A stretch of DNA of 64,000 bases, from positions 1-64,000 of the forward strand of contig JAJFKV010000054.1 in the NCBI GenBank assembly GCA_021773055.1, read 5' to 3'. Positions 1 to 64,000 of this stretch are shown here, piece after piece. Position numbers and translations under genes: made by a program. This DNA comes from Woeseiaceae bacterium (lineage in GTDB: Bacteria > Pseudomonadota > Gammaproteobacteria > Steroidobacterales > Woeseiaceae). The notes under the pieces were generated by a model. It saw only the letters and a program-made list of their open reading frames with translations, was not told the origin of the DNA and did no database searches. How positions within the stretch are numbered: the first letter of the stretch is position 1; each line of letters starts with the position of its first letter.

Positions 1-138
1 CTTCAGCCATCCGGCACGTTCATCGAACTCACGGATCAGGACCAGCAACTCATAGGTTGCGGCATTGATATGGTTACAGAGGGTGAGGATATTGCGATCG
101 AGATCCTCGATCGGGGCGAGGTCAGTGGCGGGTTTCAT
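1..138 (-). CDS. DUF222/HNH endonuclease-like protein, N-terminal 46 codons (cut by window edge)
   Basis: This is the first 46 codons of a minus-strand gene that runs off the left edge. The translation begins MKPATDLAPIEDLDRNIL and continues with a helical stretch containing HINAATYELLVLIREFDERA. That wording resembles the start of DUF222 (13E12-type) proteins that carry a C-terminal HNH nuclease domain; the nuclease part lies outside the window, so the assignment rests on the N-terminus alone. An AAGGA-like ribosome binding site lies about six bases before the ATG, and a perfect TATAAT box lies about 31 bases upstream. Such genes are often multicopy and found in accessory regions. What the protein does in the cell is not known. 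Confidence 0.65.
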   Translation of the reverse strand, partial: MKPATDLAPIEDLDRNILTLCNHINAATYELLVLIREFDERAGWLK

Positions 139-168
139 GGCGCTTCCTTGTGGGGGAAAGATACCTGT

Positions 169-197
169 ATTATAACCCGTCAGCATGCCGAAAACCG
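169..197 (-). promoter_or_regulatory. Candidate promoter for the DUF222/HNH gene
   Basis: Read on the minus strand, a perfect TATAAT occupies 174-169, 31 bases before the ATG at 138. The region 15-18 bases further upstream (about 190-197) is only a weak match to TTGACA. This is therefore a good -10 element with a doubtful -35. Confidence 0.45.
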
Positions 198-272
198 ATT
201 ACAAAACAGTGGGTTAAGTGCAATTAGACCCGTCGTTCGTTCAGGTTCGTGGCAACAGTCAGAAGTCGGCCA

Positions 273-734
273 CTAGCGGTCGTTCACGGCAGGCTGAAAT
301 GCTCTCTGCGTCCGAGCCTTTATGTATCTGATGCAGACGTCACCTAACTCTCTCTCCATCCGAAAGTCGACGAAATACTCGGTCGCAACCTTCAGGACTA
401 TTTGATTCTCGTATTCTTTCCTGACATTGATGTACGGCCACGGTATTTGCATCATCTCTGGACATTTCGACTCGGTGTCCCCTTTGTGATTCAACCAAAG
501 GCCTTCCTCATCGCACTCGACATCGAATAGCGCATATTCCCCGCCATCTATTTGCCAAGACCGGCGCTGCCAAGGAAACCAATGCAGACGATGCTCAGAC
601 AGATATCCCACATAGATTCGTTGATTTGGGAAAGAGAATCGACTTGGACTGCGATGCGTCTCGAACACATTCGCCAATTGCTTCCAATGCCCTAGAAACC
701 CAGTCGGCTTGAACACAAGGGCCAATGCGATCAC
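273..734 (-). CDS. Hypothetical membrane-anchored protein, probably 5'-frameshifted
   Basis: The 153-codon open frame with a GTG start is not a family I recognise. The body has the mixed composition of a real soluble domain, rich in aromatic and charged residues. Reading upstream of the GTG, the frame stays open and encodes KILIVLATFAAVIALALVF, a convincing membrane helix preceded by basic residues, but no standard start codon occurs before an in-frame stop. An ATG at 825 in a neighbouring frame encodes MKNLTPPEN and then a TAG at 798-796. Removing one base at about 797-799 would join this to RKRPIDPLSSK and the helix. The natural product is thus probably a single-pass membrane protein starting at 825, interrupted by one extra base (mutation or sequence error). 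No Shine-Dalgarno is obvious before 825. Confidence 0.5.
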   Translation of the reverse strand: MIALALVFKPTGFLGHWKQLANVFETHRSPSRFSFPNQRIYVGYLSEHRLHWFPWQRRSWQIDGGEYALFDVECDEEGLWLNHKGDTESKCPEMMQIPWPYINVRKEYENQIVLKVATEYFVDFRMERELGDVCIRYIKARTQRAFQPAVNDR

Positions 735-907
735 CGCGGCGAAGGTCGCTAGTACAATAAGAATCTTTGAGCTGAGCGGGTCGATAGGCCTTTTCCTAGT
801 TCTCCGGAGGCGTGAGATTCTTCATCAACGAACGGCCGCAATCGGTCACAAGCGGAGATTATCGAGCGAACAGCGTGACCGATAGGTTTGCAAAGTAGAG
901 CGGCCGG

Positions 908-929
908 TGATCCTCCCGCAGGAGGATTA
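908..929 (-). terminator. Hairpin downstream of the 51-residue ORF, possible terminator
   Basis: A perfect 7-bp stem (ATCCTCC / GGAGGAT, 910-916 and 921-927) closes a CGCA loop and can extend by a G-U and an A-U pair. It starts about 17 bases past the stop of the small minus-strand gene at 946. There is no T-run after the stem, so it may be an mRNA-end stabiliser rather than an intrinsic terminator. Confidence 0.3.
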
Positions 930-945
930 TTGGTCGCCTGGAAAA

Positions 946-1101
946 TTAAGTTACCGCGGGAACGTAAACTTCAAGTGATTCATGAAGGCTAGTTTGGATT
1001 GCTTTCCGTCGAGCTAGTTTTTTTTGCTTGGCGGCACGCTCTTGCTTTGCGGGCTCCAATAGGATGTCTGCGACTGCTTCTGCCTGATCAGGTGAAACCA
1101 T
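946..1101 (-). CDS. Small basic/charged hypothetical protein, 51 residues
   Basis: A short minus-strand ORF starts at an ATG at 1101 and ends with TAA. The translation begins MVSPDQAEAVADILLEPAKQ and has an Ala/Lys/Arg-rich middle (ERAAKQKKLARRKA), probably one amphipathic helix, followed by a hydrophobic tail ending VYVPAVT. A GGAG motif lies about eight bases before the ATG. The composition is protein-like, with heptad-compatible spacing and no low-complexity run. I do not recognise the family, and there is no membrane segment or cysteine motif. It is flanked by a hairpin downstream. The gene is too short to be certain about, but the combination of ribosome binding site and sensible translation favours it over the opposite-strand frame at 999-1229. 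Confidence 0.5.
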   Translation of the reverse strand: MVSPDQAEAVADILLEPAKQERAAKQKKLARRKAIQTSLHESLEVYVPAVT

Positions 1102-1298
1102 TATGTATCTCCGTTGCTATATCGGACTGGCTGCCTTGGATCACCAGCAGAAATCCATGTTACCCCGAAATTAGCCGTTTGAGCGGCAGGTTTCCAGGGT
1201 CAAGCAGAAGTTCCAACGGCAAGCCCTGACCGAATCTTACAGTTCAGTGGCGCCAGCGAATTCACAGCTCGCAAATAGATCCACTTCGAACGCCGGAA

Positions 1299-2291
1299 CT
1301 AACCGACCTCTGTCAACCAACCGTGCGTATCAGGTGCCAGTCCGTACTGGACATCCTGCAACGCTTTGCGGAGCTTTTCGGTGTTCGGTCCGGCATTGCC
1401 ATCGCGCACCGTGAATTCCTCGCCGTTGTGGACCACTTTGCCAACCGGAGACAGGCAGGCTGCCGTGCCTGACAACGCCGCTTCATACGTCACTATCAAC
1501 TGCATAAGCTCTGTCACAGTAAACTCTCGCTCGCTGATTTTGTAACCCAGGTCAGCGCCGAGTTTTAATACTGAATCGCGTGTCATGCCGTGCAGGAAAG
1601 TACTGTCGAGCTGCTTCGTGATGATTTCATCGTCACTGATTAACATGAAGTTCGAAGCGCCGGTTTCCTGTACATCTCCGTTCGGACAGAACAAGACCTG
1701 GTCCGCGCCATACTCCTCTTTGGCTTCAAGCGTAGGGCCCAATGCCGCTGCATAATTGCCACCGGTCTTTGTACTGCCAAGCTGCTCGGTTGAGCGTGCC
1801 CGCTGCTCCTCAACGAGCAGCTTCAATGTCGCAGAAGCGCCTGAAAAATAGTCACCTACCGGTGACGCCAGCACGAACAGCATCGCCTCTGTAGACGGTG
1901 ATGCCGCCGCGCCAATATTCTCGAGCGTACCGATGAGTGTCGGCCGCAAATACAAGGAACTGGGTGGAGCGGGAATATCATCGACATGGTGTGCGACGAG
2001 ATTTGTCACCATGCTGGCCAGCATGTCCGCATCCGGCACGGGCAAGTGCAACGACGCTGCGCTTTTTTGCATGCGAGCGGCGTGATCGTGCAAACGATAG
2101 ATTCGCGCCTTGCCGTCGTCCCAGCGGTAGGCCTTGAAGCCCTCAAAACAGGTACTGGCGTAGTGAAAAACATGTGCGGCCGGGTGCAAAGACAGCGGCT
2201 TCAATGTCTCTATCGACGGCGCCTGCCAGGCATCATTCTCGTAGCGAGCGATGGCAATGTGATCGCAAAATTCTGTGCCGAACTGGCCCAT
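1299..2291 (-). CDS. ilvE: Branched-chain amino acid aminotransferase
   Basis: This PLP enzyme exchanges the amino group between leucine, isoleucine or valine and 2-oxoglutarate, the last step of branched-chain synthesis and the first of degradation. The 330-residue protein is a class IV aminotransferase of the longer group also seen in eukaryotes and actinobacteria. Visible landmarks are EGFKAYR at 50-56, the Schiff-base lysine K175 in GSTKTGGNY, and the C-terminal stretch SGTAACLSPVGKV. The XRE-cupin regulator lies 96 bases upstream on the same strand, and catabolic genes (omega-aminotransferase, mmsA) lie beyond it. Valine degradation passes through methylmalonate semialdehyde, so a catabolic role with mmsA is plausible. 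No strong Shine-Dalgarno precedes the ATG. Confidence 0.9.
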   Translation of the reverse strand: MGQFGTEFCDHIAIARYENDAWQAPSIETLKPLSLHPAAHVFHYASTCFEGFKAYRWDDGKARIYRLHDHAARMQKSAASLHLPVPDADMLASMVTNLVAHHVDDIPAPPSSLYLRPTLIGTLENIGAAASPSTEAMLFVLASPVGDYFSGASATLKLLVEEQRARSTEQLGSTKTGGNYAAALGPTLEAKEEYGADQVLFCPNGDVQETGASNFMLISDDEIITKQLDSTFLHGMTRDSVLKLGADLGYKISEREFTVTELMQLIVTYEAALSGTAACLSPVGKVVHNGEEFTVRDGNAGPNTEKLRKALQDVQYGLAPDTHGWLTEVG

Positions 2292-2331
2292 GGATGTAAA
2301 ACTCTACTGACGAAAAAGAAGGGCGTAACTT

Positions 2332-2346
2332 TGCCATTATTTGGCA
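2332..2346. promoter_or_regulatory. Inverted repeat upstream of ilvE
   Basis: TGCCA-N5-TGGCA sits 41-55 bases before the ilvE ATG, between the regulator gene stop and ilvE. It could be an operator or a small mRNA hairpin. A nearby partial repeat (TTAGCCA) adds weak support. Confidence 0.25.
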
Positions 2347-2387
2347 GTGATTAGCCAGAGCAAATAGCAAGTTTGTGGTATTCCGTA

Positions 2388-2936
2388 TCAGAAGGTTGGT
2401 GGCGTACACGCCGAGATCAGTTCACACGGTTCGCTGCCCGTGTTGCGGAACTGATGTGGTTGCTTACTCTTGAAGTAATAGGCGTCACCTCTGCCCAAAA
2501 TTGCCATTTCATCGCCCACCGTAACCTCAAGGCGTCCGCTGAGAATAATCCCGCATTCCTCACCTTCATGAGAAATAGCGTGCTTACCTGTCCCTGAGCC
2601 GGGCTGGTAGCACTCCTGAATGAACTGTATGGCCCGGTTGGACAGGTTGGCGCCGACCTGGCGGAATGAAACACCGCCGTCGGCGATCTCCGTCAATTCC
2701 TCGGCTCGAAAGAAGACGCGGTCACGGACTTCAAACTCATTGCCAAAAAACTCGCCGAGGCTGATGGGAATTCCGTCGAGTACCTTTTTCAGCATGCTCA
2801 CCGTCGGATTGAGCTTGCCAGCCTCAACCTGGGAAATCGTGGCATTCGCGACCCCCGATTGACGGGCCAGTTGTCGCTGCGACAAATTGAGGCTTGTGCG
2901 AATGCTCTTCAGGCGTCGCCCTATTTCGTAGTCCAC
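2388..2936 (-). CDS. XRE-family HTH regulator with C-terminal cupin domain (PuuR-like)
   Basis: This 182-residue regulator has an N-terminal lambda-repressor-type helix-turn-helix (about 8-60, with LSQRQLARQSGVANATISQVE as recognition region) and a C-terminal cupin barrel (about 110-178, with HEGEECGIILSGRLEV). This architecture is shared by PuuR and related regulators of polyamine, amino-acid and aldehyde catabolism, where the cupin binds a small effector. It is divergent from the omega-aminotransferase/mmsA pair, with a TGTTTA-N6-TAAACA palindrome in the shared 156-base gap. It is therefore likely to repress those genes. Which metabolite it senses cannot be told from sequence. Confidence 0.88.
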   Translation of the reverse strand: MDYEIGRRLKSIRTSLNLSQRQLARQSGVANATISQVEAGKLNPTVSMLKKVLDGIPISLGEFFGNEFEVRDRVFFRAEELTEIADGGVSFRQVGANLSNRAIQFIQECYQPGSGTGKHAISHEGEECGIILSGRLEVTVGDEMAILGRGDAYYFKSKQPHQFRNTGSEPCELISACTPPTF

Positions 2937-2954
2937 AGTATTTTCCCAGTATTT

Positions 2955-2972
2955 TGTTTAGCTTAGTAAACA
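2955..2972. promoter_or_regulatory. Palindrome in regulator/aminotransferase divergent promoter, likely operator
   Basis: A perfect 6-6-6 inverted repeat TGTTTA-GCTTAG-TAAACA lies 19 bases upstream of the XRE-cupin start. A second half-site TGTTTA occurs at 3028-3033. The position between a local regulator and its divergent target makes an operator likely. Confidence 0.45.
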
Positions 2973-3092
2973 TTCTCAAGGCTGCTGGCAATAAAATCAA
3001 CAACTTATAAATACCCACATAACTAATTGTTTAACATCCGCTTCCAGGCGTAGAATTCTTGCTCTTTGCCGATTTCACCTGGAGCCATACTC

Positions 3093-4415
3093 ATGACCAC
3101 TGCTGCCAGCAACCTCGACGCCTACTGGATGCCGTTTACTGCGAACCGCGATTTCAAGGCAAACCCGCGCGTGATTAGCGGTGCGTCCGGCCATTACTAC
3201 ACCACGGATGACGGTGTGAAGTTGTACGATACTTTCTCGGGTCTGTGGACGTCGGGTATCGGCCATTGCCACCCGAAGATCGTCGAGGCTGTACAACAAC
3301 AGGTCGCCAAACTCGACTACTGCATGTCCTTCCAGGTGACGAACAATAAGGCTATCGAGCTGGCTGACCGAGTTACCAAGATGGCACCCGACGGGATCGA
3401 CCATTGCTTTTTTACTAACTCCGGATCGGAGTCCGTAGATACAGCGCTGAAAATAGCGCTCGGATATCACCGCGCGCGCGGAGAAGGCAATCGAAGTCGC
3501 CTGATCGGCCGTGAAAAAGGCTATCACGGGGTCAATTTCGGTGGCATGTCCGTGGGTGGTATCGTTCCCAATCGCAAAATATTCAGTACAGCTTTGCTAC
3601 CTGGCGTTGACCATCTTCGCCATACGCTCGATATTGAGCGCAATGCGTTTTCGCGTGGTCTGCCCAAGCACGGTGCAGAGCTCGCCGAAGATCTCGAACG
3701 ACTTTGTGCACTGCATGATGGCAGTAACATCGCCGCAGTTATTGTAGAGCCAGTCGCAGGATCTGCTGGCGTCATTCCACCACCTCCCGGCTATCTGCAG
3801 CGCCTGCGTGAAATCTGCGACCAACATGGCATCCTGCTGATCTTTGACGAAGTTATCGCAGCATTCGGGCGCCTCGGAACACCGTTTGGTGCTCACCGCT
3901 TCGGTGTAACGCCCGACATCATTACGACCGCCAAGGGACTCACCAACGGGGTGATTCCGATGGGTGCCGTGCTGGTTCGTGACACGGTTTACGATGCCTT
4001 CATGCAGGGCCCGCCGAACATGGTCGAGATCTTCCATGGCTACACTTATTCTGGTCACCCGGTCGCCGCCGCAGCCGGTCTGGCTTCGATGGATGTCTAC
4101 GAGGAGGAAGGCATCTTCGAACAGTCGGCCGCCCTTGAGCAACAGTTTGAAGACCTGCTGCATTCGTTCGCCGACCAAAAGCACGTCATCGACGTACGCA
4201 ACTTCGGACTCATGGGCGCCATTGAAATGGCGCCTCGTGACGGAGCACCCGGGGCCCGCGGTGGTGAAGCACACAAGAAATGTTTCTGGGATGAGAAGCT
4301 TGTTATCCGCAACGGTATGGATATCCTGCAATTCTCACCCTTCCTGAACTCAAAGCCAGACGAAATGGAGCAGTCATTTGCCGCCGTCCGTCGCGTGCTC
4401 GACTCGATCGAGTAA
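3093..4415 (+). CDS. Class III omega-aminotransferase (beta-alanine:pyruvate transaminase-like)
   Basis: This 440-residue PLP enzyme moves an amino group from an omega-amino acid or amine to pyruvate. It shows FFTNSGSESVDTALK (phosphate-binding GSES at about 111-114), FDEVIAAFGR with the PLP aspartate at about 252, and the Schiff-base lysine K281 in TTAKGLTNG. The start at 3093 is chosen because GGAG lies eight bases upstream; an in-frame TTG at 3066 would add only nine unconvincing residues. The gene is followed 20 bases later by mmsA. That pairing is the classic beta-alanine route: transamination to malonate semialdehyde, then oxidation to acetyl-CoA. The divergent XRE-cupin protein is the probable regulator. 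Substrate could also be another omega-amine such as putrescine. Confidence 0.9.
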   Translation: MTTAASNLDAYWMPFTANRDFKANPRVISGASGHYYTTDDGVKLYDTFSGLWTSGIGHCHPKIVEAVQQQVAKLDYCMSFQVTNNKAIELADRVTKMAPDGIDHCFFTNSGSESVDTALKIALGYHRARGEGNRSRLIGREKGYHGVNFGGMSVGGIVPNRKIFSTALLPGVDHLRHTLDIERNAFSRGLPKHGAELAEDLERLCALHDGSNIAAVIVEPVAGSAGVIPPPPGYLQRLREICDQHGILLIFDEVIAAFGRLGTPFGAHRFGVTPDIITTAKGLTNGVIPMGAVLVRDTVYDAFMQGPPNMVEIFHGYTYSGHPVAAAAGLASMDVYEEEGIFEQSAALEQQFEDLLHSFADQKHVIDVRNFGLMGAIEMAPRDGAPGARGGEAHKKCFWDEKLVIRNGMDILQFSPFLNSKPDEMEQSFAAVRRVLDSIE

Positions 4416-4435
4416 GCAATCTCTGGAGATACACC

Positions 4436-5941
4436 ATGAACGCTAGCAAAACCCTCGGGCATTTCATCAACAACTCTGATGTGGCCGACAACAATCGCCC
4501 GCAGCCTGTCTCCAATCCGGCTACTGGTCAGGTCACCAGGCAGGTGGCCATGGCATCAAAAGAAACCGTGGAGAGTGCTATCGCCGCCGCACAAGCCGCA
4601 TTCCCTGCCTGGCGTAATACGCCGCCGGCAAAACGTGCACGCATCATGTTCAAGTTCAAACAACTGCTTGAGGAACATGCTGAAGAGATCTCCGCAGCCA
4701 TTACAGACGAGCATGGCAAGGTGCTTGATGACGCGATGGGCGAATTTGGTCGTGGCGTTGAAGTTGTTGACTACGCCTGTGGCATTCCGGAACTGCTCAA
4801 GGGCGAGTTTTCGAAAAACGTCGGGCCAGGTATCGATAGTTGGTCTGATTTCCAGCCACTTGGGGTTGTCGCTGGTATCACACCCTTTAATTTTCCGTCG
4901 ATGGTGCCGATGTGGATGTATCCCATGGCGATCGCCTGCGGCAATACATTCGTTCTGAAACCATCTGAAAAAGACCCGACCGCACCGATGATTGCGGCGC
5001 GTTTGCTCAAGGAAGCAGGATTGCCAGATGGCGTCTTCAATCTCGTCAACGGCGACAAAGAGGCCGTCGACACCTTGCTCAACGATGATCGCGTGCAGGC
5101 CGTCAGTTTTGTGGGCTCTACGCCCATCGCGGAATACATTTACAGCACGGGCACCAGCAACGGCAAACGCGTGCAGGCACTGGGTGGAGCGAAGAATCAC
5201 GCCATTGTTATGCCCGATGCCGACATCGACAATGCCGTAAACGCGCTCATCGGCGCCGCTTTCGGCTCTTGTGGCGAGCGCTGCATGGCGATCTCCGTTG
5301 CGATTTGTGTGGGCGATGAAGTGGCGGATTCGGTTGTCAGCAAGCTGCAAACAGAAATCGCAGGACTCAAGGTTGGCTCTGGCACCGATGTTTCCAACCA
5401 TATGGGTCCGCTGGTCACCAAGGTGCACTATGACAAGGTACGCGGCTATGTCGACCTCGGCGTAGAAGAAGGCGCCGATCTCGTCGCAGATGGCCGTGAC
5501 CTGGTTGTTGCAGGACATGAAGATGGCTTCTTCCTCGGCCCCTGCCTGTTCGATAACGTCACGGCCGACATGCGTATCTATCAGGAGGAAATTTTCGGTC
5601 CGGTTTTGTGTGTTGTTCGCGCCGAGTCAGAAGAACAGGCTATGCAGCTCATCAACGATCATGAATACGGCAACGGTACCTGCATATTTACTCGCGACGG
5701 TGAAGCAGCGCGTTATTTCGCCGACAATATCCAGGTCGGTATGGTCGGGATAAATGTACCTCTGCCTGTGCCGGTGTCTTACCACAGTTTCGGTGGCTGG
5801 AAGCGCTCACTGTTTGGCGACTTGTTCGCTTACGGCCCGGACAGCGTGCGGTTTTACACCCGGCGCAAGACCATAACGCAGCGCTGGCCGTCAGGTGGCG
5901 TTCGCGAGAAGGCTCAATTCTCGTTCCCGGGTCGCCAATAA
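4436..5941 (+). CDS. mmsA: CoA-acylating methylmalonate-semialdehyde dehydrogenase
   Basis: This enzyme oxidises malonate or methylmalonate semialdehyde to acetyl- or propionyl-CoA with NAD+ and CoA. The 501-residue protein is a full-length aldehyde dehydrogenase with ITPFNFPSMVPMWMYP in the Rossmann region, the nucleotide-binding FVGSTP, and catalytic Cys283 in SCGERCMAIS, the MmsA signature. The family lacks the general-base glutamate of ordinary ALDHs; here the equivalent segment is LGGAKNHAIV, as expected. It sits 20 bases behind the omega-aminotransferase and probably shares its transcript. Together with ilvE it links valine and beta-alanine breakdown to central metabolism. Confidence 0.93.
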   Translation: MNASKTLGHFINNSDVADNNRPQPVSNPATGQVTRQVAMASKETVESAIAAAQAAFPAWRNTPPAKRARIMFKFKQLLEEHAEEISAAITDEHGKVLDDAMGEFGRGVEVVDYACGIPELLKGEFSKNVGPGIDSWSDFQPLGVVAGITPFNFPSMVPMWMYPMAIACGNTFVLKPSEKDPTAPMIAARLLKEAGLPDGVFNLVNGDKEAVDTLLNDDRVQAVSFVGSTPIAEYIYSTGTSNGKRVQALGGAKNHAIVMPDADIDNAVNALIGAAFGSCGERCMAISVAICVGDEVADSVVSKLQTEIAGLKVGSGTDVSNHMGPLVTKVHYDKVRGYVDLGVEEGADLVADGRDLVVAGHEDGFFLGPCLFDNVTADMRIYQEEIFGPVLCVVRAESEEQAMQLINDHEYGNGTCIFTRDGEAARYFADNIQVGMVGINVPLPVPVSYHSFGGWKRSLFGDLFAYGPDSVRFYTRRKTITQRWPSGGVREKAQFSFPGRQ

Positions 5942-5990
5942 GGGCCGATTCGAGGTTACAATCGCTGTCCCATCAAATTTGGAGACAGCA

Positions 5991-6866
5991 ATGAAGAAAC
6001 TGGCCCTGCTTTCAATGCTTGCGGCGCCCCTGGCGTTTGCGCAGGACTGGATGCCGACCGCGTTTGACCATACAGAGGTTTCTCCCGGCATCTATCTGTT
6101 GACGGGCGCTGACAGCGAGTTGCCTGTTGGCGCTACCAGTTTGCTGGTGGGCGATGAGTACGTTGTGCTTATTGACGATAGCTTCGCACCGCTCGGCCCC
6201 GCACTGCTTGAAAAAATTGAGGAATTGGCCGGTCGCCCAGCCGATTTCATCATCAATACTCATGCCCATGGTGATCACACGGGCTCCAATCAGTTCCAGG
6301 CCGAGAACGGCGCGATAATAGTCGCTCACGACAATCTCCGCAGCCGTATGGAAAATGACCCCGAGCAGAACACCGGCCCGGGCGCGTTACCGATTATTAC
6401 GTTTTCCGATCAGATGACCTTTCACATCAACGGCATCGAGGCCTATGTATTTCATATCGAAACTGCCCACACCGACGGCGACGCAGCGATATTGTTTCGC
6501 GAAGCCAATGTCATTGTGGCCGGCGACCTGTTGTTCCGCGGAATGTTTCCGTTCATCGACTACGATAGCGGCGGCAGCGTAAGCGGCTACAAAGCTGGAA
6601 TGCAACAACTGATTGATATGTCCAACGACGACACCGAATTCATGCCTGGTCATGGTCCGGTCGCTTCACGGGCCGATGTGCAACAGGATCTGGATATGTT
6701 GATCGATGCCGAGAAGCGTGTGAAAGCGCTGCTGAACAAGGGCATGAGTGAAGAAGATATTGTCGCCGCAAACCCGCTGGCCGATTATCACGATGATTAC
6801 AACTGGGGTTTCATTACAACTGAACGCATGACGCGCACTCTCATCCGTTCACTGACTACGGACTAG
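5991..6866 (+). CDS. Exported metallo-beta-lactamase-fold hydrolase
   Basis: The chosen start gives 291 residues with a clear signal peptide (MKKLALLSMLAAPLAFA, cleaved near residue 17) and a GGAG site seven bases upstream; the open frame extends further 5' but without a good start. The metal-binding motif HAHGDH occupies about 91-96, followed by a histidine in ETAHTDGDA, the aspartate in VAGDLLFRG, and MPGHGPV. These are the usual ligands of a two-metal MBL site. The protein is therefore a periplasmic zinc hydrolase of the MBL superfamily. The substrate is unknown; lactonase, beta-lactamase-like and thioesterase activities all occur among relatives. It lies six bases before the M20 peptidase, so the two are probably cotranscribed. 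Confidence 0.85.
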   Translation: MKKLALLSMLAAPLAFAQDWMPTAFDHTEVSPGIYLLTGADSELPVGATSLLVGDEYVVLIDDSFAPLGPALLEKIEELAGRPADFIINTHAHGDHTGSNQFQAENGAIIVAHDNLRSRMENDPEQNTGPGALPIITFSDQMTFHINGIEAYVFHIETAHTDGDAAILFREANVIVAGDLLFRGMFPFIDYDSGGSVSGYKAGMQQLIDMSNDDTEFMPGHGPVASRADVQQDLDMLIDAEKRVKALLNKGMSEEDIVAANPLADYHDDYNWGFITTERMTRTLIRSLTTD

Positions 6867-6872
6867 AAAGAA

Positions 6873-8279
6873 ATGGATAACGCAAAAACTGCAGCATTCG
6901 TCGGTGACATGTGGGACTCCGAGATCATTCCGCAAATCTCCGAGTACATTAAGATTCCGAATAAGTCACCACATTTCGACCCGGACTGGGAGCAACACGG
7001 CCACATGGACAAGGCAGTCGTCATGCTTGAGGCCTGGTGCGAAACGCAAGCCATCAAGAACATGACGATTGAGGTAATGCGCATTGAAGGTCGCACGCCG
7101 CTGTTGTTCATCGATATTCCAGGCGACTCAGATGACGTTGTGTTGCTTTATGGTCATTACGACAAGCAACCCGAATTCAGCGGTTGGGATGACGACCTCG
7201 ATCCATGGACGCCTGTCATCAAGGACGGCAAACTCTATGGCCGCGGTGGCGCTGACGATGGCTATGCAACCTTCGGTTCACTGACTGCGATCCGCGCACT
7301 TCAGGAACAAGGCATTCCGCACGCACATTGCGTCGTGCTGGTCGAGGGCTGTGAAGAAAGCGGCAGTTTTGATCTGCCGTATTACATCGATTTGCTCGAA
7401 GACCGGATCGGCTCACCCGATCTGGTGGTGTGCCTGGACGCGGAATGCGGTAATTACGACCAGCTTTGGTGCACGACATCATTGCGCGGCAATTTGACCG
7501 GCACACTGCGTGTCGATGTGCTGACTGAAGGTGTGCATTCGGGTACAGCGAGCGGCGTGGTTCCGTCAAGCTTTCGAACCGCCCGGCAATTACTGAGCCG
7601 CATCGAAGACGAAAGCAATGGTCAACTTCGCGTCGAAGCATTGCAGGCCGACATTCCAGAACAACGAATGCAGCAGGCGAAATTCGCAGCAGAAACGCTG
7701 CAGGAACTGACTTACGAGAAATTCCCGTGGGCCGTTGAGAATCCCTCACCCGGCGAATCGCATACCGAGCTACTGCTGAACAATACCTGGCGACCGACCT
7801 TGTCAGTTACCGGTGCAGAGGGCCTGCCCTCGATGATTGATGCTGGCAATGTGCAGCTCCCGTATGTGAAACTGAAACTGTCGTTCCGATTGCCGCCAAC
7901 CTGTGATGCGAACGATGCAGCTAACGCCGTTAAGTCGGTACTTGAAGCCGACAAGCCCCCACTCGCGAAAGTGGCCTTCGACGTCGAATCCACGATGGCA
8001 GGATGGAATGCACCGGAAGTTGCCAATTGGCTTGAAGCATCCATGCATAAAGCGTCTGAAGCCTTCTTCGGCAAACCTTCCATGTACATGGGAACAGGTG
8101 GAACCATTCCGTTCATGGGAATGCTCGGCGAACGATTCCCAGAGGCTCAGTTCCTGATAACGGGGTTGTTAGGCCCCAAGTCAAATGCTCACGGACCGAA
8201 CGAATTTCTGCATATAGAGACCGGCAAACGTCTGACGAGTTGCGTCGCTCAGGTTCTGGAAGACCACTACAATCGCTAA
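6873..8279 (+). CDS. M20-family metallopeptidase (dipeptidase-like)
   Basis: This is a 468-residue di-zinc exopeptidase of the M20 family. Visible ligands and catalytic residues are H95 and D97 in LLYGHYDKQP, the bridging aspartate in GRGGADDGYA at about 127-129, the paired glutamates in VEGCEESGS at about 159-162, and DAECG further on. A dimerisation lid domain follows (about 210-370). No signal peptide is seen, so it acts in the cytosol, probably on dipeptides or related amides. It follows the MBL-fold gene by six bases. The next gene is convergent with only six bases between stop codons. Confidence 0.88.
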   Translation: MDNAKTAAFVGDMWDSEIIPQISEYIKIPNKSPHFDPDWEQHGHMDKAVVMLEAWCETQAIKNMTIEVMRIEGRTPLLFIDIPGDSDDVVLLYGHYDKQPEFSGWDDDLDPWTPVIKDGKLYGRGGADDGYATFGSLTAIRALQEQGIPHAHCVVLVEGCEESGSFDLPYYIDLLEDRIGSPDLVVCLDAECGNYDQLWCTTSLRGNLTGTLRVDVLTEGVHSGTASGVVPSSFRTARQLLSRIEDESNGQLRVEALQADIPEQRMQQAKFAAETLQELTYEKFPWAVENPSPGESHTELLLNNTWRPTLSVTGAEGLPSMIDAGNVQLPYVKLKLSFRLPPTCDANDAANAVKSVLEADKPPLAKVAFDVESTMAGWNAPEVANWLEASMHKASEAFFGKPSMYMGTGGTIPFMGMLGERFPEAQFLITGLLGPKSNAHGPNEFLHIETGKRLTSCVAQVLEDHYNR

Positions 8280-8285
8280 GCGAAT

Positions 8286-9137
8286 TCAGGACCTGCTGTA
8301 GGTCAACGCAGTAATTTGTTCGGAAATCAGTCCGATCAGAAAGACGATAACGGCGGCACTAAATAGCAACATGCTCATATTTGTAAAGCGTCCCGCTGTT
8401 AGATAAGTGTAGGCGTAATAACTAACGCCAGTGACGAAGAACAGTCCGCTGGTTGGCAGGAATATCTTAAGTGGCGAATACAATGTCGCGATCTTGAAGA
8501 TAATGATAAGAAATCGAACGCCATCGCGTATCGGTCGTATGTGGCTTTTGCCCACACGTGCAGCTGCAGTGATCGGCTCAAAAGTGATGGAATAGCCGCT
8601 ACGCAGAAACGCCATGGTGATGGTCGTCGGATATGAAAATCCATTTGGCAGCAAGTACAGGAACTGCCTGAATTTTTCGGCACGCGCCACACGAAAACCG
8701 GAAGTCAGATCCAGGATCTTGCGGCCACTCATGATTGATGCAATGCCGTTGTAGAGGCCGTTGGCGAACAAGCGGCCAACGCTCGCGTGCGACCCCGTAT
8801 CCCTGGCACCGATCGCCATTTCGAAACCCTTATTGAGCTGTTCAATCAAGGGCGCAAATTCAGCCGCATCGTGCTGGCCATCACCATCCATGAACGCGAT
8901 GATGTCTCCGCTCGCCGCCCGCACACCCGATTTAACTGCGGCGCCGTTGCCGAGACTCTCCGGGTGGCTGATAACCGTTGCGCCAGCATCTGCAGCGACT
9001 GCAGCCGTATCGTCGCTGGACCCATCGTTCACGACAATTATTTCTGCATCCGCGTAATGCTCGCGTGCTTTGGATACGACAGTGCCAATGGCACCGCCCT
9101 CATTTTTGGCGGGGATTACGATCGATAAAGACGTCAT
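8286..9137 (-). CDS. Family 2 glycosyltransferase with C-terminal membrane helices
   Basis: The 283-residue protein begins with a GT-A fold domain: SIVIPAKNEGGAIG, VVNDGSSDDT at about 35-44, and the metal-binding FMDGDGQHD near 82-90. This is the DPM1/DPG-synthase type, which transfers a sugar from a nucleotide donor to polyprenyl phosphate or another lipid. Two hydrophobic segments follow after about residue 205 and anchor it in the inner membrane. It starts 31 bases after oadB on the same strand and may be the distal gene of the oad transcript, although no functional link is obvious. Confidence 0.85.
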   Translation of the reverse strand: MTSLSIVIPAKNEGGAIGTVVSKAREHYADAEIIVVNDGSSDDTAAVAADAGATVISHPESLGNGAAVKSGVRAASGDIIAFMDGDGQHDAAEFAPLIEQLNKGFEMAIGARDTGSHASVGRLFANGLYNGIASIMSGRKILDLTSGFRVARAEKFRQFLYLLPNGFSYPTTITMAFLRSGYSITFEPITAAARVGKSHIRPIRDGVRFLIIIFKIATLYSPLKIFLPTSGLFFVTGVSYYAYTYLTAGRFTNMSMLLFSAAVIVFLIGLISEQITALTYSRS

Positions 9138-9168
9138 TGTTGTTCCGCTTACTGGCCGATGATGGCGC

Positions 9169-10299
9169 TTAAGATGCGAACATTATCATGATACCGGCGG
9201 CAACCGCGGAACCAATAACTCCGGCGACATTAGGGCCCATAGCATGCATCAACAGAATATTTTGCGGGTTCGCTTCGAGGCCGACTTTATTCGCCACTCT
9301 TGCAGCCATCGGCACTGCCGATACACCAGCCGCACCGATCAAAGGATTGATGGGCGTGCTCGAAATCCTGTTAAGGACTTTGCCCATGAGCAAACCGCTG
9401 GCCGTTCCGATTGCAAACGCAACTATGCCCAGCAACAAAATGCTCAGAGTTCTCCAATCGAGAAACTGTTCCGCGCTAAGCTTCGAACCGACTGCCAGCC
9501 CGAGGAAAATGGTCACAATATTGATGAGTGCATTTTGTGTCGTATCGGATAGCCTGTCGACAACTCCACACTCACGCATGAGATTACCGAAGCACAACAT
9601 ACCCAGCAATGGTGCTGCCGAAGGCAGCAACAGCGCAACCAGCAGTAACAACAGCAACGGAAAGATGATGCGCTCGGCTTTCGAAACCTCTCGCAATTGC
9701 ACCATTTCAATCTTGCGCTCAGATTCAGTCGTCAAGAGTCTCATGATCGGCGGCTGGATCAACGGCACCAGCGCCATATACGAGTACGCGGCTACGGCGA
9801 TCGCCCCAAGCAAGTTCGGCGCGAGTTTTCCGGCGACATAGATCGCCGTTGGCCCGTCCGCACCACCAATGATGCCTATTGCCGCTGCTTCACGAAGCGA
9901 GAAGTCCATCAGACCCAATTCCGTCAGGCCCAGTGCGCCAAGCAGGGTCGCGAAGATACCGAACTGCGCCGCAGCGCCAAGAAACAAGGTCTTCGGGTTC
10001 GCGAGCAAGGGACCGAAATCCGTCAGCGCACCGACACCCATGAAGATAATAAGCGGGAAAGCGCCGGTTTCGATACCGACTTCGTAGGCAAGATGCAGCA
10101 AACCGTTGCCAGTCGCGATTTCAACGCCGGGTATGTTGCTAAGCAATCCACCAAAACCGATCGTAACCAGCAACAGCGGTTCGAATTTCTTGACGATGCC
10201 GAGATATAACAACAGCAGACACACCGCGAGCATCGCGATTTGCCCTCCTGTTATCTGGTAGATACCAGACTCAAGCCAGATTTGTCTGATGAGATCCAT
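9169..10299 (-). CDS. oadB: Na+-translocating oxaloacetate decarboxylase, beta (membrane pump) subunit
   Basis: OadB couples decarboxylation of carboxybiotin to export of Na+ across the inner membrane. The 376-residue protein is almost entirely hydrophobic, with the pump motif [17 protein letters not shown] carrying the essential aspartate, and the family stretch [20 protein letters not shown] at the C-terminus. It lies two bases after oadA. Methylmalonyl-CoA decarboxylase beta subunits are similar, but the adjacent OadA-type carboxyltransferase decides for oxaloacetate. The pump contributes to the sodium gradient that the Na+-dependent NQR and SSS transporter elsewhere in this window also generate or use. 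Confidence 0.93.
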
Positions 10300-10301
10300 G
10301 C

Positions 10302-12071
10302 TTAGCCGATCGCGACCATCGCATCACCGACCGCAACGGCATCGCCTTCATTGACGAACACATCGGTCACCGTGCCGGATTTCGGTGCACTAATCACCGT
10401 CTCCATCTTCATGGCCTCAACAACCAGCAGTGGGTCATTCTTTTCCACAACAGCGCCCTTTGATACATGCACCTTGAATATGTTGCCTGCGAGAACGGCA
10501 TTCACAGCCTCGCCAGCGGCCGCCGGCTGCGCCACTACCGCAGGTGCTGCCGCAACTGCGGCGAGTTGCCCACTTTCCGCGACTTCGACTTCGTAGGCCT
10601 TGCCATTGACTCGAACGGAGTAAACGCTAGCTCCACCCGTCGCAGCCGCTACTGGTGCAGCGGCGACTTCAGCACCCTCGCCTGGCGCCGGTTCAAATGC
10701 TGCCGGGTTGTCGCGATTTTCAAGAAATTTCATGCCAATTTGCGGAAACAACGCATACGTCAGGACGTCGTCGACCACATCGTCCGCGAGTTTGATGTTC
10801 TTCTCTTTCGCGATGCGTTGCAGCTCAACCGTCTGCTGCTCCAGCTCCGGATCAAGCAGGTCTGCCGGACGGCAAGTCACGGGCGCCGCGCCGTCCAAGA
10901 CCTGCGCCTGCAGTTCTGCATTGACCGGCAACGGTGTCTCACCGTATTCACCTTTCAATACGCCGGAGGTCTCCTTCGTGATCGTCTTGTATCGCGATCC
11001 CGACAAAATATTGATCACGGCCTGGGTGCCAACAATCTGCGACGTCGGTGTTACCAGAGGCAACATGCCGAGATCCGCACGAACCCGTGGAATTTCCTCC
11101 AGAACATCGTCAATTTTATCGCTCGCGTTTTGCTCGCGCAGCTGGCCCTCAAGGTTCGTCAGCATACCACCGGGAACTTGCGCGATAAGAATTCGTGAAT
11201 CGACGCCACGGAGCGAACCTTCAAATTTCGCATATTTCTTGCGAACCTCACGGAAATACGCCGCGATTTCTTCGATGAGGCCAATGTCGAGGCCCGTATC
11301 TCTGTCCGTACCCTCAAGCATTGCGACGAGCGATTCCGTCGGCGAATGCCCGTAGGTCATGCTCATGGACGAAACCGCGGTATCGATATTGTCGATACCA
11401 GCTTCAATCGACTTGATATAGGTCGCCGTTGATAGTCCGGTTGTCGCATGGCATTGCATGTGGATTGGGATATCGACGGACGCCTTCAGCCGACTGACCA
11501 GTTCAAAAGCAACATACGGTCGCAGCAAGCCTGCCATATCCTTGATACATATTGAGTGTGCGCCCATGTCCTCCAGGCGCTTGCCCATGTCGACCCACAA
11601 ATCGACCGTGTGCACGTGGCTAACTGTGTAGGAGATTGTGCCTTGCGCATGTTTATCGACTGCTAGTGTCGCTTTGATGGCCATCTCAAGATTTCTGAGG
11701 TCGTTGAGTGCATCGAAAATACGAAATACGTCAACGCCATTGACGGCGCAACGCTCAACAAACTTTTCGACAAGGTCGTCTGCGTAATGACGATAGCCGA
11801 GAATATTCTGGCCACGAAACAACATTTGCTGCGGCGTATTTGGCATCGCCGCCTTCAGAAGACGTATGCGCTCCCAGGGATCTTCTCCCAGGTAACGAAT
11901 ACACGAATCGAAGGTCGCACCACCCCACGACTCCATGGACCAAAATCCAACCTGATCCAGCTTGCCGGCGATCGGCAGCATATCGTCAATTCGCATTCGA
12001 GTTGCAAGCAAGCTCTGGTGTGCATCGCGCAGCACAAGCTCGGTAATTCCGAGTGGTTTCTTAGCAGTCAT
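10302..12071 (-). CDS. oadA: Oxaloacetate decarboxylase alpha subunit (biotin carboxyltransferase)
   Basis: This 589-residue cytosolic subunit moves CO2 from oxaloacetate to biotin. The N-terminal carboxyltransferase barrel begins with [16 protein letters not shown] and contains the catalytic lysine region [11 protein letters not shown] and the metal histidines in [18 protein letters not shown] domain follows (about 300-460), then an Ala/Pro-rich linker and a C-terminal biotinyl domain with K555 in [10 protein letters not shown]. The gene sits between oadG (five bases upstream) and oadB (two bases downstream), a standard oadGAB order. In aerobes the complex may run as a Na+ pump or tune oxaloacetate levels. 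Confidence 0.95.
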
Positions 12072-12076
12072 TCGAT

Positions 12077-12292
12077 CTATCTCGTCGCCTTGTTTCTGTG
12101 TTGTGAAATTGCCGCCGTAATAGCCGCAAGTTCTTCTTCGCTGACATCCTCACCGTCCACCGTCGGCCCAAGTCTCGTCGCAATAGCAGACATAAGCGAC
12201 ATACCAACGACCAGAATGGTCAGGAACGCAAAGACCGTCCCCATACCAACCAGCATGAGCGTAATTCCCTGATCTAAAAGAGACGTTTCCAA
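12077..12292 (-). CDS. oadG: Oxaloacetate decarboxylase gamma subunit
   Basis: The 71-residue protein has one membrane helix (about 10-36: [20 protein letters not shown]) followed by a hydrophilic tail ending near [13 protein letters not shown]. OadG stabilises the alpha-beta complex and binds zinc through its C-terminus in some species. Identification relies on size, helix position, and location five bases upstream of oadA. It is the first gene of the oadGAB operon; the divergent lipase-like gene lies 113 bases away across a region holding a 14-bp perfect palindrome. Confidence 0.88.
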
Positions 12293-12363
12293 TGAAACCT
12301 CTAAGGCCCTGATGACAACGGCCGATTATACTGATTCCGGGCGATAGGCAAAGCAATACGCAT

Positions 12364-12377
12364 TTCGCACGTGCGAA
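12364..12377. promoter_or_regulatory. 14-bp perfect palindrome between oadG and the lipase-like gene
   Basis: TTCGCACGTGCGAA is its own reverse complement and lies midway in the 113-base divergent gap. It has the size and symmetry of a dimeric regulator site that could control either or both directions. The protein that binds is unknown. Confidence 0.4.
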
Positions 12378-12405
12378 TATCCCGGATGTTTGGCAGACTC
12401 AGTAT

Positions 12406-13176
12406 ATGAATCGTCACTTCTTCAGCCTGTCATTAATAGTTCTGTTCTGCCTTCTCAGCGCCTGCGCAACAGAGGCCAGAGTTGAGGTGGTCACGGCAGG
12501 CAGCTCAAGTGAATGCGTCGTGCTGCTACATGGCCTGAACCGAAGCTGGCGAGCCATGCGCCCAATGGCCGAGGCTCTGCAGGCAGCAGGGTTTACGACG
12601 GCCAATGTCGATTACCCGTCTCAGGGCGGATCGATCGAAGACATCGCGCCGCTGGCCGTCGGAGAAGGACTCACCAAATGTCGCGAAACCGGCGCGACGC
12701 AAATTCACTTCGTGACACACTCTATAGGGGGAATACTGCTTCGCTACCAGAATAAGTACGCAGACATTCCCGATCTTGGTCGCGTTGTCATGCTCGGACC
12801 ACCGAATCAGGGCAGTGAAATTATCGACAAGACTCGCGACTGGCCGGGCTTCGAAATGTTGAGTGGCGATGCGGGAGCGCAACTGGGAACGGACGCCGAC
12901 AGCATGCCGTCAAAGTTAGGGCCAGTCGATTTCGAGCTGGGTGTAATAGCCGGAACCGGCACTATCAACGTATTTACATCAGCCATGCTGCCAAACCCGG
13001 ACGACGGCAAGGTCTCTGTGGCCAGTACTCGCATCGGCGGGATGGACGATTTCCTGGTCGTCGGCAATTCACACCGCTACATCACACGCAGCAGGGTCGT
13101 ATTTCGGAATACGGAGTCTTTCCTCAGAAATGGCAAGTTCCTTGCCGAAGACAAGATTTCGATGACAGATCAGTAA
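12406..13176 (+). CDS. Lipid-anchored alpha/beta hydrolase (lipase/esterase-like)
   Basis: The 256-residue protein starts with a lipoprotein signal peptide; the lipobox LLSAC puts the lipidated cysteine at residue 20. The hydrolase fold follows: oxyanion-hole region VVLLHGLNRSW at 38-48 and nucleophile Ser106 in FVTHSIGG. A histidine in NSHRYITRS near the C-terminus is the probable catalytic base. This pattern fits the PGAP1/lipase-class alpha/beta hydrolases. It is anchored in a cell membrane facing the periplasm or surface and probably cleaves an ester. It converges on the DUF4124 gene with only 14 bases between stops. Confidence 0.82.
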   Translation: MNRHFFSLSLIVLFCLLSACATEARVEVVTAGSSSECVVLLHGLNRSWRAMRPMAEALQAAGFTTANVDYPSQGGSIEDIAPLAVGEGLTKCRETGATQIHFVTHSIGGILLRYQNKYADIPDLGRVVMLGPPNQGSEIIDKTRDWPGFEMLSGDAGAQLGTDADSMPSKLGPVDFELGVIAGTGTINVFTSAMLPNPDDGKVSVASTRIGGMDDFLVVGNSHRYITRSRVVFRNTESFLRNGKFLAEDKISMTDQ

Positions 13177-13190
13177 GTCCTTGCGCCTGC

Positions 13191-13664
13191 TTACTTACAA
13201 AGTTCGTCCATCTTTGTTTTCGTCTCGCCCATTGTCGCTTTGGCTTCCTTTTCAGACAAGTACTCACGCTCGCCGTCATCGTTGGTGCGGTAGAGACGTG
13301 GTGCATTTTCGTAGGAGTCGTAGATTTCGGTTGCACGCTTGCAGTAATACGCTTCTGCTTCTTCGCGCTCGATTCGCTGCGCGGGGGTTTCCCCCGGGAA
13401 CTCGCCATCGTCGGAATCCGACGCCACGTTTTCCTCCTCTTCCAATTGTCCCTTCGATACCCAAATTAGCTGGACCGCTACGGCGTCTTCATGATCGGGC
13501 CTATCACTGTAGAAAATCTTGCCTTCCTCGACCCACGTGAAGATGGCAGTGCTTGTATCAACGAAGTGCGTTTTGCCGTCGGCATCGACCCACTTCCAGA
13601 TATCAGCCATAGCCGAGCCGCAGCAAAAAACTGACAACAACAAAAATATTCTGAGATATGACAT
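13191..13664 (-). CDS. DUF4124-domain exported protein
   Basis: The 157-residue protein has a signal peptide (MSYLRIFLLLSVFCCGSAMA) followed directly by DIWKWVDADGKTHFVD, the hallmark of DUF4124, a small beta domain found at the start of many gammaproteobacterial envelope proteins. The rest is acidic and ends with a charged helical segment holding YYCKRATEIYD and MDELCK, whose cysteines could pair. An AGGAG site lies seven bases before the ATG. Function is not established for the family. It is the last gene in a minus-strand run behind the S74 protein, with an 85-base gap. Confidence 0.85.
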   Translation of the reverse strand: MSYLRIFLLLSVFCCGSAMADIWKWVDADGKTHFVDTSTAIFTWVEEGKIFYSDRPDHEDAVAVQLIWVSKGQLEEEENVASDSDDGEFPGETPAQRIEREEAEAYYCKRATEIYDSYENAPRLYRTNDDGEREYLSEKEAKATMGETKTKMDELCK

Positions 13665-13749
13665 TAGCGCTCCTGTAGACCGCCATTATGGTCGCTGAGC
13701 CCCGAAAAACCCTTGACTGCTGTCACATATTTTCAACGCTACAGCACAC

Positions 13750-14928
13750 TTACTTCGCGTCAAGCCGTGCCTCTAACTCTTTGATTTTACTTTGTTGTTC
13801 CTGCACGACGCGCGTTAGAACGGCAACAATATCCATCGTACTCAGTGCATCACGATCCGCGACCGCGACAAGGTCCGGCACATCTTCCGCAATGAACCCG
13901 ACGTAGTCCTCATCGATCTCGTTGCGGTAATTGAATACCACGGGCTGCAGTGACATCAACGCGGACGTTGCGGCATCCGCTGGCAATGACACGATATTCT
14001 CCTTCTTGTCCCGTGAACTGCTGTTCGTCCAAACGCCCCCGGCCGTGACATGTGCACCGCTCGCCAATTCCAATGGGTGATCAGGACGTGACACCGCGAT
14101 ACCAACGTTGCCGTCTCTGTCGATCGTAATTCGGTCCTGCGACCCTGCCCCAATGGTGAGCGTGCTGGCGCGATTGTGCATGATGTAGCCAGTGTCCCCG
14201 GTTGACTGGGTGATCATCAGGCCGGCAACACTACTGTTTTGTTCGTGAATTTGAATGCTGCCATTCACTTCCAGGCGTTGTTTCGGTGACGTCGTTCCAA
14301 TACCGACCTGATTTCCATCATCGTAGATCTGCGAGTTGCCGCCTTCCGTCTCGTCGCGAAATTTGACCAGGAAATTCCGAGTACCTTTCAATTCGCTAAG
14401 CGAGTCCTCAACCTGTTTGCCTGGCACTTCAGGAGTCTCCTCAGGTACTGCCTCAGTGGTGACCTCTTCTGTTTCTGGCTGCACCACTTCTTCTGCAATT
14501 TCTTCTAAGACTTCTTCTGCGGCTTCTTCTACGATTTCTTCTACGACGTCTTCTGCGACAACGTCGGCAATCGAATCCGCAGACTCTGTGACCTCATCAA
14601 GCGGGGCTTCGACCACTGCCTCTGCAACTACCGAGTCGACGACTTGGTCTGGAACCTCTTCTACCGCGACCTCATCCGTGACGACCCGCGTCCAGTCGGA
14701 GCTGATGTATCCGGTTGCATCACCTTCCAGTTCGACCTCATGCCAACCATCGATCGAACGAACCAACTCAGTCGAGGAGCCCTGATCAAGTCGGCCGACG
14801 ATCTCCGACGACGCATCCGGCGACAATCGAATGTTGACATTATCTTCCACCTTATCGATAGGGACGACCCTGTCGGCCAAGCAGCCCAAAGGCAGAATCA
14901 GAACTAATATTGCTGTCCATTTATTCAT
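13750..14928 (-). CDS. Lipoprotein with SH3-like domain, acidic stalk and C-terminal S74 intramolecular chaperone domain
   Basis: The start at 14928 gives 392 residues beginning with a lipoprotein-type signal (LPLGC, Cys16). An SH3b-like domain (about 20-90: VNIRLSPDASSEIVGRLDQG, then GYISSDW) is followed by a very Glu/Val/Ala-rich stretch to about residue 180. Then comes a beta region reminiscent of phage tail fibres (IGTTSPKQRLEVNG, VGIAVSRPDHPLEL). The C-terminus is an S74 chaperone domain, with NSSSRDKKENIVSLP around the autocleavage point and a terminal coiled coil (VQEQQSKIKELEARL). S74 domains trimerise tail spikes and usually cut themselves off. The longer frame from 15024 lacks a signal and was not used. 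The ATG overlaps the end of the upstream hydrolase gene by eight bases, so translation is probably coupled. Confidence 0.8.
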   Translation of the reverse strand: MNKWTAILVLILPLGCLADRVVPIDKVEDNVNIRLSPDASSEIVGRLDQGSSTELVRSIDGWHEVELEGDATGYISSDWTRVVTDEVAVEEVPDQVVDSVVAEAVVEAPLDEVTESADSIADVVAEDVVEEIVEEAAEEVLEEIAEEVVQPETEEVTTEAVPEETPEVPGKQVEDSLSELKGTRNFLVKFRDETEGGNSQIYDDGNQVGIGTTSPKQRLEVNGSIQIHEQNSSVAGLMITQSTGDTGYIMHNRASTLTIGAGSQDRITIDRDGNVGIAVSRPDHPLELASGAHVTAGGVWTNSSSRDKKENIVSLPADAATSALMSLQPVVFNYRNEIDEDYVGFIAEDVPDLVAVADRDALSTMDIVAVLTRVVQEQQSKIKELEARLDAK

Positions 14929-16126
14929 GATCGTCTCCCAGGTTCTTTGCAGCATCGGCGAGTGCGGCAAATGCAGCGCGTTGTAGTCGCCAGTCCTCCG
15001 GGTTACTCGCGTCATCACGGACACTATGCAGTGCGATTACGAGGTTGTTCGCAGGATCAATATGTATTTGTTGGCCAAATATTCCACTAGCGGCGAAGGT
15101 CTGGCCGCCGCGAAGCCACCAGAAATAACCGTATCTTTCGTAGCCTTTTGAAGGCGATGTCGAATCTGCCATCCAGCCCTCAGGTAAGACCTCTGTACCG
15201 TCGGCCAACACACCGCCATTCATCGCGAACAATCCAATCCTCGCGTAATCGCGCAGCGTCGCGTTAATGCAGCAGCCGCCGAACTCTCCGCCACCCGCCT
15301 CGGTCAACGCCCAGTACGCGTCGTGCTCCATGCCGAACGGTTTCCAGATTCTCTCAGCCAGATAAGTCGACAGATTATTGCCAACTGCCGAGCGCACAAC
15401 ATCGCCAACAAGATTGGATTCTGCCGTGTTGTAGTTGAATACTTCACCCGGCTCCGCGGCACGTTTCTTGTCACGCAAATATTCGTAGGCATCAAGCGTT
15501 GCCCACGACATCGTGTTGACGTCGGATTCCGGATCAGCATAGTCTTCGTCCCACGTAACTCCCGAGGCCATTTGCAACACATTTCGAATGCTGGATTGAT
15601 CGTAGGAGGAGTTTTTTAGCCGCGGCACATAGTCTGTAATCATCTCGTCGATATTCTCGATGTAACCATCCTTGACAGCAGCACCAACCAACATCGATGT
15701 AACCGATTTCGAAACGGAATAGGATATCCATCGCGATTCTTCAGTATTACCGAGCTCATAACGCTCATAAACGATAGCACCGTCTTTAACAACAATGAGT
15801 CCAACGACTTTCTGACTCTCGACATACTCGTTTACCGTTGTTACCGCCGCGTCGATCGAAAACTCGACACCGCCGAGATCAATCTCGTTTTTGGGCAACA
15901 GGTGGGGAGTGTCGCTGGCGGGAATTAGTCGAGTCGGGCCGATCTTTTCCATGTTGCGAAAGCCGGCAAGTTTCTGCTCGTAGCTCCAGAAGAGCTGTTC
16001 ATCGATGTCGCCAAAATTCGCGGCGTCAGTATTGCTGGAATCAGCAAATGCAGGTTTGACCGTTACGTCGGTCGGACAGACTGCGATCAGGAGCAGTGCT
16101 GCGACTGCTGAAAGGTGTCTATTCAT
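14921..16126 (-). CDS. Exported serine hydrolase, class C beta-lactamase family
   Basis: The 401-residue protein has a signal peptide and the beta-lactamase/D-aminopeptidase fold. The SxxK motif is SVSK in WISYSVSKSVTSML, the tyrosine motif is YNT in VFNYNTAES, and a late GGQTFAASGIFGQQI segment fits the third motif. Members of this group hydrolyse esters, amides or peptides; few confer antibiotic resistance, so no drug resistance is implied. The start codon overlaps the end of the M1 peptidase gene by eight bases (ATGAATAG), and its own end overlaps the S74 gene the same way. Confidence 0.87.
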   Translation of the reverse strand: MNRHLSAVAALLLIAVCPTDVTVKPAFADSSNTDAANFGDIDEQLFWSYEQKLAGFRNMEKIGPTRLIPASDTPHLLPKNEIDLGGVEFSIDAAVTTVNEYVESQKVVGLIVVKDGAIVYERYELGNTEESRWISYSVSKSVTSMLVGAAVKDGYIENIDEMITDYVPRLKNSSYDQSSIRNVLQMASGVTWDEDYADPESDVNTMSWATLDAYEYLRDKKRAAEPGEVFNYNTAESNLVGDVVRSAVGNNLSTYLAERIWKPFGMEHDAYWALTEAGGGEFGGCCINATLRDYARIGLFAMNGGVLADGTEVLPEGWMADSTSPSKGYERYGYFWWLRGGQTFAASGIFGQQIHIDPANNLVIALHSVRDDASNPEDWRLQRAAFAALADAAKNLGDDHE

Positions 16127-18002
16127 TAGCTTCCCTCTGCAACGTCCTTTCTATGTAGCCGTTGGTTAGTGGGTGATAGGCGCCGCGTGCTTTCGCGAAC
16201 ATCGACCTCGCCAACCCGGCATCCTGACCATTGGCGGCCAGCGCACCATAAACAGGTGCTACCAGCCGGGTCCGGCCGTAGCGGTTCAGATGCTGTTCCA
16301 GCTTCGCATAGGCCGGTTCATAGCGGCGTACCGCAACCTGTATGAACCAGGTGCGGGCGACCTCTGCGTTATTCGTGTCGCTGAGCTGCAAGCCCTCGTC
16401 CAGTGCCAACAGCTTATCCTCTGGCAAATTTACCGGCAGGCTGTTTATGAAATGGATCAGCGCTTGTGGGCTCCAGGTCGCCACTGGCATATCCTCCAGT
16501 GATGCCTCGCCGATCGCCCATGCCGCGGCCATCTCGGCAGCACCATTCAATGTTGTCGATGTCGGAATCGGGGCATCGTCTGGCAGACCTGGCTGATACA
16601 TCCACGCCTCGACCTGCTGCAGCGATATTACATTTGGACTTCCGCTCAGCAGGTGCTCATCGAGGTAATCGACAAAGACTTCGGTAGTGATGGTTTGAAA
16701 AGCGAAGTCATCGAAATAACCGAGCAGGAATTCATCGAATCGCTCCCGGCCGAAACTGTTTTCAAGGTGCTGTAGAAACAACTGCCCTTTGTGATAGTGA
16801 ATCGTTCCTTGCACATCGTCTGCATCACCAGACTCAAGGCGTGGTGCCAGACCCTGTCGTTCTAATGGGACGGTTTCGAAGTTGCCCAGCAACTCCTCAT
16901 AACCCAGCACCCGCTCTTCATCAACACGATCCTTGTCGTATATGATTTCCATTAATCGAGACTCAAGATAACTCGTCATGCCTTCGTTCAACCAGCCGTC
17001 ACGCCAGGTCGCATTGGTCACAAGGTTGCCGGACCACGAGTGTGCGAGTTCGTGCGCAACCACCGAAACGAGACTGCGATCACCCGCCAGCAGGCTGGGC
17101 GTCAGGAATGACAAGCGCGGATTCTCCATACCACCGAATGGAAAGCTAGGTGGTAATACCAGCAGGTCGTAGCGTCCCCATTGGTAGGGACCGAACTGCT
17201 CCTCTGCTACTTCCAGCATGTCCTGCGTATTCGCGAACTCAAACACCGACGCGTCGAGTAATTCAGGTTCTGTGTAAACGCCTGTGTCCTCGCCCAACGG
17301 TGCGAAATAGAGATTGCCGACGGCGATAGCGAGCAGATAGGCCGGGATTGGCTGCGGCATGTCGAATTCGTATTCACCGCTTCGGGGCGTCAGCGGATCA
17401 TTATTAGCACTCATCACCGCAAGCAGTTCGTCCGGCGTATGTATACGCGCTTCGTAGGTAATGCGGACCGCTGGCGTATCCTGCAAAGGAATCCAGCTAC
17501 GCGCATGAATCGACTGCGACTGTGAGAACATCATCGGGTGCTTGCCGCCCGCGGTCAGCTCCGGCGGGAGCCATTGCAGTGCGGAGGCCTGCGGGCTGGT
17601 TACATAACCGATGCGAACTTCAACTGCGGTTTCACCGACAATCTGGCCAGGTACCGTGATAACTAATGGTGTTCCTTTGACCGCGTCGGTTTCGCCCATC
17701 TCATATATTGCTGCTTCCACTGTGCCGTTCGCGCTAAGAAACACGACGTTTTCAATGACAATGTCACGAGTATCGAGAACGATCTTGCTGGCGGAGGTAT
17801 CGAGCACATTCATGTGCAGCATTACGCTGCCAGTCAGCGTTTGACTATCGAAATCAACGTCCAGATCCAGCGCAAGATGCTGTGTTACGAATTCATCACT
17901 GTTCGCGTACGAAAAGTAGTCGTGAGCCGGATCGTAGGTGTCTTTCTCTGCGCAGGAAATCAACAGGACCGAGAAAACGACTAACCACAAATTGCGTAAC
18001 AT
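16119..18002 (-). CDS. M1-family aminopeptidase, lipid-anchored
   Basis: With the start at 18002 the protein has 627 residues, begins with a lipoprotein signal (LLISC, cysteine about residue 17) and has an AGGAG site. The frame remains open for 68 codons upstream, but that part is Ser/Thr-rich and lies under the divergent gene. Substrate-binding GGMEN is at about 290-294, and the zinc site HELAH (H317, E318, H321) is paired with E340 in WLNEG. It is a zinc aminopeptidase of the leukotriene-A4-hydrolase-like branch, releasing N-terminal amino acids from peptides in the periplasm. It heads a three-gene coupled unit with the serine hydrolase and S74 protein. Confidence 0.9.
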   Translation of the reverse strand: MLRNLWLVVFSVLLISCAEKDTYDPAHDYFSYANSDEFVTQHLALDLDVDFDSQTLTGSVMLHMNVLDTSASKIVLDTRDIVIENVVFLSANGTVEAAIYEMGETDAVKGTPLVITVPGQIVGETAVEVRIGYVTSPQASALQWLPPELTAGGKHPMMFSQSQSIHARSWIPLQDTPAVRITYEARIHTPDELLAVMSANNDPLTPRSGEYEFDMPQPIPAYLLAIAVGNLYFAPLGEDTGVYTEPELLDASVFEFANTQDMLEVAEEQFGPYQWGRYDLLVLPPSFPFGGMENPRLSFLTPSLLAGDRSLVSVVAHELAHSWSGNLVTNATWRDGWLNEGMTSYLESRLMEIIYDKDRVDEERVLGYEELLGNFETVPLERQGLAPRLESGDADDVQGTIHYHKGQLFLQHLENSFGRERFDEFLLGYFDDFAFQTITTEVFVDYLDEHLLSGSPNVISLQQVEAWMYQPGLPDDAPIPTSTTLNGAAEMAAAWAIGEASLEDMPVATWSPQALIHFINSLPVNLPEDKLLALDEGLQLSDTNNAEVARTWFIQVAVRRYEPAYAKLEQHLNRYGRTRLVAPVYGALAANGQDAGLARSMFAKARGAYHPLTNGYIERTLQREANE

Positions 18003-18057
18003 TGAGAAACTCCTGATGGGTGTGCGAGTATTGTCGACCCGAAACTTGAGCAAAAAT

Positions 18058-19032
18058 ATGCGCGCTCTGACTTGCAAGGCCTGGGGTCCGGTTACGGATC
18101 TCGTAATAGAAGAATGGGATGATCCCGTACCCGACGACGAAGAAGTTCTTATCGACGTAAAGGCAGCAGGCATTAACTTCCCCGATATTCTCATAATTGC
18201 AGGCAAGTATCAGGACAAGATTCCACCACCGTTTATCCCTGGAAACGAAGCCAGTGGTATCGTGAGTGCGGTCGGTTCGAAGGTAACCCGGTTTGCAGTC
18301 GGCGATAAAGCGATCGTCGCACCACGTGGCGGCGCATTCGCCGAAAAATGCAAAGTTCACCGGAATGCCGCATTGCCGGTACCTGACAAACTCAGTTTCG
18401 AACAGGCTGCTGGCTTTGCCGTCACTTACGGCACTAGCTATCACGCACTCAAGCAAAGCGCCGCACTTCAGGCAGGAGAAACACTGCTCGTGCTGGGGGC
18501 TGCAGGCGGCGTTGGCATTACGGCCGTTCAGATTGCCAAGGCAATGGGCGCTCGCGTTATCGCCGCCGCCAGCTCCGATGAGAAACTCGAGTTCGCACGT
18601 GCCGCCGGTGCCGACGAACTTATCAATTATTCCACACAGCCGCTCAAAGAAAGGGTTAAGGAGTTGACCGGCGGTGGCGCTGACGTCGTTTACGATCCGG
18701 TGGGTGGCGAGCACGCGCAACAGGCGCTGCGTGCATTGGCCTGGCACGGCCGCTATCTGGTCGTTGGATTTGCCTCGGGCGATATTCCCTCATTTCCGGC
18801 CAATATCGCACTACTGAAAGAAGCCAAAATCGTCGGCGTCTGGTGGGGAACCTGGGCGGCGAAAAATCCGGCTCTGCAAATCCAGAATATGAGCGAAATT
18901 TCCGCTTTAGTCGCCACCGGCAAGCTGCAGCCCACCGTCACCGAACTATTTCCCATCGAGGATTTCGAAAAGGCATTCCAGCTCATTATTGAACGCCGTG
19001 CGCTGGGAAAAGTCGTCCTGAGCTTGGGCTGA
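18058..19032 (+). CDS. NADPH:quinone oxidoreductase / zinc-free MDR family
   Basis: The start at 18058 gives 325 residues, the usual length for this family, beginning MRALTCKAWG. The frame is open upstream to 17938, but that would overlap the divergent M1 gene. The GroES-like domain shows FPDILIIAGKYQ and PGNEASGIV, and the Rossmann domain has LVLGAAGGVGITAVQIAKAMGA with the AAGGVG motif. The catalytic zinc cysteines of alcohol dehydrogenases are absent. It reduces quinones or activated alkenes with NADPH in the cytosol. It is divergent from the M1 peptidase with a 55-base gap; the HupE gene follows after 17 bases. Confidence 0.88.
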   Translation: MRALTCKAWGPVTDLVIEEWDDPVPDDEEVLIDVKAAGINFPDILIIAGKYQDKIPPPFIPGNEASGIVSAVGSKVTRFAVGDKAIVAPRGGAFAEKCKVHRNAALPVPDKLSFEQAAGFAVTYGTSYHALKQSAALQAGETLLVLGAAGGVGITAVQIAKAMGARVIAAASSDEKLEFARAAGADELINYSTQPLKERVKELTGGGADVVYDPVGGEHAQQALRALAWHGRYLVVGFASGDIPSFPANIALLKEAKIVGVWWGTWAAKNPALQIQNMSEISALVATGKLQPTVTELFPIEDFEKAFQLIIERRALGKVVLSLG

Positions 19033-19049
19033 TAAGGGCACTTAATTCT

Positions 19050-19841
19050 ATGCGCAAGTCGCTTCGCTATTCCCTGTTGCTGATAACTCTGCTGGCCTCG
19101 TACGTCGTTCTCGCCCATCCGGAGGACGACTTCTGCGCGCCCGGCGATGACAGCATGGACCCGGCGCTCTGTGCTGCCCTCGCAGAACTCAACAGCGCGG
19201 AAGGCAAGTTACAGCAAACCGATATGCCATCCGTACGCGACGAGTTCGGCAATGAGCGCAGTATCGGCTCCACGGCCGCGCTTTATATAACGATTGGCGT
19301 TCGACACATCTTGCCCGACGGGCTTGATCACATACTGTTTGTACTGGCGATATTCCTGGCGTCTGTCCGGTTTCGCGCTCTCATCATTCAGGTGTCAGCA
19401 TTTACTGTCGCACACACCATGACGCTGGCCCTGGCGGCCAGCGGTGTCATCACGCCATCCCCTGCCGTCGTGGAGCCATTGATCGCTCTCACGATCGGAT
19501 TTGTGGCCGTGGAGAACCTGTTTTTCAAAGAAATGACCAAATGGCGTCCTGCCGTCGTGTTCGGCTTTGGGCTGGTGCATGGTATGGGATTTGCCGGCTT
19601 TTTCGGTGACCTTGGACTGCCGTCCGGTCAGTTCTGGAGTGCATTGATCAGTTTCAACGTGGGTGTTGAAATCGGGCAGTTGGCCGTGATCGTGGCGGCG
19701 GCCATTCTGGGCTTTGGGCTACGCCGCGCCCTGCATGACCCGACCGGTGCCCGGCAGTACAGACAATTCGTCGTACTGCCGAGCTCGGCTTTAATCGGAT
19801 TCGTCGGTTTTTGGTGGGCAATCGTCCGGTTTATTCCGTAA
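19050..19841 (+). CDS. HupE/UreJ-family membrane protein
   Basis: The 263-residue protein has a cleavable signal peptide, then a short periplasmic segment (HPEDDFCAPGDD, with two cysteines that could pair) and about six membrane helices. The characteristic stretch GVRHILPDGLDHILFVLAIFL and the later FGFGLVHGMGFAGFF hold conserved His/Asp residues seen in HupE/UreJ proteins, which are linked to nickel or other metal handling. No hydrogenase or urease gene lies in this window, so the metal and role are open. It overlaps the convergent M3 peptidase gene by 11 bases. Confidence 0.85.
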   Translation: MRKSLRYSLLLITLLASYVVLAHPEDDFCAPGDDSMDPALCAALAELNSAEGKLQQTDMPSVRDEFGNERSIGSTAALYITIGVRHILPDGLDHILFVLAIFLASVRFRALIIQVSAFTVAHTMTLALAASGVITPSPAVVEPLIALTIGFVAVENLFFKEMTKWRPAVVFGFGLVHGMGFAGFFGDLGLPSGQFWSALISFNVGVEIGQLAVIVAAAILGFGLRRALHDPTGARQYRQFVVLPSSALIGFVGFWWAIVRFIP

Positions 19842-21987
19842 CCTCAAATCCGCGCCCTTCCAGCAAAGGCTCAATGCTCGGATCCTGACCACGGAAGTTA
19901 CGATACAGCTCATCCGCTTCGAGCAAGCCACCTGACTCATATACCCACTTCTTCAGACGCGCTGCTGTCGCCGGGTCGAAAATATTCTCTGCCTGCTTGA
20001 AGGCGGCAAAACCATCAGCGTCAAGAATTTCTGACCACAGGTACGCGTAATAACCAGCAGAATAGCCGCCGGCGAAAATGTGACTGAAGTATTGCGAACG
20101 GTAGCGTGGCTCGATCTCATCGATCAGCCCATAACCACGCAGGACTTCCTGCTCAAATGCACGTGCATCCGTAAGCTTGGCTGCCTCTTCCGAGCTCAGC
20201 ATGTGCCAGCGTAAATCGAGCAACGAGGCAGCGATGTATTCCGTCGTGCCGAAGCCATTGTTGAAGTTTCCTGCTGCAAGCATGCGCTCGACGAGTTCCT
20301 GCGGAATAACTTCACCGGTTTGATAATGAGTAGCAAACAGTGCCAGCATTTCCGGCTCCGCTGCCCAGTGCTCCAATATCTGCGCCGGGAACTCCGTGTA
20401 GTCACGTGGTCCGTCGACACCCGAGAAGGTTGGGTAATCGATTTGTGTCATCAGTCCGTGCAGCGCATGTCCGAACTCATGAAAAAGTGTCGCCACTTCG
20501 GAAAAACGCATCAGTGTCGGGTCGCCTTCTGGCGGCGTCGACAGGTTCAGATTATTCGTGATGAGCGGCCGAATGACCTCGCCATCTATGTTCGATGAGG
20601 AACGGTAGGCACTCATCCATGCACCACCACGCTTTGAATCACGGGCATACATGTCGGACATGAACAGCCCCAGGTGATTGCCATTTTCATCCTTAACGTC
20701 GTACGAGTTTACGACTTTGTTCCAGCCATTCACATCAACCAGCTCGAATGTGACACCGAACAATCGATTTGCCATCTCGTAGGCGCCCGCTCGAACAGCT
20801 TCCAGTTCGAAATACGGCTTCAGTTCATTTTCGTCAATATCGTAGCGCGCTTTACGAACCTTCTCTGCGTAATGCCACCAATCATGACCGGCCATGGTGA
20901 ATTCATCACCGACCATCGCCTGCATATCGGCAAGCTCTTCCTTGGCTCGCGCAAGTCCGGGACGCCAGACTCTTAGCAGGAAGTCCTCGGCACCGGCAGG
21001 CGTCTTCGCCATGCGCTGTTCCAGCTGGTAGTGCGCATGTGATTCGTAACCCATCAGCTCCGCACGTTTGGCGCGTAATTGAGCCACCTGGATAGCCAGT
21101 GGGCCATTGTCGATATCGCCGGAGGATGCACGCAGGCGGTAGCCGTTGAACAACTGCTCGCGCAGTTCGCGAACTTCAGACTGCACCATGAATGTCTCGT
21201 ACGCCGAACGATTTAGACCGATAACCCAGGCACCGGCCTCGTCATCCCAAACGGATGCTTTGAAATCGTCGCTCAGACCGGCGGACTGGGCCTCATCGGT
21301 AATTTCCAGTTTGAAGCCTTTGGTCGCCGCAAGCAGATTGAGACCGAACTTGGTCGTCAGGCCTGCAATCTCAGCATTAATATCGGTGATCTGGTCTTTA
21401 ACGTCTTGCGGGAATGCCGCGCCGGAACGGATAAAGCCCCGGTGAGTCAGTTCCAGCAGTCTCGCCTGCTGCTCATTCAGATCGAGCTCGTCTTTCTGTG
21501 CGTAGACAGATTGAACGCGCTCAAACAAATCGAGATTCAAATTGATCGCATCAAATTCCCGCGACAACATCGGTGAAATCTCGGTTTGCAGAGCCTGCAA
21601 CGTATCATTTAATTCCGTGCCGGTAATATTGAAAAAGGTGTTCGCGACATCATTGATCAGCTTGCCGGCTTTCTCCATCGCAAGAATCGTGTTGTCGAAC
21701 GTTGGCGCGTCCGGGTTCTCAACGATCGCCGCAATTTCGGCACGCATTTCCAGAATGCCTTTCTTCACCGCAGGCATGTAATGCTCATCCTCAATATCGG
21801 CAAAAGGTGGAACACCGTAGGGCGTATCCCATTCAGCCATGAAAGGATTGCCCGCCAATTCGGCCTCGCTTACGGCGATTTCATCTGCCGCATCGCTCGC
21901 TGCGGGCTGTTCTGAGCTATCTTTGCCGCTGCAACCGGCAAGAACAAAGCCGGATAAACACAATATTGCTAAACTACTGAATTTCAT
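19831..21987 (-). CDS. dcp: M3-family peptidyl-dipeptidase, lipid-anchored
   Basis: The 718-residue protein starts with a lipoprotein signal (VLAGC, Cys19) and contains the M3 zinc motif HEFGHAL in ATLFHEFGHALHGLM with the third ligand expected in FPAQILEHWA. Length and C-terminal architecture match Dcp-type peptidyl-dipeptidases, which remove dipeptides from peptide C-termini. E. coli Dcp lacks a lipobox, so this is an envelope version. It probably acts with the M1 aminopeptidase and S9 peptidase in external protein breakdown. It is divergent from the prenyltransferase across 204 bases. Confidence 0.9.
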   Translation of the reverse strand: MKFSSLAILCLSGFVLAGCSGKDSSEQPAASDAADEIAVSEAELAGNPFMAEWDTPYGVPPFADIEDEHYMPAVKKGILEMRAEIAAIVENPDAPTFDNTILAMEKAGKLINDVANTFFNITGTELNDTLQALQTEISPMLSREFDAINLNLDLFERVQSVYAQKDELDLNEQQARLLELTHRGFIRSGAAFPQDVKDQITDINAEIAGLTTKFGLNLLAATKGFKLEITDEAQSAGLSDDFKASVWDDEAGAWVIGLNRSAYETFMVQSEVRELREQLFNGYRLRASSGDIDNGPLAIQVAQLRAKRAELMGYESHAHYQLEQRMAKTPAGAEDFLLRVWRPGLARAKEELADMQAMVGDEFTMAGHDWWHYAEKVRKARYDIDENELKPYFELEAVRAGAYEMANRLFGVTFELVDVNGWNKVVNSYDVKDENGNHLGLFMSDMYARDSKRGGAWMSAYRSSSNIDGEVIRPLITNNLNLSTPPEGDPTLMRFSEVATLFHEFGHALHGLMTQIDYPTFSGVDGPRDYTEFPAQILEHWAAEPEMLALFATHYQTGEVIPQELVERMLAAGNFNNGFGTTEYIAASLLDLRWHMLSSEEAAKLTDARAFEQEVLRGYGLIDEIEPRYRSQYFSHIFAGGYSAGYYAYLWSEILDADGFAAFKQAENIFDPATAARLKKWVYESGGLLEADELYRNFRGQDPSIEPLLEGRGFEVTE

Positions 21988-22159
21988 GATGTTTCTAATC
22001 CCATGTGTGATTTGCTTTCAATTGTATCTAATTCGCGAGGCATTTGCCTCGGCGGCGGATAAGTGGCGTAATTGGAGCTCTCGGGATCCGACAAGTTCCC
22101 GGTATTAATCCCTGATTCATCGTTCGGTTTGCGCGTATGTTTATGCGTGGCAATATCGG

Positions 22160-22165
22160 TATAAA
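22160..22165 (+). promoter_or_regulatory. Candidate -10 element upstream of the prenyltransferase-nqr operon
   Basis: TATAAA ends 26 bases before the prenyltransferase ATG. No good -35 is seen at 16-18 bases spacing (TATGTT at 18 is the nearest). This is a weak candidate for the start of the nqr transcript. Confidence 0.25.
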
Positions 22166-22191
22166 GAATCCTCCAGACACGGAACATAAAA

Positions 22192-23172
22192 ATGTCACAA
22201 GAATCCGTTCGACCTATCAATCCTGCCCCGGAAGAATTCGCTGGAACGTCTGGCTTCCGCTCCGCCAAACGCCTGTTTCACGCAACACGGCCGCAGTTTT
22301 TTCCGGCCTCCGCGCTCCCTGTCATCGCTGGTACGAGCTGGGGGGCCTTCGTCGCAGGCACAGTGGACATTTATGTGTTCGTTCTTGCGCTGGTCGCCAC
22401 CGTTTGCGTACAGGCCGCCAGTAATGTTCTAAACGACGTCGGCGACGAGACAATCGGCACTGATCGACTAAACGAGGAACGAATTTATCCCTACACCGGC
22501 GGGTCCCGGTTCATTCAGATGGGCATTCTCAGCCAGTCGCGGATGACACGCCTTGGCATGGGCCTGATAGCGACGGCAATGCTGCTGGGTCTGGCGCTCA
22601 CCATTCAAAAAGGTCCGGCCATATTGCTGTTCGGCCTCGCTGGAATCGTACTCGGCGTCCTCTATTCTCTCGGCCCGATAAAACTAAGTTCATTGGGAAT
22701 CGGTGAAACCGCCGTAGCGGTAGCTTTCGGTGTCCTGCCAGTAACCGGTGCTGCATGGCTGCAAGGCGCCCCGATCGACACCGCGCTAGTGCTTTTCTCG
22801 CTTCCGATCAGTGCCTGGGTTGGCGCTATTTTGCTAATCAATGAAGTACCGGACATCGAGGCCGATGGCAGCACTGGCAAGAACACGCTACCCGTGCGGC
22901 TGGGCTTGCCGGGTACCTCGCAACTCTATTTCGTCCTGCACGTTGCCGCAGCAATCGTCATTGTCTATATGACACTGCAGCAGATATTGCCGCTACTCGC
23001 GCCGCTGGTTCCACTCGGACTCCTGGTACTGGCGTGGCGGGCTGCAAATGCCATTCGCGGTGGTATTCAGGACCGAAAAACGATGACTCAGGCGATTGAG
23101 TCAACCTTGGGAATTCACACAATAGGTTGCATCTGGCTGGCCGGATGTATGGTGTTTAAAATTGCTTTTTAA
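22192..23172 (+). CDS. UbiA/MenA-family prenyltransferase
   Basis: The 326-residue membrane protein carries both aspartate-rich motifs of the UbiA superfamily: N81-D82-x2-D85-x5-D91 in [12 protein letters not shown], and [22 protein letters not shown] further on. These bind Mg2+ and the polyprenyl diphosphate. The segment [14 protein letters not shown] is reminiscent of MenA-like enzymes, which prenylate 1,4-dihydroxy-2-naphthoate for menaquinone; a ubiquinone-type or other aromatic substrate cannot be excluded. Its last codons overlap the TTG start of nqrA, placing quinone synthesis and a quinone reductase in one coupled unit. Menaquinone would suit the fumarate reductase and metal-reduction genes nearby. 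Confidence 0.85.
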
Positions 23173-24508
23173 GATAAAGAAAGGTCTTGATATCCCGATC
23201 TCGGGGTCTCCTGAACAAGAGATTTCAAGCGCCAGAGAGGTATCTTCTGTCGCGTTGATGGGGCCCGATACTGTTGACCTGAAACCAGGGATGCTGGTCG
23301 CTGTTGGCGACCATGTGAAGCTCGGACAAGCGCTATTTAGCGACAAACAGAACCCGGGCGTGCAATTCACCTCGCCGGGAGCCGGCAAAGTCGCGGCTAT
23401 CAATCGCGGTGAGCGTCGTGTGCTGCAGTCCGTCGTTATCGATCTCGAGGGCGATGACGAAGAGCAATTTGCGGCCTACGAGTCGAATGAATTGCAGAAC
23501 ATCAGCCGCCAGGCCGTACGAGACAACTTATTGGCATCCGGCCTGTGGACCGCGTTTCGTACCCGCCCATTCAGCAAGATTCCACGGCCTGACGATGTAC
23601 CCGCAGCGATTTTCGTGACGGCGATCGACACAAACCCGCTTGCCGCGAACCCTGATGTCGTCATACGGCGTGACAGCGAGACATTTCAGCAGGGCCTTTG
23701 CATCCTCGCGGCGCTAACGGACGGCACGGTTCATATCTGTACGGCAGCGGAAAGTTCGATCACTTGTCCGGACTCAGGTGATTTTCAACACAGCCAGTTC
23801 GCCGGACCGCATCCGGCCGGGCTCGCTGGCACGCATATTCATTTGCTTTGTCCTGTCGATGAAAAGCAGGTCGCATGGCACATCGGCTACCAGGACGTCA
23901 TTGCTGTCGGCAAATTGTTTGCCACAGGTCTATTGTCGGTCGATCGTATCATCGCGCTCAGTGGGCCCTCTGTATTGAAACCACGCTTGCTAACCACCCG
24001 CCTGGGCGCGAATACCACGGAACTGGTTGACGGCGAGCTTGCCGACTCCGACGTTCGCGTCGTTTCCGGCTCGGTTCTAAATGGTCATCGCGCAGCGGGA
24101 TGGGCAGTCTGGTTAGGACGTTACGACAATCAGATTACCGTTTTAAAGGAGGGCAGCCCACGTGAATTCCTGTCATTCATGCGTCCGGGTATCGGCAAGT
24201 TTTCGTTCACCCGCGGCTTCTTCGGCAATCTGTTCGGCTCCGCTAGCTACGACTTGACGACCACACAAAATGGCAGCCCACGAGCCATGGTTTCGATCGG
24301 TAGTTTTGAACAAGTCATGCCTCTCGACATCCTGCCAACTCCACTGCTTAAAGCGTTACTTGTTCGTGACACAGACTCCGCTCGCGATCTGGGCTGCCTG
24401 GAACTCGACGAAGAGGATCTCGCGCTTTGCTCATTCGTTTGTAACGGCAAGTACGACTACGGACGGCACTTACGCAAGAGTCTCCACGAAATCGAGGTGA
24501 ACGGCTGA
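23162..24508 (+). CDS. nqrA: Na+-NQR subunit A
   Basis: NqrA is the cytoplasmic subunit of the Na+-translocating NADH:ubiquinone reductase. The 448 residues match the family length. The N-terminus ([15 protein letters not shown]) aligns with the usual MIKIKKGLDLPI, which supports the TTG start at 23162 even though it lies inside the end of the prenyltransferase gene and has a weak ribosome binding site; translation is probably coupled. Other visible landmarks are [23 protein letters not shown] and [15 protein letters not shown] (barrel-sandwich hybrid) and the C-terminal [20 protein letters not shown]. The stop overlaps the nqrB ATG. Confidence 0.95.
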
Positions 24509-25713
24509 TGAAACGATTGCGTTCATTTTTGGATCGGATTGAGCCGCTGTTTGTACCGGGCGGACGTTTCGTCAGGTTTCATGCACTCTTTGAAATGGTC
24601 GACACGTTATTCTACTCACCGCCGGATGTCGCACGCGGGTCTTTGCATATTCGTGATGCACTCGACCTGAAACGCGTCATGATTCTGGTGGTGTTTGCGG
24701 TGACACCGGCTGCGATCGTCGGCATGTGGAATACCGGCTTCCAGGCGAACACCGCCCTGCTTGTGATGGGCCTGGACGGTATTGAAGGCTGGCGTGGCAT
24801 GATCCTACCGTTGCTTGGTGCCGGTTACGACCCACAAAATTTTTACGACTGTTTCGCCCATGGACTCCTGTACTTCTTACCTATTTACGCCGTGACGATG
24901 GCCGCTGGAGGGCTCTGGGAAGTCGTGTTTGCCGGCGTCAGAAATCACGAAATCAACGAGGGCTTTTTTGTTACCTCGATGTTGTACACCCTGGTTCTGC
25001 CGGCTACTACGCCACTTTGGCAGGTCGCGATTGGTATCAGTTTCGGTGTCGTAATTGGTAAAGAAGTCTTTGGTGGTACCGGTAAGAACTTCCTGAATCC
25101 AGCACTGGTGGGGCGAGCTTTTCTTTATTTCGCCTACCCGGCACAGATATCGGGTGACGCTGTCTGGACGGCGGTTGATGGCTTTAGCGGGGCGACCGCA
25201 CTCGGTATCAGCGCTACAGAAGGCATGACAGGATTGATGGCCAGCGGCCTGACCTGGTCACAGGCATTTCTTGGCCAGATGCAGGGATCGATCGGCGAAA
25301 CATCGACTCTCGCCTGCTTGTTAGGTGCCGCATTCCTGATCTTTACCCGCATCGCGTCATGGCGAATTATGGTCGCCTCTTTTGCCGGGCTCATCATTCC
25401 GGCACTGCTCTTCACTGGCGACAGCGCGAACCCGATGATGTCCATGCCCTGGCACTGGCACATCGTGTTGGGCGGATTCGCGTTTGGCGCGATCTTCATG
25501 ACGACCGACCCGGTCAGCGCAGCGCAAACGAATACCGGCAAGTGGGTGTTCGGACTGCTTATCGGCTTCATGACCTGGCTGATTCGAGTTATCAATCCAG
25601 CATTTCCGGAAGGCATCATGCTGGCCATCTTATTCGCAAATATTTTTGCGCCAGTGATTGATCACTTTGTCATTCAAGCGAATGTCCGACGGAGGCGAAA
25701 TCGACATGCCTGA
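24508..25713 (+). CDS. nqrB: Na+-NQR subunit B
   Basis: NqrB is the largest membrane subunit, carrying a covalent FMN and forming the Na+ path. The 401-residue protein is polytopic; the flavinylation motif [10 protein letters not shown] places the FMN-bearing threonine at T230, matching T236 of Vibrio cholerae Nqr[20 protein letters not shown] and [12 protein letters not shown] are further family stretches. The attached flavin is inserted by ApbE, encoded later in the operon. The start overlaps the nqrA stop by one base. Confidence 0.96.
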
Positions 25714-26371
25714 CAAAAAGACATTTGACCGCGATAGCATCTCCAACACGCTGTTTATTTCAATAGGCCTCAGCCTGATTTGCTCGATTTTCGTTGCGAG
25801 CGCTGCTGTTGTTCTGAAGCCCGTACAACTCAAGAATGCCGAAGAATATCGACAGCGGATTATTCTGGAGGTGGCCGGACTGATGCGAGCTGATGCTGAC
25901 ATTGCCGAGCTGTTCGCGTCAATTGAGGCGAGCAACGTCGAAATCGCCAGTGGTGAAAGCATTGAAATTTACGTCGAGAAAGACGGCGGAACCGTGCAGC
26001 AAATTATCTTACCCATCAGCGGCCCTGGCTTGTGGTCAACCATGCGTGGCTATCTCGCGGTCGCACCGGATGGCAATACCGTTAAGGGAATTCGGTTTTT
26101 CGAACACGCCGAAACTCCCGGGCTGGGCGACCAGATCGACAAGGAAGATTGGCGTTCCTTGTGGGTGGGCAAGCATATTTATGGCGAGAGCAACTCACCA
26201 CGCATCGAAGTCGTGCGTGGTTTCGTTCTGCAGGACGGTTCCAATCCAAACGCCGCACATCAGATCGATGGGCTATCCGGAGCGACCCTCACCGGCAACG
26301 GTGTCACCAAGCTCGTCCAGCACTGGATGGGACCTGAAGGATTCGGCCCGTATCTGGAGACAATTAGATGA
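25706..26371 (+). CDS. nqrC: Na+-NQR subunit C
   Basis: NqrC is a single-helix membrane protein with a periplasmic domain bearing a second covalent FMN. The ATG at 25706 gives 221 residues with a GGAGG site and an eight-base overlap with nqrB; an upstream in-frame start at 25658 would overlap more and lacks a site. A membrane helix spans about 14-36 and the flavinylation motif [12 protein letters not shown] puts FMN on T194. The length is somewhat shorter than the 257 residues usual in Vibrio, with loss in the middle of the domain rather than at the motif. Confidence 0.95.
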
Positions 26372-27027
26372 GCGAAGTACGCAAAATCATTATTGATCCG
26401 TTGGTTGATAATAATCCCGTAACGCTACAAATGCTTGGCATCTGTTCGGCGCTGGCTGTAACAACATCATTGCTGCCCGCCTTGTTGATGTGCGTCGCAC
26501 TGACGAGCGTTATCGCCTTGTCGTCCGCAACAATCAGCCTCATTCGAAACCGAATTCCGAATAACATCCGCATCATCGTGCATATGACGATTATCGCGTC
26601 GCTGGTCATTCTGACCGATCAGTTGTTGCGCGCTTATGCATTCGAAACCAGCAAGCAGTTGTCGGTATTTGTCGGGCTGATCATTACAAACTGCATCGTT
26701 CTCGGACGAGCCGAAGCATTCGCGATGAAGAACACAGTTGGACTGAGCTTTCTCGATGGCCTCGGTAATGGACTCGGCTATAGCCTGATTCTAATCACCG
26801 TCGCAATAGTTCGGGAATTGTTCGGCGCCGGCACGCTACTCGGATACCCGATTCTTGAGCTCGTGCAGGACGGTGGCTGGTACCAGGCTAATGGCCTGAT
26901 GCTGCTGCCGCCCAGCGCATTTTTCATTATTGGCGGCCTAATCTGGGTGATTCGGAGTTGGCGCAAGCAGCAGGTTGAACACGCCGACTACCAGATTCAT
27001 GAAGTACATCGAACGGACGTTTACTAA
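26368..27027 (+). CDS. nqrD: Na+-NQR subunit D
   Basis: NqrD is an integral membrane subunit related to RnfE; NqrD and NqrE together bind an iron-sulfur centre within the membrane. The 219 residues hold six hydrophobic helices. Landmarks are [18 protein letters not shown] and [21 protein letters not shown], with the cysteine in TNCIV belonging to the NqrD/E cluster site. The ATG overlaps the nqrC stop by four bases (ATGA), a typical coupled junction. Confidence 0.96.
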
Positions 27028-27635
27028 TGGAAGCCTACGTCAGTCTATTTATCAAAGCGGTATTTGTCGAAAACCTGGCACTCGCATTCTTCCTGGGCAT
27101 GTGCACGTTTCTGGCCATTTCAAAACGTGTCGAAACGGCGATCAGCCTCGGCCTCGCCGTAATCGCCGTGCAGACGATTACCGTTCCCGTCAATTATCTT
27201 ATCTACAACTTCATCCTGGCGGACGGTGCGCTCGCGTGGGCCGGTTTACCGGAAGTCGACCTGAGTTTCCTGGGTCTGGTCAGCTACATCGGTGTCATCG
27301 CAGCTCTCGTACAAATTCTTGAAATGATACTAGACCGCTATGTGCCCAAGTTGTACAACGCGCTGGGAATTTTCCTGCCCTTGATAACGGTCAACTGCGC
27401 GATCCTCGGTGGCACGCTGTTCATGGTTGAGCGGCACTATGACTTCGGCGAAAGCGTCGTTTATGGCATCGGCAGCGGTACTGGCTGGGCCATCGCGTTA
27501 ATTGCGCTGGCTGGCATCCGGGAAAAACTGAAGTACAGCGATGTTCCGGACGGTCTGCAGGGCCTTGGTATCACGTTTATTATCGTTGGCCTGATGTCAC
27601 TGGGCTTCATGGGCTTCTCGGGAGTTCAGTTGTGA
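27027..27635 (+). CDS. nqrE: Na+-NQR subunit E
   Basis: NqrE is the RnfA-related partner of NqrD. The 202 residues form six helices; the recognisable parts are [23 protein letters not shown], with the conserved cysteine, and [20 protein letters not shown], with the second, which together with NqrD ligate the intramembrane cluster. The C-terminal [21 protein letters not shown] is also typical. The ATG shares its first base with the nqrD stop codon. Confidence 0.96.
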
Positions 27636-28876
27636 GTATCGATAGCGCTGTATTACTCGAAGTCCTGCTCGGCGTTGGGCTGTTCACTACGATCATTCTG
27701 CTGCTGGTCTTCGTCATCCTGGTCGCCCGGTCAAAGCTGGTCACCAGTGGCTCGGTCACCGTCATGGTCAACGACGAAATGAATCTGAAGATTCCGGTCG
27801 GCGGCAAGCTCATGCAGGGTCTCGCGGATGCGGACCTGTTTGTACCCTCTGCCTGCGGCGGCGGTGGTACTTGCGGCCAATGTCGCGTTCGCGTGATATC
27901 GGGCGGCGGCGCTATCCTGCCCACCGAAACTTCCATACTGAATAAGCGCGAAGCGGCGGAGCATTACCGCTTATCGTGCCAGGTCTCGGTCAAACAAGAC
28001 ATGGAAGTTCAGGTGCCGGATGAGGTATTCGGTGTCAAACGCTACGACTGCACGGTCAAATCGAATCGCAATGTCGCCAGTTTTATCAAAGAGCTGGTAG
28101 TGGCTCTGCCGGATGGCGAAGAGCTCGACTTCAGAGCGGGTGGTTATATACAAATTGAGTGCCCCCCACACGATCTGAAATTTACCGAATTCGATATCGA
28201 CGAGAAATTTCGTGACGAATGGGATCGCTTTAACGTGTGGCAATACGAGTCACACGTGAAAAATACTGAAATGCGCGCTTACTCTATGGCGAGCTTTCCG
28301 CTCGAGAAAGACGTCATCAAACTCAATGTCAGAATCGCGACACCCCCGCCTGGGGCCGATGCTTCCATACCGCCCGGCATAATGTCCTCGTTTATCTTTA
28401 ACCTGAAACCTGATGACAAGGTCGTCGTATCCGGTCCGTATGGCGAATTCTTTGCGAAGGAAACCGACAACGAAATGGTCTTCATCGGCGGTGGTGCCGG
28501 AATGGCTCCTATGCGCGCACACATTTTTGATCAACTGAAGCGTCGTCACAGCAAGCGAAAAATGTCATTTTGGTACGGCGCGCGCAGTCTCAAAGAGGTC
28601 TTCTACGACGACGAGTTTGACCAGCTCGCTGCTGACAACGAGAACTTCAAGTGGAACCTGGCGTTATCTGAACCGCAGCCCGAGGATAACTGGGACGGCT
28701 ATGTAGGATTTATTCACAAAGTATTGCTCGACGAATACCTTGCCGAGCATTCTGCACCCGAAGACTGTGAATACTATCTTTGCGGACCGCCGATGATGAA
28801 TGGCGCCGTGATCAAGATGCTCGATAGTCTCGGTGTACAAGATGAAAATATTCTGCTTGATGATTTCGGTGGATGA
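27632..28876 (+). CDS. nqrF: Na+-NQR subunit F (NADH dehydrogenase, FAD and 2Fe-2S)
   Basis: NqrF is the electron entry point. The 414-residue protein starts with a membrane helix (about 6-32), then a plant-type 2Fe-2S ferredoxin domain with C75, C81 and C84 in [11 protein letters not shown] and C116 in LSCQ. A ferredoxin-NADP reductase-like module follows, with RAYSMASFP for FAD and [14 protein letters not shown] for NADH. It ends in the family tail DDFGG. The GTG start overlaps the nqrE stop by four bases; this is the only GTG in the operon and may lower its translation slightly. Confidence 0.97.
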
Positions 28877-29895
28877 ATGTGCAAGTCCGCCTCATCCTGT
28901 TCCTGTCATTATTCCTGGTGGTCGCTTGTGAGAGCGAGAACAAGCTCAACGCGTATGCCCTCAACGGCAATACGATGGGAACGACGTTCAATATTACGCT
29001 CGTAACACCACCCACTGATACCAATCTAAAGATTCTGCACACCGCGATTCTCGAAAAGCTCGAACACGTCGAAAATATCGCATCGACCTACCGGCCCAAG
29101 TCAGAGCTCTCCGAGTTTAACGCCAACCCGTCAACGGACTGGATAACGGTAACGCCTGAATTTTGCCAAATGGTGGCCGATGCACTCGCGGTCAGCGCCA
29201 CCACCAGTGGCGCTTTTGACATCACTGTCGGACCGCTCGTTAATCTCTGGGGGTTCGGGCCAGCGACTCAGGAGGATGGCCTGCCGTCGAACGATGAAGT
29301 CGCCGCCGCAAGAGCCAATGTTGGTTACCAACTGCTAGCCAGTAACTGTGATCAGGATAAGCTGCAAAAAACGTCCGCAGGGATTTATGTCGATCTGTCC
29401 GGTTGGGCGAAGGGTTATGCCGTCGACGAAGTCGCCGCGCTACTCGATAACGCTGAAATTGAGAACTACCTGGTCGAGATCGGCGGCGAATTACGTGCCC
29501 GTGGTCACAATAGCGAATCCAGAAAATTCGCGATAGCAATAGAAAAGCCGTTGCAGAACAACGAGATGCAGCACACCATGGTACGCCTCTCAGACGTCGC
29601 GGTTGCAACCTCGGGCGACTATCGAAATTTTTACGAACACGACGGCCAGCGCTATTCACATACCATCGACCCAAGAACGGGTCATCCGGTTACGCACAAT
29701 TTAACCGGTGTAACCGTCGTAACCGCATCAACGGCGTATGCTGATGCAATGGCGACGGCATTACTGGTACTGGGACCAGAAGATGGCCATGCACTGGCAG
29801 AACAACTTGACCTTGCCAGCTATTTTCTGGTCCGGACTGAACACGGCGTTGAAGAATTATCAACTTCGCAATTTGCACAATTGAGGCAACAATGA
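28873..29895 (+). CDS. apbE: FAD:protein FMN transferase (flavin insertion for NQR)
   Basis: ApbE transfers FMN from FAD to the threonines of NqrB and NqrC in the periplasm. The 340-residue protein has a lipoprotein signal with lipobox LVVAC (C19), the start motif [13 protein letters not shown], the central [15 protein letters not shown] and [13 protein letters not shown], and the C-terminal [12 protein letters not shown] with the Mg2+ site region [17 protein letters not shown]. Position after nqrF is standard. The start overlaps the nqrF stop by four bases. Confidence 0.95.
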
Positions 29896-30089
29896 ATACG
29901 GTTATCTTGACAACAACACTGAGTTTCATCGTCATCATGCTCGTTATTGCCGGAATGAGCGTCGGCGTCATGAACGGTCGACGTGCGATCAGCGGCAGTT
30001 GCGGCGGCCTCAATGGCGGAAAATGTGAGCTTTGCAGCGGCAAAGGCGACTGTAAAGACAAGGATCGTGAGGAGAAAAGCAATGACTAG
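29892..30089 (+). CDS. nqrM: NQR maturation protein NqrM
   Basis: NqrM (DUF539) is needed to assemble NQR, probably by delivering iron to the NqrD/NqrE site. The 65-residue protein has one membrane helix (about 5-27), followed by a short cytoplasmic tail with four cysteines: SCGGLNGGKCELCSGKGDC. The charged end KDKDREEKSND completes the standard layout. The ATG overlaps the apbE stop by four bases. Its presence indicates that the operon encodes a complete, matured pump. Confidence 0.93.
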   Translation: MNTVILTTTLSFIVIMLVIAGMSVGVMNGRRAISGSCGGLNGGKCELCSGKGDCKDKDREEKSND

Positions 30090-30486
30090 CAAATCCTGCG
30101 TAGTTAAAGACTACATGGCCAAGACCCTGGTGACATTCAAGCCCGACACCGACGTACTCGATGCCGTGCACGTACTTGTGAATAATCGAATCGCCGGTGC
30201 CCCGGTTGTGGACGACGCGGGAAACCTTATCGGCATGTTGTCGGAACTCGATTGCATGAAGGTCGCATTACAAGCCGGTTACCACGACCATTTCGGCGGT
30301 CCGGTCTCTGACTTCATGAGCGATGGCGTTAAGACCGTTGATGGCGAAATGAACATCATCGACCTCGCACAGGAATTTGCAGAAACATCATTCCGCCGCT
30401 TTCCCGTCATGAGGAACAATCGACTTATCGGGCAGATTAGTCGGCGCGACGTTTTGCGCGCGCTGGAATTCTTAGCCAAAGATTAG
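30082..30486 (+). CDS. Tandem CBS-domain protein
   Basis: The 134-residue protein consists of two CBS motifs (about 5-55 and 70-130): DVLDAVHVLVNNRIAGAPVVDDAGNLIGMLSELD and the second pair ending FRRFPVMRNNRLIGQISRRDVLRAL. CBS pairs bind adenosine nucleotides and sense energy or redox state. The ATG at 30082 has an AGGAG site and overlaps nqrM by eight bases, so this is the last gene of the nqr transcript. Nothing else is attached, so it may act in trans, possibly on NQR or a neighbour. Its stop codon overlaps the convergent frdB stop. Confidence 0.88.
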   Translation: MTSKSCVVKDYMAKTLVTFKPDTDVLDAVHVLVNNRIAGAPVVDDAGNLIGMLSELDCMKVALQAGYHDHFGGPVSDFMSDGVKTVDGEMNIIDLAQEFAETSFRRFPVMRNNRLIGQISRRDVLRALEFLAKD

Positions 30487-31226
30487 TCGTTCGCGATCTT
30501 TGTCCCCAACGTGCGCCGGCGAAGGTAGGCGTAGACATCAAGCAGCGGTAGCTCTTTCGGACACACGTCGGCACAGGCCATCATGCCGACACAGCCGAAC
30601 ACGCCCTGATCTCCGGCGACAACCTCGAACCATTCCGCGTCGGTTCGTGCGTCCCGCGGGTCCATCATAAAGCGCGCGACGCGGTTCAAGCCCGCTCCTG
30701 CGAGAAAATCCGGGTTGACGTTTGCCACACCGCAGGAGGCGACGCAGCAGCCGCATTCGATACAGCGGTCACCTTCATAGATCGCGGCCGCGATATCGTC
30801 ACTCATACGCTGTTCTTCGCCGTCTGGGTCGAATGGCAGCTGCTCGTGTATCCACGCCTCCGTTCGTTCGGCCATTTCGCGGAACCAGGTTCCGGTATCA
30901 ACAGACAAATCACCGATGAGTTTGAAGGCAGGCAGCGGGTGTAAGCGGATTTCCTCCGGCAGGTCAGCCGTCAATGTTCGACATCCCAGCGCCGGGCGAC
31001 CATTGACCAACATTCCGCAAGACCCGCAGATCGCTGAACGACAGGCAAAATCAAACTGCAGACTGGCGTCCAGGGTTTCCCGTATTTCACTGAGCGCCAT
31101 GTACAACGTCATGTACGGTCTTTCGTCAATCTCGAACGATTCGATGTGCGGTTTTGACTCCGGATCCTCGGGGTTGTACCGGAAGATCTCAAATTTCAGA
31201 CGACGGGGATTGTTCTTATCGGTCAT
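30483..31226 (-). CDS. frdB: Fumarate reductase/succinate dehydrogenase iron-sulfur subunit
   Basis: This subunit wires electrons between the flavoprotein and the membrane cytochrome b. The 247 residues hold a 2Fe-2S site (C62, C67, C70, C82 in ACRSAICGSCGMLVNGRPALGC region), a 4Fe-4S site (C154, C157, C160, C164), and a 3Fe-4S site in CVGMMACADVCPKELP. The spacing is that of the Wolinella-type (class B) enzymes, in keeping with the single cytochrome b subunit. Translation is coupled to frdA by a four-base overlap. It closes the minus-strand operon and overlaps the CBS gene tail-to-tail by four bases. Confidence 0.93.
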   Translation of the reverse strand: MTDKNNPRRLKFEIFRYNPEDPESKPHIESFEIDERPYMTLYMALSEIRETLDASLQFDFACRSAICGSCGMLVNGRPALGCRTLTADLPEEIRLHPLPAFKLIGDLSVDTGTWFREMAERTEAWIHEQLPFDPDGEEQRMSDDIAAAIYEGDRCIECGCCVASCGVANVNPDFLAGAGLNRVARFMMDPRDARTDAEWFEVVAGDQGVFGCVGMMACADVCPKELPLLDVYAYLRRRTLGTKIAND

Positions 31227-33163
31227 GTCGCTCCTCCAGAGTAGCGACGCAGTTTGCTGCCGATCGCTTCGGTGCTATCCAGGCGCCCTTCTGCAGACTG
31301 ACTGTCCAGCACCCCATCGTTATATTCCTCAACTGATGCCTCCATCTCGATGCGCTCGTCGCTTCCATAGCCACGGTGGCCTGGTGGCAAGTCAATTAGC
31401 CCGACCCTTTCGTAACTCAGGGTTGGTTCACCGGCATCCTGTTGCCATCGCGCCAATGTTCGACTGAGCCAGTCCTGATCATTGCGTAGCGGGTAATCGA
31501 TGCGGAAATGCGCACCGCGACTCTCGGTCCGCGCAAGCGCTCCCATCGCAACTGTTAGCGCGAGGCGCAACATGCCCGGAAGACGCAAGGCAAATGCGAG
31601 CTCCGGATTCGCTCCCGGTCCTTTTTGTATTAGTACCGCATCGTCGCATTCGGAAATGAGTGCCTTCAGCTCATCTACAGCTGACGAAAGATCCGCACCG
31701 TTTCGAAAAATACCGACTTTACCGATCATGATTTCGCCAAGAGCGTCCCGAATCTCATAAACGCTTCGACTGCTACCTTCGCGGCTTAGCAAGCTCTGTG
31801 TGCGCTTCTCTTCTGCATTCAGTGCCTCGAAGGCTGGCCCCGTATTGGCCTGCAATGTCGCGCCAGCGGCGTACTCAGCAACTCTCGCCCCAACCACACG
31901 ACCCGCCACAAGCGTCTCAGCAAGGCTGTTCCCGCCCAGTCGATTGAAGCCATGCATGTCCCAGCAAGCGGCTTCACCCACTGCGTACAAACCGGCCATG
32001 CCATAGGCTTCACCATCTTTGTTGACGCGAACACCGCCCATTGAATAGTGCTGTGTTGGTCGAACCGGAATAAGATCGTGTGCGGGATTGATGCCAGCGA
32101 AATCGCGACAAATGTCGAACACCTCCAACAGTTTGGTTGTCAGGTGTTCTTCACCGAGGTGTCGAATATCGAGCCACAGGTGACGACCGTTCGGCGAATC
32201 CACGCCATTGCCATCCTGAATACACTGCATCATGTGTCGTGACACAACATCCCGGCTCGCAAGTTCCTGCTTTTCAGGCTCGGCTTCGACCATAAAACGG
32301 TGCAGGTTCTTGTCAAGCAAATAGCCGCCATCACCACGACAGCCTTCCGTGATCAGTATGCCGCTCGGCGACAATGCTGTGGGATGAAACTGTACCGCCT
32401 CCATGTTGCCGAGTGGCACGATACCGGTACCAAGCGCGAGTGCCGCACCCGTTCCGTAATTGATCGTTGCGTTGGTGGTATAACCGCCGTAGATGCGTCC
32501 GTAACCACCTGTCGCGATCACAGTTGCTTTGGCCATTACAGCGAAATACGTGCCGGTTCGGAGGCATCGTGCAACGACGCCGTGGCAACGCGCGCCATCG
32601 TGTATGAGTGATACAGCTTCGGCGCGATCGCGCACAGTGATACCTAAGCGCACGACCTCACTATCGACCGCATACAATGCCGCGTGTCCGGTACCCGCAG
32701 CGGCATAACAAGCTCGCCATTTTGCGGTGCCGCCAAAATCACGATGCGTTATGAGGCCGTCGTTCTCGAGAGGTTCTTCGATATCGACGGACTCGCCTTT
32801 AATGAAGTACTTATTCGTTCCACCGCGCACCCGTGACCAGGGAACACCGAAGTGTGCGAGCTCCCGAACGGCGACAGGCGCCTCTTCGGCGAAGATGTTC
32901 GCAACCTCCTGGTCGGCGCCCCAGTCGGATCCGCGTACGGTATCCATAAAGTGCACTTGCGGGCTGTCGCCTTCGGCCTTGACGCAATTACCCAGCGCCG
33001 CCTGCATGCCGCCTTGAGCTGCACAACTGTGGCTTCGTCTCGGAGGTACGAGCGACAAAATCATGGCTTCCTGACCAGCTGCCGCTGCTTCCATCGCGCA
33101 GCGTTCGCCAGCAAGTCCGCCGCCAATAACCAGAACGTCTGTTGTTATCACCTGAGATGTCAT
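31223..33163 (-). CDS. frdA: Fumarate reductase/succinate dehydrogenase flavoprotein subunit
   Basis: The catalytic FAD subunit interconverts succinate and fumarate at the cytoplasmic face. The 646 residues show the FAD fold start DVLVIGGGLAGERCA, the flavin-attachment region RSHSCAAQGGMQAAL with the covalent histidine, the substrate-site segment GCRGDGGYLLD, the arginine in ELASRDVVSR, and the HYSMGGVRV loop. Length and the single, large cytochrome b partner point to the Wolinella/Bacillus branch that commonly reacts with menaquinone. Direction, fumarate reduction or succinate oxidation, cannot be inferred. Four-base overlaps join it to frdC and frdB. Confidence 0.93.
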   Translation of the reverse strand: MTSQVITTDVLVIGGGLAGERCAMEAAAAGQEAMILSLVPPRRSHSCAAQGGMQAALGNCVKAEGDSPQVHFMDTVRGSDWGADQEVANIFAEEAPVAVRELAHFGVPWSRVRGGTNKYFIKGESVDIEEPLENDGLITHRDFGGTAKWRACYAAAGTGHAALYAVDSEVVRLGITVRDRAEAVSLIHDGARCHGVVARCLRTGTYFAVMAKATVIATGGYGRIYGGYTTNATINYGTGAALALGTGIVPLGNMEAVQFHPTALSPSGILITEGCRGDGGYLLDKNLHRFMVEAEPEKQELASRDVVSRHMMQCIQDGNGVDSPNGRHLWLDIRHLGEEHLTTKLLEVFDICRDFAGINPAHDLIPVRPTQHYSMGGVRVNKDGEAYGMAGLYAVGEAACWDMHGFNRLGGNSLAETLVAGRVVGARVAEYAAGATLQANTGPAFEALNAEEKRTQSLLSREGSSRSVYEIRDALGEIMIGKVGIFRNGADLSSAVDELKALISECDDAVLIQKGPGANPELAFALRLPGMLRLALTVAMGALARTESRGAHFRIDYPLRNDQDWLSRTLARWQQDAGEPTLSYERVGLIDLPPGHRGYGSDERIEMEASVEEYNDGVLDSQSAEGRLDSTEAIGSKLRRYSGGAT

Positions 33164-33936
33164 GGCGACACCTCACTGAACAGAAACTCAAGGGGCGGTG
33201 GAACCAGGCCCGCCAGGACCAATAAAGTTAACCCACCCACTCCAAGTATCAGCCAGAAAATGACCTGCTCTATCAGGTGCAAATAGTGACGATGCGGCAG
33301 GAAATCCGAACCCCATTTCACCGCCAGGCGATACAAACCGACACTGGCGTGAAATTCAACACAAAGTAACAGCACCGCATACGGCAACCACAAACCTGCG
33401 GCTACGCGCGCCATGCTGGTCGTCGACTCGATGCCCGGATGCTCACCAAATAGCGGCGTAAAGACATCGACACCCAGCAGGATGAGATGGAAGCTGCCAA
33501 TGACGAGAATCACCATGCCGGTTCGCACTTGCCAGATCCAGAGCATCGACTCGAGATGCGGCACGAACGGTGAGTTATCGCGGCGAGATGCTACTTTCTC
33601 ACGACCCGACTGCTTGAGTCCCTTGGCCAGTTCGATCATGCGGCGACGTTCCCGCAACTGCGCCGGGATTTTTCGCGATGCGAAAATCGCATGCACAATA
33701 AGGATCGCGAAAATGGCGACAACAGTTGGCTGTGCGATGTAGTAATCCTCAAGCATCGTCGCCATCCAGTTGAAGCCGCGTTCGCCAGTCAGTATTGAGC
33801 CAACCAAAACGATGTGGCCCCACATGAACAACGCCAACACCAGGCCGGTACCGCCGCTGACAAGCTCATAGAAAATCTGGCGGCGCGCCTTGGCGGTGGA
33901 ATCAACAACGTCCGCACTAGCAGCTGTAGTCTTCAT
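33160..33936 (-). CDS. frdC: Fumarate reductase/succinate dehydrogenase cytochrome b subunit
   Basis: The 258-residue membrane anchor has five hydrophobic helices and histidines at suitable places for two b haems (for example GHIVLV near 40, HAIFAS, SFHLILLGVD, EFHASVGLYRL). The layout matches dihaem FrdC of Wolinella, where the quinone site faces the outer membrane half and electron transfer may cost or use proton potential. It follows the ImcH-like gene by one base and overlaps frdA by four, making frdCAB the distal half of the electron-transfer operon. Confidence 0.9.
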   Translation of the reverse strand: MKTTAASADVVDSTAKARRQIFYELVSGGTGLVLALFMWGHIVLVGSILTGERGFNWMATMLEDYYIAQPTVVAIFAILIVHAIFASRKIPAQLRERRRMIELAKGLKQSGREKVASRRDNSPFVPHLESMLWIWQVRTGMVILVIGSFHLILLGVDVFTPLFGEHPGIESTTSMARVAAGLWLPYAVLLLCVEFHASVGLYRLAVKWGSDFLPHRHYLHLIEQVIFWLILGVGGLTLLVLAGLVPPPLEFLFSEVSP

Positions 33937-33937
33937 A

Positions 33938-35344
33938 TCATTCAGGGTTCAGGGTGTACATGATTTCCGGATCCTCTTCTTCTTCCGCCAGCAAAACATG
34001 GCAGGTGTCGCATTCGGAAGTTATTTTTTCCCGTTCAGGCGTTCTCATTCTCTTGTTGTGACAACGAAAACAACCGGGAGATTGCTCGTGACCAATGTGG
34101 TTGGGATAGGTGTTCCACCAAACCTGCATTTGCGGAAACACATTGACGGAGTAGATATCACCCAGAGCATCTGCCGCCGTCGAAATTGCCGCAGACTTTT
34201 CGCTCGCGATCTCCGGATAATTGTCGGAATAGTACTGCGTCAGCCCGTCCGTTATGGCTACTCGTGCTGCCTCATGCGAGTCGTACTCGGCATCGATGAC
34301 ACGCAAACTTTCGCGTTTCACGAACGGCAACGTTTGGTCTATCACGCCAGTGCTCATCGCCTTGTCTATCTCGTTACCCGGCGGCTGGTAGATATGACTC
34401 GGCCGGTTGTGGCAGTCAACACAGTCCATTGTTCGCCAGACACCGCCCTCTTCCGGCGCCTTCCTGTCGCTGTACTCCGTAATTACGCCATCACTGTTGG
34501 TCATTTCGACCTGGTAAATCTCCTCACGGGATTCGTTGGAGCGGTAGCGAATGGAGACATCCGGGTCAACATGCCAGTGAATTCCTGTCGAGCCAACGCC
34601 CTCGGAACCACCAACGCGCAACAATAAGGCTGTCGTTAATTCGGTGTTGACCTCGTCATCTTCGTAGTGCTTGCGCACCGATAGCTTGTCGCCCACAAAT
34701 TTCGTCGGCCAGTGACATTGCTCACAGGTGTCTCGTGCGGGGCGCAGATCATGCAGGGGCGTCAAGATGGGACGCGGATAGATATCCAGTGCCACAGCAA
34801 TCAATTGCCAGGCGCCATCCAGTTTCGATTTCACGAACCAGTCCGCACCCGGACCAATATGACATTCGGCGCATTTGACGCGCGAATGTGGCGATCGCTG
34901 GTGTGCAGTGTGCTCGGGTTCCATGACCGCGTGGCATGCCATGCCGCAAAATTCGACAGACTCCATTACCTCAACGCCCTTGTAGGTTGCGGCGCTCAGT
35001 ATGATGACATTGAACATTGTTGCCACCAGAAAAATCAGCAGCCAGTGGCGAGTCTTGGGAACATTGAGATCGAAAACGGGCATCAGCGGGACGCTATCAC
35101 CACCGGCCATTTTGCTCCTCTTGCGGCGCCACAAGACTGCGCCGATCGGTATCAGGGTCAATCCGACTACGAAAATCATCGGCAAGATCAGGAAGGTCAG
35201 AATGCCGAGATACGGGCCGCCCTCAAAACCGAATCGTTCGATCATGAAGAGGCTCAGCATCAACACGAGCGTCGCGACTGCGAGTGCCGTACCGATCAGG
35301 CTGATCGTGCTACGTGTGATAGATACAACAAAGTTCTTAACCAT
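33938..35344 (-). CDS. NapC/NirT-family multihaem cytochrome c, ImcH-like quinol oxidoreductase
   Basis: The 468-residue protein has three membrane helices (about 13-35, 45-70, 100-120) ahead of a periplasmic haem domain. That domain has one CX3CH site (CGMACH at 133-138) and five CXXCH sites (CAECH, CEQCH, CVDCH, CFRCH, CDTCH), so six haems. Three helices and a larger haem count distinguish it from the one-helix CymA/NapC type and match ImcH of Geobacter, which oxidises menaquinol for high-potential extracellular acceptors. The first segment FCGMACHAVMEPE is typical of the NapC/NirT quinol site. It lies between the CbcL-like and frdC genes in one operon. The ImcH assignment is by architecture and context. 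Confidence 0.85.
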   Translation of the reverse strand: MVKNFVVSITRSTISLIGTALAVATLVLMLSLFMIERFGFEGGPYLGILTFLILPMIFVVGLTLIPIGAVLWRRKRSKMAGGDSVPLMPVFDLNVPKTRHWLLIFLVATMFNVIILSAATYKGVEVMESVEFCGMACHAVMEPEHTAHQRSPHSRVKCAECHIGPGADWFVKSKLDGAWQLIAVALDIYPRPILTPLHDLRPARDTCEQCHWPTKFVGDKLSVRKHYEDDEVNTELTTALLLRVGGSEGVGSTGIHWHVDPDVSIRYRSNESREEIYQVEMTNSDGVITEYSDRKAPEEGGVWRTMDCVDCHNRPSHIYQPPGNEIDKAMSTGVIDQTLPFVKRESLRVIDAEYDSHEAARVAITDGLTQYYSDNYPEIASEKSAAISTAADALGDIYSVNVFPQMQVWWNTYPNHIGHEQSPGCFRCHNKRMRTPEREKITSECDTCHVLLAEEEEDPEIMYTLNPE

Positions 35345-35389
35345 GATGGTCCTTAGAGTGTCGTCGTTTTTTCAGGTGGATTGCAGGTA

Positions 35390-37336
35390 CTAATGACCTA
35401 GCAGGGCTAAGATTATCCCAATTGCCAGTGTGACGCCGATAAGTAAAAATACCGTGCCCCATATGTAGGCATGCCGAAGCTCCGCGGGCGTCGGGGCATC
35501 CACCAGGTAGTTATTGAGCTCGTCCTCGTCCAGCATCCGTTGATACTCGAGAGGCCGTTCCACTTGGAACTGTTGCAGCGGCATTTTGCCGAGAAACACA
35601 ACCGGGTCCATCGGAAAACTCTCGGGACGCAGGTGCGTATGGAAAAAATGGAATATGAAGATAAATCCGGTCGCCAGCAATGCCTCATCGCTATGAATGA
35701 CGTAGGCAGCATTCAGCGCCCAGCCCGGCAGGATGGTCGTGAACAAACCCGGTAGCCAGAGCATTAACCCTGACAGACCGATGATCATCACACCCCAGAA
35801 AACGGCCAGATAGTCGAATTTCTCGAAATAGGTCCATCGGTCGCCCGGAGGTCGCTCACCGAGATACAGGAAGTAGCGAACATTGGCAGCAAAATCTCGC
35901 AGATCTTTGGGCTGTGGGACCATTGAGTTGGGCCCCCACAGCAGTCCTTTCTCTTTGTCCATAACCCCGCGCACGAACAAGTGGCCAAGGTGAATCACCA
36001 TATATCCGAACGTGCCGATTGCGGCGAAGCGGTGAATAAATCTCGCTGAGTCGATTCCACCGAGCAAATTGATCAACAACTGCGCCCAGGGTGCCGCATG
36101 AAACTTCAGCGGTAACCCGGTCATTGCAAGCAACAGAAAAGTCAGGATAACGGCAACGTGCATGCGGCTATTCAGCTTCGTGAAACGCCTTACATATTGA
36201 CCGCTGCTGTCGAATTTCTCGCTGAACTCGCCGCGTAAGGTGCCCACCAGGGAACGTTGCAGCCAAAGGATATCGTGCAATCCGAAAAACGCGAATACAC
36301 CGATCAGGAGCGTTGTCATGAAAACCCACACGATGTACACCACGTAGTTGTCGTCTGGATTCGTCGGATCGTTGTGTGGGTCGAAGCTGACGAATGACTG
36401 AGTCACATCGCTGTGGCACTTGCCGCAAGTCGCAACAAGGTTCGCGGGGTTGACGCTGGAAGATGGGTCCTCAGCCGGCAGGTTGTTGTGCGGTGTATGG
36501 CAGTCGGCACACGTCGCGCCGCTGACAAAGCCGAGGTCGTTCGCTTTGCCGTGAAACCCGTCGCGGAAGGTTGTCAGGTATTCGCCGTGGCAACCGCCAC
36601 AGGTATCCGCCGATGCCAGTCGGCTGGCTGCCGTGGTGGGATCGGCAACCTCATGGGTTGCATGGCAGTCGATGCAGACGGGGCCCTCTTCTCCCGCTTG
36701 CCAATGCTGACCATGCGTGCTCTGATTCTTCCATTTCTCCAACAACAACAGATGGCAACTGCCGCACATCTCAGGTGAGTTTTCATGCGCCGCCGGCGCC
36801 TTGTTACTGGAAATCGAGAGTATGCGGTGGTCACCATGACAATCACTGCAACTGGGCGCGTCTATCAAACCTGACAGCAATAGCGCCTTGCCATGTTCGC
36901 TGGTCAAATAACCTTCGATCAGCGACGCGGGAGTGTCGTGGCATGCACCACATTGCTTGATCTGATTGACCGGCGACATCGCCGACGCGAGGTTGTCGGC
37001 CACCTGTATTTCGTGCGGCTCACCATGACAATCAATGCATGAGACGCCGTCATCGTGAACGCTGCGGCCCAGACCACGGAGGATCTTGCCGTGGCACTCA
37101 GCGCAGCTATTTTCGCTGGTCAATGGCTCGAGGTCGCTACCCTCATGCTCTCTCGTAACGTTGGTGTGGCACTCCTGGCAAACAAGGTCCGGGTGTGCCG
37201 TCGAATGAGTGACAACATCTTCATGACACTCTGCGCAATCGATCTCTTGTGCCAGGGTGGGTGATGCAAAAATCGGCAGCAAAAGCAGCCAAAAAGAGCG
37301 CCAAAGAAGACCTGAGACGCGTGCAACCGTATTCAT
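35390..37336 (-). CDS. Multihaem cytochrome c fused to membrane cytochrome b, CbcL-like
   Basis: The 648-residue protein begins with a signal peptide, then a periplasmic domain with 11 CXXCH motifs up to about residue 310. The C-terminal part (about 325-640) has several membrane helices with histidines in HRFAAIGTFGYMVIHLGHLF and IFIFHFFHTHLRPESFP, fitting a dihaem cytochrome b561/HydC-type domain. This c-plus-b fusion is the layout of CbcL in Geobacter, which moves electrons from menaquinol to periplasmic cytochromes at low potential. It sits six bases from the NTF2-like gene and 45 bases before the ImcH-like gene, so two alternative quinone oxidoreductases share one operon. Direction of electron flow is not determined by sequence. 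Confidence 0.87.
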   Translation of the reverse strand: MNTVARVSGLLWRSFWLLLLPIFASPTLAQEIDCAECHEDVVTHSTAHPDLVCQECHTNVTREHEGSDLEPLTSENSCAECHGKILRGLGRSVHDDGVSCIDCHGEPHEIQVADNLASAMSPVNQIKQCGACHDTPASLIEGYLTSEHGKALLLSGLIDAPSCSDCHGDHRILSISSNKAPAAHENSPEMCGSCHLLLLEKWKNQSTHGQHWQAGEEGPVCIDCHATHEVADPTTAASRLASADTCGGCHGEYLTTFRDGFHGKANDLGFVSGATCADCHTPHNNLPAEDPSSSVNPANLVATCGKCHSDVTQSFVSFDPHNDPTNPDDNYVVYIVWVFMTTLLIGVFAFFGLHDILWLQRSLVGTLRGEFSEKFDSSGQYVRRFTKLNSRMHVAVILTFLLLAMTGLPLKFHAAPWAQLLINLLGGIDSARFIHRFAAIGTFGYMVIHLGHLFVRGVMDKEKGLLWGPNSMVPQPKDLRDFAANVRYFLYLGERPPGDRWTYFEKFDYLAVFWGVMIIGLSGLMLWLPGLFTTILPGWALNAAYVIHSDEALLATGFIFIFHFFHTHLRPESFPMDPVVFLGKMPLQQFQVERPLEYQRMLDEDELNNYLVDAPTPAELRHAYIWGTVFLLIGVTLAIGIILALLGH

Positions 37337-37342
37337 TTTTTC

Positions 37343-37714
37343 TTACTCGTATAGAGGTCCAACGTCTGCGTAGACCTTGTAATCCCCAATCAATCCGCCT
37401 TCCCACTCGAAAACGTTTATAAACGGCAATCGTATTTCCGAGCCGTCATGCCGCGTGTAGGTAACTTCACCTTCGCTAATCATCACGTCGTCTTCGGTGA
37501 GCGTCCTGGTCAGGGCGTGACGAAGACCAGCAATCGTGTCGAAGAAGCCGCCCACAGCGGCACGGACAGCCACCCGTCCATGCACCGCAGGTGCCGAGCC
37601 AAAACGGAACGATGCCTCGTCGGTCAGAAAGCCGAGGAACCGCTCCGTATCTTTGGCATCAACCGCCGCGAACAATTCGTCAAGCCGAGCGTGCCTGGCA
37701 TCAACTGTTGTCAT
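37343..37714 (-). CDS. NTF2/SnoaL-like protein
   Basis: The 123-residue protein has the cone-shaped NTF2 fold signature: N-terminal helices (LDELFAAVDAKDTERFLGFLTDEASF), a helix after AVHGRVAVRAAVGGFF, then beta strands ending in INVFEWEGGLIGDYKVYADVGPLYE. Such folds bind small hydrophobic ligands or act as isomerase-like enzymes. No signal peptide or haem site is seen, so it stays in the cytosol, unusual among this operon's products. It overlaps the c4-like cytochrome gene by four bases and precedes the CbcL-like gene by six, so cotranscription is near certain. Function here is unknown. Confidence 0.82.
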   Translation of the reverse strand: MTTVDARHARLDELFAAVDAKDTERFLGFLTDEASFRFGSAPAVHGRVAVRAAVGGFFDTIAGLRHALTRTLTEDDVMISEGEVTYTRHDGSEIRLPFINVFEWEGGLIGDYKVYADVGPLYE

Positions 37715-38325
37715 TGCTGACTGGCGTAGAAATGTACCAGTGCAGTAACATCGTCGGCGCTCAAGGCAGCCAGTTTCTCTTTCATTTTCTTATCCTGATC
37801 CCGGGCGCCAGACAGATAGTCGGCAAATGAGTTCTCAAGATAGGTTATCCACTGACCCGACAAAATTGACGCTTCATCATCGACGTTGGAACCGCCTTCC
37901 GAATGACACTTGTCACATTGCTGCTTATGAATCGCAGCTCCGGCTTCGGCCAATGCTGCGTCGAAGTCCTGCACTGCTGCTACAAACGTAAGCTCGGAAT
38001 AGGCATCCCCGAGGGCCTCAATATCGTCGTCACTCAGGTCAGCGGTAATGGCGCACATGGTCGTCGCTGCGCGGCTTGTATCGCCCTGCCGATACTTGCT
38101 TTCGGCACAGGGTCGCTCTTCGCCACGATACATGAACAACGCGTCGGCAAGGCCGAATGCATCAATGCCCGCAATTGTTGGTATCTCGCCCCATTGGCTA
38201 ACGCCATTGTCGCCGTGACAATCGTTACAGCCATCCATCTGTGCTGCGATATCCGCTGCACTTGCCGATGTGAAAGCAAAGAACGCCGCCAATGGCAACA
38301 AAATTCTAAATCCGCTCATCTTCAT
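37711..38325 (-). CDS. Dihaem c4-like periplasmic cytochrome
   Basis: The 204-residue protein has a signal peptide (about 1-23) and two cytochrome c domains with CNDCH near residue 34 and CDKCH near 137. The start of each domain (MDGCNDCHGDNG, KQQCDKCHSEGG) resembles class I cytochrome c4, whose haems have Met distal ligands and high potential. It is the first gene of the operon and a natural soluble carrier between inner-membrane quinone modules and the outer-membrane conduit or oxidases. It could equally serve as an accessory electron-transfer subunit of one of its neighbours. Confidence 0.87.
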   Translation of the reverse strand: MKMSGFRILLPLAAFFAFTSASAADIAAQMDGCNDCHGDNGVSQWGEIPTIAGIDAFGLADALFMYRGEERPCAESKYRQGDTSRAATTMCAITADLSDDDIEALGDAYSELTFVAAVQDFDAALAEAGAAIHKQQCDKCHSEGGSNVDDEASILSGQWITYLENSFADYLSGARDQDKKMKEKLAALSADDVTALVHFYASQQ

Positions 38326-38340
38326 CTCCTAAATGAATTA

Positions 38341-38395
38341 ACCTACTTCTGATAGGTGCCCTATTTTCGACCTGCCCGCAGACAACGAAAATAGG
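38341..38395. promoter_or_regulatory. Two adjacent inverted repeats in the leader of the c4/cbcL/imcH/frd operon
   Basis: ACCTA-N7-TAGGT (38341-38357) is followed by CCTATTTTCG-N16-CGAAAATAGG (38360-38369 with 38386-38395), a perfect 10-bp stem. Both lie between the regulator gene stop and the c4-like ATG. No T-run follows the large stem in either direction, so an operator or mRNA structure is more likely than a simple terminator. Confidence 0.45.
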
Positions 38396-38416
38396 TACTT
38401 GTCGCGATAAGACTGC

Positions 38417-39139
38417 CTAGCGGGTATGCGCTACCTTATTCAGTCTGGCACTACCCTCCGCAATCGCAAGTAACTGGTCCCAATCCCGAATCTCTATCCT
38501 TCCGCGCGGCGCGTAGACAGCCCCCGAACGTTTCATGTTGGCCATCAGGCGACATACGGTTTCTTCGCTCAGGCCCAGGAAACTAGCCATATCCATTCGC
38601 GAAAAGGGCATCGAGAAATTACAGTTACCATGCTCCGACTTGGGCGTCATTAGCAGTATAAATGATGCTATCTTCGCGGCGGCACATTTATGACCCACCA
38701 CTTGCATCAGCGCCCTGCTATGCGCAAGTTGTGCGTTCATAGCGACTATCAGGCACATGGCCAGATCAGGCTTGTCATAAATATGATCAAGCAAAGCTCG
38801 ATGATGGATTCTGCACGCACCGACTGGTGTGGCCGCAATACCCGTATAGGCATATCGATTGTCGCTAAGTGACTGCAAACCCAGCAGCAGAGTACCCGGA
38901 CTGCTCAGTCCTACGATCTGCTCACGACCATCTGCCGAATGCGAGCAAATCTTGACCATTCCGGATGTCAGTGCATAGAGGCTCAGACTCGACTCGCCCT
39001 CAACAAAAAGTACCTCGCCCGTTTTGAAGGTCACATTCTGTGCCGCATCAGCAACTAGGCAATTGATGTCCGCTGCCCGGCGCTGGCTATTCTCGGACCA
39101 GAAACCGGAGAAAGGACACTCATTGCTGTTGCAGGACAT
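38417..39139 (-). CDS. CRP/FNR-family transcription regulator
   Basis: The 240-residue regulator has a cyclic-nucleotide-type sensor barrel (about 35-150) and a C-terminal winged helix with MDMASFLGLSEETVCRLMANMK as the recognition helix. The E193-x3-R197 pattern (ETVCR) is close to FNR ETVSR, which reads TTGAT half-sites; a cysteine replaces the serine. Cysteines at 3, 8 and 27, plus C109, could ligate an oxygen-sensing iron-sulfur cluster as in FNR, although the spacing differs from the classic C-x2-C-x5-C. It lies between the multihaem operons, divergent from the first decahaem cytochrome, and is the obvious candidate to tune them to oxygen or redox state. Confidence 0.87.
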   Translation of the reverse strand: MSCNSNECPFSGFWSENSQRRAADINCLVADAAQNVTFKTGEVLFVEGESSLSLYALTSGMVKICSHSADGREQIVGLSSPGTLLLGLQSLSDNRYAYTGIAATPVGACRIHHRALLDHIYDKPDLAMCLIVAMNAQLAHSRALMQVVGHKCAAAKIASFILLMTPKSEHGNCNFSMPFSRMDMASFLGLSEETVCRLMANMKRSGAVYAPRGRIEIRDWDQLLAIAEGSARLNKVAHTR

Positions 39140-39497
39140 ATGCTGATTACGACTCTGTACGGATTCCGCCTGACGGCCTTGTGATTATCGTCTGGATTTC
39201 TTGCTCAGTCGATGGCGACATATCCAATGACGATATCGGTTATTACCTAGCTGGAAATGACAATTATCAGTCTCGCGACAAACCACCAACGCCTCGAGTT
39301 AAGTACGTAATAACCGTCGAAAAAGACCGGCCAGATACGCGCAATCCACCGCGTGTTCTTTGCTCGAAACTGACATTTGTCAGTGTCGCCGCCGGATACG
39401 AGTTTTACGCTATGACAAGTGCCGAAAATACGTCTCGATCAAATTGGTAGCGCATTCTCGGCTTCAGGCGCAGCAATAATTATCAAGGAGTAGGGTC
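39140..39497. promoter_or_regulatory. 358-base divergent control region between the FNR-like regulator and decahaem cytochrome genes
   Basis: No convincing gene is present. A 6-2-6 inverted repeat CTGACA-TT-TGTCAG lies at 39370-39383, and a weak FNR-like match ATGAC-AATT-ATCAG (7 of 10 positions) at 39257-39270. An AAGGAG ribosome binding site ends a few bases before the cytochrome ATG. Both directions of the locus are probably controlled here. Confidence 0.45.
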
Positions 39498-41894
39498 ATG
39501 AGCCGCTTAGACGGATTCTCACGATGGGCATTGTCCATCCTCGCAGTTTGTTCAATCGCATTTGCACTTGGGGGATGCGAAGGAAGTGACGGCTCAGCTG
39601 GCGCTACCGGCGCCGCCGGACCTGCCGGCCCACCAGGAACAGCAGCACCACCCCCGACGATTCCGGATACGGTATCCGCGGCCATTGAGGCAGCCGATGT
39701 TGAATCCTGTGCTACCTGTCACGGTGGCGAAGGCGACGATCACTTCGCCAAATACGCCAAATTCACGGATGCCAGTACTTTCACATTGACGATTGACAGC
39801 GTCGTGACTGCTGCTGACGGCGTGGGTGGCTTCGATTTAACGATGGGTTTCAGCATTTCGCATAACGGCGCACCGTTAATCGATGCAGCTGGATTGGCAC
39901 CATCGGTAGACATGATTGGTTTCTACGTTGTTCAGTATGACAGCGGCACCGGAGAATTTGCTAACTCCGGCGGTTACTTCCCGTCCCTGGCCGCAAGTTC
40001 GGCGACCAGCAACGGCAACGGCACTTATACACTGGCACAAAACCTCGCTTATGACGTGAATGCGTTCGGCGGTGGTGCAGTCGTTGGCAAGATTGGTATG
40101 GGCGAACTCGATATTGAGGACAAACAAGCTGGCAAGCGCATCAAGATGTACGCGGACCTGTCGACTGACGCTTTCATAGTTGGCGATATCAACACGTTCG
40201 AATCTGTCGCCAACGTCGAAGCTTGCGAAGCCTGCCACGGCGCTCCTTACCGGAAACACGGCAACTATGACGCCGCGATCGCCGGTGCACCGGACTTCTT
40301 GTATTGCAAGGCCTGCCATACCGATGACAGGAGTGGTGGTCATGAAGACTGGCAGTACATGGTCGACGATCCGCTTGGCTGGGCGAACGGCGTAGCGGCA
40401 ACGGGTGACTATGCGTACCAGGCCGTGCTTATGAACGACGTGCACATGTCGCATGCGATGGAATTCCCGTATCCGCAGTCCATGGCGAACTGCAATACTT
40501 GCCACGAAGGCAAACTAGCGCAAGTCACGGACGATGCCTTATTCACAGCAGACACGTGCCAAAGCTGCCACGTGCTGCAAGGTATCGAAGCATGGCCAGA
40601 GGATGCCGGCGCTACCTTGGAAGGACAGTATGCGCAAGAACATCGTCCGCCGCCGCTCGAGTTCCTGTGGACGAGAGCTGGCGTCGAAGGGTTCCACAAT
40701 ATTGGCCAGGACTGCACCGCTTGCCACGATGCGGTAGTCGGAGTGGGTCCGACGTTTGCCGAATATCACAATGGCTATGACGATCATATCTACGACGCCG
40801 CTGGCCAGAAATATTCTGATGTGAACTCGGTATCAGTCGATACTGTCACACGGGCCGGCGATTTGCTGACGGTCGGTTTCACGGCGACAAATCCGGCAAT
40901 CAGTCCTACGCTTGCAATCTCCTTCTACGGATGGGATACGAAGCACTACATCGTCCCGGCCCACGAGCGAGATGCCAACGGCATTGATTGTCCGCATTCA
41001 TCGCGTCCTGGCTGCAACATCGAGTGGTCACCTGGCAGCACGAAGCCGTTCTTCACGGAAGACTCAGCAAGCGTAGCCGGCGACTGGTTAGTGACGTTTG
41101 ACATGTCGCTATTCCAGGCTGTCAAGACCGATCCGATTCCGCAGTTGATCACGGACGGCGCCGTCAAGTATGCAGAAATCACGATCTTGCCGAGGTTGGT
41201 TGTCGGTACCGCTGATGTTGTACTTGAAGCAGTCAGCACATCCTACGATCTTGGCGGAAGTCTGATAGTTGAAGACTACTTCCAAGGTGCCAACGCATCC
41301 GTTGACATCGAGAAGTGCAATGCCTGTCACGACACTCTGGGTAGCACCTTCCATGCCGGCCGCGGCAGGGGTGGCGACAGCATGCAGACCTGCAAGGTTT
41401 GTCATGCAACGACGTTCCCTGGCAGTCACCTTGAGATGGCATCACGCTCGATCGATAGCTACGTGCACGCGATCCATACGTTCCAGCCGTTCGACGAGGA
41501 CGATGTTGCGGCGGATGACGATCCGGTCTTTAACGCACGCAACGCTCAGCACAAGAGCCACGTGTTCCCGTACTTCACGGCATTAGCGTGTGAAGGCTGT
41601 CACCTGCCTGGCACCTACAATGTGCCCGATCAGTCCAAGTCCATGTCTGGCGTTCTGGCCGCATCTTGGAACATCGCAGACAGGAACATCGGTGCGGTAC
41701 CTGAATATGTTACCGGGCCGGCCTCCAGGGCTTGCGGCGCTTGCCACCGGGCTAACATGATTATTGAAGATCGGGCTGGAGATGTTGCCTCCTTCAATGC
41801 GCATACCGACGCATTTGGTACGCTTGAAGAAAACGATGACGAGGATTTGGTCCTTTTCGGCATCATCGACAAGATAATGAGCATGTTCCAATAA
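39498..41894 (+). CDS. OmcA/MtrC-family decahaem outer-membrane lipoprotein cytochrome
   Basis: The 798-residue protein has a lipoprotein signal (LGGC, C27), a Gly-X-Y run (SAGATGAAGPAGPPG) and then ten CXXCH motifs: CATCH, CEACH, CKACH, CNTCH, CQSCH, CTACH, CNACH, CKVCH, CEGCH and CGACH. The ten motifs and intervening beta domains fit the OmcA/MtrC family of cell-surface cytochromes that pass electrons to minerals or soluble shuttles. Its position ahead of an mtrC-A-B set, separated by a strong terminator, echoes omcA-mtrCAB in Shewanella. It starts with a good AAGGAG site. The exact role, OmcA-like rather than a second MtrC, is inferred from position. Confidence 0.9.
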   Translation: MSRLDGFSRWALSILAVCSIAFALGGCEGSDGSAGATGAAGPAGPPGTAAPPPTIPDTVSAAIEAADVESCATCHGGEGDDHFAKYAKFTDASTFTLTIDSVVTAADGVGGFDLTMGFSISHNGAPLIDAAGLAPSVDMIGFYVVQYDSGTGEFANSGGYFPSLAASSATSNGNGTYTLAQNLAYDVNAFGGGAVVGKIGMGELDIEDKQAGKRIKMYADLSTDAFIVGDINTFESVANVEACEACHGAPYRKHGNYDAAIAGAPDFLYCKACHTDDRSGGHEDWQYMVDDPLGWANGVAATGDYAYQAVLMNDVHMSHAMEFPYPQSMANCNTCHEGKLAQVTDDALFTADTCQSCHVLQGIEAWPEDAGATLEGQYAQEHRPPPLEFLWTRAGVEGFHNIGQDCTACHDAVVGVGPTFAEYHNGYDDHIYDAAGQKYSDVNSVSVDTVTRAGDLLTVGFTATNPAISPTLAISFYGWDTKHYIVPAHERDANGIDCPHSSRPGCNIEWSPGSTKPFFTEDSASVAGDWLVTFDMSLFQAVKTDPIPQLITDGAVKYAEITILPRLVVGTADVVLEAVSTSYDLGGSLIVEDYFQGANASVDIEKCNACHDTLGSTFHAGRGRGGDSMQTCKVCHATTFPGSHLEMASRSIDSYVHAIHTFQPFDEDDVAADDDPVFNARNAQHKSHVFPYFTALACEGCHLPGTYNVPDQSKSMSGVLAASWNIADRNIGAVPEYVTGPASRACGACHRANMIIEDRAGDVASFNAHTDAFGTLEENDDEDLVLFGIIDKIMSMFQ

Positions 41895-41919
41895 GCTAAT
41901 AAGAAAGATAGCAACGACC

Positions 41920-41950
41920 GGCCGGGAGAGAAATCTCCCGGCCTTTTTGT
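41920..41950 (+). terminator. Strong intrinsic terminator after the first decahaem cytochrome
   Basis: A 10-bp GC-rich stem (GGCCGGGAGA / TCTCCCGGCC) closes a GAAA tetraloop and is followed by TTTTTGTT. It lies 25 bases past the stop, so the first cytochrome can be transcribed separately from the mtrC-A-B genes. Confidence 0.9.
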
Positions 41951-42141
41951 TGCTGCTACTACAATATTGGGCGATTCAAGGTACAAAATTATTCAGCGAA
42001 CAGAATAGGTACAATTACGAGCCTGAGAACGGGGATCGACTATACCGATCAGCACCCCGTATCCACTAGTATCCAAGATAAGAAAGAGTAAAAACTAACG
42101 GGAAGATATATCCACGCCGTTAATTAACAAGGTGACAGATC
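41951..42141 (+). promoter_or_regulatory. Leader and probable promoter of mtrC-mtrA-mtrB
   Basis: This 191-base gap after the terminator must hold the promoter for the following operon. Candidates are TTGGGC (41967-41972) with TATTCA (41990-41995) at 17 bases, and a separate TACAAT at 42010-42015. The sequence AATAGGTAC at 42004-42012 also occurs in the leader of the c4/cbcL operon (38390-38398). Confidence 0.35.
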
Positions 42142-44373
42142 ATGGCAAGCCTCAAGAATACCTTCACTCGAATCGCGACTCTCATGTTACTCGGTCTGGC
42201 TCTCGCTGCTTGCAGCGGTGGCGACGACGGCAGCGCTGGAACGGCCGGCGCAACAGGACCGGCAGGACCCCCGGGACCACCGGGACCATCGACCGGTAGC
42301 GGAATTCCGATTGGCTCAACCACCAATATCAATATCGCCGTGTCCACCGTCGCTATCTCGGCGGGCGGTGGCGCGCCGGTCGTTAGTCTGACTCTGACGA
42401 ACGATCTGGAGCAAGGTCTCAAAGACCTGCCCGCTGGTGATATTCGCTTTGCGCTGGCGCAACTTTCACCCGGTGTGGATGGTGGTTCGAGCGCGTGGCA
42501 ATCCTATGTTACGCGTAGCAGTGCTGGCATCGCAGACGCACAAGCAGATGCCGAAAGAGGTTCCGCTGGTTCTTTCGTCGATAATGGCGACGGTACCTAT
42601 CAGTACACGTTCGCGAACGACCTGACGGCCTATCCCGCCGGACCCGTCTTTGACGGCACCAAGACACACCGTCTTGGCATCGAAATCCGAGGGCAGGCGC
42701 CAATTTCCTCGAATGGCATCATCGATTTCGTACCCGTCGGTGGCGCACCGTTGTTTGAGCGCAAGATTGTTGACAACGATACCTGTAACGCCTGCCATGA
42801 CCGACTCGAATTTCACGGTGGCCCGAGAACAGATGTCGAGTATTGCGTAACCTGCCACAACCCCAGTTCGATTGATGGCGATACGGGCAATACCGTGGAC
42901 ATGAAGCGCTTGATTCACAATATTCACTCATCTCGAGCCGACTATCAGATCGTTGGCTTTCGTGGTGCCGTGCACGACTGGACCGATCTGGTCTGGACGC
43001 AGGACATTCGGAATTGCACGACCTGCCACGAAGAAGATGATCTCGATACACCACAGGCGAGCAACTGGCGCCTGGTTCAGAATCGGGCAGCTTGCGGCAC
43101 GTGCCATTACAACGACGGTGATGACGCGAATGGCGAACATGACTACATGATCGAAAATGGCGAGCATCCGCTTGGGCTCGTTTTGACCGACGATACCCAA
43201 TGCGTCACTTGCCATGGCCCTGCCGCAACCGTTGCCAACGGCGACGTCCAGGTCGCGAAAGCCCATGAGATTTCGACACAGGTCGCAAGCCAGCGTTTCC
43301 AATACAATATTGTTAGCGTCAGCAACATGACTGTTGGCATGACACCAACGGTCGAAATTTCTGTCACCAACCCACTGGATGGAACGTCCTACGACCTTCT
43401 CAATGATGTCGAGTTCACGACCTGCGCCGGTGGCGCCAGCCGTCTTGCTGTTGGCATCGCCTGGGATACGGCGGACTATACCAATACCGGCAGCGGTGCA
43501 GGACCTGCGCAACCGATATCGTTGAATCCACTGGCCTGCTTCGGCAACCCTGGTGCGACTCCTGTTGCGGGTAGCCCTGGAGTCTTCAGCGTAACGGCTG
43601 GAACGGCAATTCCAGCAGGCGCGATCGGTACTGCCGCTGTCACCATCGATGGACATCCGGCCGTCGATATCGGTGGTGTTGTGAATCGGATTCCGGTGAC
43701 CAATGTTGTTGAGTACTTCGGTATAGATGGTGCCACAGCTGTTGCCCGGCGCGAGGTTGTTGATATCGCGAATTGCGACAACTGCCATAAGGAATTGTCA
43801 CTGCACGGCAACAACCGTACTGACAACCCACAAGTCTGCGTCACCTGCCACAACCCGAATGCGACGGACGTGAACAGGCGCAATGCTCCTTGCACCGACA
43901 CACTCGGTACGGATGACACGCCAATTGACTTCAAGTTCATGATTCATGCCATTCACGCGTCTGGCGGAATCGGTGCACCGTACAATGTCTGCGGCTTCGG
44001 CAACTCGGCGCACACGTTTGACTTCCACACGCCCGGAGACGTTGCGAACTGCGAAGGCTGTCACAGTCAGGGCACGTACTTCCCGGTTGATCCAAATGTT
44101 GTACTCGGTACCACTGTGGATTCCGGCGCTGACCCATCGACACCAATCGACGACACGGTAATATCGCCGAATACAGCCGTCTGCTCCGCATGCCACGTCA
44201 GTTCACTTGCTGCCGAGCACATGGTGCAAAATGGTGGTGACTTTAGCGCGACGAAGGCGGCGGACAGTACTTTGATATCATCCGGCGTCGAGACCTGCGG
44301 ACTTTGCCACGGTGAAGGGCGCACGGCAGATGTGGAAGTCATGCATAAAGTACGCGACTTTCCGTTGAACTAG
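42142..44373 (+). CDS. mtrC: MtrC-like decahaem outer-membrane lipoprotein cytochrome
   Basis: The 743-residue protein has a lipoprotein signal (LAAC), a collagen-like Gly-X-Y run (SAGTAGATGPAGPPGPPG) and ten CXXCH motifs: CNACH, CVTCH, CTTCH, CGTCH, CVTCH, CDNCH, CVTCH, CEGCH, CSACH and CGLCH. The two groups of five haems separated by a beta domain (about 430-530) match the MtrC/OmcA fold. It lies 20 bases before the mtrA-like gene and is probably the surface end of the MtrCAB conduit. Its layout differs from the cytochrome before it, so the two are not recent duplicates. Confidence 0.9.
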   Translation: MASLKNTFTRIATLMLLGLALAACSGGDDGSAGTAGATGPAGPPGPPGPSTGSGIPIGSTTNINIAVSTVAISAGGGAPVVSLTLTNDLEQGLKDLPAGDIRFALAQLSPGVDGGSSAWQSYVTRSSAGIADAQADAERGSAGSFVDNGDGTYQYTFANDLTAYPAGPVFDGTKTHRLGIEIRGQAPISSNGIIDFVPVGGAPLFERKIVDNDTCNACHDRLEFHGGPRTDVEYCVTCHNPSSIDGDTGNTVDMKRLIHNIHSSRADYQIVGFRGAVHDWTDLVWTQDIRNCTTCHEEDDLDTPQASNWRLVQNRAACGTCHYNDGDDANGEHDYMIENGEHPLGLVLTDDTQCVTCHGPAATVANGDVQVAKAHEISTQVASQRFQYNIVSVSNMTVGMTPTVEISVTNPLDGTSYDLLNDVEFTTCAGGASRLAVGIAWDTADYTNTGSGAGPAQPISLNPLACFGNPGATPVAGSPGVFSVTAGTAIPAGAIGTAAVTIDGHPAVDIGGVVNRIPVTNVVEYFGIDGATAVARREVVDIANCDNCHKELSLHGNNRTDNPQVCVTCHNPNATDVNRRNAPCTDTLGTDDTPIDFKFMIHAIHASGGIGAPYNVCGFGNSAHTFDFHTPGDVANCEGCHSQGTYFPVDPNVVLGTTVDSGADPSTPIDDTVISPNTAVCSACHVSSLAAEHMVQNGGDFSATKAADSTLISSGVETCGLCHGEGRTADVEVMHKVRDFPLN

Positions 44374-44393
44374 ACAAAGGACAGGTTGCCACC

Positions 44394-45317
44394 ATGAGAC
44401 TCATCACACTGGTCATCGCCGTGGCGATGCTAATGATCCTGACCGCCAGCCCCGCTGCCGGTCAGGATCCCAACTACAGTCGCGAGGGTGCCGATAGCTG
44501 TCTCTCCTGTCATGAGGAAGAGTTGGTTCTCGCCTTGTTCAAAGGCTCTCATGCGAACCCCAACGACCCAAATGGGCCATTCGGCCACGGTCAGCTGCAA
44601 TGCGAATCCTGCCATGGACCGTCGGGAAAGCACGCCGCACGCGTACGGCGCGGTCAGGAACGCCCTGCTCCCAACGCCATCTTTGGTTCCGACTCCGTAA
44701 CGCCCGTAGACGATCAGAACGGCCTCTGTCTGAATTGCCATACATCGGATACTGGCTTCGGCTGGCATGGCAACGACCATGACAGCAACGAAATCGCATG
44801 CGCGGACTGCCACACGAGCCATGCAGCCCAGGACCCGGTGTTGATAACCTCAACACAAGCGGAAGTTTGCTTCGATTGCCACCAGCAACAACGAACTCAA
44901 TCGCTGAAGCCCTATGCGCATCCGATACGCCAGGGAAAAATGGATTGCAGCGGCTGCCACAGCACACATGGTGCGACCAGTGACCTGCAGTTTGCCCAGC
45001 AGACGCTGAACGATACCTGCTTCGATTGCCATGCCGAGAAACGCGGACCTTATCTTTGGGAGCACGCGCCGGTCGCTGAAGACTGCAGCAATTGTCACGA
45101 CCCACACGGCTCCAACCATCCAGGCATGCTGTCCATGCGCGGCCCGATGTTGTGCCAAAGCTGTCATTCGCAGTCTGGTCACCCAAGTGTACCGGCCGAC
45201 GGCGATGGCTTAGCGAGCGGGACACCTTCGCAATTCATGCTTGGCCAAAACTGTCTGAATTGCCACACACAATCACATGGATCTAATCATCCATCCGGAT
45301 CGAGGTTAATGCGATGA
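44394..45317 (+). CDS. mtrA: MtrA/DmsE-family decahaem periplasmic cytochrome
   Basis: The 307-residue protein has a signal peptide (MRLITLVIAVAMLMILTASP) and ten CXXCH motifs spaced every 20-35 residues, from CLSCH near 36 to CLNCH near 288. This size and count are those of MtrA, MtrD and DmsE, the haem wire that threads the MtrB barrel and takes electrons from periplasmic carriers to the surface cytochrome. There is no membrane anchor. A four-base overlap with mtrB suggests equimolar production. Confidence 0.93.
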   Translation: MRLITLVIAVAMLMILTASPAAGQDPNYSREGADSCLSCHEEELVLALFKGSHANPNDPNGPFGHGQLQCESCHGPSGKHAARVRRGQERPAPNAIFGSDSVTPVDDQNGLCLNCHTSDTGFGWHGNDHDSNEIACADCHTSHAAQDPVLITSTQAEVCFDCHQQQRTQSLKPYAHPIRQGKMDCSGCHSTHGATSDLQFAQQTLNDTCFDCHAEKRGPYLWEHAPVAEDCSNCHDPHGSNHPGMLSMRGPMLCQSCHSQSGHPSVPADGDGLASGTPSQFMLGQNCLNCHTQSHGSNHPSGSRLMR

Positions 45318-47410
45318 GCCGGAATAATAGAGAACTACGCGCTGCGATCGCTGCGGCATTGATTTTGCCTGCCGCAGCGCTAGCGCAAGTTGATACCAGC
45401 GACTGGAAGTGCGAGTACTGCCCGTTTGAAGATGGCTATCGCGCCGAGGTTGATGCCGGCGTCGGCTACGTCAGCGACGATGCTGCTCGATTCGGCAACG
45501 GCACCGGCCAGGATGCGAACGAGGCATATGTCGGTCTCGGTGGCAGCGGTCGTTATCGCAATGGTGGCACTGAATTATCCTGGTACGCAGAGGATCTCGG
45601 CGAAGAATCTCGCGTGTTGAATATCACAGGTGGTCGTCCCGGCAAATTTGAGCTCGGTCTCGAATACAGAGAACTGCCGTACAGGCTGTTTGATACGACC
45701 AGCACCATCTTCACGCCATCCACCGCGAACGTGTTAACACTTCCTGCGGGCTGGGTCACTGCCGGCACAACCGGCGGTTTTTCAGCGCTGGGCACATCAC
45801 TGGTTCCGGTCGACATCGAGAAGGATAGACAGGTCCTCGAATTCGGCGCGAAATATTTACCGACCCGGAAGATCAAGTTATACGCCAATTACAGTCGCCA
45901 ACAACGCGACGGCACTAGCATGATGACCGGATCACGATTTACGCAAAGCACTTATCTGCCGCGTCCGGTTGATGACTACACCGACCAGGTTAATGCCGGC
46001 GCGCGATTCTCTGTCGGCGAGGTAAATCTCGGGCTCGCCTATTTCGGTTCGTTTTACCGCAATGACGTAGATTCACTAACCTGGGACAACCCATTTACGA
46101 GCGCACCAGGCGCAGAACAAGGGCGACTGGCCCTGGAACCTGACAACGACTTCCAGCAATTGTCGCTGACAGGCGTTTATCGCGCGGCAACACTGAATAC
46201 CGTCGTTGCATTTTCCACGGCCGTCGGCCGCGGTGAACAGGACGCTGTTTTCCTGCCGTTCACTATCAATTCTACGTTGCCGACATTTGCTCCGCCGAGG
46301 CCGTCACTGGATGGGCAGGTCGATACCAGCAATTACGCACTGACAATTACGTCACGCCCGTACAAACGCGCCAATATAAAGTTTGCCTATCGCTATGATG
46401 AGCGTGACAACCAAACACCTGTTTCAATGTGGTCGCGTGTTATCACGGATACCTTTTCAAACGGCGGCGCCGAAGCCAATGTTCCGTATTCCTTTGAGCG
46501 CGCAAAACTAAACCTGAGCGGAACTTTGAAACTCCTGGATACGGTCAAGGTTTCAGCCGGTTACGATCGCACCGAGCTCGACCGCGATTTTCAGGAGGTT
46601 GCCAGTCAGACAGAAGACAGCGGCTGGGGTAAGGTTCGCTGGCGACCGACGAGTTATATCGAAGCTTCCTTCCGCGGTGGCGCAGCAACACGCGAAATCG
46701 GTGCATACGATACCGCCGTAGCCGTCAGCCTTGGTCAGAATCCGCTATTGCGTAAGTACAATCTTGCACACCGCTATCGTGAGTTTGCGGAATTCAACTT
46801 CTCGGCATCCATGCCGGAGCAACCAGTATCTGTCGGCATAAGCTATCTGTTTGCTGATGACAGCTATTCGAAATCGGAGCTCGGCATCACCGACAGCGAA
46901 GAGAACCGTCTTAGCGTGGATTTCAACTGGGCAGTATCCAACAACGCGTCGCTCTACCTTAACGCGGGCTCCGAATCCATTGACGCTATACAGCTAGGCA
47001 GTGAGACGCTACTGGGACCCGTTTGGCAAGCAAGCCACGATGATACATTTAGTCACTACGGCGTTGGCTTCGCCATCAAAGGTTTGAATGAAAAAATCGA
47101 CCTCACGCTGGATTACACACGCAGCGATGGCGAAACCGAGATACTGTTTACAGGCCAGAGTGTGTCGAGCATTCCCTTGCCCGACATTGAGTCGACCATG
47201 GACTCACTGCGCCTCACTATGAATTACGAGATGTCGGAACGCATGGATTTGAATTTTGGTCTGCGATACGAGCGTTTCGAGACTTCAGACTGGGCGCTCG
47301 ATGGAGTACAGCCTGACACCATGCCCGTGATCCTGACGATGGGCGCTGACGCGTACGATTACGACGTATGGGTTGTCGGTATTGGTGTCCGCTATCGCAT
47401 CGGAAAGTAG
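45314..47410 (+). CDS. mtrB: MtrB/PioB-family outer-membrane porin of the decahaem conduit
   Basis: The 698-residue protein has a signal peptide and then a CXXC pair (C33, C36 in WKCEYCPFEDG), the N-terminal mark of MtrB that is needed for function in Shewanella. The rest is a long series of alternating amphipathic strands with aromatic girdles, ending in a terminal strand VWVVGIGVRYRIGK, as in a large beta-barrel (26 strands in MtrB). It holds MtrA in the outer membrane and lets it contact the MtrC-like protein. It ends 14 bases before the convergent membrane-protein gene. Confidence 0.93.
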   Translation: MSRNNRELRAAIAAALILPAAALAQVDTSDWKCEYCPFEDGYRAEVDAGVGYVSDDAARFGNGTGQDANEAYVGLGGSGRYRNGGTELSWYAEDLGEESRVLNITGGRPGKFELGLEYRELPYRLFDTTSTIFTPSTANVLTLPAGWVTAGTTGGFSALGTSLVPVDIEKDRQVLEFGAKYLPTRKIKLYANYSRQQRDGTSMMTGSRFTQSTYLPRPVDDYTDQVNAGARFSVGEVNLGLAYFGSFYRNDVDSLTWDNPFTSAPGAEQGRLALEPDNDFQQLSLTGVYRAATLNTVVAFSTAVGRGEQDAVFLPFTINSTLPTFAPPRPSLDGQVDTSNYALTITSRPYKRANIKFAYRYDERDNQTPVSMWSRVITDTFSNGGAEANVPYSFERAKLNLSGTLKLLDTVKVSAGYDRTELDRDFQEVASQTEDSGWGKVRWRPTSYIEASFRGGAATREIGAYDTAVAVSLGQNPLLRKYNLAHRYREFAEFNFSASMPEQPVSVGISYLFADDSYSKSELGITDSEENRLSVDFNWAVSNNASLYLNAGSESIDAIQLGSETLLGPVWQASHDDTFSHYGVGFAIKGLNEKIDLTLDYTRSDGETEILFTGQSVSSIPLPDIESTMDSLRLTMNYEMSERMDLNFGLRYERFETSDWALDGVQPDTMPVILTMGADAYDYDVWVVGIGVRYRIGK

Positions 47411-47424
47411 CTAAAGACGCACGA

Positions 47425-49113
47425 CTAAGCGGTAGCGGGTTTGCCATCGCGGCTAAGTAATTTTGCGACCAGGATTAAGGCGCTACCGACCAATGCGAAT
47501 GCCACGAACAAAGTGACAGGCCGCCCGTTCGGGAAGTCCTCAAGGAACAACTTGAACCCTACAAGCACCAGAACCGGATAGACCAGCCAGCGTGCTTCTG
47601 GCCAACGCTTGTAGCGACTGGAAAGCGCCAGGCTAACAGATGACGCGGCCAGCACCGCCGTCCGCAGCGCCGCGAGCTTCGCCAGGTCGACGTTCTGGTC
47701 ACCCGCATTAGCCAGTACCGGTGCCATGAGCACTACCAGCAGACCGCCCACCTCCCAGACTGAAAGTGCCAGAACGATTAGTTGTGGCAGTCCGGCGAGC
47801 ACACCCCAGCGTTCGGAACGTTGCGCCACAGGGATAAACAAACAGCTAACGGTTGTCAGGGCGATGATGACATGCCACGGCAGCAGAGCCGGCCACACGT
47901 CGCCAACGCCTCCCGCGAATGCCTGCAAACCGGTCGTCAGAATGCCGGAGGCGACGCCTGCAGCCAGCAACAGAAAAGTACATTGCAGACTCAGGGCCAC
48001 CCTGCCATAGCGACCGCTAAACCATGCCATGGCCAGAGCCATCAGCGACCAGGCCGCGGCGGCCTTGCCAGGCGACATCAGCAGCGCGCTACCAGCGACT
48101 ACAAGAACCAGTCCCATTGTGGAATAGAAAAAGAAATTGCGACCGCGAACAGCTCGCGTCTTTGGCGTAAATGCCATCGTATAAGCGCAGACGCTGAGAA
48201 TAAGGCTCAGAAAACCCGCCGCGGACGATATATCGGTCCCAACATGTGATGCGATAAGCGCTGTCAGGAATGATATGCCGATCATCGTTATTCCCTGAGC
48301 CGCCTCAAAAATCCCGACGTCCTGGCCGCGAATATGCGTCCGGATGGCAAAACTACCGAGATATGCGACCAGCAACATCGCCGCCATCATGAAAGGAGTG
48401 AGTGCTTGCACGGACCACCGGTCGCTAAGGCTAAGCATCGCCAATACCAGCACACCTGCATTTGCGCCGAATGCTCCGAGCCACTGTACGCAGATCCACT
48501 TGCGTTGGTAGACCGCCCACAGTGAACCTAGTCCGAGCAATACCAGGAATACCGCAGTCTCAACTGCACTGTGCGACGTGTTTAAGACTACGAAAGCTGC
48601 AGCGATGCTTCCGGCTGTTACCACCCAGCAAAGACTTCGTAGATTTCTTGCAATGGCAACCCAAACAGATAACGCGCAAAATATCGTCAGGGCGACAACA
48701 CCCTGTCGGCCCGTAAGCAAATCGAACCGGGTGGTGGCTTCAACGAATAACGGCAGCGCCAGGAATACCGACGAGGCGCCATAAAACAATGCGTTCAGCC
48801 GCGCGTCCTGATTTCGTCCTGTTCGATACGCCATGTACAACCAGAAAAACGCGTAAATCGTACCCAGCAGGATACCCACTGCCGTCGGTACGATTTGTTC
48901 ATCGGTGATCGCGCGCAACAGAAACGCACCGCCGAAAATAAGCAGGACCTTGCCGATGTGGGTAGGGACGTTCGAGAGGACGGCTGTGTTGCGCGCTGCA
49001 ACATCTTCGTCAGTGCCCTCAACCGCTACACCCGGCCGTGTGCCTTCGAGGACACGGAGCCGTTGCTCGATTGCGGCAAGGCGCACATCCAGATCAGCAA
49101 TACTGTCTTCCAT
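47425..49113 (-). CDS. Polytopic membrane protein, DUF2339-like
   Basis: The 562-residue protein starts with a soluble coiled-coil-like segment (IADLDVRLAAIEQRLRVLEG) followed by about 14-16 hydrophobic helices to the end. This layout resembles DUF2339 proteins, though I would not assign the family firmly. No catalytic motif, haem site or cluster site is visible. The start is three bases after the NrfD-like gene stop, so it is almost certainly cotranscribed with the cytochrome-ferredoxin-NrfD set. It could be an assembly factor or extra membrane partner, or merely a passenger. Confidence 0.78.
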   Translation of the reverse strand: MEDSIADLDVRLAAIEQRLRVLEGTRPGVAVEGTDEDVAARNTAVLSNVPTHIGKVLLIFGGAFLLRAITDEQIVPTAVGILLGTIYAFFWLYMAYRTGRNQDARLNALFYGASSVFLALPLFVEATTRFDLLTGRQGVVALTIFCALSVWVAIARNLRSLCWVVTAGSIAAAFVVLNTSHSAVETAVFLVLLGLGSLWAVYQRKWICVQWLGAFGANAGVLVLAMLSLSDRWSVQALTPFMMAAMLLVAYLGSFAIRTHIRGQDVGIFEAAQGITMIGISFLTALIASHVGTDISSAAGFLSLILSVCAYTMAFTPKTRAVRGRNFFFYSTMGLVLVVAGSALLMSPGKAAAAWSLMALAMAWFSGRYGRVALSLQCTFLLLAAGVASGILTTGLQAFAGGVGDVWPALLPWHVIIALTTVSCLFIPVAQRSERWGVLAGLPQLIVLALSVWEVGGLLVVLMAPVLANAGDQNVDLAKLAALRTAVLAASSVSLALSSRYKRWPEARWLVYPVLVLVGFKLFLEDFPNGRPVTLFVAFALVGSALILVAKLLSRDGKPATA

Positions 49114-49116
49114 GGC

Positions 49117-50370
49117 CTAGCTACCTTCCGTGTCCCTCCGCAGCGAAGGTACAAATTTGTTGATGATCCAGAACAAGAAAAATGGCGTTGCGATAACCGT
49201 CAGCGCACCGAACACGCCTTCTTTAAATGTCTCAAAACTATGCGGAATCACCGGTATCTCGTAATGCATGTAACCGGAGAACGACAATGAGAACGCCTGG
49301 CCACCGATAACGACATTCCAGCGCATCATGAACACACCGAACAGAACCAGCAAAAGGGCTATGACAGTACGAAACAGAGTTCGCCGCGGCAGAATCAGAA
49401 GCACAAACGGAACCAGGTTGCCCAGTCCGTACTGCAGCACAAAAATATTCAGAAAGTCCTTGCCATACATTACTGACCGCAGAATATCCCAGGACTTCAT
49501 GGCCGTGTAGCCACGGAATATGAGGTCAAGCATCTCCAGGCTAATCGCTGCAACCAGGAAACCCAGCAGGTATTTGGCCGCCTTGTTGATGACCTCTTCT
49601 TCCGCTCCCTTAATTTGGCCGGCCTCCAAAGCACCACCACCACGTCGTCGACGAAATGCCTTCCATTCCATGATGACAATGTACGTAAACATGCAAAGAG
49701 CGATGCCCGATACAACGGCAGACATGATGAAGATCACCGGCATCAACGGTGACATCCATAAGGCGTTGGCCTTGACCGAGCCGAAAATAAACCCGGCATA
49801 ACCGTGTAAGAAACACGCAACCGGTATGCCGATGGCTGCGAGCACTGTGGCCGCTTTTTTGTCCACTTTGATGGCGCCATCGCTGACGTCGTAGGCGCCA
49901 ATCGTCAGGACTCGATAAACCGTCCGCTTCATTGCGTTCGATAATCCGGCCATCTCCTTCAGCGCATGAACCTGCTCAACAAAATATTTCCGATAAACAA
50001 ACCATATTTCGCTGAGGACGATCAGCGCATAGGTTGTGAATACGATACCAAAGGCCGCGATTGCTGACGTGAAATGGGGTGTAAGCAGAGGTTCCATCGC
50101 CCTCGTTGGTTGCTGCAAGTGCAACAACAATGGCAGCGCCGCAACAGGCAACAATGCCAGCGAAAAGACCAGTGAAAACTGGGCAATTTCCTTGAGGTCC
50201 TTTTGCCCAAACACGTGGTACAGGGATGACAGTACGAACGCGCCAGCCACCAGACCTGTCATGTAGGGATACATGACGATCTGAATGCTCCAATAGATGA
50301 ATTCGTTGGGATAAACGAATAGTTCTTTTACGGTCCACTCAATTCCGTGAACAACAGGTTCATCTAGCAT
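49117..50370 (-). CDS. NrfD/PsrC-family quinone-reactive membrane subunit, CbcU-like
   Basis: The 417-residue integral membrane protein has nine or ten helices and the NrfD/PsrC arrangement, with the quinone-site region near PYMTGLVAGAFVLSSLYHVFG and charged residues in LEMLDLIFRGY. NrfD subunits exchange electrons between quinone and an iron-sulfur partner without binding haem. The gene follows the ferredoxin gene by four bases. With the tetrahaem cytochrome it mirrors the Geobacter Cbc4 set (CbcS, CbcT, CbcU), a third candidate quinone:cytochrome link in this locus. A link to a molybdoenzyme was considered, but no catalytic subunit is encoded nearby. Confidence 0.88.
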   Translation of the reverse strand: MLDEPVVHGIEWTVKELFVYPNEFIYWSIQIVMYPYMTGLVAGAFVLSSLYHVFGQKDLKEIAQFSLVFSLALLPVAALPLLLHLQQPTRAMEPLLTPHFTSAIAAFGIVFTTYALIVLSEIWFVYRKYFVEQVHALKEMAGLSNAMKRTVYRVLTIGAYDVSDGAIKVDKKAATVLAAIGIPVACFLHGYAGFIFGSVKANALWMSPLMPVIFIMSAVVSGIALCMFTYIVIMEWKAFRRRRGGGALEAGQIKGAEEEVINKAAKYLLGFLVAAISLEMLDLIFRGYTAMKSWDILRSVMYGKDFLNIFVLQYGLGNLVPFVLLILPRRTLFRTVIALLLVLFGVFMMRWNVVIGGQAFSLSFSGYMHYEIPVIPHSFETFKEGVFGALTVIATPFFLFWIINKFVPSLRRDTEGS

Positions 50371-50374
50371 CAGA

Positions 50375-51145
50375 TCACCTCACTTCCGCGTCGAGGCCGA
50401 GGTAAAAGACATGTGGCTTGGTGCCGTACTCGTCTTTCAGCACTGAAACTCGTTCGGTTCTGATAATTTTCGCGACCGGATCGTCCGGGTCTTTCAGGTT
50501 CGCAATTCGCCGAGCCCCGAACGAGCAGTTCTCGACACAAGCCGGATCCATGCCCTTGCTGATGCGGTGGTAACAGAAGTTACATTTGTCGGCGACCTTC
50601 TTCTCAGGATGAAAGAAACGCACCCCGTACGGACAAGCCATAATGCAATAGCCACAGCCTATGCACCACTCCCTGTCGATCAGAACAACGCCGTCGCTGG
50701 TCTGATAGGTCGCACCGACCGGACACACCTGAACACAGGCCGGGTTATCACACTGATTGCATAGTTTGGGGACGAAGAATGCCTTGGCGATATCTTCTGG
50801 CTCGACTTCTTCATCACGTATCTTGTCGCTGATAAATCCGTCGCGTCCACCCATGGGTGAATCGATGTGAGTCTCACCATCATTCGTCACGACGTATCGT
50901 TCGACCCACGTGCGTGTAACCGCTGCGTCGTAAGGAATTTCATTCTCGTTCTTGCAGGCCTTTACGCACAGCCCGCAACCAACACATTTCGTAGTGTCTA
51001 CCAGGAAAGCCCAACGAACTTTGGCCTCATCAAGTGCCGCTGCTGCGTCCGCCTGGCTTATCAACGTAAATGCGCTCAACGGCAGGGAGGACACCAGCGA
51101 ACCGCCGACGGTATTCTTAAGGAAGTCTCTCCGAGAACAAGTCAT
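50375..51145 (-). CDS. Exported 4x[4Fe-4S] ferredoxin subunit, CbcT-like
   Basis: The 256-residue protein has a Tat signal (SRRDFLKNT, then a hydrophobic segment to about residue 35), so it folds with its clusters before export. Sixteen cysteines fall into four groups: CVGCGLCVKAC; CNQCDNPACVQVC; CIGCGYCIMAC; and CNFC with CVENC. This is the DmsB/NrfC/PsrB pattern of four 4Fe-4S clusters. It bridges the NrfD-like quinone subunit and the tetrahaem cytochrome. The start overlaps the cytochrome stop by four bases. Confidence 0.9.
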   Translation of the reverse strand: MTCSRRDFLKNTVGGSLVSSLPLSAFTLISQADAAAALDEAKVRWAFLVDTTKCVGCGLCVKACKNENEIPYDAAVTRTWVERYVVTNDGETHIDSPMGGRDGFISDKIRDEEVEPEDIAKAFFVPKLCNQCDNPACVQVCPVGATYQTSDGVVLIDREWCIGCGYCIMACPYGVRFFHPEKKVADKCNFCYHRISKGMDPACVENCSFGARRIANLKDPDDPVAKIIRTERVSVLKDEYGTKPHVFYLGLDAEVR

Positions 51146-51627
51146 TCCGATTCCTCCTCTTCCACATCCTCTTTGGGATCGTGCGGGTCATGGCACTTTA
51201 TGCACTCGTAGCGACGTTTGTGCCTTCTGTCTTCGATGCTTAATAACTCGCCTCGAGCGCTGTTGGGATATTCGAGATACGCATGACACCGCAGGCAAAG
51301 TTCTCTGCTCTTGTTGAGCGGCAGATACTCCACATCATCCGGGTGATTTACGGACGGGCCGTGACAGTTTTCGCATTCAACCGGCTCATGCGTTGAAGAA
51401 TTGAGCTTCGTAACATTATCTTCATGACATTCAACACAGGATTCCCTACCCCGATACTTAACCGGAAAGTCCTTCCATTCCTGAATGTTGCTCAAACGGT
51501 GATAACCGTAAGTAAAGTTACGACCGTGAACTCCGAAGTCATCGGGCACGATAACTTGTCGAGCAATGAGGATCGAACCGACCAAGCCGATCGCTACCCA
51601 TAACGGGCGCAGTACGTGCCACTTCAT
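51142..51627 (-). CDS. Membrane-anchored tetrahaem cytochrome c, CbcS-like
   Basis: The start at 51627 gives 161 residues and has a GGAGG site five bases upstream; a TTG at 51642 would add five residues. One N-terminal hydrophobic helix (about 8-24) anchors or exports it. Four CXXCH motifs follow: CVECH, CENCH, CLRCH and CIKCH, in the cytochrome c3/NrfB style. The C-terminus is very acidic (EDVEEEESE), a likely docking surface. Together with the next two genes it matches the cbcS-cbcT-cbcU order of Geobacter. A short GTTCC-TGT-GGAAC hairpin lies just upstream. Confidence 0.87.
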   Translation of the reverse strand: MKWHVLRPLWVAIGLVGSILIARQVIVPDDFGVHGRNFTYGYHRLSNIQEWKDFPVKYRGRESCVECHEDNVTKLNSSTHEPVECENCHGPSVNHPDDVEYLPLNKSRELCLRCHAYLEYPNSARGELLSIEDRRHKRRYECIKCHDPHDPKEDVEEEESE

Positions 51628-51644
51628 TACCGCCTCCCCCAAAA

Positions 51645-51657
51645 GTTCCTGTGGAAC
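51645..51657 (-). promoter_or_regulatory. Small inverted repeat ahead of the cbcS-like gene
   Basis: GTTCC-N3-GGAAC is a perfect 5-bp stem immediately upstream of the ribosome binding site. In RNA it could modulate translation of the cytochrome; in DNA it is too short to be a firm operator. Confidence 0.2.
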
Positions 51658-51806
51658 AAATTAGGTCTGTGAATTATCCATACACGGCGGTTGCACTTAT
51701 TTGTTACTTGAGCGCGGCTTGCAGTTTTCTTTTCCCGCCAGCTTTATGAATACTTGGCAGGGTCTGTCAGTTCAATACGTAGAACCCGTAGCACGGCGGA
51801 GGATTA

Positions 51807-53852
51807 TTAGTCGGTCGAACTGGCAGGCGGGTATTTTTCAAACCACGCCAGAATGTGATCGATCTTGGTAATCAATTGACTCGGTCGTCCGGCAATATTA
51901 TGTGGTGCACCGGGCACCTCGACCAGCGCAGTATCAATGCCGCGAATCTTCAGCGCGTTGTAGAGTTGCTTGGCCTCTGAGATTGGTGTGCGCATGTCTG
52001 CCGTTCCCACCATCACCAACGTAGGTGTTTGTACTTTGCCGACGAGCGATATGGGCGAGAATTTTAAGTAGCCCTGCATGTTTTCCCAAGGCTGACCGGG
52101 ATAACGATAATTCGCGTATCCGTAGTAGTTGTCCGCCGTCAGTGTTTTGCTCATCCAGTTTAGTATCGGCTTGATCACCGCCGCCGCGCGAAAGCGATCA
52201 GTCTTGCCAATAGTCCACGCCGTCATGATTCCTCCCGCACTGCCGCCAGTAACATAAAGCTGTGCTTCGTGCGCCAGTCCGGACTCGACGAGCGCATCAA
52301 CGCCGTCCATCACATCCTGATAGTCATCACCTGGATAGTTGTTGTAGAGCAGATCACCGAATGCCTCGCCGTAGCCGGTGCTGCCGCGTGGATTGGGATA
52401 GAACACGATATAGCCCGCGGCGGCATACAACTGAATTTCAGGTGAAAATCGGGCGCCGTAATTTGATATGGGACCGCCATGATTTTCTACCAGCAAGGGA
52501 TAGACTTTGGACGAGTCGTATCCTGGCGGCTTCACGATCCACCCCTGCAGGTCGCGTTCATCAACTGACGATTGGTACCAGATCTCCTCCACTTTCCCGA
52601 GGTCTCGCCATTGCAGTAAATCTTCGTTGATAGCGGTAATGACAGATGCCCCTGATTTTCGGGCTTCTACAATGGCCAGCTCGGCTGGTCGGTACGGAGT
52701 AACATGGGTATAGGCGATCCGGCCGGACGGCGAGACCGTAAACGAGCCGCCTCCATAGGGCCGGCCGATAGTCGTACCGCCAAGACTCGTGGCGACGACA
52801 CGTGATTTGCCGGCTAGCGTTGTGAATCCGATCCTGGTATCGCCGTGGTCATCGTACTGGAAATAGATACCATCACTTCGCTTGTTCCAGACGAGCCCGG
52901 AGATACTGCGGTCCAGATCTTGAAGTAACTCACGCTTGCCCGATCCATCTGCATTCATGATGTGTAGCTTTGTGAGCTGATAGGTTCTGACTTTATCGTC
53001 GAAGCCCAGGTAAGCGATCTTGTTCCCGTCGGGAGAAACCGCAGGAGCATCGTCAGGGCCATCCCTGTCGGTCAGTGCTACGACGTTGCCGCTGTTAATT
53101 CCGACTTCATAAATCTCCGAGTTGATGTACTCGTGTTCCCAATCTGCGTTTCGGTTGCCCGAAAAAATGAGCGACTGGCCGTCTGCCGACCATTCTGGCG
53201 AACCCCGGTGATGGAACAGTCCGGATGTGATTTTTCGGGGTGAGCCACCGATGGAGGGCACAACAAAATAGTGGTTGTAACCTGTCTCGATATAGCCTGC
53301 CCCATCTCGCTCATACTTGAGGCGCGTTGTTACGCGTGGTTCGTCCGCCCATTCGGCGCCCTTCGGTTTGCGCGGTGGAGAAACCAGCACCGGCGGAGAT
53401 TCCGGGACCAACATCGAAAAAGCGATGTGCTCACCGCTCGGCGACCAGTTGAGTCCCTTCGGAGAGCGGTCGAGTTGAGATAATCGCGCCGTTTTTCCAT
53501 TGGCCAGCCAATAGACGTAAATTTCCGAGCCATTATCGCTCTTGCTTGTAAATGCAATTCGAGTGCCGTCAGGCGACCATGTGGCGCCGGATTCAGCAAC
53601 ATCACGTCCCGTCAACGGTACGTTTCCGGAGCCGTCTGCATTCACAATCCAAAGGCGACTCGTAGCAGCATCGGCCATCACATCCATGCTGTTTCGGCTG
53701 TACACAACTCTCCGCCCATCGGGCGAGATTTGAGGATTCGATACCCACTCAAGCTCGAACACATCCATTCTGTCGAAGGGGGTCCGACTAGCCGCCTGCG
53801 ATACCCCGCAAACAACGAGAAAAAGTACGGAAAAAAGGACTCGAGTCATCAT
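51807..53852 (-). CDS. S9-family prolyl oligopeptidase-like peptidase
   Basis: The 681-residue protein (start at ATG 53852; a TTG at 53867 is the frame limit) has a signal peptide ending near VCGVSQA. An N-terminal beta-propeller with TolB/WD40-like repeats (ISPDGRRVVYSRN, WSPDGTRIAFTS, SADGQSLIFSG) precedes an alpha/beta hydrolase domain. The catalytic serine is in YVTGGSAGGIMT, the aspartate in GTADMRTPI, and the histidine in VPGAPHNI. It is a periplasmic dipeptidyl- or acylaminoacyl-peptidase. A 165-base gap separates it from the cytochrome set downstream on the same strand. Confidence 0.9.
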   Translation of the reverse strand: MMTRVLFSVLFLVVCGVSQAASRTPFDRMDVFELEWVSNPQISPDGRRVVYSRNSMDVMADAATSRLWIVNADGSGNVPLTGRDVAESGATWSPDGTRIAFTSKSDNGSEIYVYWLANGKTARLSQLDRSPKGLNWSPSGEHIAFSMLVPESPPVLVSPPRKPKGAEWADEPRVTTRLKYERDGAGYIETGYNHYFVVPSIGGSPRKITSGLFHHRGSPEWSADGQSLIFSGNRNADWEHEYINSEIYEVGINSGNVVALTDRDGPDDAPAVSPDGNKIAYLGFDDKVRTYQLTKLHIMNADGSGKRELLQDLDRSISGLVWNKRSDGIYFQYDDHGDTRIGFTTLAGKSRVVATSLGGTTIGRPYGGGSFTVSPSGRIAYTHVTPYRPAELAIVEARKSGASVITAINEDLLQWRDLGKVEEIWYQSSVDERDLQGWIVKPPGYDSSKVYPLLVENHGGPISNYGARFSPEIQLYAAAGYIVFYPNPRGSTGYGEAFGDLLYNNYPGDDYQDVMDGVDALVESGLAHEAQLYVTGGSAGGIMTAWTIGKTDRFRAAAVIKPILNWMSKTLTADNYYGYANYRYPGQPWENMQGYLKFSPISLVGKVQTPTLVMVGTADMRTPISEAKQLYNALKIRGIDTALVEVPGAPHNIAGRPSQLITKIDHILAWFEKYPPASSTD

Positions 53853-53957
53853 GCGGGCCTGTTTCAATCGTCGTGGGCCGAACAGTCTACCTGCCGAAAC
53901 GATGGACGTCCTGTGTTCTGATATAGTCGCTCGATTCCATTATTAAGCGGGGCACCC

Positions 53958-54386
53958 ATGAGTCAGGCCAAGTCAGGCGATAACGTCAAGATCCACTACA
54001 CAGGCACACTGCCGGACGACACAGAATTTGACAGTTCGGTGGGCCGTGAACCACTTGAGTTCACTCTGGGCAGCGGCCAGGTCATTGCCGGGTTCGATAA
54101 CGCTGTTGACGGCATGACGGCTGGCGAGAGCAAAACGGTCACGATTCCGGCAGGCGAGGCTTACGGTGAACATCACGAGCAGCTTGTCCAACAGGTAGCA
54201 AAGGATTCTTTGCCCGAAGATATGAAGCCGGAAATTGGTATGCAGCTGCAAAGCCAAAGTCCCGACGGGGAAATAATGAACCTCGTTGTTACGGCGATAA
54301 AAGACGATTCAATCACGGTCGATGCCAATCACCCCTTAGCGGGTCAGGCGCTCACATTCGCCATAGAACTTGTCGAGATCGCGTGA
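53958..54386 (+). CDS. FKBP-type peptidyl-prolyl isomerase, SlyD/SlpA-like
   Basis: The 142-residue protein shows an FKBP core split by an inserted flap: VKIHYTGTLPDDTEFDSS, PLEFTLGSGQVIAGFDNAVDGM, EAYGEHHEQLV as start of the insert, and a return to the fold in HPLAGQALTFAIELVEI. The NHPLAGQ motif is characteristic of SlyD/SlpA-type chaperone-isomerases. No His-rich tail is present, so nickel storage like SlyD is unlikely. No signal is seen. The aldehyde dehydrogenase follows after six bases. Confidence 0.92.
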   Translation: MSQAKSGDNVKIHYTGTLPDDTEFDSSVGREPLEFTLGSGQVIAGFDNAVDGMTAGESKTVTIPAGEAYGEHHEQLVQQVAKDSLPEDMKPEIGMQLQSQSPDGEIMNLVVTAIKDDSITVDANHPLAGQALTFAIELVEIA

Positions 54387-54392
54387 CCAGGA

Positions 54393-55799
54393 ATGACTGA
54401 AACTACCGAAAGCCAGGACGACCCGGCCAGCCCGGACTACGCCCAAATCTTTGCCGACCTGACGGCAACATTCGAGAGTGGCAAGACGAGGGATCTCGCT
54501 TGGCGGCGCAAGCAACTGCAGGCAGTCGAGAGCATGATGAGCGAGCGTGAACAGGAAATTTTCGACGCGCTGCACTCGGACCTCGGCAAGTCTGCGATGG
54601 AATCGTTCACGACAGAGACCGGGTATGTAAGTAGTGACGCGGCGTACAACCGCAAGAAATTGAATCGCTGGACGCGCAAGCAACGTGTTCGGACACCCAT
54701 TATCGGGCAACCTGGCAAAAGCTGGGTGCAAGCCGAACCACTTGGCATCGTACTGGTTATCGGGGCCTGGAACTATCCGCTGCAACTGACACTCGCAGGA
54801 ATGTCCGCAGCGATCGCTGCTGGTAATTGCGTCGTTCTCAAACCATCGGAACTCGCGCCCGCTACCTCAGCACTGATCGCAAGACTGGTACCGGAATATC
54901 TGGACCCTGATTGCATCAAAGTGATTGAGGGAGACGTACCGGAGACAACTGCCCTGCTGAAACAGCCGTTCGACCATATTCTCTACACCGGCGGTGGCAA
55001 GGTCGCTCGAATCATCATGGCTGCGGCTGCAAAACACCTCACACCAGTAACGCTGGAGTTGGGCGGGAAATCCCCCTGCGTAGTTCTTCCGGACGCAAAT
55101 CTCGAAGCAACAGCAAGGCGCATTGTGTGGGGGAAATATACGAACGCCGGGCAAACCTGCATCGCGCCGGACTATGTTCTGGCAGACGCTGATACGGAGG
55201 CTTTGCTCGTACCGTTGCTGGAAAAGAATATCCGTGAAATGTTTGGCGATAATCCGCAGCAATCGGACTCCTACGGCCGCATTGTTAATGATCGGCATTT
55301 CGCAAGGGTTAGCGGTTTGATTGAGTCAGGCCATGTCGCTATCGGTGGACAGACCGATGCGGCAGACAAATATATTGCTCCGACAGTGTTAACGGATATC
55401 GAAAACGACAGCGCCATCATGAGAGAAGAAATTTTCGGTCCGGTGCTACCGATTATTCGAGCGGAAAACCTGGAAGAAGCCATCGCTGCTATTCGTGGCA
55501 GCGACAAACCGCTTGCTGCTTACATTTTCACAAACAACAGCCGCGACGAAAGAAAATTTCTTGAACAAGTCAGCTCGGGAAGCGCCTGCGTCAACGATGT
55601 CATGATGTTCATGGCTGTGCACGAGCTGCCCTTTGGCGGCGTCGGGCCAAGCGGCATGGGCGCCTATAGCGGCCGTGCAGGGTTTGAGACCTTCAGCCAC
55701 ATGAAGTCAGTCATCAAACGCGGCTGGTGGCCCGACCTGGCCGTACGATATGCACCGTTTACAGAAAAGAAGTTCAAGTTCCTCCGGAAAGTTCGATAA
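54393..55799 (+). CDS. Aldehyde dehydrogenase, ALDH3-like
   Basis: The 468-residue enzyme is a class 3-type NAD(P)+ aldehyde dehydrogenase. It shows LGIVLVIGAWNYPLQLTL, the glutamate base E222 in TLELGGKSP, the nucleophile C256 in NAGQTCIAPDY, and the C-terminal ELPFGGVGPSGMGAYSG. The C-terminus keeps the usual ALDH3 end followed by a basic tail. It probably oxidises fatty, aromatic or lipid-derived aldehydes in the cytosol. It lies between the FKBP and amidohydrolase genes, all in one direction. Confidence 0.9.
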   Translation: MTETTESQDDPASPDYAQIFADLTATFESGKTRDLAWRRKQLQAVESMMSEREQEIFDALHSDLGKSAMESFTTETGYVSSDAAYNRKKLNRWTRKQRVRTPIIGQPGKSWVQAEPLGIVLVIGAWNYPLQLTLAGMSAAIAAGNCVVLKPSELAPATSALIARLVPEYLDPDCIKVIEGDVPETTALLKQPFDHILYTGGGKVARIIMAAAAKHLTPVTLELGGKSPCVVLPDANLEATARRIVWGKYTNAGQTCIAPDYVLADADTEALLVPLLEKNIREMFGDNPQQSDSYGRIVNDRHFARVSGLIESGHVAIGGQTDAADKYIAPTVLTDIENDSAIMREEIFGPVLPIIRAENLEEAIAAIRGSDKPLAAYIFTNNSRDERKFLEQVSSGSACVNDVMMFMAVHELPFGGVGPSGMGAYSGRAGFETFSHMKSVIKRGWWPDLAVRYAPFTEKKFKFLRKVR

Positions 55800-55822
55800 C
55801 AACAACACAAAGGGGTATGCGC

Positions 55823-57112
55823 ATGACTCTCAGTGGCCGAATAACAGCGACTCTGATTTTGCTTGGGCTTGGCATTCCCGCCCTGGCCGACACCACACTG
55901 ATTCACGCGGGCGAATTGCTCACGGTGCCAGGCAACTCGCCGTCTTCCAGACAAACTGTCGTTATCGCAGACGATCAAATCGTCAGAGTCGTAAACGGCT
56001 ACGAGAACGCCGCTGACTACGATGGCGCAGTCACTGTAATCGACCTCCGTGACAAGTTCGTCCTTCCTGGACTAATGGATATGCACGTACATCTTCAAGG
56101 TGAGCTCGGCCCAAAGAATGACAGCGATGCGTTGAAAATGTCGGACCAGTTAATGCAGATGCGTAGCATCTACTTCGCGATGAACACTCTGCGGGCAGGC
56201 TTTACGACGGTTCGCGACGTGGGCTCATCGTCGCAGGAAATGTACGCCATGCGCGATGCGATTGAGAATGGCTGGATTGACGGGCCACGGATTATCGCTG
56301 CAGGGGGCGTTGGAATTACAGGTGGGCACGCGGACATCAGCGGTGTCAGCCCGGACTTAATGGAAATGTTTACGTCCCCTAATGTCTGCGACGGCCCATA
56401 CGATTGTCGTCGTGCCGCCAGAAATGTCATCAAGTACGGAGCGGACCTGATCAAGATCACATCAACCGGTGGTGTTATGACCGATCGGGCGACGGGTACC
56501 GGGCAGCAGATGGAAATGGACGAACTCAAGGAAGTGGTCCTTGCCGCTGCACGCATGGGGCGCAAAGTAGCATCGCACGCTCACCACGAAGATGGCATCG
56601 TCGCTGCGCTTGAGGCTGGTGTAGCAAGTATCGAGCATGGCTCTTACACCGGACCGCGCGCGATCAAACTGTTCAAGGAAACCGGTGCATATCTTGTGCC
56701 GACATTGCTGGCTGGCAAGACTGTTGCGACGCTTGCTGTTGAAGCGGACTTTATGAGCGACACCGTCAAAGCGAAAGCAATACGCGTCGGCAATGATATG
56801 GCGGGCTCATTCGAGAAGGCCCACAAGGCCGGTGTAAATATCGCCTATGGCACCGACAGCGGAATATCTCCGCATGGCACGAATGCAGAAGAAGCGGTGC
56901 TCATGGTCGAGGCCGGCATGTCCGAAATGGACGTCATTGTATCGGCAACAATCAATGCGGCCGACCTCATCGACATGAGCGACTCCATCGGCACGATAGA
57001 AGCAGGCAAGTTCGCTGACATTATTGCTGTAGATGCATCGCCGCTTGAAAACATCGATGAGCTGCTCGATGTCGATTTCGTCATGAAAAGTGGCAAGGTC
57101 TACAAAGACTGA
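55823..57112 (+). CDS. Exported metal-dependent amidohydrolase (imidazolonepropionase/Xaa-Pro-dipeptidase-like)
   Basis: The start at 55823 has an AGGGG site seven bases upstream and gives 429 residues with a signal peptide (ITATLILLGLGIPALA). The amidohydrolase barrel shows the metal-binding HxH in LMDMHVHLQ, a lysine or carboxylated residue region in LIKITSTGGVM, histidines in VASHAHHEDG and SIEHGSYTG, and the catalytic aspartate in YGTDSGISPHG. This subgroup includes exported Xaa-Pro and related dipeptidases. A peptide role would suit the other exported peptidases here. An alternative ATG at 55817 adds only two residues. Confidence 0.87.
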   Translation: MTLSGRITATLILLGLGIPALADTTLIHAGELLTVPGNSPSSRQTVVIADDQIVRVVNGYENAADYDGAVTVIDLRDKFVLPGLMDMHVHLQGELGPKNDSDALKMSDQLMQMRSIYFAMNTLRAGFTTVRDVGSSSQEMYAMRDAIENGWIDGPRIIAAGGVGITGGHADISGVSPDLMEMFTSPNVCDGPYDCRRAARNVIKYGADLIKITSTGGVMTDRATGTGQQMEMDELKEVVLAAARMGRKVASHAHHEDGIVAALEAGVASIEHGSYTGPRAIKLFKETGAYLVPTLLAGKTVATLAVEADFMSDTVKAKAIRVGNDMAGSFEKAHKAGVNIAYGTDSGISPHGTNAEEAVLMVEAGMSEMDVIVSATINAADLIDMSDSIGTIEAGKFADIIAVDASPLENIDELLDVDFVMKSGKVYKD

Positions 57113-57129
57113 TTCGCGACGAGCATCAC

Positions 57130-58749
57130 GTGGCAAAAATGACACCAAGCACCTTGCGCATCGGTTATCGCTACCGGCCGGGCAGGCTTGCAGAATCCTA
57201 TGACGCAGTCGTGATCGGATCTGGCATGGGTGGGCTCACTACAGCCGCAATGCTGAGCGACCTCGGCTGGAAAGTCTGTGTTCTGGAACAGCACTACACA
57301 GCGGGTGGCTATACACATTCCTACGAACGCAATGGTTATGAATGGGATGTCGGTGTGCATTACATCGGCGATGTCGGCACCAGCACGCGTACCCGCAAGA
57401 TGTTTGACTACCTGTCTGATGGCAAGCTCGATTGGGCACCAATGGATAACGAGTACGATCGTTTCTATATCGGCGACAAGGTATTTAACGCCAAGGCCGG
57501 CAGGCGGGAATTTCGTGACAACCTGCTTCGGCAATTTCCGGACGAGGAACAGGCGATCGACGAATATCTGGCTTTGCTAAAGAGCGCCGGAAACGCGATG
57601 TCATCGTTTGGCATGTCTCGCGCTCTGGGGTCTTGGCAGCAGAAGCTTATGTCGCCGTACCTGAAGTGGAAAACGCCGGACCTCTTGTTCCGCCTGACCT
57701 ACGACGTCCTCGCCGAACTGACTGACGATCAAGACTTGATCGCTGTCATATGCGGTCAATGGGGCGACATGGGTCTGCCGCCCAAACAGTCGACCTTTCT
57801 TGTGCATGCGATGATCGCGCGCCATTACATGTACGGTGGTTATTACCCGGTTGGTGGTTCATGGCGGATCGCCGATTCCATTATTCCCAAAATCCAGGCC
57901 GCGGGCGGTGAAGTTTTTACCTATGCGCGAGTTAAGAATGTTGTTGTTGAGAACGGCAAGGTTACCGGCGTGGCCATGCAGGACGGGCGTGTCATCCAGT
58001 GTCCGTGCGTGGTTTCATCAGCAGGCGTCGCCAATACATTCCAGAAGCTCCTGCCCACGGAAGTTGCTGCAAAAGCAGGGTATGAAAGCAAACTGGAAAC
58101 CGTTGATCCGAGCTCGGCTCATTTAGGTGTGTACATTGGTCTCAAGAGCAGCGCCGAGGAACTGGGCCTGCCGAAAACGAATTTCTGGATTTATCCCAAC
58201 AACGACTTTGATGCTGCCGTTCAGCGGTTTAACGAAGATAGCGAACAGCCCTTTCCTGTCGTCTATATTTCCTTTCCCTCAGCAAAGGACCCGGACTACG
58301 CCAAGCGTCATCCCGGGACAGCAACTATCGAAATAGTGGCGCCCGCCCCTTACAAGTGGTTCGAGAAATGGCAGGACGAAACCTGGGGTAAACGCGGCGA
58401 AGATTACGATGCTTTCAAGCAAAAACTCGGCGAACGCCTGATGACTTACCTTTACGACAAGCTGCCTGAGTTACGTGGCAAGGTTGATTACTACGAGGTT
58501 TCAACACCGCTATCGACCAACTGGTTCGGCGGCTATCAACGCGGTGAACTGTACGGCTTGTCGCACACGCCCGATCGCATGCAACAGAAATGGTTGCGCC
58601 CCAAGACGTCAATTCCAGGCCTGTGGCTCACCGGCCAGGACATACTGACCGCCGGAGTTACCGGCGCAATGATGGCCGGCATGCTGACGACTACGAGTAT
58701 AGTAGGCATGCGAAAAATCGCGCCCTTGATGAAGCGTATCTACTCGTAG
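57130..58749 (+). CDS. FAD-dependent oxidoreductase of the phytoene desaturase/retinol saturase family
   Basis: The 539-residue protein starts with a dinucleotide-binding fold, VVIGSGMGGLTTAAMLSDLG, then the second FAD motif EQHYTAGGYTHSYERNG. These and the long C-terminal region (TPLSTNWFGGYQRGELYGL and LWLTGQDILTAGVTGAM) match CrtI-like desaturases and all-trans-retinol 13,14-reductase. It probably reduces or isomerises a polyene or lipid-like substrate. No carotenoid operon is adjacent. The GTG at 57130 is used; an ATG at 57139 is the alternative and neither has a strong ribosome binding site. Confidence 0.85.
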   Translation: MAKMTPSTLRIGYRYRPGRLAESYDAVVIGSGMGGLTTAAMLSDLGWKVCVLEQHYTAGGYTHSYERNGYEWDVGVHYIGDVGTSTRTRKMFDYLSDGKLDWAPMDNEYDRFYIGDKVFNAKAGRREFRDNLLRQFPDEEQAIDEYLALLKSAGNAMSSFGMSRALGSWQQKLMSPYLKWKTPDLLFRLTYDVLAELTDDQDLIAVICGQWGDMGLPPKQSTFLVHAMIARHYMYGGYYPVGGSWRIADSIIPKIQAAGGEVFTYARVKNVVVENGKVTGVAMQDGRVIQCPCVVSSAGVANTFQKLLPTEVAAKAGYESKLETVDPSSAHLGVYIGLKSSAEELGLPKTNFWIYPNNDFDAAVQRFNEDSEQPFPVVYISFPSAKDPDYAKRHPGTATIEIVAPAPYKWFEKWQDETWGKRGEDYDAFKQKLGERLMTYLYDKLPELRGKVDYYEVSTPLSTNWFGGYQRGELYGLSHTPDRMQQKWLRPKTSIPGLWLTGQDILTAGVTGAMMAGMLTTTSIVGMRKIAPLMKRIYS

Positions 58750-58766
58750 CGAATCGTGATCGCCTA

Positions 58767-60542
58767 CTAGAACTGATCTTCGGCAAGCGCCATCACTGCA
58801 TTGGCGCCCGCGGTCGCCGCATGCTGTAGTCCAGCGGCTCGAGGCAGAATATGTTGAGCATAAAAGCGAGCGGTGATCAGTTTCGCATCGCCAAAAGCCG
58901 GATCATCCGACGCCGCGCCGTTTGTGATCGCCAGCGCCGCACGTGCCATTTGCCAGCCACCAACAACAACGCCTGTCAGCATCAGCATATTGACCGAAGC
59001 GGCGCCTGCAGTATTCGGATCGAGGGGGCCTTGCTCTAGTAACCAGGATGTTCCCGCTTGCAGGTGCTCGACGCCCTTTGCCAGTTCGACTCTAATCTCG
59101 GCGAGACGCTCGTCCCCTGCCAACTCGGCATCCAGTGCAGTCATTTCGACGATTAACTCTCCGATGGCCTTGCCCTCGTCAGCCATAATTTTGCGACCGA
59201 CGAAATCCAGTGCCTGAATTCCCGTTGTACCTTCGTATATTGGCAAGATACGAGCATCCCGCATGTATTGGGCGGCTCCCGTCTCTTCGACGAAGCCCAT
59301 GCCGCCCTGGACTTGAACACCCAGTGAAGTCAACTCCTGCGCTATTTCTGTCGGCCAGGCTTTGATAACCGGCGTCAAAAGAGCAACCCGCCTTCCAGCG
59401 GCTGCCTGCTCCGACTCATCTTCGGCATGATAGGCCGTGTCCTGCTCACCCGCGGTGTAATACACAGCGGCTCGCATTGCCTCAATCTGTGACTTCATGA
59501 CCAGCAGCATTCGACGCACGTCCGGGTGATGAATGATGGTTGCGCTGCCTTTGACGCCCGGCGCTTTGCCCTGCTTGCGATCCAGAGCGTAAGCAAGAGC
59601 AAGCTGGTAGGCACGCTCGCAAATCGCGACGCCCTGCAAACCGACGCCGATGCGGGCGTGATTCATCATCGTGAACATGCCAGCAAGACCCTTGTTTTCC
59701 TCACCCACCAAATACCCAACAGCACCAGCACTATCACCAAACGCCATCACACAGGTCGGGCTCGCATGAATGCCCAGTTTGTGTTCTATGCCGGGCACAT
59801 ATACATCGTTGCGTTCTCCGATGCTGCCATCGTCCTTGAGCAAGAACTTCGGCACCAGAAAGAGCGAAATACCACGCACACCTGGTGGGGCGTCCGGCAA
59901 GCGCGCCAGGACCAGATGAATAATGTTTTCACTGAAATCCTGATCCCCCCAGGTGATAAATATTTTTGAGCCCGTTATACGATAGTGATCCTGTTCCGGA
60001 ACTGCCTTGGTTGTTACAACAGCGAGGTCGGACCCGGCCTGTGCTTCGGTCAGATTCATGGTGCCGGTCCAGGAACCACTGGTCATTTTCGGCAGGTAGG
60101 TGTTACGAATCTCTTCCGACGCATGGGCTTCAATCGCAGTTATCGCCCCGCTCGTCAGCATCGGGCAAAGCGTAAAGGACAGGCAAGCCGCGTGCCACGT
60201 TTCTGCAGCAGCCGCAGACGCGATCAGGGGCATACCCATGCCCTCGTACTGCGTAGAGACATCCAGACTCTGCCAGCCGTTTTCTACGAATTGTCCATAG
60301 GCTGCTGCAAAACCCGGTGCGGCGACTACGCTATCATCGACATGCTTACAGCCATTTTGATCACCTGAAATATTGATTGGGCTCAGTACCTCTGCCGCGA
60401 ACTTACCCGCCTCTTCCACAACCTGATCGACAACATCGGTGTCGAAATCAGCGAAGTTCCCGAATTGCAGAACTCGCTTCAGGCCGGAGAGCTCGTGGAT
60501 ACTGAAAAGCATGTCTTTGAGCGGCGGCGTATAGTCGGTCAT
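58767..60542 (-). CDS. Acyl-CoA dehydrogenase, DmdC-like subfamily
   Basis: The start at 60542 yields 591 residues beginning MTDYTPPLKDMLFSIHEL, the normal N-terminus for this large subfamily, so the 40 residues upstream in frame were left out. FAD-binding MNLTEAQAGSDLAVV and ITGSKIFITWGDQDF, the catalytic glutamate in LPIYEGTTGIQALD, and an extra C-terminal domain beyond the usual 380 residues are seen. Relatives include 3-methylmercaptopropionyl-CoA dehydrogenase of DMSP breakdown, but the substrate could be another acyl-CoA. It is divergent from the SSS transporter across 145 bases. Confidence 0.88.
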   Translation of the reverse strand: MTDYTPPLKDMLFSIHELSGLKRVLQFGNFADFDTDVVDQVVEEAGKFAAEVLSPINISGDQNGCKHVDDSVVAAPGFAAAYGQFVENGWQSLDVSTQYEGMGMPLIASAAAAETWHAACLSFTLCPMLTSGAITAIEAHASEEIRNTYLPKMTSGSWTGTMNLTEAQAGSDLAVVTTKAVPEQDHYRITGSKIFITWGDQDFSENIIHLVLARLPDAPPGVRGISLFLVPKFLLKDDGSIGERNDVYVPGIEHKLGIHASPTCVMAFGDSAGAVGYLVGEENKGLAGMFTMMNHARIGVGLQGVAICERAYQLALAYALDRKQGKAPGVKGSATIIHHPDVRRMLLVMKSQIEAMRAAVYYTAGEQDTAYHAEDESEQAAAGRRVALLTPVIKAWPTEIAQELTSLGVQVQGGMGFVEETGAAQYMRDARILPIYEGTTGIQALDFVGRKIMADEGKAIGELIVEMTALDAELAGDERLAEIRVELAKGVEHLQAGTSWLLEQGPLDPNTAGAASVNMLMLTGVVVGGWQMARAALAITNGAASDDPAFGDAKLITARFYAQHILPRAAGLQHAATAGANAVMALAEDQF

Positions 60543-60687
60543 CGGAGTCTCATCGGAGCAATACAAAGGCAGCAGGAATTGTACTGTGTCTCCATAGTTG
60601 GCGGCGTACCCGAAATAAGGTAGAACTACCATGCGCCGGCAGTTTGTTGCCCGTTCGAACAAGAATAAGAAAGCTTAGGAATCCTCC

Positions 60688-62253
60688 ATGAACCTCGGAA
60701 CGCTGGATCTAACCGTCGTCGCGATTTATGCGGTCGTACTACTGGTACTGGCCCAGTGGGTGTCGAGCGAGCGTGCCGGTCACGAGAAGAATTCGAGTGA
60801 CTATTTCCTTGCTGGTCGTGCGCTGCCGTGGTGGGCCATCGGCGCCTCATTGATCGCCGCCAACATCTCTGCGGAACAGATTATTGGTATGTCTGGCTCT
60901 GCCTGGGTAATGGGGATCGCGATTGGCGCCTATGAGTGGATGGCGGCGCTGACACTGATCATTGTTGGCAAGTGGCTGCTGCCTGTTTTCCTGAAACACG
61001 GAATCTACACGATGCCGCAGTTTCTAGAGCAGCGTTACGATTATCGCGTCCGAAATGTAATGGCCATTTTCTGGCTTGGCATATACGTTTTTGTGAATCT
61101 GACTTCAATCCTCTGGCTGGGAGCACTGGCCGTCAATACTGTGACGGGATTGCCTTTGACCTGGGGTCTGCTCGGACTCGGAACCTTTGCCAGCGCCTAC
61201 TCTCTTTATGGCGGCCTGAAAGCAGTTGCTCTGACCGACATCATTCAGGTAATCCTGTTGGTTCTTGGCGGTATCCTCATTGCGATCATTGCGCTCGATG
61301 AAGTATCAGGTGGCCAGGGATTTATCGCGGGCATGCAAATCTTGATTGCGAAGACACCCGAGCGTTTTGACCTTATTTTCACGAAAGATTCGCCGCACTA
61401 CGTAAGCCTGCCAGGGATTTCAGTACTGGTTGGCGGCATGTGGATCATGAACCTGTCCTACTGGGGCTTTAATCAGTACATTATCCAGCGAGCGCTCGCC
61501 GCCAAGAGCACTCAGGAAGCGCAAAAAGGTATCATGTTCGCCGCGTTTATGAAGATGCTCATGCCGTTGATCATTGTCTTGCCGGGTGTCGCCGCTGCCA
61601 TACTGGCGCCTGATCTGATCTCCCCCGATCGAGCCTATCCGACCGTCATGAATCTGCTCCCGGCCGGTATCCTGGGTCTTGTGTTTGCAGCATTGATCGC
61701 CGCTATCGTTTCGTCTCTTGCGTCTATGATGAATTCGATATCGACGATTTTCACGATGGACTTGTACCGACATATCGGTAGCGGAGAGAAGTCGGAAACG
61801 CAGCTCGTCACTGTTGGCCGGACAGTAAGTGCTGGCGCTATCGTCATCGCCATGATTGTTGCGAAGCCACTCCTCGGTAATTTCAAAGAGGCATTTCAGT
61901 ATATCCAGGAGTTCACCGGATTTTTTACACCAGGCGTGTGTGCTCTGTTCTTGTTGGGCTTCTTCTGGCCCAGAACGACAGCCAACGGTGCGCTGGCAAC
62001 GGCGATAGGTTCTGCCGTGTTCTCATTCGTGTTCTATAAATGGTGGCCGGAGCTGCCATTTATCGATCGTGTCGGAATTGTGTTCCTGCTCTGCACAGCA
62101 ACCGGTATGATTATCTCGCAACTACAGGGTGCAGAAGAGCACCCCGAAGCTATAGATTTCAAAGAAGTCGATACATCGACGACGAGAGGATTCAACCTAT
62201 CTGCCGTTGTCATTATCATAATGCTCGTCACCCTGTACGCCACCTGGTGGTAA
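60688..62253 (+). CDS. Sodium:solute symporter (SSS family, vSGLT-like)
   Basis: The 521-residue protein has about 14 helices and starts YFLAGRALPWWAIGASLIAANISAEQ, typical of SSS transporters. The Na2-site serines fall in SSLASMMNSISTIFTMDLY, and the stretch YSLYGGLKAVALTDIIQVILLV is also conserved. The closest general form is a Na+/sugar or Na+/inositol symporter such as vSGLT. It would draw on the Na+ gradient produced by NQR and OadGAB. The POT transporter follows after 23 bases. Confidence 0.9.
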   Translation: MNLGTLDLTVVAIYAVVLLVLAQWVSSERAGHEKNSSDYFLAGRALPWWAIGASLIAANISAEQIIGMSGSAWVMGIAIGAYEWMAALTLIIVGKWLLPVFLKHGIYTMPQFLEQRYDYRVRNVMAIFWLGIYVFVNLTSILWLGALAVNTVTGLPLTWGLLGLGTFASAYSLYGGLKAVALTDIIQVILLVLGGILIAIIALDEVSGGQGFIAGMQILIAKTPERFDLIFTKDSPHYVSLPGISVLVGGMWIMNLSYWGFNQYIIQRALAAKSTQEAQKGIMFAAFMKMLMPLIIVLPGVAAAILAPDLISPDRAYPTVMNLLPAGILGLVFAALIAAIVSSLASMMNSISTIFTMDLYRHIGSGEKSETQLVTVGRTVSAGAIVIAMIVAKPLLGNFKEAFQYIQEFTGFFTPGVCALFLLGFFWPRTTANGALATAIGSAVFSFVFYKWWPELPFIDRVGIVFLLCTATGMIISQLQGAEEHPEAIDFKEVDTSTTRGFNLSAVVIIIMLVTLYATWW

Positions 62254-62276
62254 TCCTCTAATTCAAGGGACTGTTT

Positions 62277-63806
62277 ATGGCCACGTCTGACACTGACAAC
62301 GAATCCTCAACGATTAAGGACGTCAAACAACTTGGAATCTGGGCTGCGCTCGGTAGCCTCAGTTATGTTTTCTGGATCTGCGGCGGAATGGAGATGGTCG
62401 AACGACTGGCCTATTACGGCGTCCGCCAGGTATCGAGCCTCTACGCAACTGATTCCGTGTCCAATGGTGGATTGGGACTGGTCGGCACAGAAATCGGTAC
62501 GATCTTCGCCGTATGGGCACTAATGCAGTCTTTCGTGCCAGTGCTGACAGGCGGCATATCGGATCGAGTTGGGTACAAAGAAACAATCTTCGCCTCAACG
62601 ATCATCAAGATACTCGGCTACCTGATCATGGCCTGGTTCGCCACCTACTGGGGCTTCATGGCCGGCGCGATGGTGCTTGCTTTTGGTACTGGAATTTTCA
62701 AACCCGGTATTCAGGCGACGATCGTGAAATCGACGAACCGAGAGAATAGTTCGATGGCCTGGGGCGTGTTTTATCAAACCGTCAACATCGGCGGCTTTCT
62801 CGGGCCGCTGCTGGCAGCACAACTGCGGCAACTCGACTGGGCCTACGTCTTTTATGCCTGTGCAGCAATCATCTCCCTGAATTTCTTGTTACTTCTGACC
62901 TACAAGGAGCAGGACAAAGAGGCTCGCCTCGAGCACCGCCGCAAAGTTGCTGCAGGCGAACTCAAAGAGCAGAGTCTGTGGCGGGACAGCCTCAAAGAGC
63001 TGGGGCGACCGGTCATGATCTGGTACATGGTGTTGTTCTCCGGTTTCTGGTTCATGCTGATGGCCTTCTGGGATGTTGGCCCACTATATTTCCGCGATTG
63101 GGTCGACACGACAGTCATGGTGCAGCACATGTTTGGTGAAGATGGCACGTCGAATCCGTTCTGGATTTTCATTTTTGGTATGACCCAGGATGGCCAGAGC
63201 ATTCTTCCCGAGGGCCTTATCAACCTGAACGCCATGCTTATTATGTTTGTGTGTTTCATTATCGCGGGCTGGAGTGCGCTGATGAAGGCAACCAACTCCA
63301 TGGCATTGGGTACGTTCCTGGCTGCAGCAACATTATTGTTATTTGGCGGCTTTAATTACGTCTGGATAATGGTCCTTGCGATCGTTTGCTTCTCCATTGG
63401 CGAAATGCTTTCGAGCCCGAAGTGTTCGGAGTACCTCGGCAATATCGCTCCCCCGCAAAAGAAAGCGATGTATCTTGGCTTCAGCCAATTGCCGCTTGGC
63501 ATCGGCTGGGTCGTCGAGGGCTACTACGGCCAGGTCTTGTATTCCGAGCTCGGCGCAAAAGATACTGTAGCGCGGCAATCACTGCTCGATGGCGGCATGT
63601 CGCAGTCGGATGTAAATGCAGTGCCTATTGGCGAGGCTTTCCAGAAACTGGTTGAAGTTACCGGGCAAACGGCTGATGTGCTGACAGCACAACTGTACGC
63701 CGCCAACAACGTTGGCGCGGCGTGGTACATCATGGCTTCGGTCGGTATCGTTGCCGCTGCGGGCATGTACGTCTATGGCCGCTGGACCTATCAGCTCAAA
63801 GACTGA
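62277..63806 (+). CDS. POT-family (MFS) peptide transporter
   Basis: The 509-residue protein is a 12-14-helix major facilitator with the POT proton-coupling signature ExxER in MEMVERLAYYGVR at about 39-49 and the later PTR-type stretch FGTGIFKPGIQATIVK. Members import di- and tripeptides with protons. Such uptake fits the many exported peptidases in this window, which would supply the substrate. An atypical central loop (about 285-310) separates the two halves. It lies 23 bases after the SSS gene. Confidence 0.87.
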   Translation: MATSDTDNESSTIKDVKQLGIWAALGSLSYVFWICGGMEMVERLAYYGVRQVSSLYATDSVSNGGLGLVGTEIGTIFAVWALMQSFVPVLTGGISDRVGYKETIFASTIIKILGYLIMAWFATYWGFMAGAMVLAFGTGIFKPGIQATIVKSTNRENSSMAWGVFYQTVNIGGFLGPLLAAQLRQLDWAYVFYACAAIISLNFLLLLTYKEQDKEARLEHRRKVAAGELKEQSLWRDSLKELGRPVMIWYMVLFSGFWFMLMAFWDVGPLYFRDWVDTTVMVQHMFGEDGTSNPFWIFIFGMTQDGQSILPEGLINLNAMLIMFVCFIIAGWSALMKATNSMALGTFLAAATLLLFGGFNYVWIMVLAIVCFSIGEMLSSPKCSEYLGNIAPPQKKAMYLGFSQLPLGIGWVVEGYYGQVLYSELGAKDTVARQSLLDGGMSQSDVNAVPIGEAFQKLVEVTGQTADVLTAQLYAANNVGAAWYIMASVGIVAAAGMYVYGRWTYQLKD

Positions 63807-63846
63807 GCCAAGCGACCATTTACAATAAGAAAAATTGGAGACAAAC

Positions 63847-64000
63847 ATGAATACAACTTTTCGTTTCGTCATCGTCCTGTCCGTGTTTCTCGCCTTCACC
63901 GCACACATTCAGCCGGTTTTCGCGTCTGACCAGAAAGCTGTTTTAGTGACGGGAGCAAGTACCGGAATCGGCCGCGAGATTGCGGAAACCCTCGCCCGCG
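63847..64000 (+). CDS. Short-chain dehydrogenase/reductase with signal peptide, N-terminal part (cut by window edge)
   Basis: The ATG at 63847 has a GGAG site seven bases upstream. The first 51 codons encode a hydrophobic signal-like segment (VIVLSVFLAFTAHIQPVFA) followed by KAVLVTGASTGIGREIAETLA, the TGxxxGIG nucleotide-binding motif of classical SDRs. An export signal on an NAD(P)-dependent SDR is unusual; the segment could also act as a membrane anchor. The gene runs off the right edge, so the substrate class is unknown. Confidence 0.75.
   Translation, partial: MNTTFRFVIVLSVFLAFTAHIQPVFASDQKAVLVTGASTGIGREIAETLAR

Follow-up and report, generated by a model that had tools for sequence, protein, structure and literature searches.

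The 16 genes at 30483-51642 of the window, the whole 64,000-nucleotide stretch of Woeseiaceae contig JAJFKV010000054.1 that was analysed, are predicted to form an electron-exporting respiratory chain that leads outward via interchangeable quinol oxidases. We give this reading, which is drawn from sequence, a probability of about two in three. All parts are of known kinds; their grouping is unusual, yet common to many relatives. The source genome is a MAG of 89 contigs, 89% complete, with a contamination estimate of 5.55%; its closest named relatives are Woeseiaceae and other Gammaproteobacteria. The genes of the locus and of its flank are as follows.

22192..23172, + strand: MenA-like UbiA-family prenyltransferase, adjoining nqrA (TIGR00751, 111 bits, cut-off 102)
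23162..28876, + strand: nqrA-F, Na+-translocating NADH:quinone reductase (NqrA Pfam domains; NqrB 590 bits, NqrF 661 bits)
28873..29895, + strand: ApbE-like protein, beside nqrF in relatives
29983..30486, + strand: CBS-domain protein (PF00571)
30483..31226, - strand: FrdB, fumarate reductase iron-sulfur subunit (NF010071, 362 bits, cut-off 264)
31223..33163, - strand: FrdA, fumarate reductase flavoprotein (NF006383, 944 bits, cut-off 663)
33160..33936, - strand: FrdC, dihaem cytochrome b subunit (PF01127 over cut-off; H41, H82, H150, H196)
33938..35344, - strand: putative ImcH-family quinol:cytochrome c oxidoreductase (NapC/NirT N-terminus, CX3CH and 5 CXXCH, tree)
35390..37336, - strand: CbcL/MtrH/MtoC-family b/c cytochrome, 11 CXXCH (motifs, profile, alignment)
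37343..37714, - strand: SnoaL-like NTF2-fold protein (PF12680)
37711..38325, - strand: putative PdsA-like periplasmic dihaem shuttle (NF049874, residues 20-204, 179 bits, below the cut-off of 330)
38417..39139, - strand: CRP/FNR-family regulator (PF00027 and PF13545 over cut-offs)
39498..41894, + strand: second OmcA/MtrC-like decahaem lipoprotein, lipobox LGGC (PF22113, 76 bits, cut-off 30)
42142..44373, + strand: MtrC, decahaem lipoprotein, lipobox LAAC (TIGR03507, 478 bits, cut-off 209)
44394..45317, + strand: MtrA, periplasmic decahaem cytochrome (TIGR03508, 279 bits, cut-off 192)
45314..47410, + strand: MtrB porin, N-terminal CEYC (TIGR03509, 411 bits; PF11854, 454 bits)
47425..49113, - strand: DUF2339 multi-TM protein (PF10101, 35.9 bits, cut-off 33.6)
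49117..50370, - strand: NrfD-type membrane subunit, CbcU-like (PF03916, 118 bits; 64% identical to Geomonas L146:14446-15690)
50375..51145, - strand: Fe-S subunit, CbcT-like, Tat motif SRRDFLK (Fer4_11; 68% to Geomonas)
51142..51642, - strand: 4-haem cytochrome subunit, CbcS-like (4 CXXCH; 45% to Geomonas)

NqrB and NqrF exceeded their cut-offs; NqrC, NqrD and NqrE were assigned from position only. We take the 28873..29895 product to be an ApbE-like flavinyl transferase, a name based on sequence and position. The first-pass annotation had passed over the SnoaL-like (37343-37714) and DUF2339 (47425-49113) genes, as well as the menA-like, nqrA-F, apbE and CBS-domain genes just outside the locus (22192-30486). 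The DUF2339 gene recurs in several related loci.

The 16 genes encode 52 CXXCH motifs and one CX3CH: ten each in the OmcA/MtrC-like lipoprotein, MtrC and MtrA, 11 in the CbcL-like protein, five plus the CX3CH in the ImcH-like protein, four in the 4-haem subunit, and two in the PdsA-like carrier. Chance was ruled out as the source of this abundance, as CXXCH averaged 0.25 and never exceeded 3 when the residues of these 16 proteins were shuffled 500 times. A CcmF/NrfE-type maturation gene is present in the source genome. The motif tally in the first-pass annotation was thus reproduced on 30483-51642, and each protein family it named is backed by a profile or by homology, some scores lying below curated cut-offs. 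Two details were amended. The end it placed at 51627 corresponds to an ATG inside the last gene, at residue 6, whereas the ORF list starts this gene at a TTG at 51642; its "c4-like carrier" is better named PdsA-like.

The outer-membrane set is MtrCAB, as had been proposed. mtrC, mtrA, and mtrB are contiguous, their products carry 10, 10, and 0 CXXCH, with a lipobox in MtrC and a porin in MtrB, and each exceeded its own curated cut-off. MtrC aligned to MtrF (3pmq) over 731 residues and also to 6r2q_C, MtrA aligned to 6r2q_A over 283 residues, and residues 19-696 of MtrB aligned to 6r2q_B. The 39498-41894 product scored 129.6 bits against TIGR03507, below the cut-off of 209.3; hence, it is called OmcA/MtrC-like only. 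PF22113, the model that it passes, also gives matches above its threshold in the E. coli control, and a PDB search with this lipoprotein gave no match.

The ImcH-like protein has the features of its family. Three N-terminal transmembrane segments in the hydropathy profile (11-40, 41-74, and 98-122) are followed by CGMACH (residues 133-138), the CX3CH expected beside the membrane domain, and the protein has five CX2CH, within the family range of 5-9. The CX3CH and the five CXXCH were invariant in 22 of 22 aligned rows, and the CX3CH was found in 75 of the 79 rows of the tree set. The structural model (mean pLDDT 78.8) has three long N-terminal helices (13-37, 44-79, and 96-127); its fold search against the PDB returned nothing meaningful (best E 0.17), so the model contributes only the helix count.

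The CbcL-like protein also fits its proposed family on the sequence features that could be tested. Its N-terminal part holds 11 CX2CH (family range 3-23), and hydropathy segments were found at 330-359, 390-414, 507-536, and 622-648, others falling below the threshold; the family mostly has six C-terminal transmembrane segments. H354, H393, H435, H449, H548, H563, H566, and H568 were invariant over 25 rows, and those in the membrane part are possible b-haem ligands, three conserved histidines being characteristic of the family. A Geomonas oryzae protein with 9 CXXCH, for which the name CbcL comes solely from similarity, shares 37% identity with it across 568 aligned columns; known CbcL/MtrH/MtoC members span 28.6-100% identity (PMC6295460).

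These two proteins bear on the direction of flow. Electrons could instead run inward, with Fe(II), some other mineral or a second cell as donor to MtrCAB and with quinone reduction by the CbcL/MtrH/MtoC-type protein. We consider this unlikely, since quinol oxidation is so far the only role in which ImcH homologues have been implicated (PMC6295460), a fumarate reductase and an FNR-like regulator sit at the locus, and no carbon-fixation gene was found among the window genes scanned (a subset of ORFs). In its favour, Fe(II) oxidisers carry CbcL/MtrH/MtoC homologues, PioAB works inward and MtoAB has been proposed to do so (PMC6295460, PMC8805035), and genes for type II RubisCO and for sulfur oxidation have been reported in Woeseiales MAGs (PMC7451513).

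The 4-haem, Fe-S, and NrfD subunits are 45, 68, and 64% identical to a Geomonas oryzae triple located beside imcH, so the set is close to one from a Geobacteraceae genome. The CbcSTU-like label is tentative, as the comparison was with this triple rather than with CbcSTU of G. sulfurreducens. NetBCD was dropped as an identity for the complex, given its high identity to the Geomonas set and the lack of a match at 0.001 between the 4-haem subunit and the NetB model NF049875.

The first-pass annotation had described the locus as Shewanella-type outer-membrane parts joined to Geobacter-type inner-membrane parts. MtrCAB and the family names stand, but the description overstates the origin of ImcH, CbcL, and the carrier. 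In the ImcH tree, the window protein clusters with those of Pseudomonadota, close to Acidobacteriota and Myxococcota, and Geomonas ImcH (43% identical) lies apart in a long-branched set. In the CbcL tree, a quick search under a simple model with a long-branch warning and Geomonas unplaced, the window protein falls with pseudomonadotan sequences; this family is moreover known beside mtrAB from Rhodoferax and others (PMC6295460). As general background, Geobacter feeds carriers of the PpcA type and porin-cytochrome conduits. The PdsA-like carrier, termed "-like" because it scored below the NF049874 cut-off, would be of the Aeromonas/Vibrio type, and the usual Shewanella periplasmic carriers are FccA and CctA (PMC8805035). 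A recent hybrid, in which a Shewanella-like mtr cluster acquired Geobacter inner-membrane genes by horizontal transfer, is very improbable. mtrCAB is mobile and travels with passenger genes (PMC8805035), and the 64-68% identity of the NrfD and Fe-S subunits to Geomonas would fit such a transfer; against it stand these trees, the patchiness of the NrfD complex and the age of the cbcL-imcH pairing, which are considered below.

Relatives were sampled as 26 fetched loci centred on cbcL, several of which end at contig ends. cbcL, imcH, and an mtr gene occurred together in 14 of the 26; imcH was present in 21, a pdsA-like gene in 21, an mtrC-type gene in 17, and frdA in 12. The NrfD complex was found in one (L032), although some stretches may stop short of its position, and in 6 of the 27 pseudomonadotan loci among the best 80 of 555 candidates. 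These 80 named imcH loci came from a scan by two short peptide patterns; within these best 80 of 555, 15 carried imcH, cbcL, and an mtr-type gene, six of them acidobacterial, and five, in two phyla, carried imcH with mtrA and mtrB. The rarity suggested by the first-pass annotation is thus not supported. When 398 genomes were drawn across the phylum, the window's own genome alone gave ImcH at E 1e-20, so sampling spread evenly over the phylum misses the family; the scan by peptide patterns did better. The linkage of cbcL and imcH persists in several genera of the order, among CbcL proteins of 52-83% identity, which indicates that the pairing is old. Modules are also missing in places: L048 and L049 have cbcL followed by CBS-apbE-nqr without imcH or frd between, L046 has imcH but no frd, and in L052-L055, four relatives that do not belong to the family, imcH-cbcL stands without mtr within 10.8-20 kb. 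The joining of contigs of two organisms in the MAG, which its fragmentation and contamination estimate might suggest, has a negligible probability and is contradicted by the recurrence of this gene order in many further genomes, which include several named MAGs.

FrdA and FrdB over their cut-offs and four haem histidines in FrdC point to a Wolinella-type quinol:fumarate reductase. FrdC aligned with chain C of the W. succinogenes QFR and scored 113 bits against the equivalog NF010072, below the cut-off of 187. Because the genome has an SdhA-like gene at another site (41% identical to FrdA), the Frd of the locus is free to act as a fumarate reductase. As frdCAB lies directly downstream of imcH and the contig also carries napB- and napC-like genes at ~88-89 kb, the inner-membrane modules might mainly serve periplasmic or internal acceptors such as fumarate and nitrate reductases, the linkage to mtrCAB being incidental. 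This has a low probability. A Wolinella-type fumarate reductase takes quinol directly, and in relatives' loci pdsA-like and mtrC-type genes are more frequent than frdA.

The CRP/FNR-family regulator fell below the cut-offs of the FnrL, FixK, and Fnr models, and no FNR-box-like site with one mismatch or fewer (consensus from general knowledge) was found in 30000-52000.

The quinone supply is less readily explained. No MenD above the cut-off and no MqnA or MqnD match was found in the source genome, which leaves a low-potential quinone for outward flow unaccounted for and would suit a ubiquinone-linked inward route. In 9 of the 19 relatives with a full-length cbcL and this MenA type, the MenA-type gene shares a contig with cbcL and is no more than 20 kb away. 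We tentatively raise the somewhat doubtful possibility that the quinone of the chain is made by neither known menaquinone route. Extracellular respiration would then rely either on neighbours or on a novel route to quinone. The MenA-type prenyltransferase, which is distinct and often close to nqr and the locus, would use scavenged DHNA or the head group of such a novel route, in which the SnoaL-like protein may take a role. The fold of that protein (model pLDDT 92.9) was rejected as a clue to function, its matches being of the generic NTF2/limonene-epoxide-hydrolase type. Our searches found no literature joining SnoaL, menaquinone biosynthesis, and MenA, and nothing usable on the quinone of Woeseia oceani.

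For the electron-exporting chain, we infer the direction of flow, the partners, the acceptor, the regulation, and the quinone from the observed genes, families, haem motifs, topology signals, and conserved linkage. Na+-NQR next door, the likely source of quinol for the locus, would oxidise NADH and reduce the quinone pool. Quinol could then be oxidised by any of three inner-membrane modules, the ImcH-type protein, the CbcL/MtrH-type protein or the CbcSTU-like NrfD complex, presumably fitted to acceptors of differing redox potential. The PdsA-like dihaem carrier would receive the electrons and hand them to the MtrA-MtrB conduit, from which they would reach MtrC, then the second OmcA/MtrC-like lipoprotein and an extracellular acceptor such as Fe(III) or Mn(IV). 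The dihaem fumarate reductase would be an alternative sink on the same quinone pool, and the FNR-like protein probably turns the set on without oxygen. Outward flow is favoured by the contiguous mtrCAB, the invariant ImcH features, the haems and histidines of the CbcL-like protein, the conserved linkage, the CcmF/NrfE-type maturation gene, the SdhA-like gene outside the locus, and the literature on ImcH and PdsA. It is weakened by the scores of the PdsA-like protein, FrdC, and the second MtrC-like lipoprotein below NCBIfam cut-offs, by the modules or mtr missing in some relatives, and by the absence of FNR-box-like sites and of MenD, MqnA, and MqnD from our detections.

Several known systems resemble the locus in part. 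PdsA with MtrCAB has been implicated in metal reduction, and in Aeromonas and Vibrio mtrCAB shares a locus with a PdsA-type carrier and with NetBCD or CymA as the quinol dehydrogenase (PMC8805035); in the window, by contrast, the quinol oxidases beside mtrCAB are of the ImcH and CbcL/MtrH families, and the NrfD-type complex resembles the Geomonas set rather than NetBCD. The Rhodoferax ferrireducens mtrABC-cymA-mtrH cluster likewise places a CbcL/MtrH-family protein with mtrABC and with a further kind of quinol oxidase, which is CymA there and ImcH here; PdsA, a CbcSTU-like complex, and fumarate reductase are not described for it in the available part of the source (PMC6295460). Geobacter holds ImcH, CbcL, and CbcSTU kinds in one organism and uses ImcH and CbcL at different potentials (PMC6295460, PMC11434368), whereas the partners in the window are PdsA-like and MtrCAB. 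The window's ImcH and CbcL share 43% and 37% identity with those of Geomonas. Desulfuromonas acetexigens expresses Mtr, CymA, ImcH, and CbcL homologues on an electrode; a joint locus of imcH or cbcL with mtr is not stated in the part available (PMC12133095), and consecutive accession numbers suggest that its imcH and cbcL are neighbours. Woeseiaceae sediment MAGs contain mtrA, mtrB, and mtrC, and the terms ImcH and CbcL are absent from the accessible text (PMC12175321). The locus was not found described in the open-access literature searched; Mtr together with ImcH and CbcL in one bacterium, and mtrCAB in Woeseiaceae, had been reported.

A 2018 survey reported, in the part available, no mtrAB or mtoAB adjacent to imcH (PMC6295460); imcH with mtrA and mtrB in two phyla is an arrangement it had not found. 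Woeseiales reportedly make up 1-22% of marine sediment 16S sequences (PMC7082342). If these bacteria do respire minerals through interchangeable quinol oxidases and one MtrCAB, the dependence of energy yield on acceptor potential known from Geobacter would become testable with a Shewanella-type outer membrane. The undetected head-group pathway yields a specific prediction on quinone supply.

The locus packs 16 genes into a 21-kb stretch, in whose products a motif count gave 52 CXXCH and one CX3CH; shuffling the residues of the same proteins gave a mean of 0.25 motifs and a maximum of 3 (500 draws). A minus-strand run carries, in order, pdsA-like, snoaL-like, cbcL-like, imcH-like, frdC, frdA, and frdB genes, with an fnr-like gene upstream. 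Divergent from this run are omcA/mtrC-like, mtrC, mtrA, and mtrB on the plus strand. The products of a second minus-strand run are a 4-haem cytochrome, an iron-sulfur protein of the Tat type, a membrane protein of the NrfD type, and a DUF2339 protein. The plus strand just past frdB carries menA-like, nqrA-F, apbE, and CBS-domain genes. The contig on which the window lies, C50, belongs to a 3.97-Mb MAG (89% complete, 5.6% contamination). Features discussed below are located as follows.

9169-12071, oxaloacetate decarboxylase beta subunit family protein and biotin-dependent carboxylase-type subunit
22192-23172, plus strand, MenA-like prenyltransferase
23162-28876, plus strand, Na+-NQR
37343-37714, minus strand, SnoaL-like NTF2-fold protein
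39498-41894 and 42142-44373, plus strand, two decahaem lipoproteins
47425-49113, minus strand, DUF2339 multi-TM protein, which several related loci also have close to imcH, frd, or the NrfD complex

MtrC, MtrA, and MtrB scored 478, 279, and 411 bits against TIGR03507, TIGR03508, and TIGR03509, respectively, all over the curated cut-offs, and the three proteins could be aligned with solved MtrF and MtrCAB chains. CEYC is present at the MtrB N-terminus. Both large cytochromes carry lipoboxes, each followed by a short collagen-like Gly-X-Y stretch. The upstream OmcA/MtrC-like lipoprotein is more remote: it failed the NCBIfam cut-off, had no match in a PDB search, and passed the cut-off of PF22113, a model not fully specific, as it was also exceeded in 1 of 14 control genomes (E. 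coli). Extra mtrC copies next to mtrCAB are common, being reported for 44% of clusters (PMC8805035, available text).

Three N-terminal TM segments, CX3CH, and 5-9 CX2CH, the sequence criteria given for ImcH in the available part of PMC6295460, were all found in the ImcH-like protein. Its nearest named relatives, among the best 80 of 555 candidates, are from Woeseiaceae and from MAGs named no more finely than Gammaproteobacteria, so the window probably comes from a Woeseiaceae-type organism. The ImcH tree comprised 79 rows: the window plus 78 loci, two of the 80 having been dropped for want of an ORF >380 residues. The clade that holds the window (support 99) is made up of all 25 labelled Pseudomonadota rows and two unlabelled ones, of which the window is one. 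This clade is adjoined by Acidobacteriota and Myxococcota, whereas Geomonas is long-branched and forms a set apart. CX3CH was absent from the tested stretch in four rows (three Myxococcota, one Acidobacteriota).

In the CbcL-like protein, 11 CXXCH were counted, and several His residues of its membrane part are invariant. It shares 51% identity with a protein from a Rubrivivax MAG and 37% (568 columns) with a 9-CXXCH protein of Geomonas oryzae; the corresponding identity between G. sulfurreducens CbcL and MtrH and MtoC is 35-36% (PMC6295460, available part). The NrfD, FeS, and 4-haem subunits share 64, 68, and 45% identity with those of a Geomonas oryzae set lying 3 kb from imcH (L146:9968-16948, a stretch fetched from that genome). 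From this likeness we provisionally take the set as CbcSTU-like; the NetB model did not match the 4-haem subunit. The dihaem carrier matched the PdsA model over nearly its full length (179 bits vs cut-off 330). The fumarate reductase belongs to the Wolinella type; FrdC is below the NCBIfam cut-off, and its four His align with those of dihaem FrdC structures. An SdhA-like gene (41% identity) occurs elsewhere in the genome, so this enzyme is unlikely to be the only succinate dehydrogenase.

The genes and their linkage are observed directly; from them we infer the direction, partners, acceptor, and regulation of a chain. The simplest account is outward respiration. Nqr would feed a quinol pool on which three alternative quinol oxidases draw, the PdsA-like carrier would take their electrons to MtrCAB and then the surface lipoprotein, and fumarate reductase would be a second sink. 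The main rival is inward flow through the same parts, to which the type II RubisCO and sulfur oxidation reported for Woeseiales MAGs lend some plausibility (PMC7451513, available text). According to the available part of PMC6295460, quinol oxidation is the one role with which homologues of ImcH have been linked to date, which tilts the balance toward outward flow. The oxaloacetate decarboxylase beta subunit family and biotin-dependent carboxylase-type genes, in one window with Na+-NQR, suggest sodium-based energetics.

Elsewhere on C50, two further large multihaem ORFs lie outside the window at ~69-73.6 kb (fetched stretch L008:5072-6640 and L008:6595-9570; 21 CXXCH in 522 residues and 39 in 991). 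The L009:4100-5201 region (~88-89 kb) holds a napC-like gene (TIGR02161, 315 bits, cut-off 311) and a napB-like gene (104 bits, under the cut-off of 230), so a periplasmic nitrate reductase may share the contig.

The CbcL-like protein had a match of at least 540 residues in 27 of 99 genomes, both counts taking in the window's own. In stretches fetched around cbcL from the other 26, several of which stop at contig edges so that counts are minima, imcH and pdsA-like were each present in 21, snoaL-like in 17, frdA in 12, an mtrC-type gene in 17, mtrA in 14, and mtrB in 12; cbcL, imcH, and an mtr gene co-occurred in 14 and the full set in 6. L048 and L049, however, pass from cbcL to CBS-apbE-nqr without imcH or frd between, L046 is without frd, and in L058, L059, and L061 a longer 19-CXXCH CbcL form plus an 11-CXXCH form replace the single cbcL. 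This 19-CXXCH form (~950 residues) adjoins its 11-CXXCH paralogue also in L071, L073, and L092. Among named loci (the best 80 of 555 imcH candidates), imcH and cbcL shared a stretch with one or more mtr-type genes in 15 (Pseudomonadota 8/27, Acidobacteriota 6/38, Bacillota 1/1), and imcH with both mtrA and mtrB in 5 (3 Pseudomonadota, 2 Acidobacteriota); the former count is softer, because the profiles used for MtrA and MtrC respond to related decahaem families as well.

Sources available in part already describe mtrCAB in Woeseiaceae (PMC12175321), PdsA plus NetBCD or CymA with mtrCAB (PMC8805035), CbcL/MtrH with mtrABC (PMC6295460), and Mtr together with ImcH and CbcL in one Desulfuromonas (PMC12133095). 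In one sediment study, most MAGs encoded, and mostly transcribed, cbcL and imcH (PMC11748539, available text). Since mtrH/mtoC are grouped with mtrAB/mtoAB in several species (PMC6295460, same part), the CbcL-family and mtr part of the combination is already known. In the available text of that 2018 survey, imcH with mtrAB at one locus was not seen, and we found no description of it in the open-access literature searched. The first-pass annotation had said that both sets at one locus would be an unusual, perhaps undescribed, arrangement; rarity is not supported, as cbcL, imcH, and an mtr gene occur together in 14 of 26 relatives' loci and in 15 of the best 80 of 555. The locus is a widespread variation on known parts.

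The search for a menaquinone route covered MenD and MqnA/MqnD. In the window's genome, no MenD exceeded the cut-off (best 73.6 vs 244.2 bits) and no MqnA/MqnD family match was found. Among the 99 genomes, own included, MqnA/MqnD occurred in none and MenD at E 1e-60 or better in 9, a strict limit that divergent MenD could escape. In 42 of the 99, none with MenD at E 1e-60, there is a prenyltransferase sharing 47% identity or more with the MenA-like protein of the window, and all 9 MenD genomes carry another MenA, only 28-36% identical (Fisher p 4e-8 over 54 genomes with either type, relatedness ignored and the comparison picked post hoc). The 27 cbcL genomes comprise 20 with window-type MenA, 4 with MenD, G043 and G055 with only the other MenA and no MenD, and G090 with neither MenA type nor MenD. 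cbcL and window-type MenA share a contig, at most 20 kb apart, in 9 of the 19 relatives that have both and lie on separate contigs in the other 10, both long in G046.

The snoaL-like gene accompanied window-type MenA in 17 of 18 fetched loci bearing pdsA-like (exception G038) and the other MenA type in 0 of 3. It directly adjoins menA-like in G088 (L056:7362-7748), and in G091 (L197:3872-4297) it is grouped with menA-like, pdsA-like, mtrB, and mtrA. Ten menA stretches were fetched from genomes with window-type MenA whose cbcL match was fragmentary or absent. Nine of these (L190-L196, L199, L200) showed no snoaL, and in L198 it stood beside pdsA-like, which links the gene to menA in company with pdsA rather than to menA by itself. 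Exogenous DHNA is used for extracellular electron transfer in Lactiplantibacillus (PMC10746273 and others, available text), and window-type MenA with no MenD (at E 1e-60) or MqnA/MqnD detected may possibly reflect DHNA scavenging or a novel quinone route.
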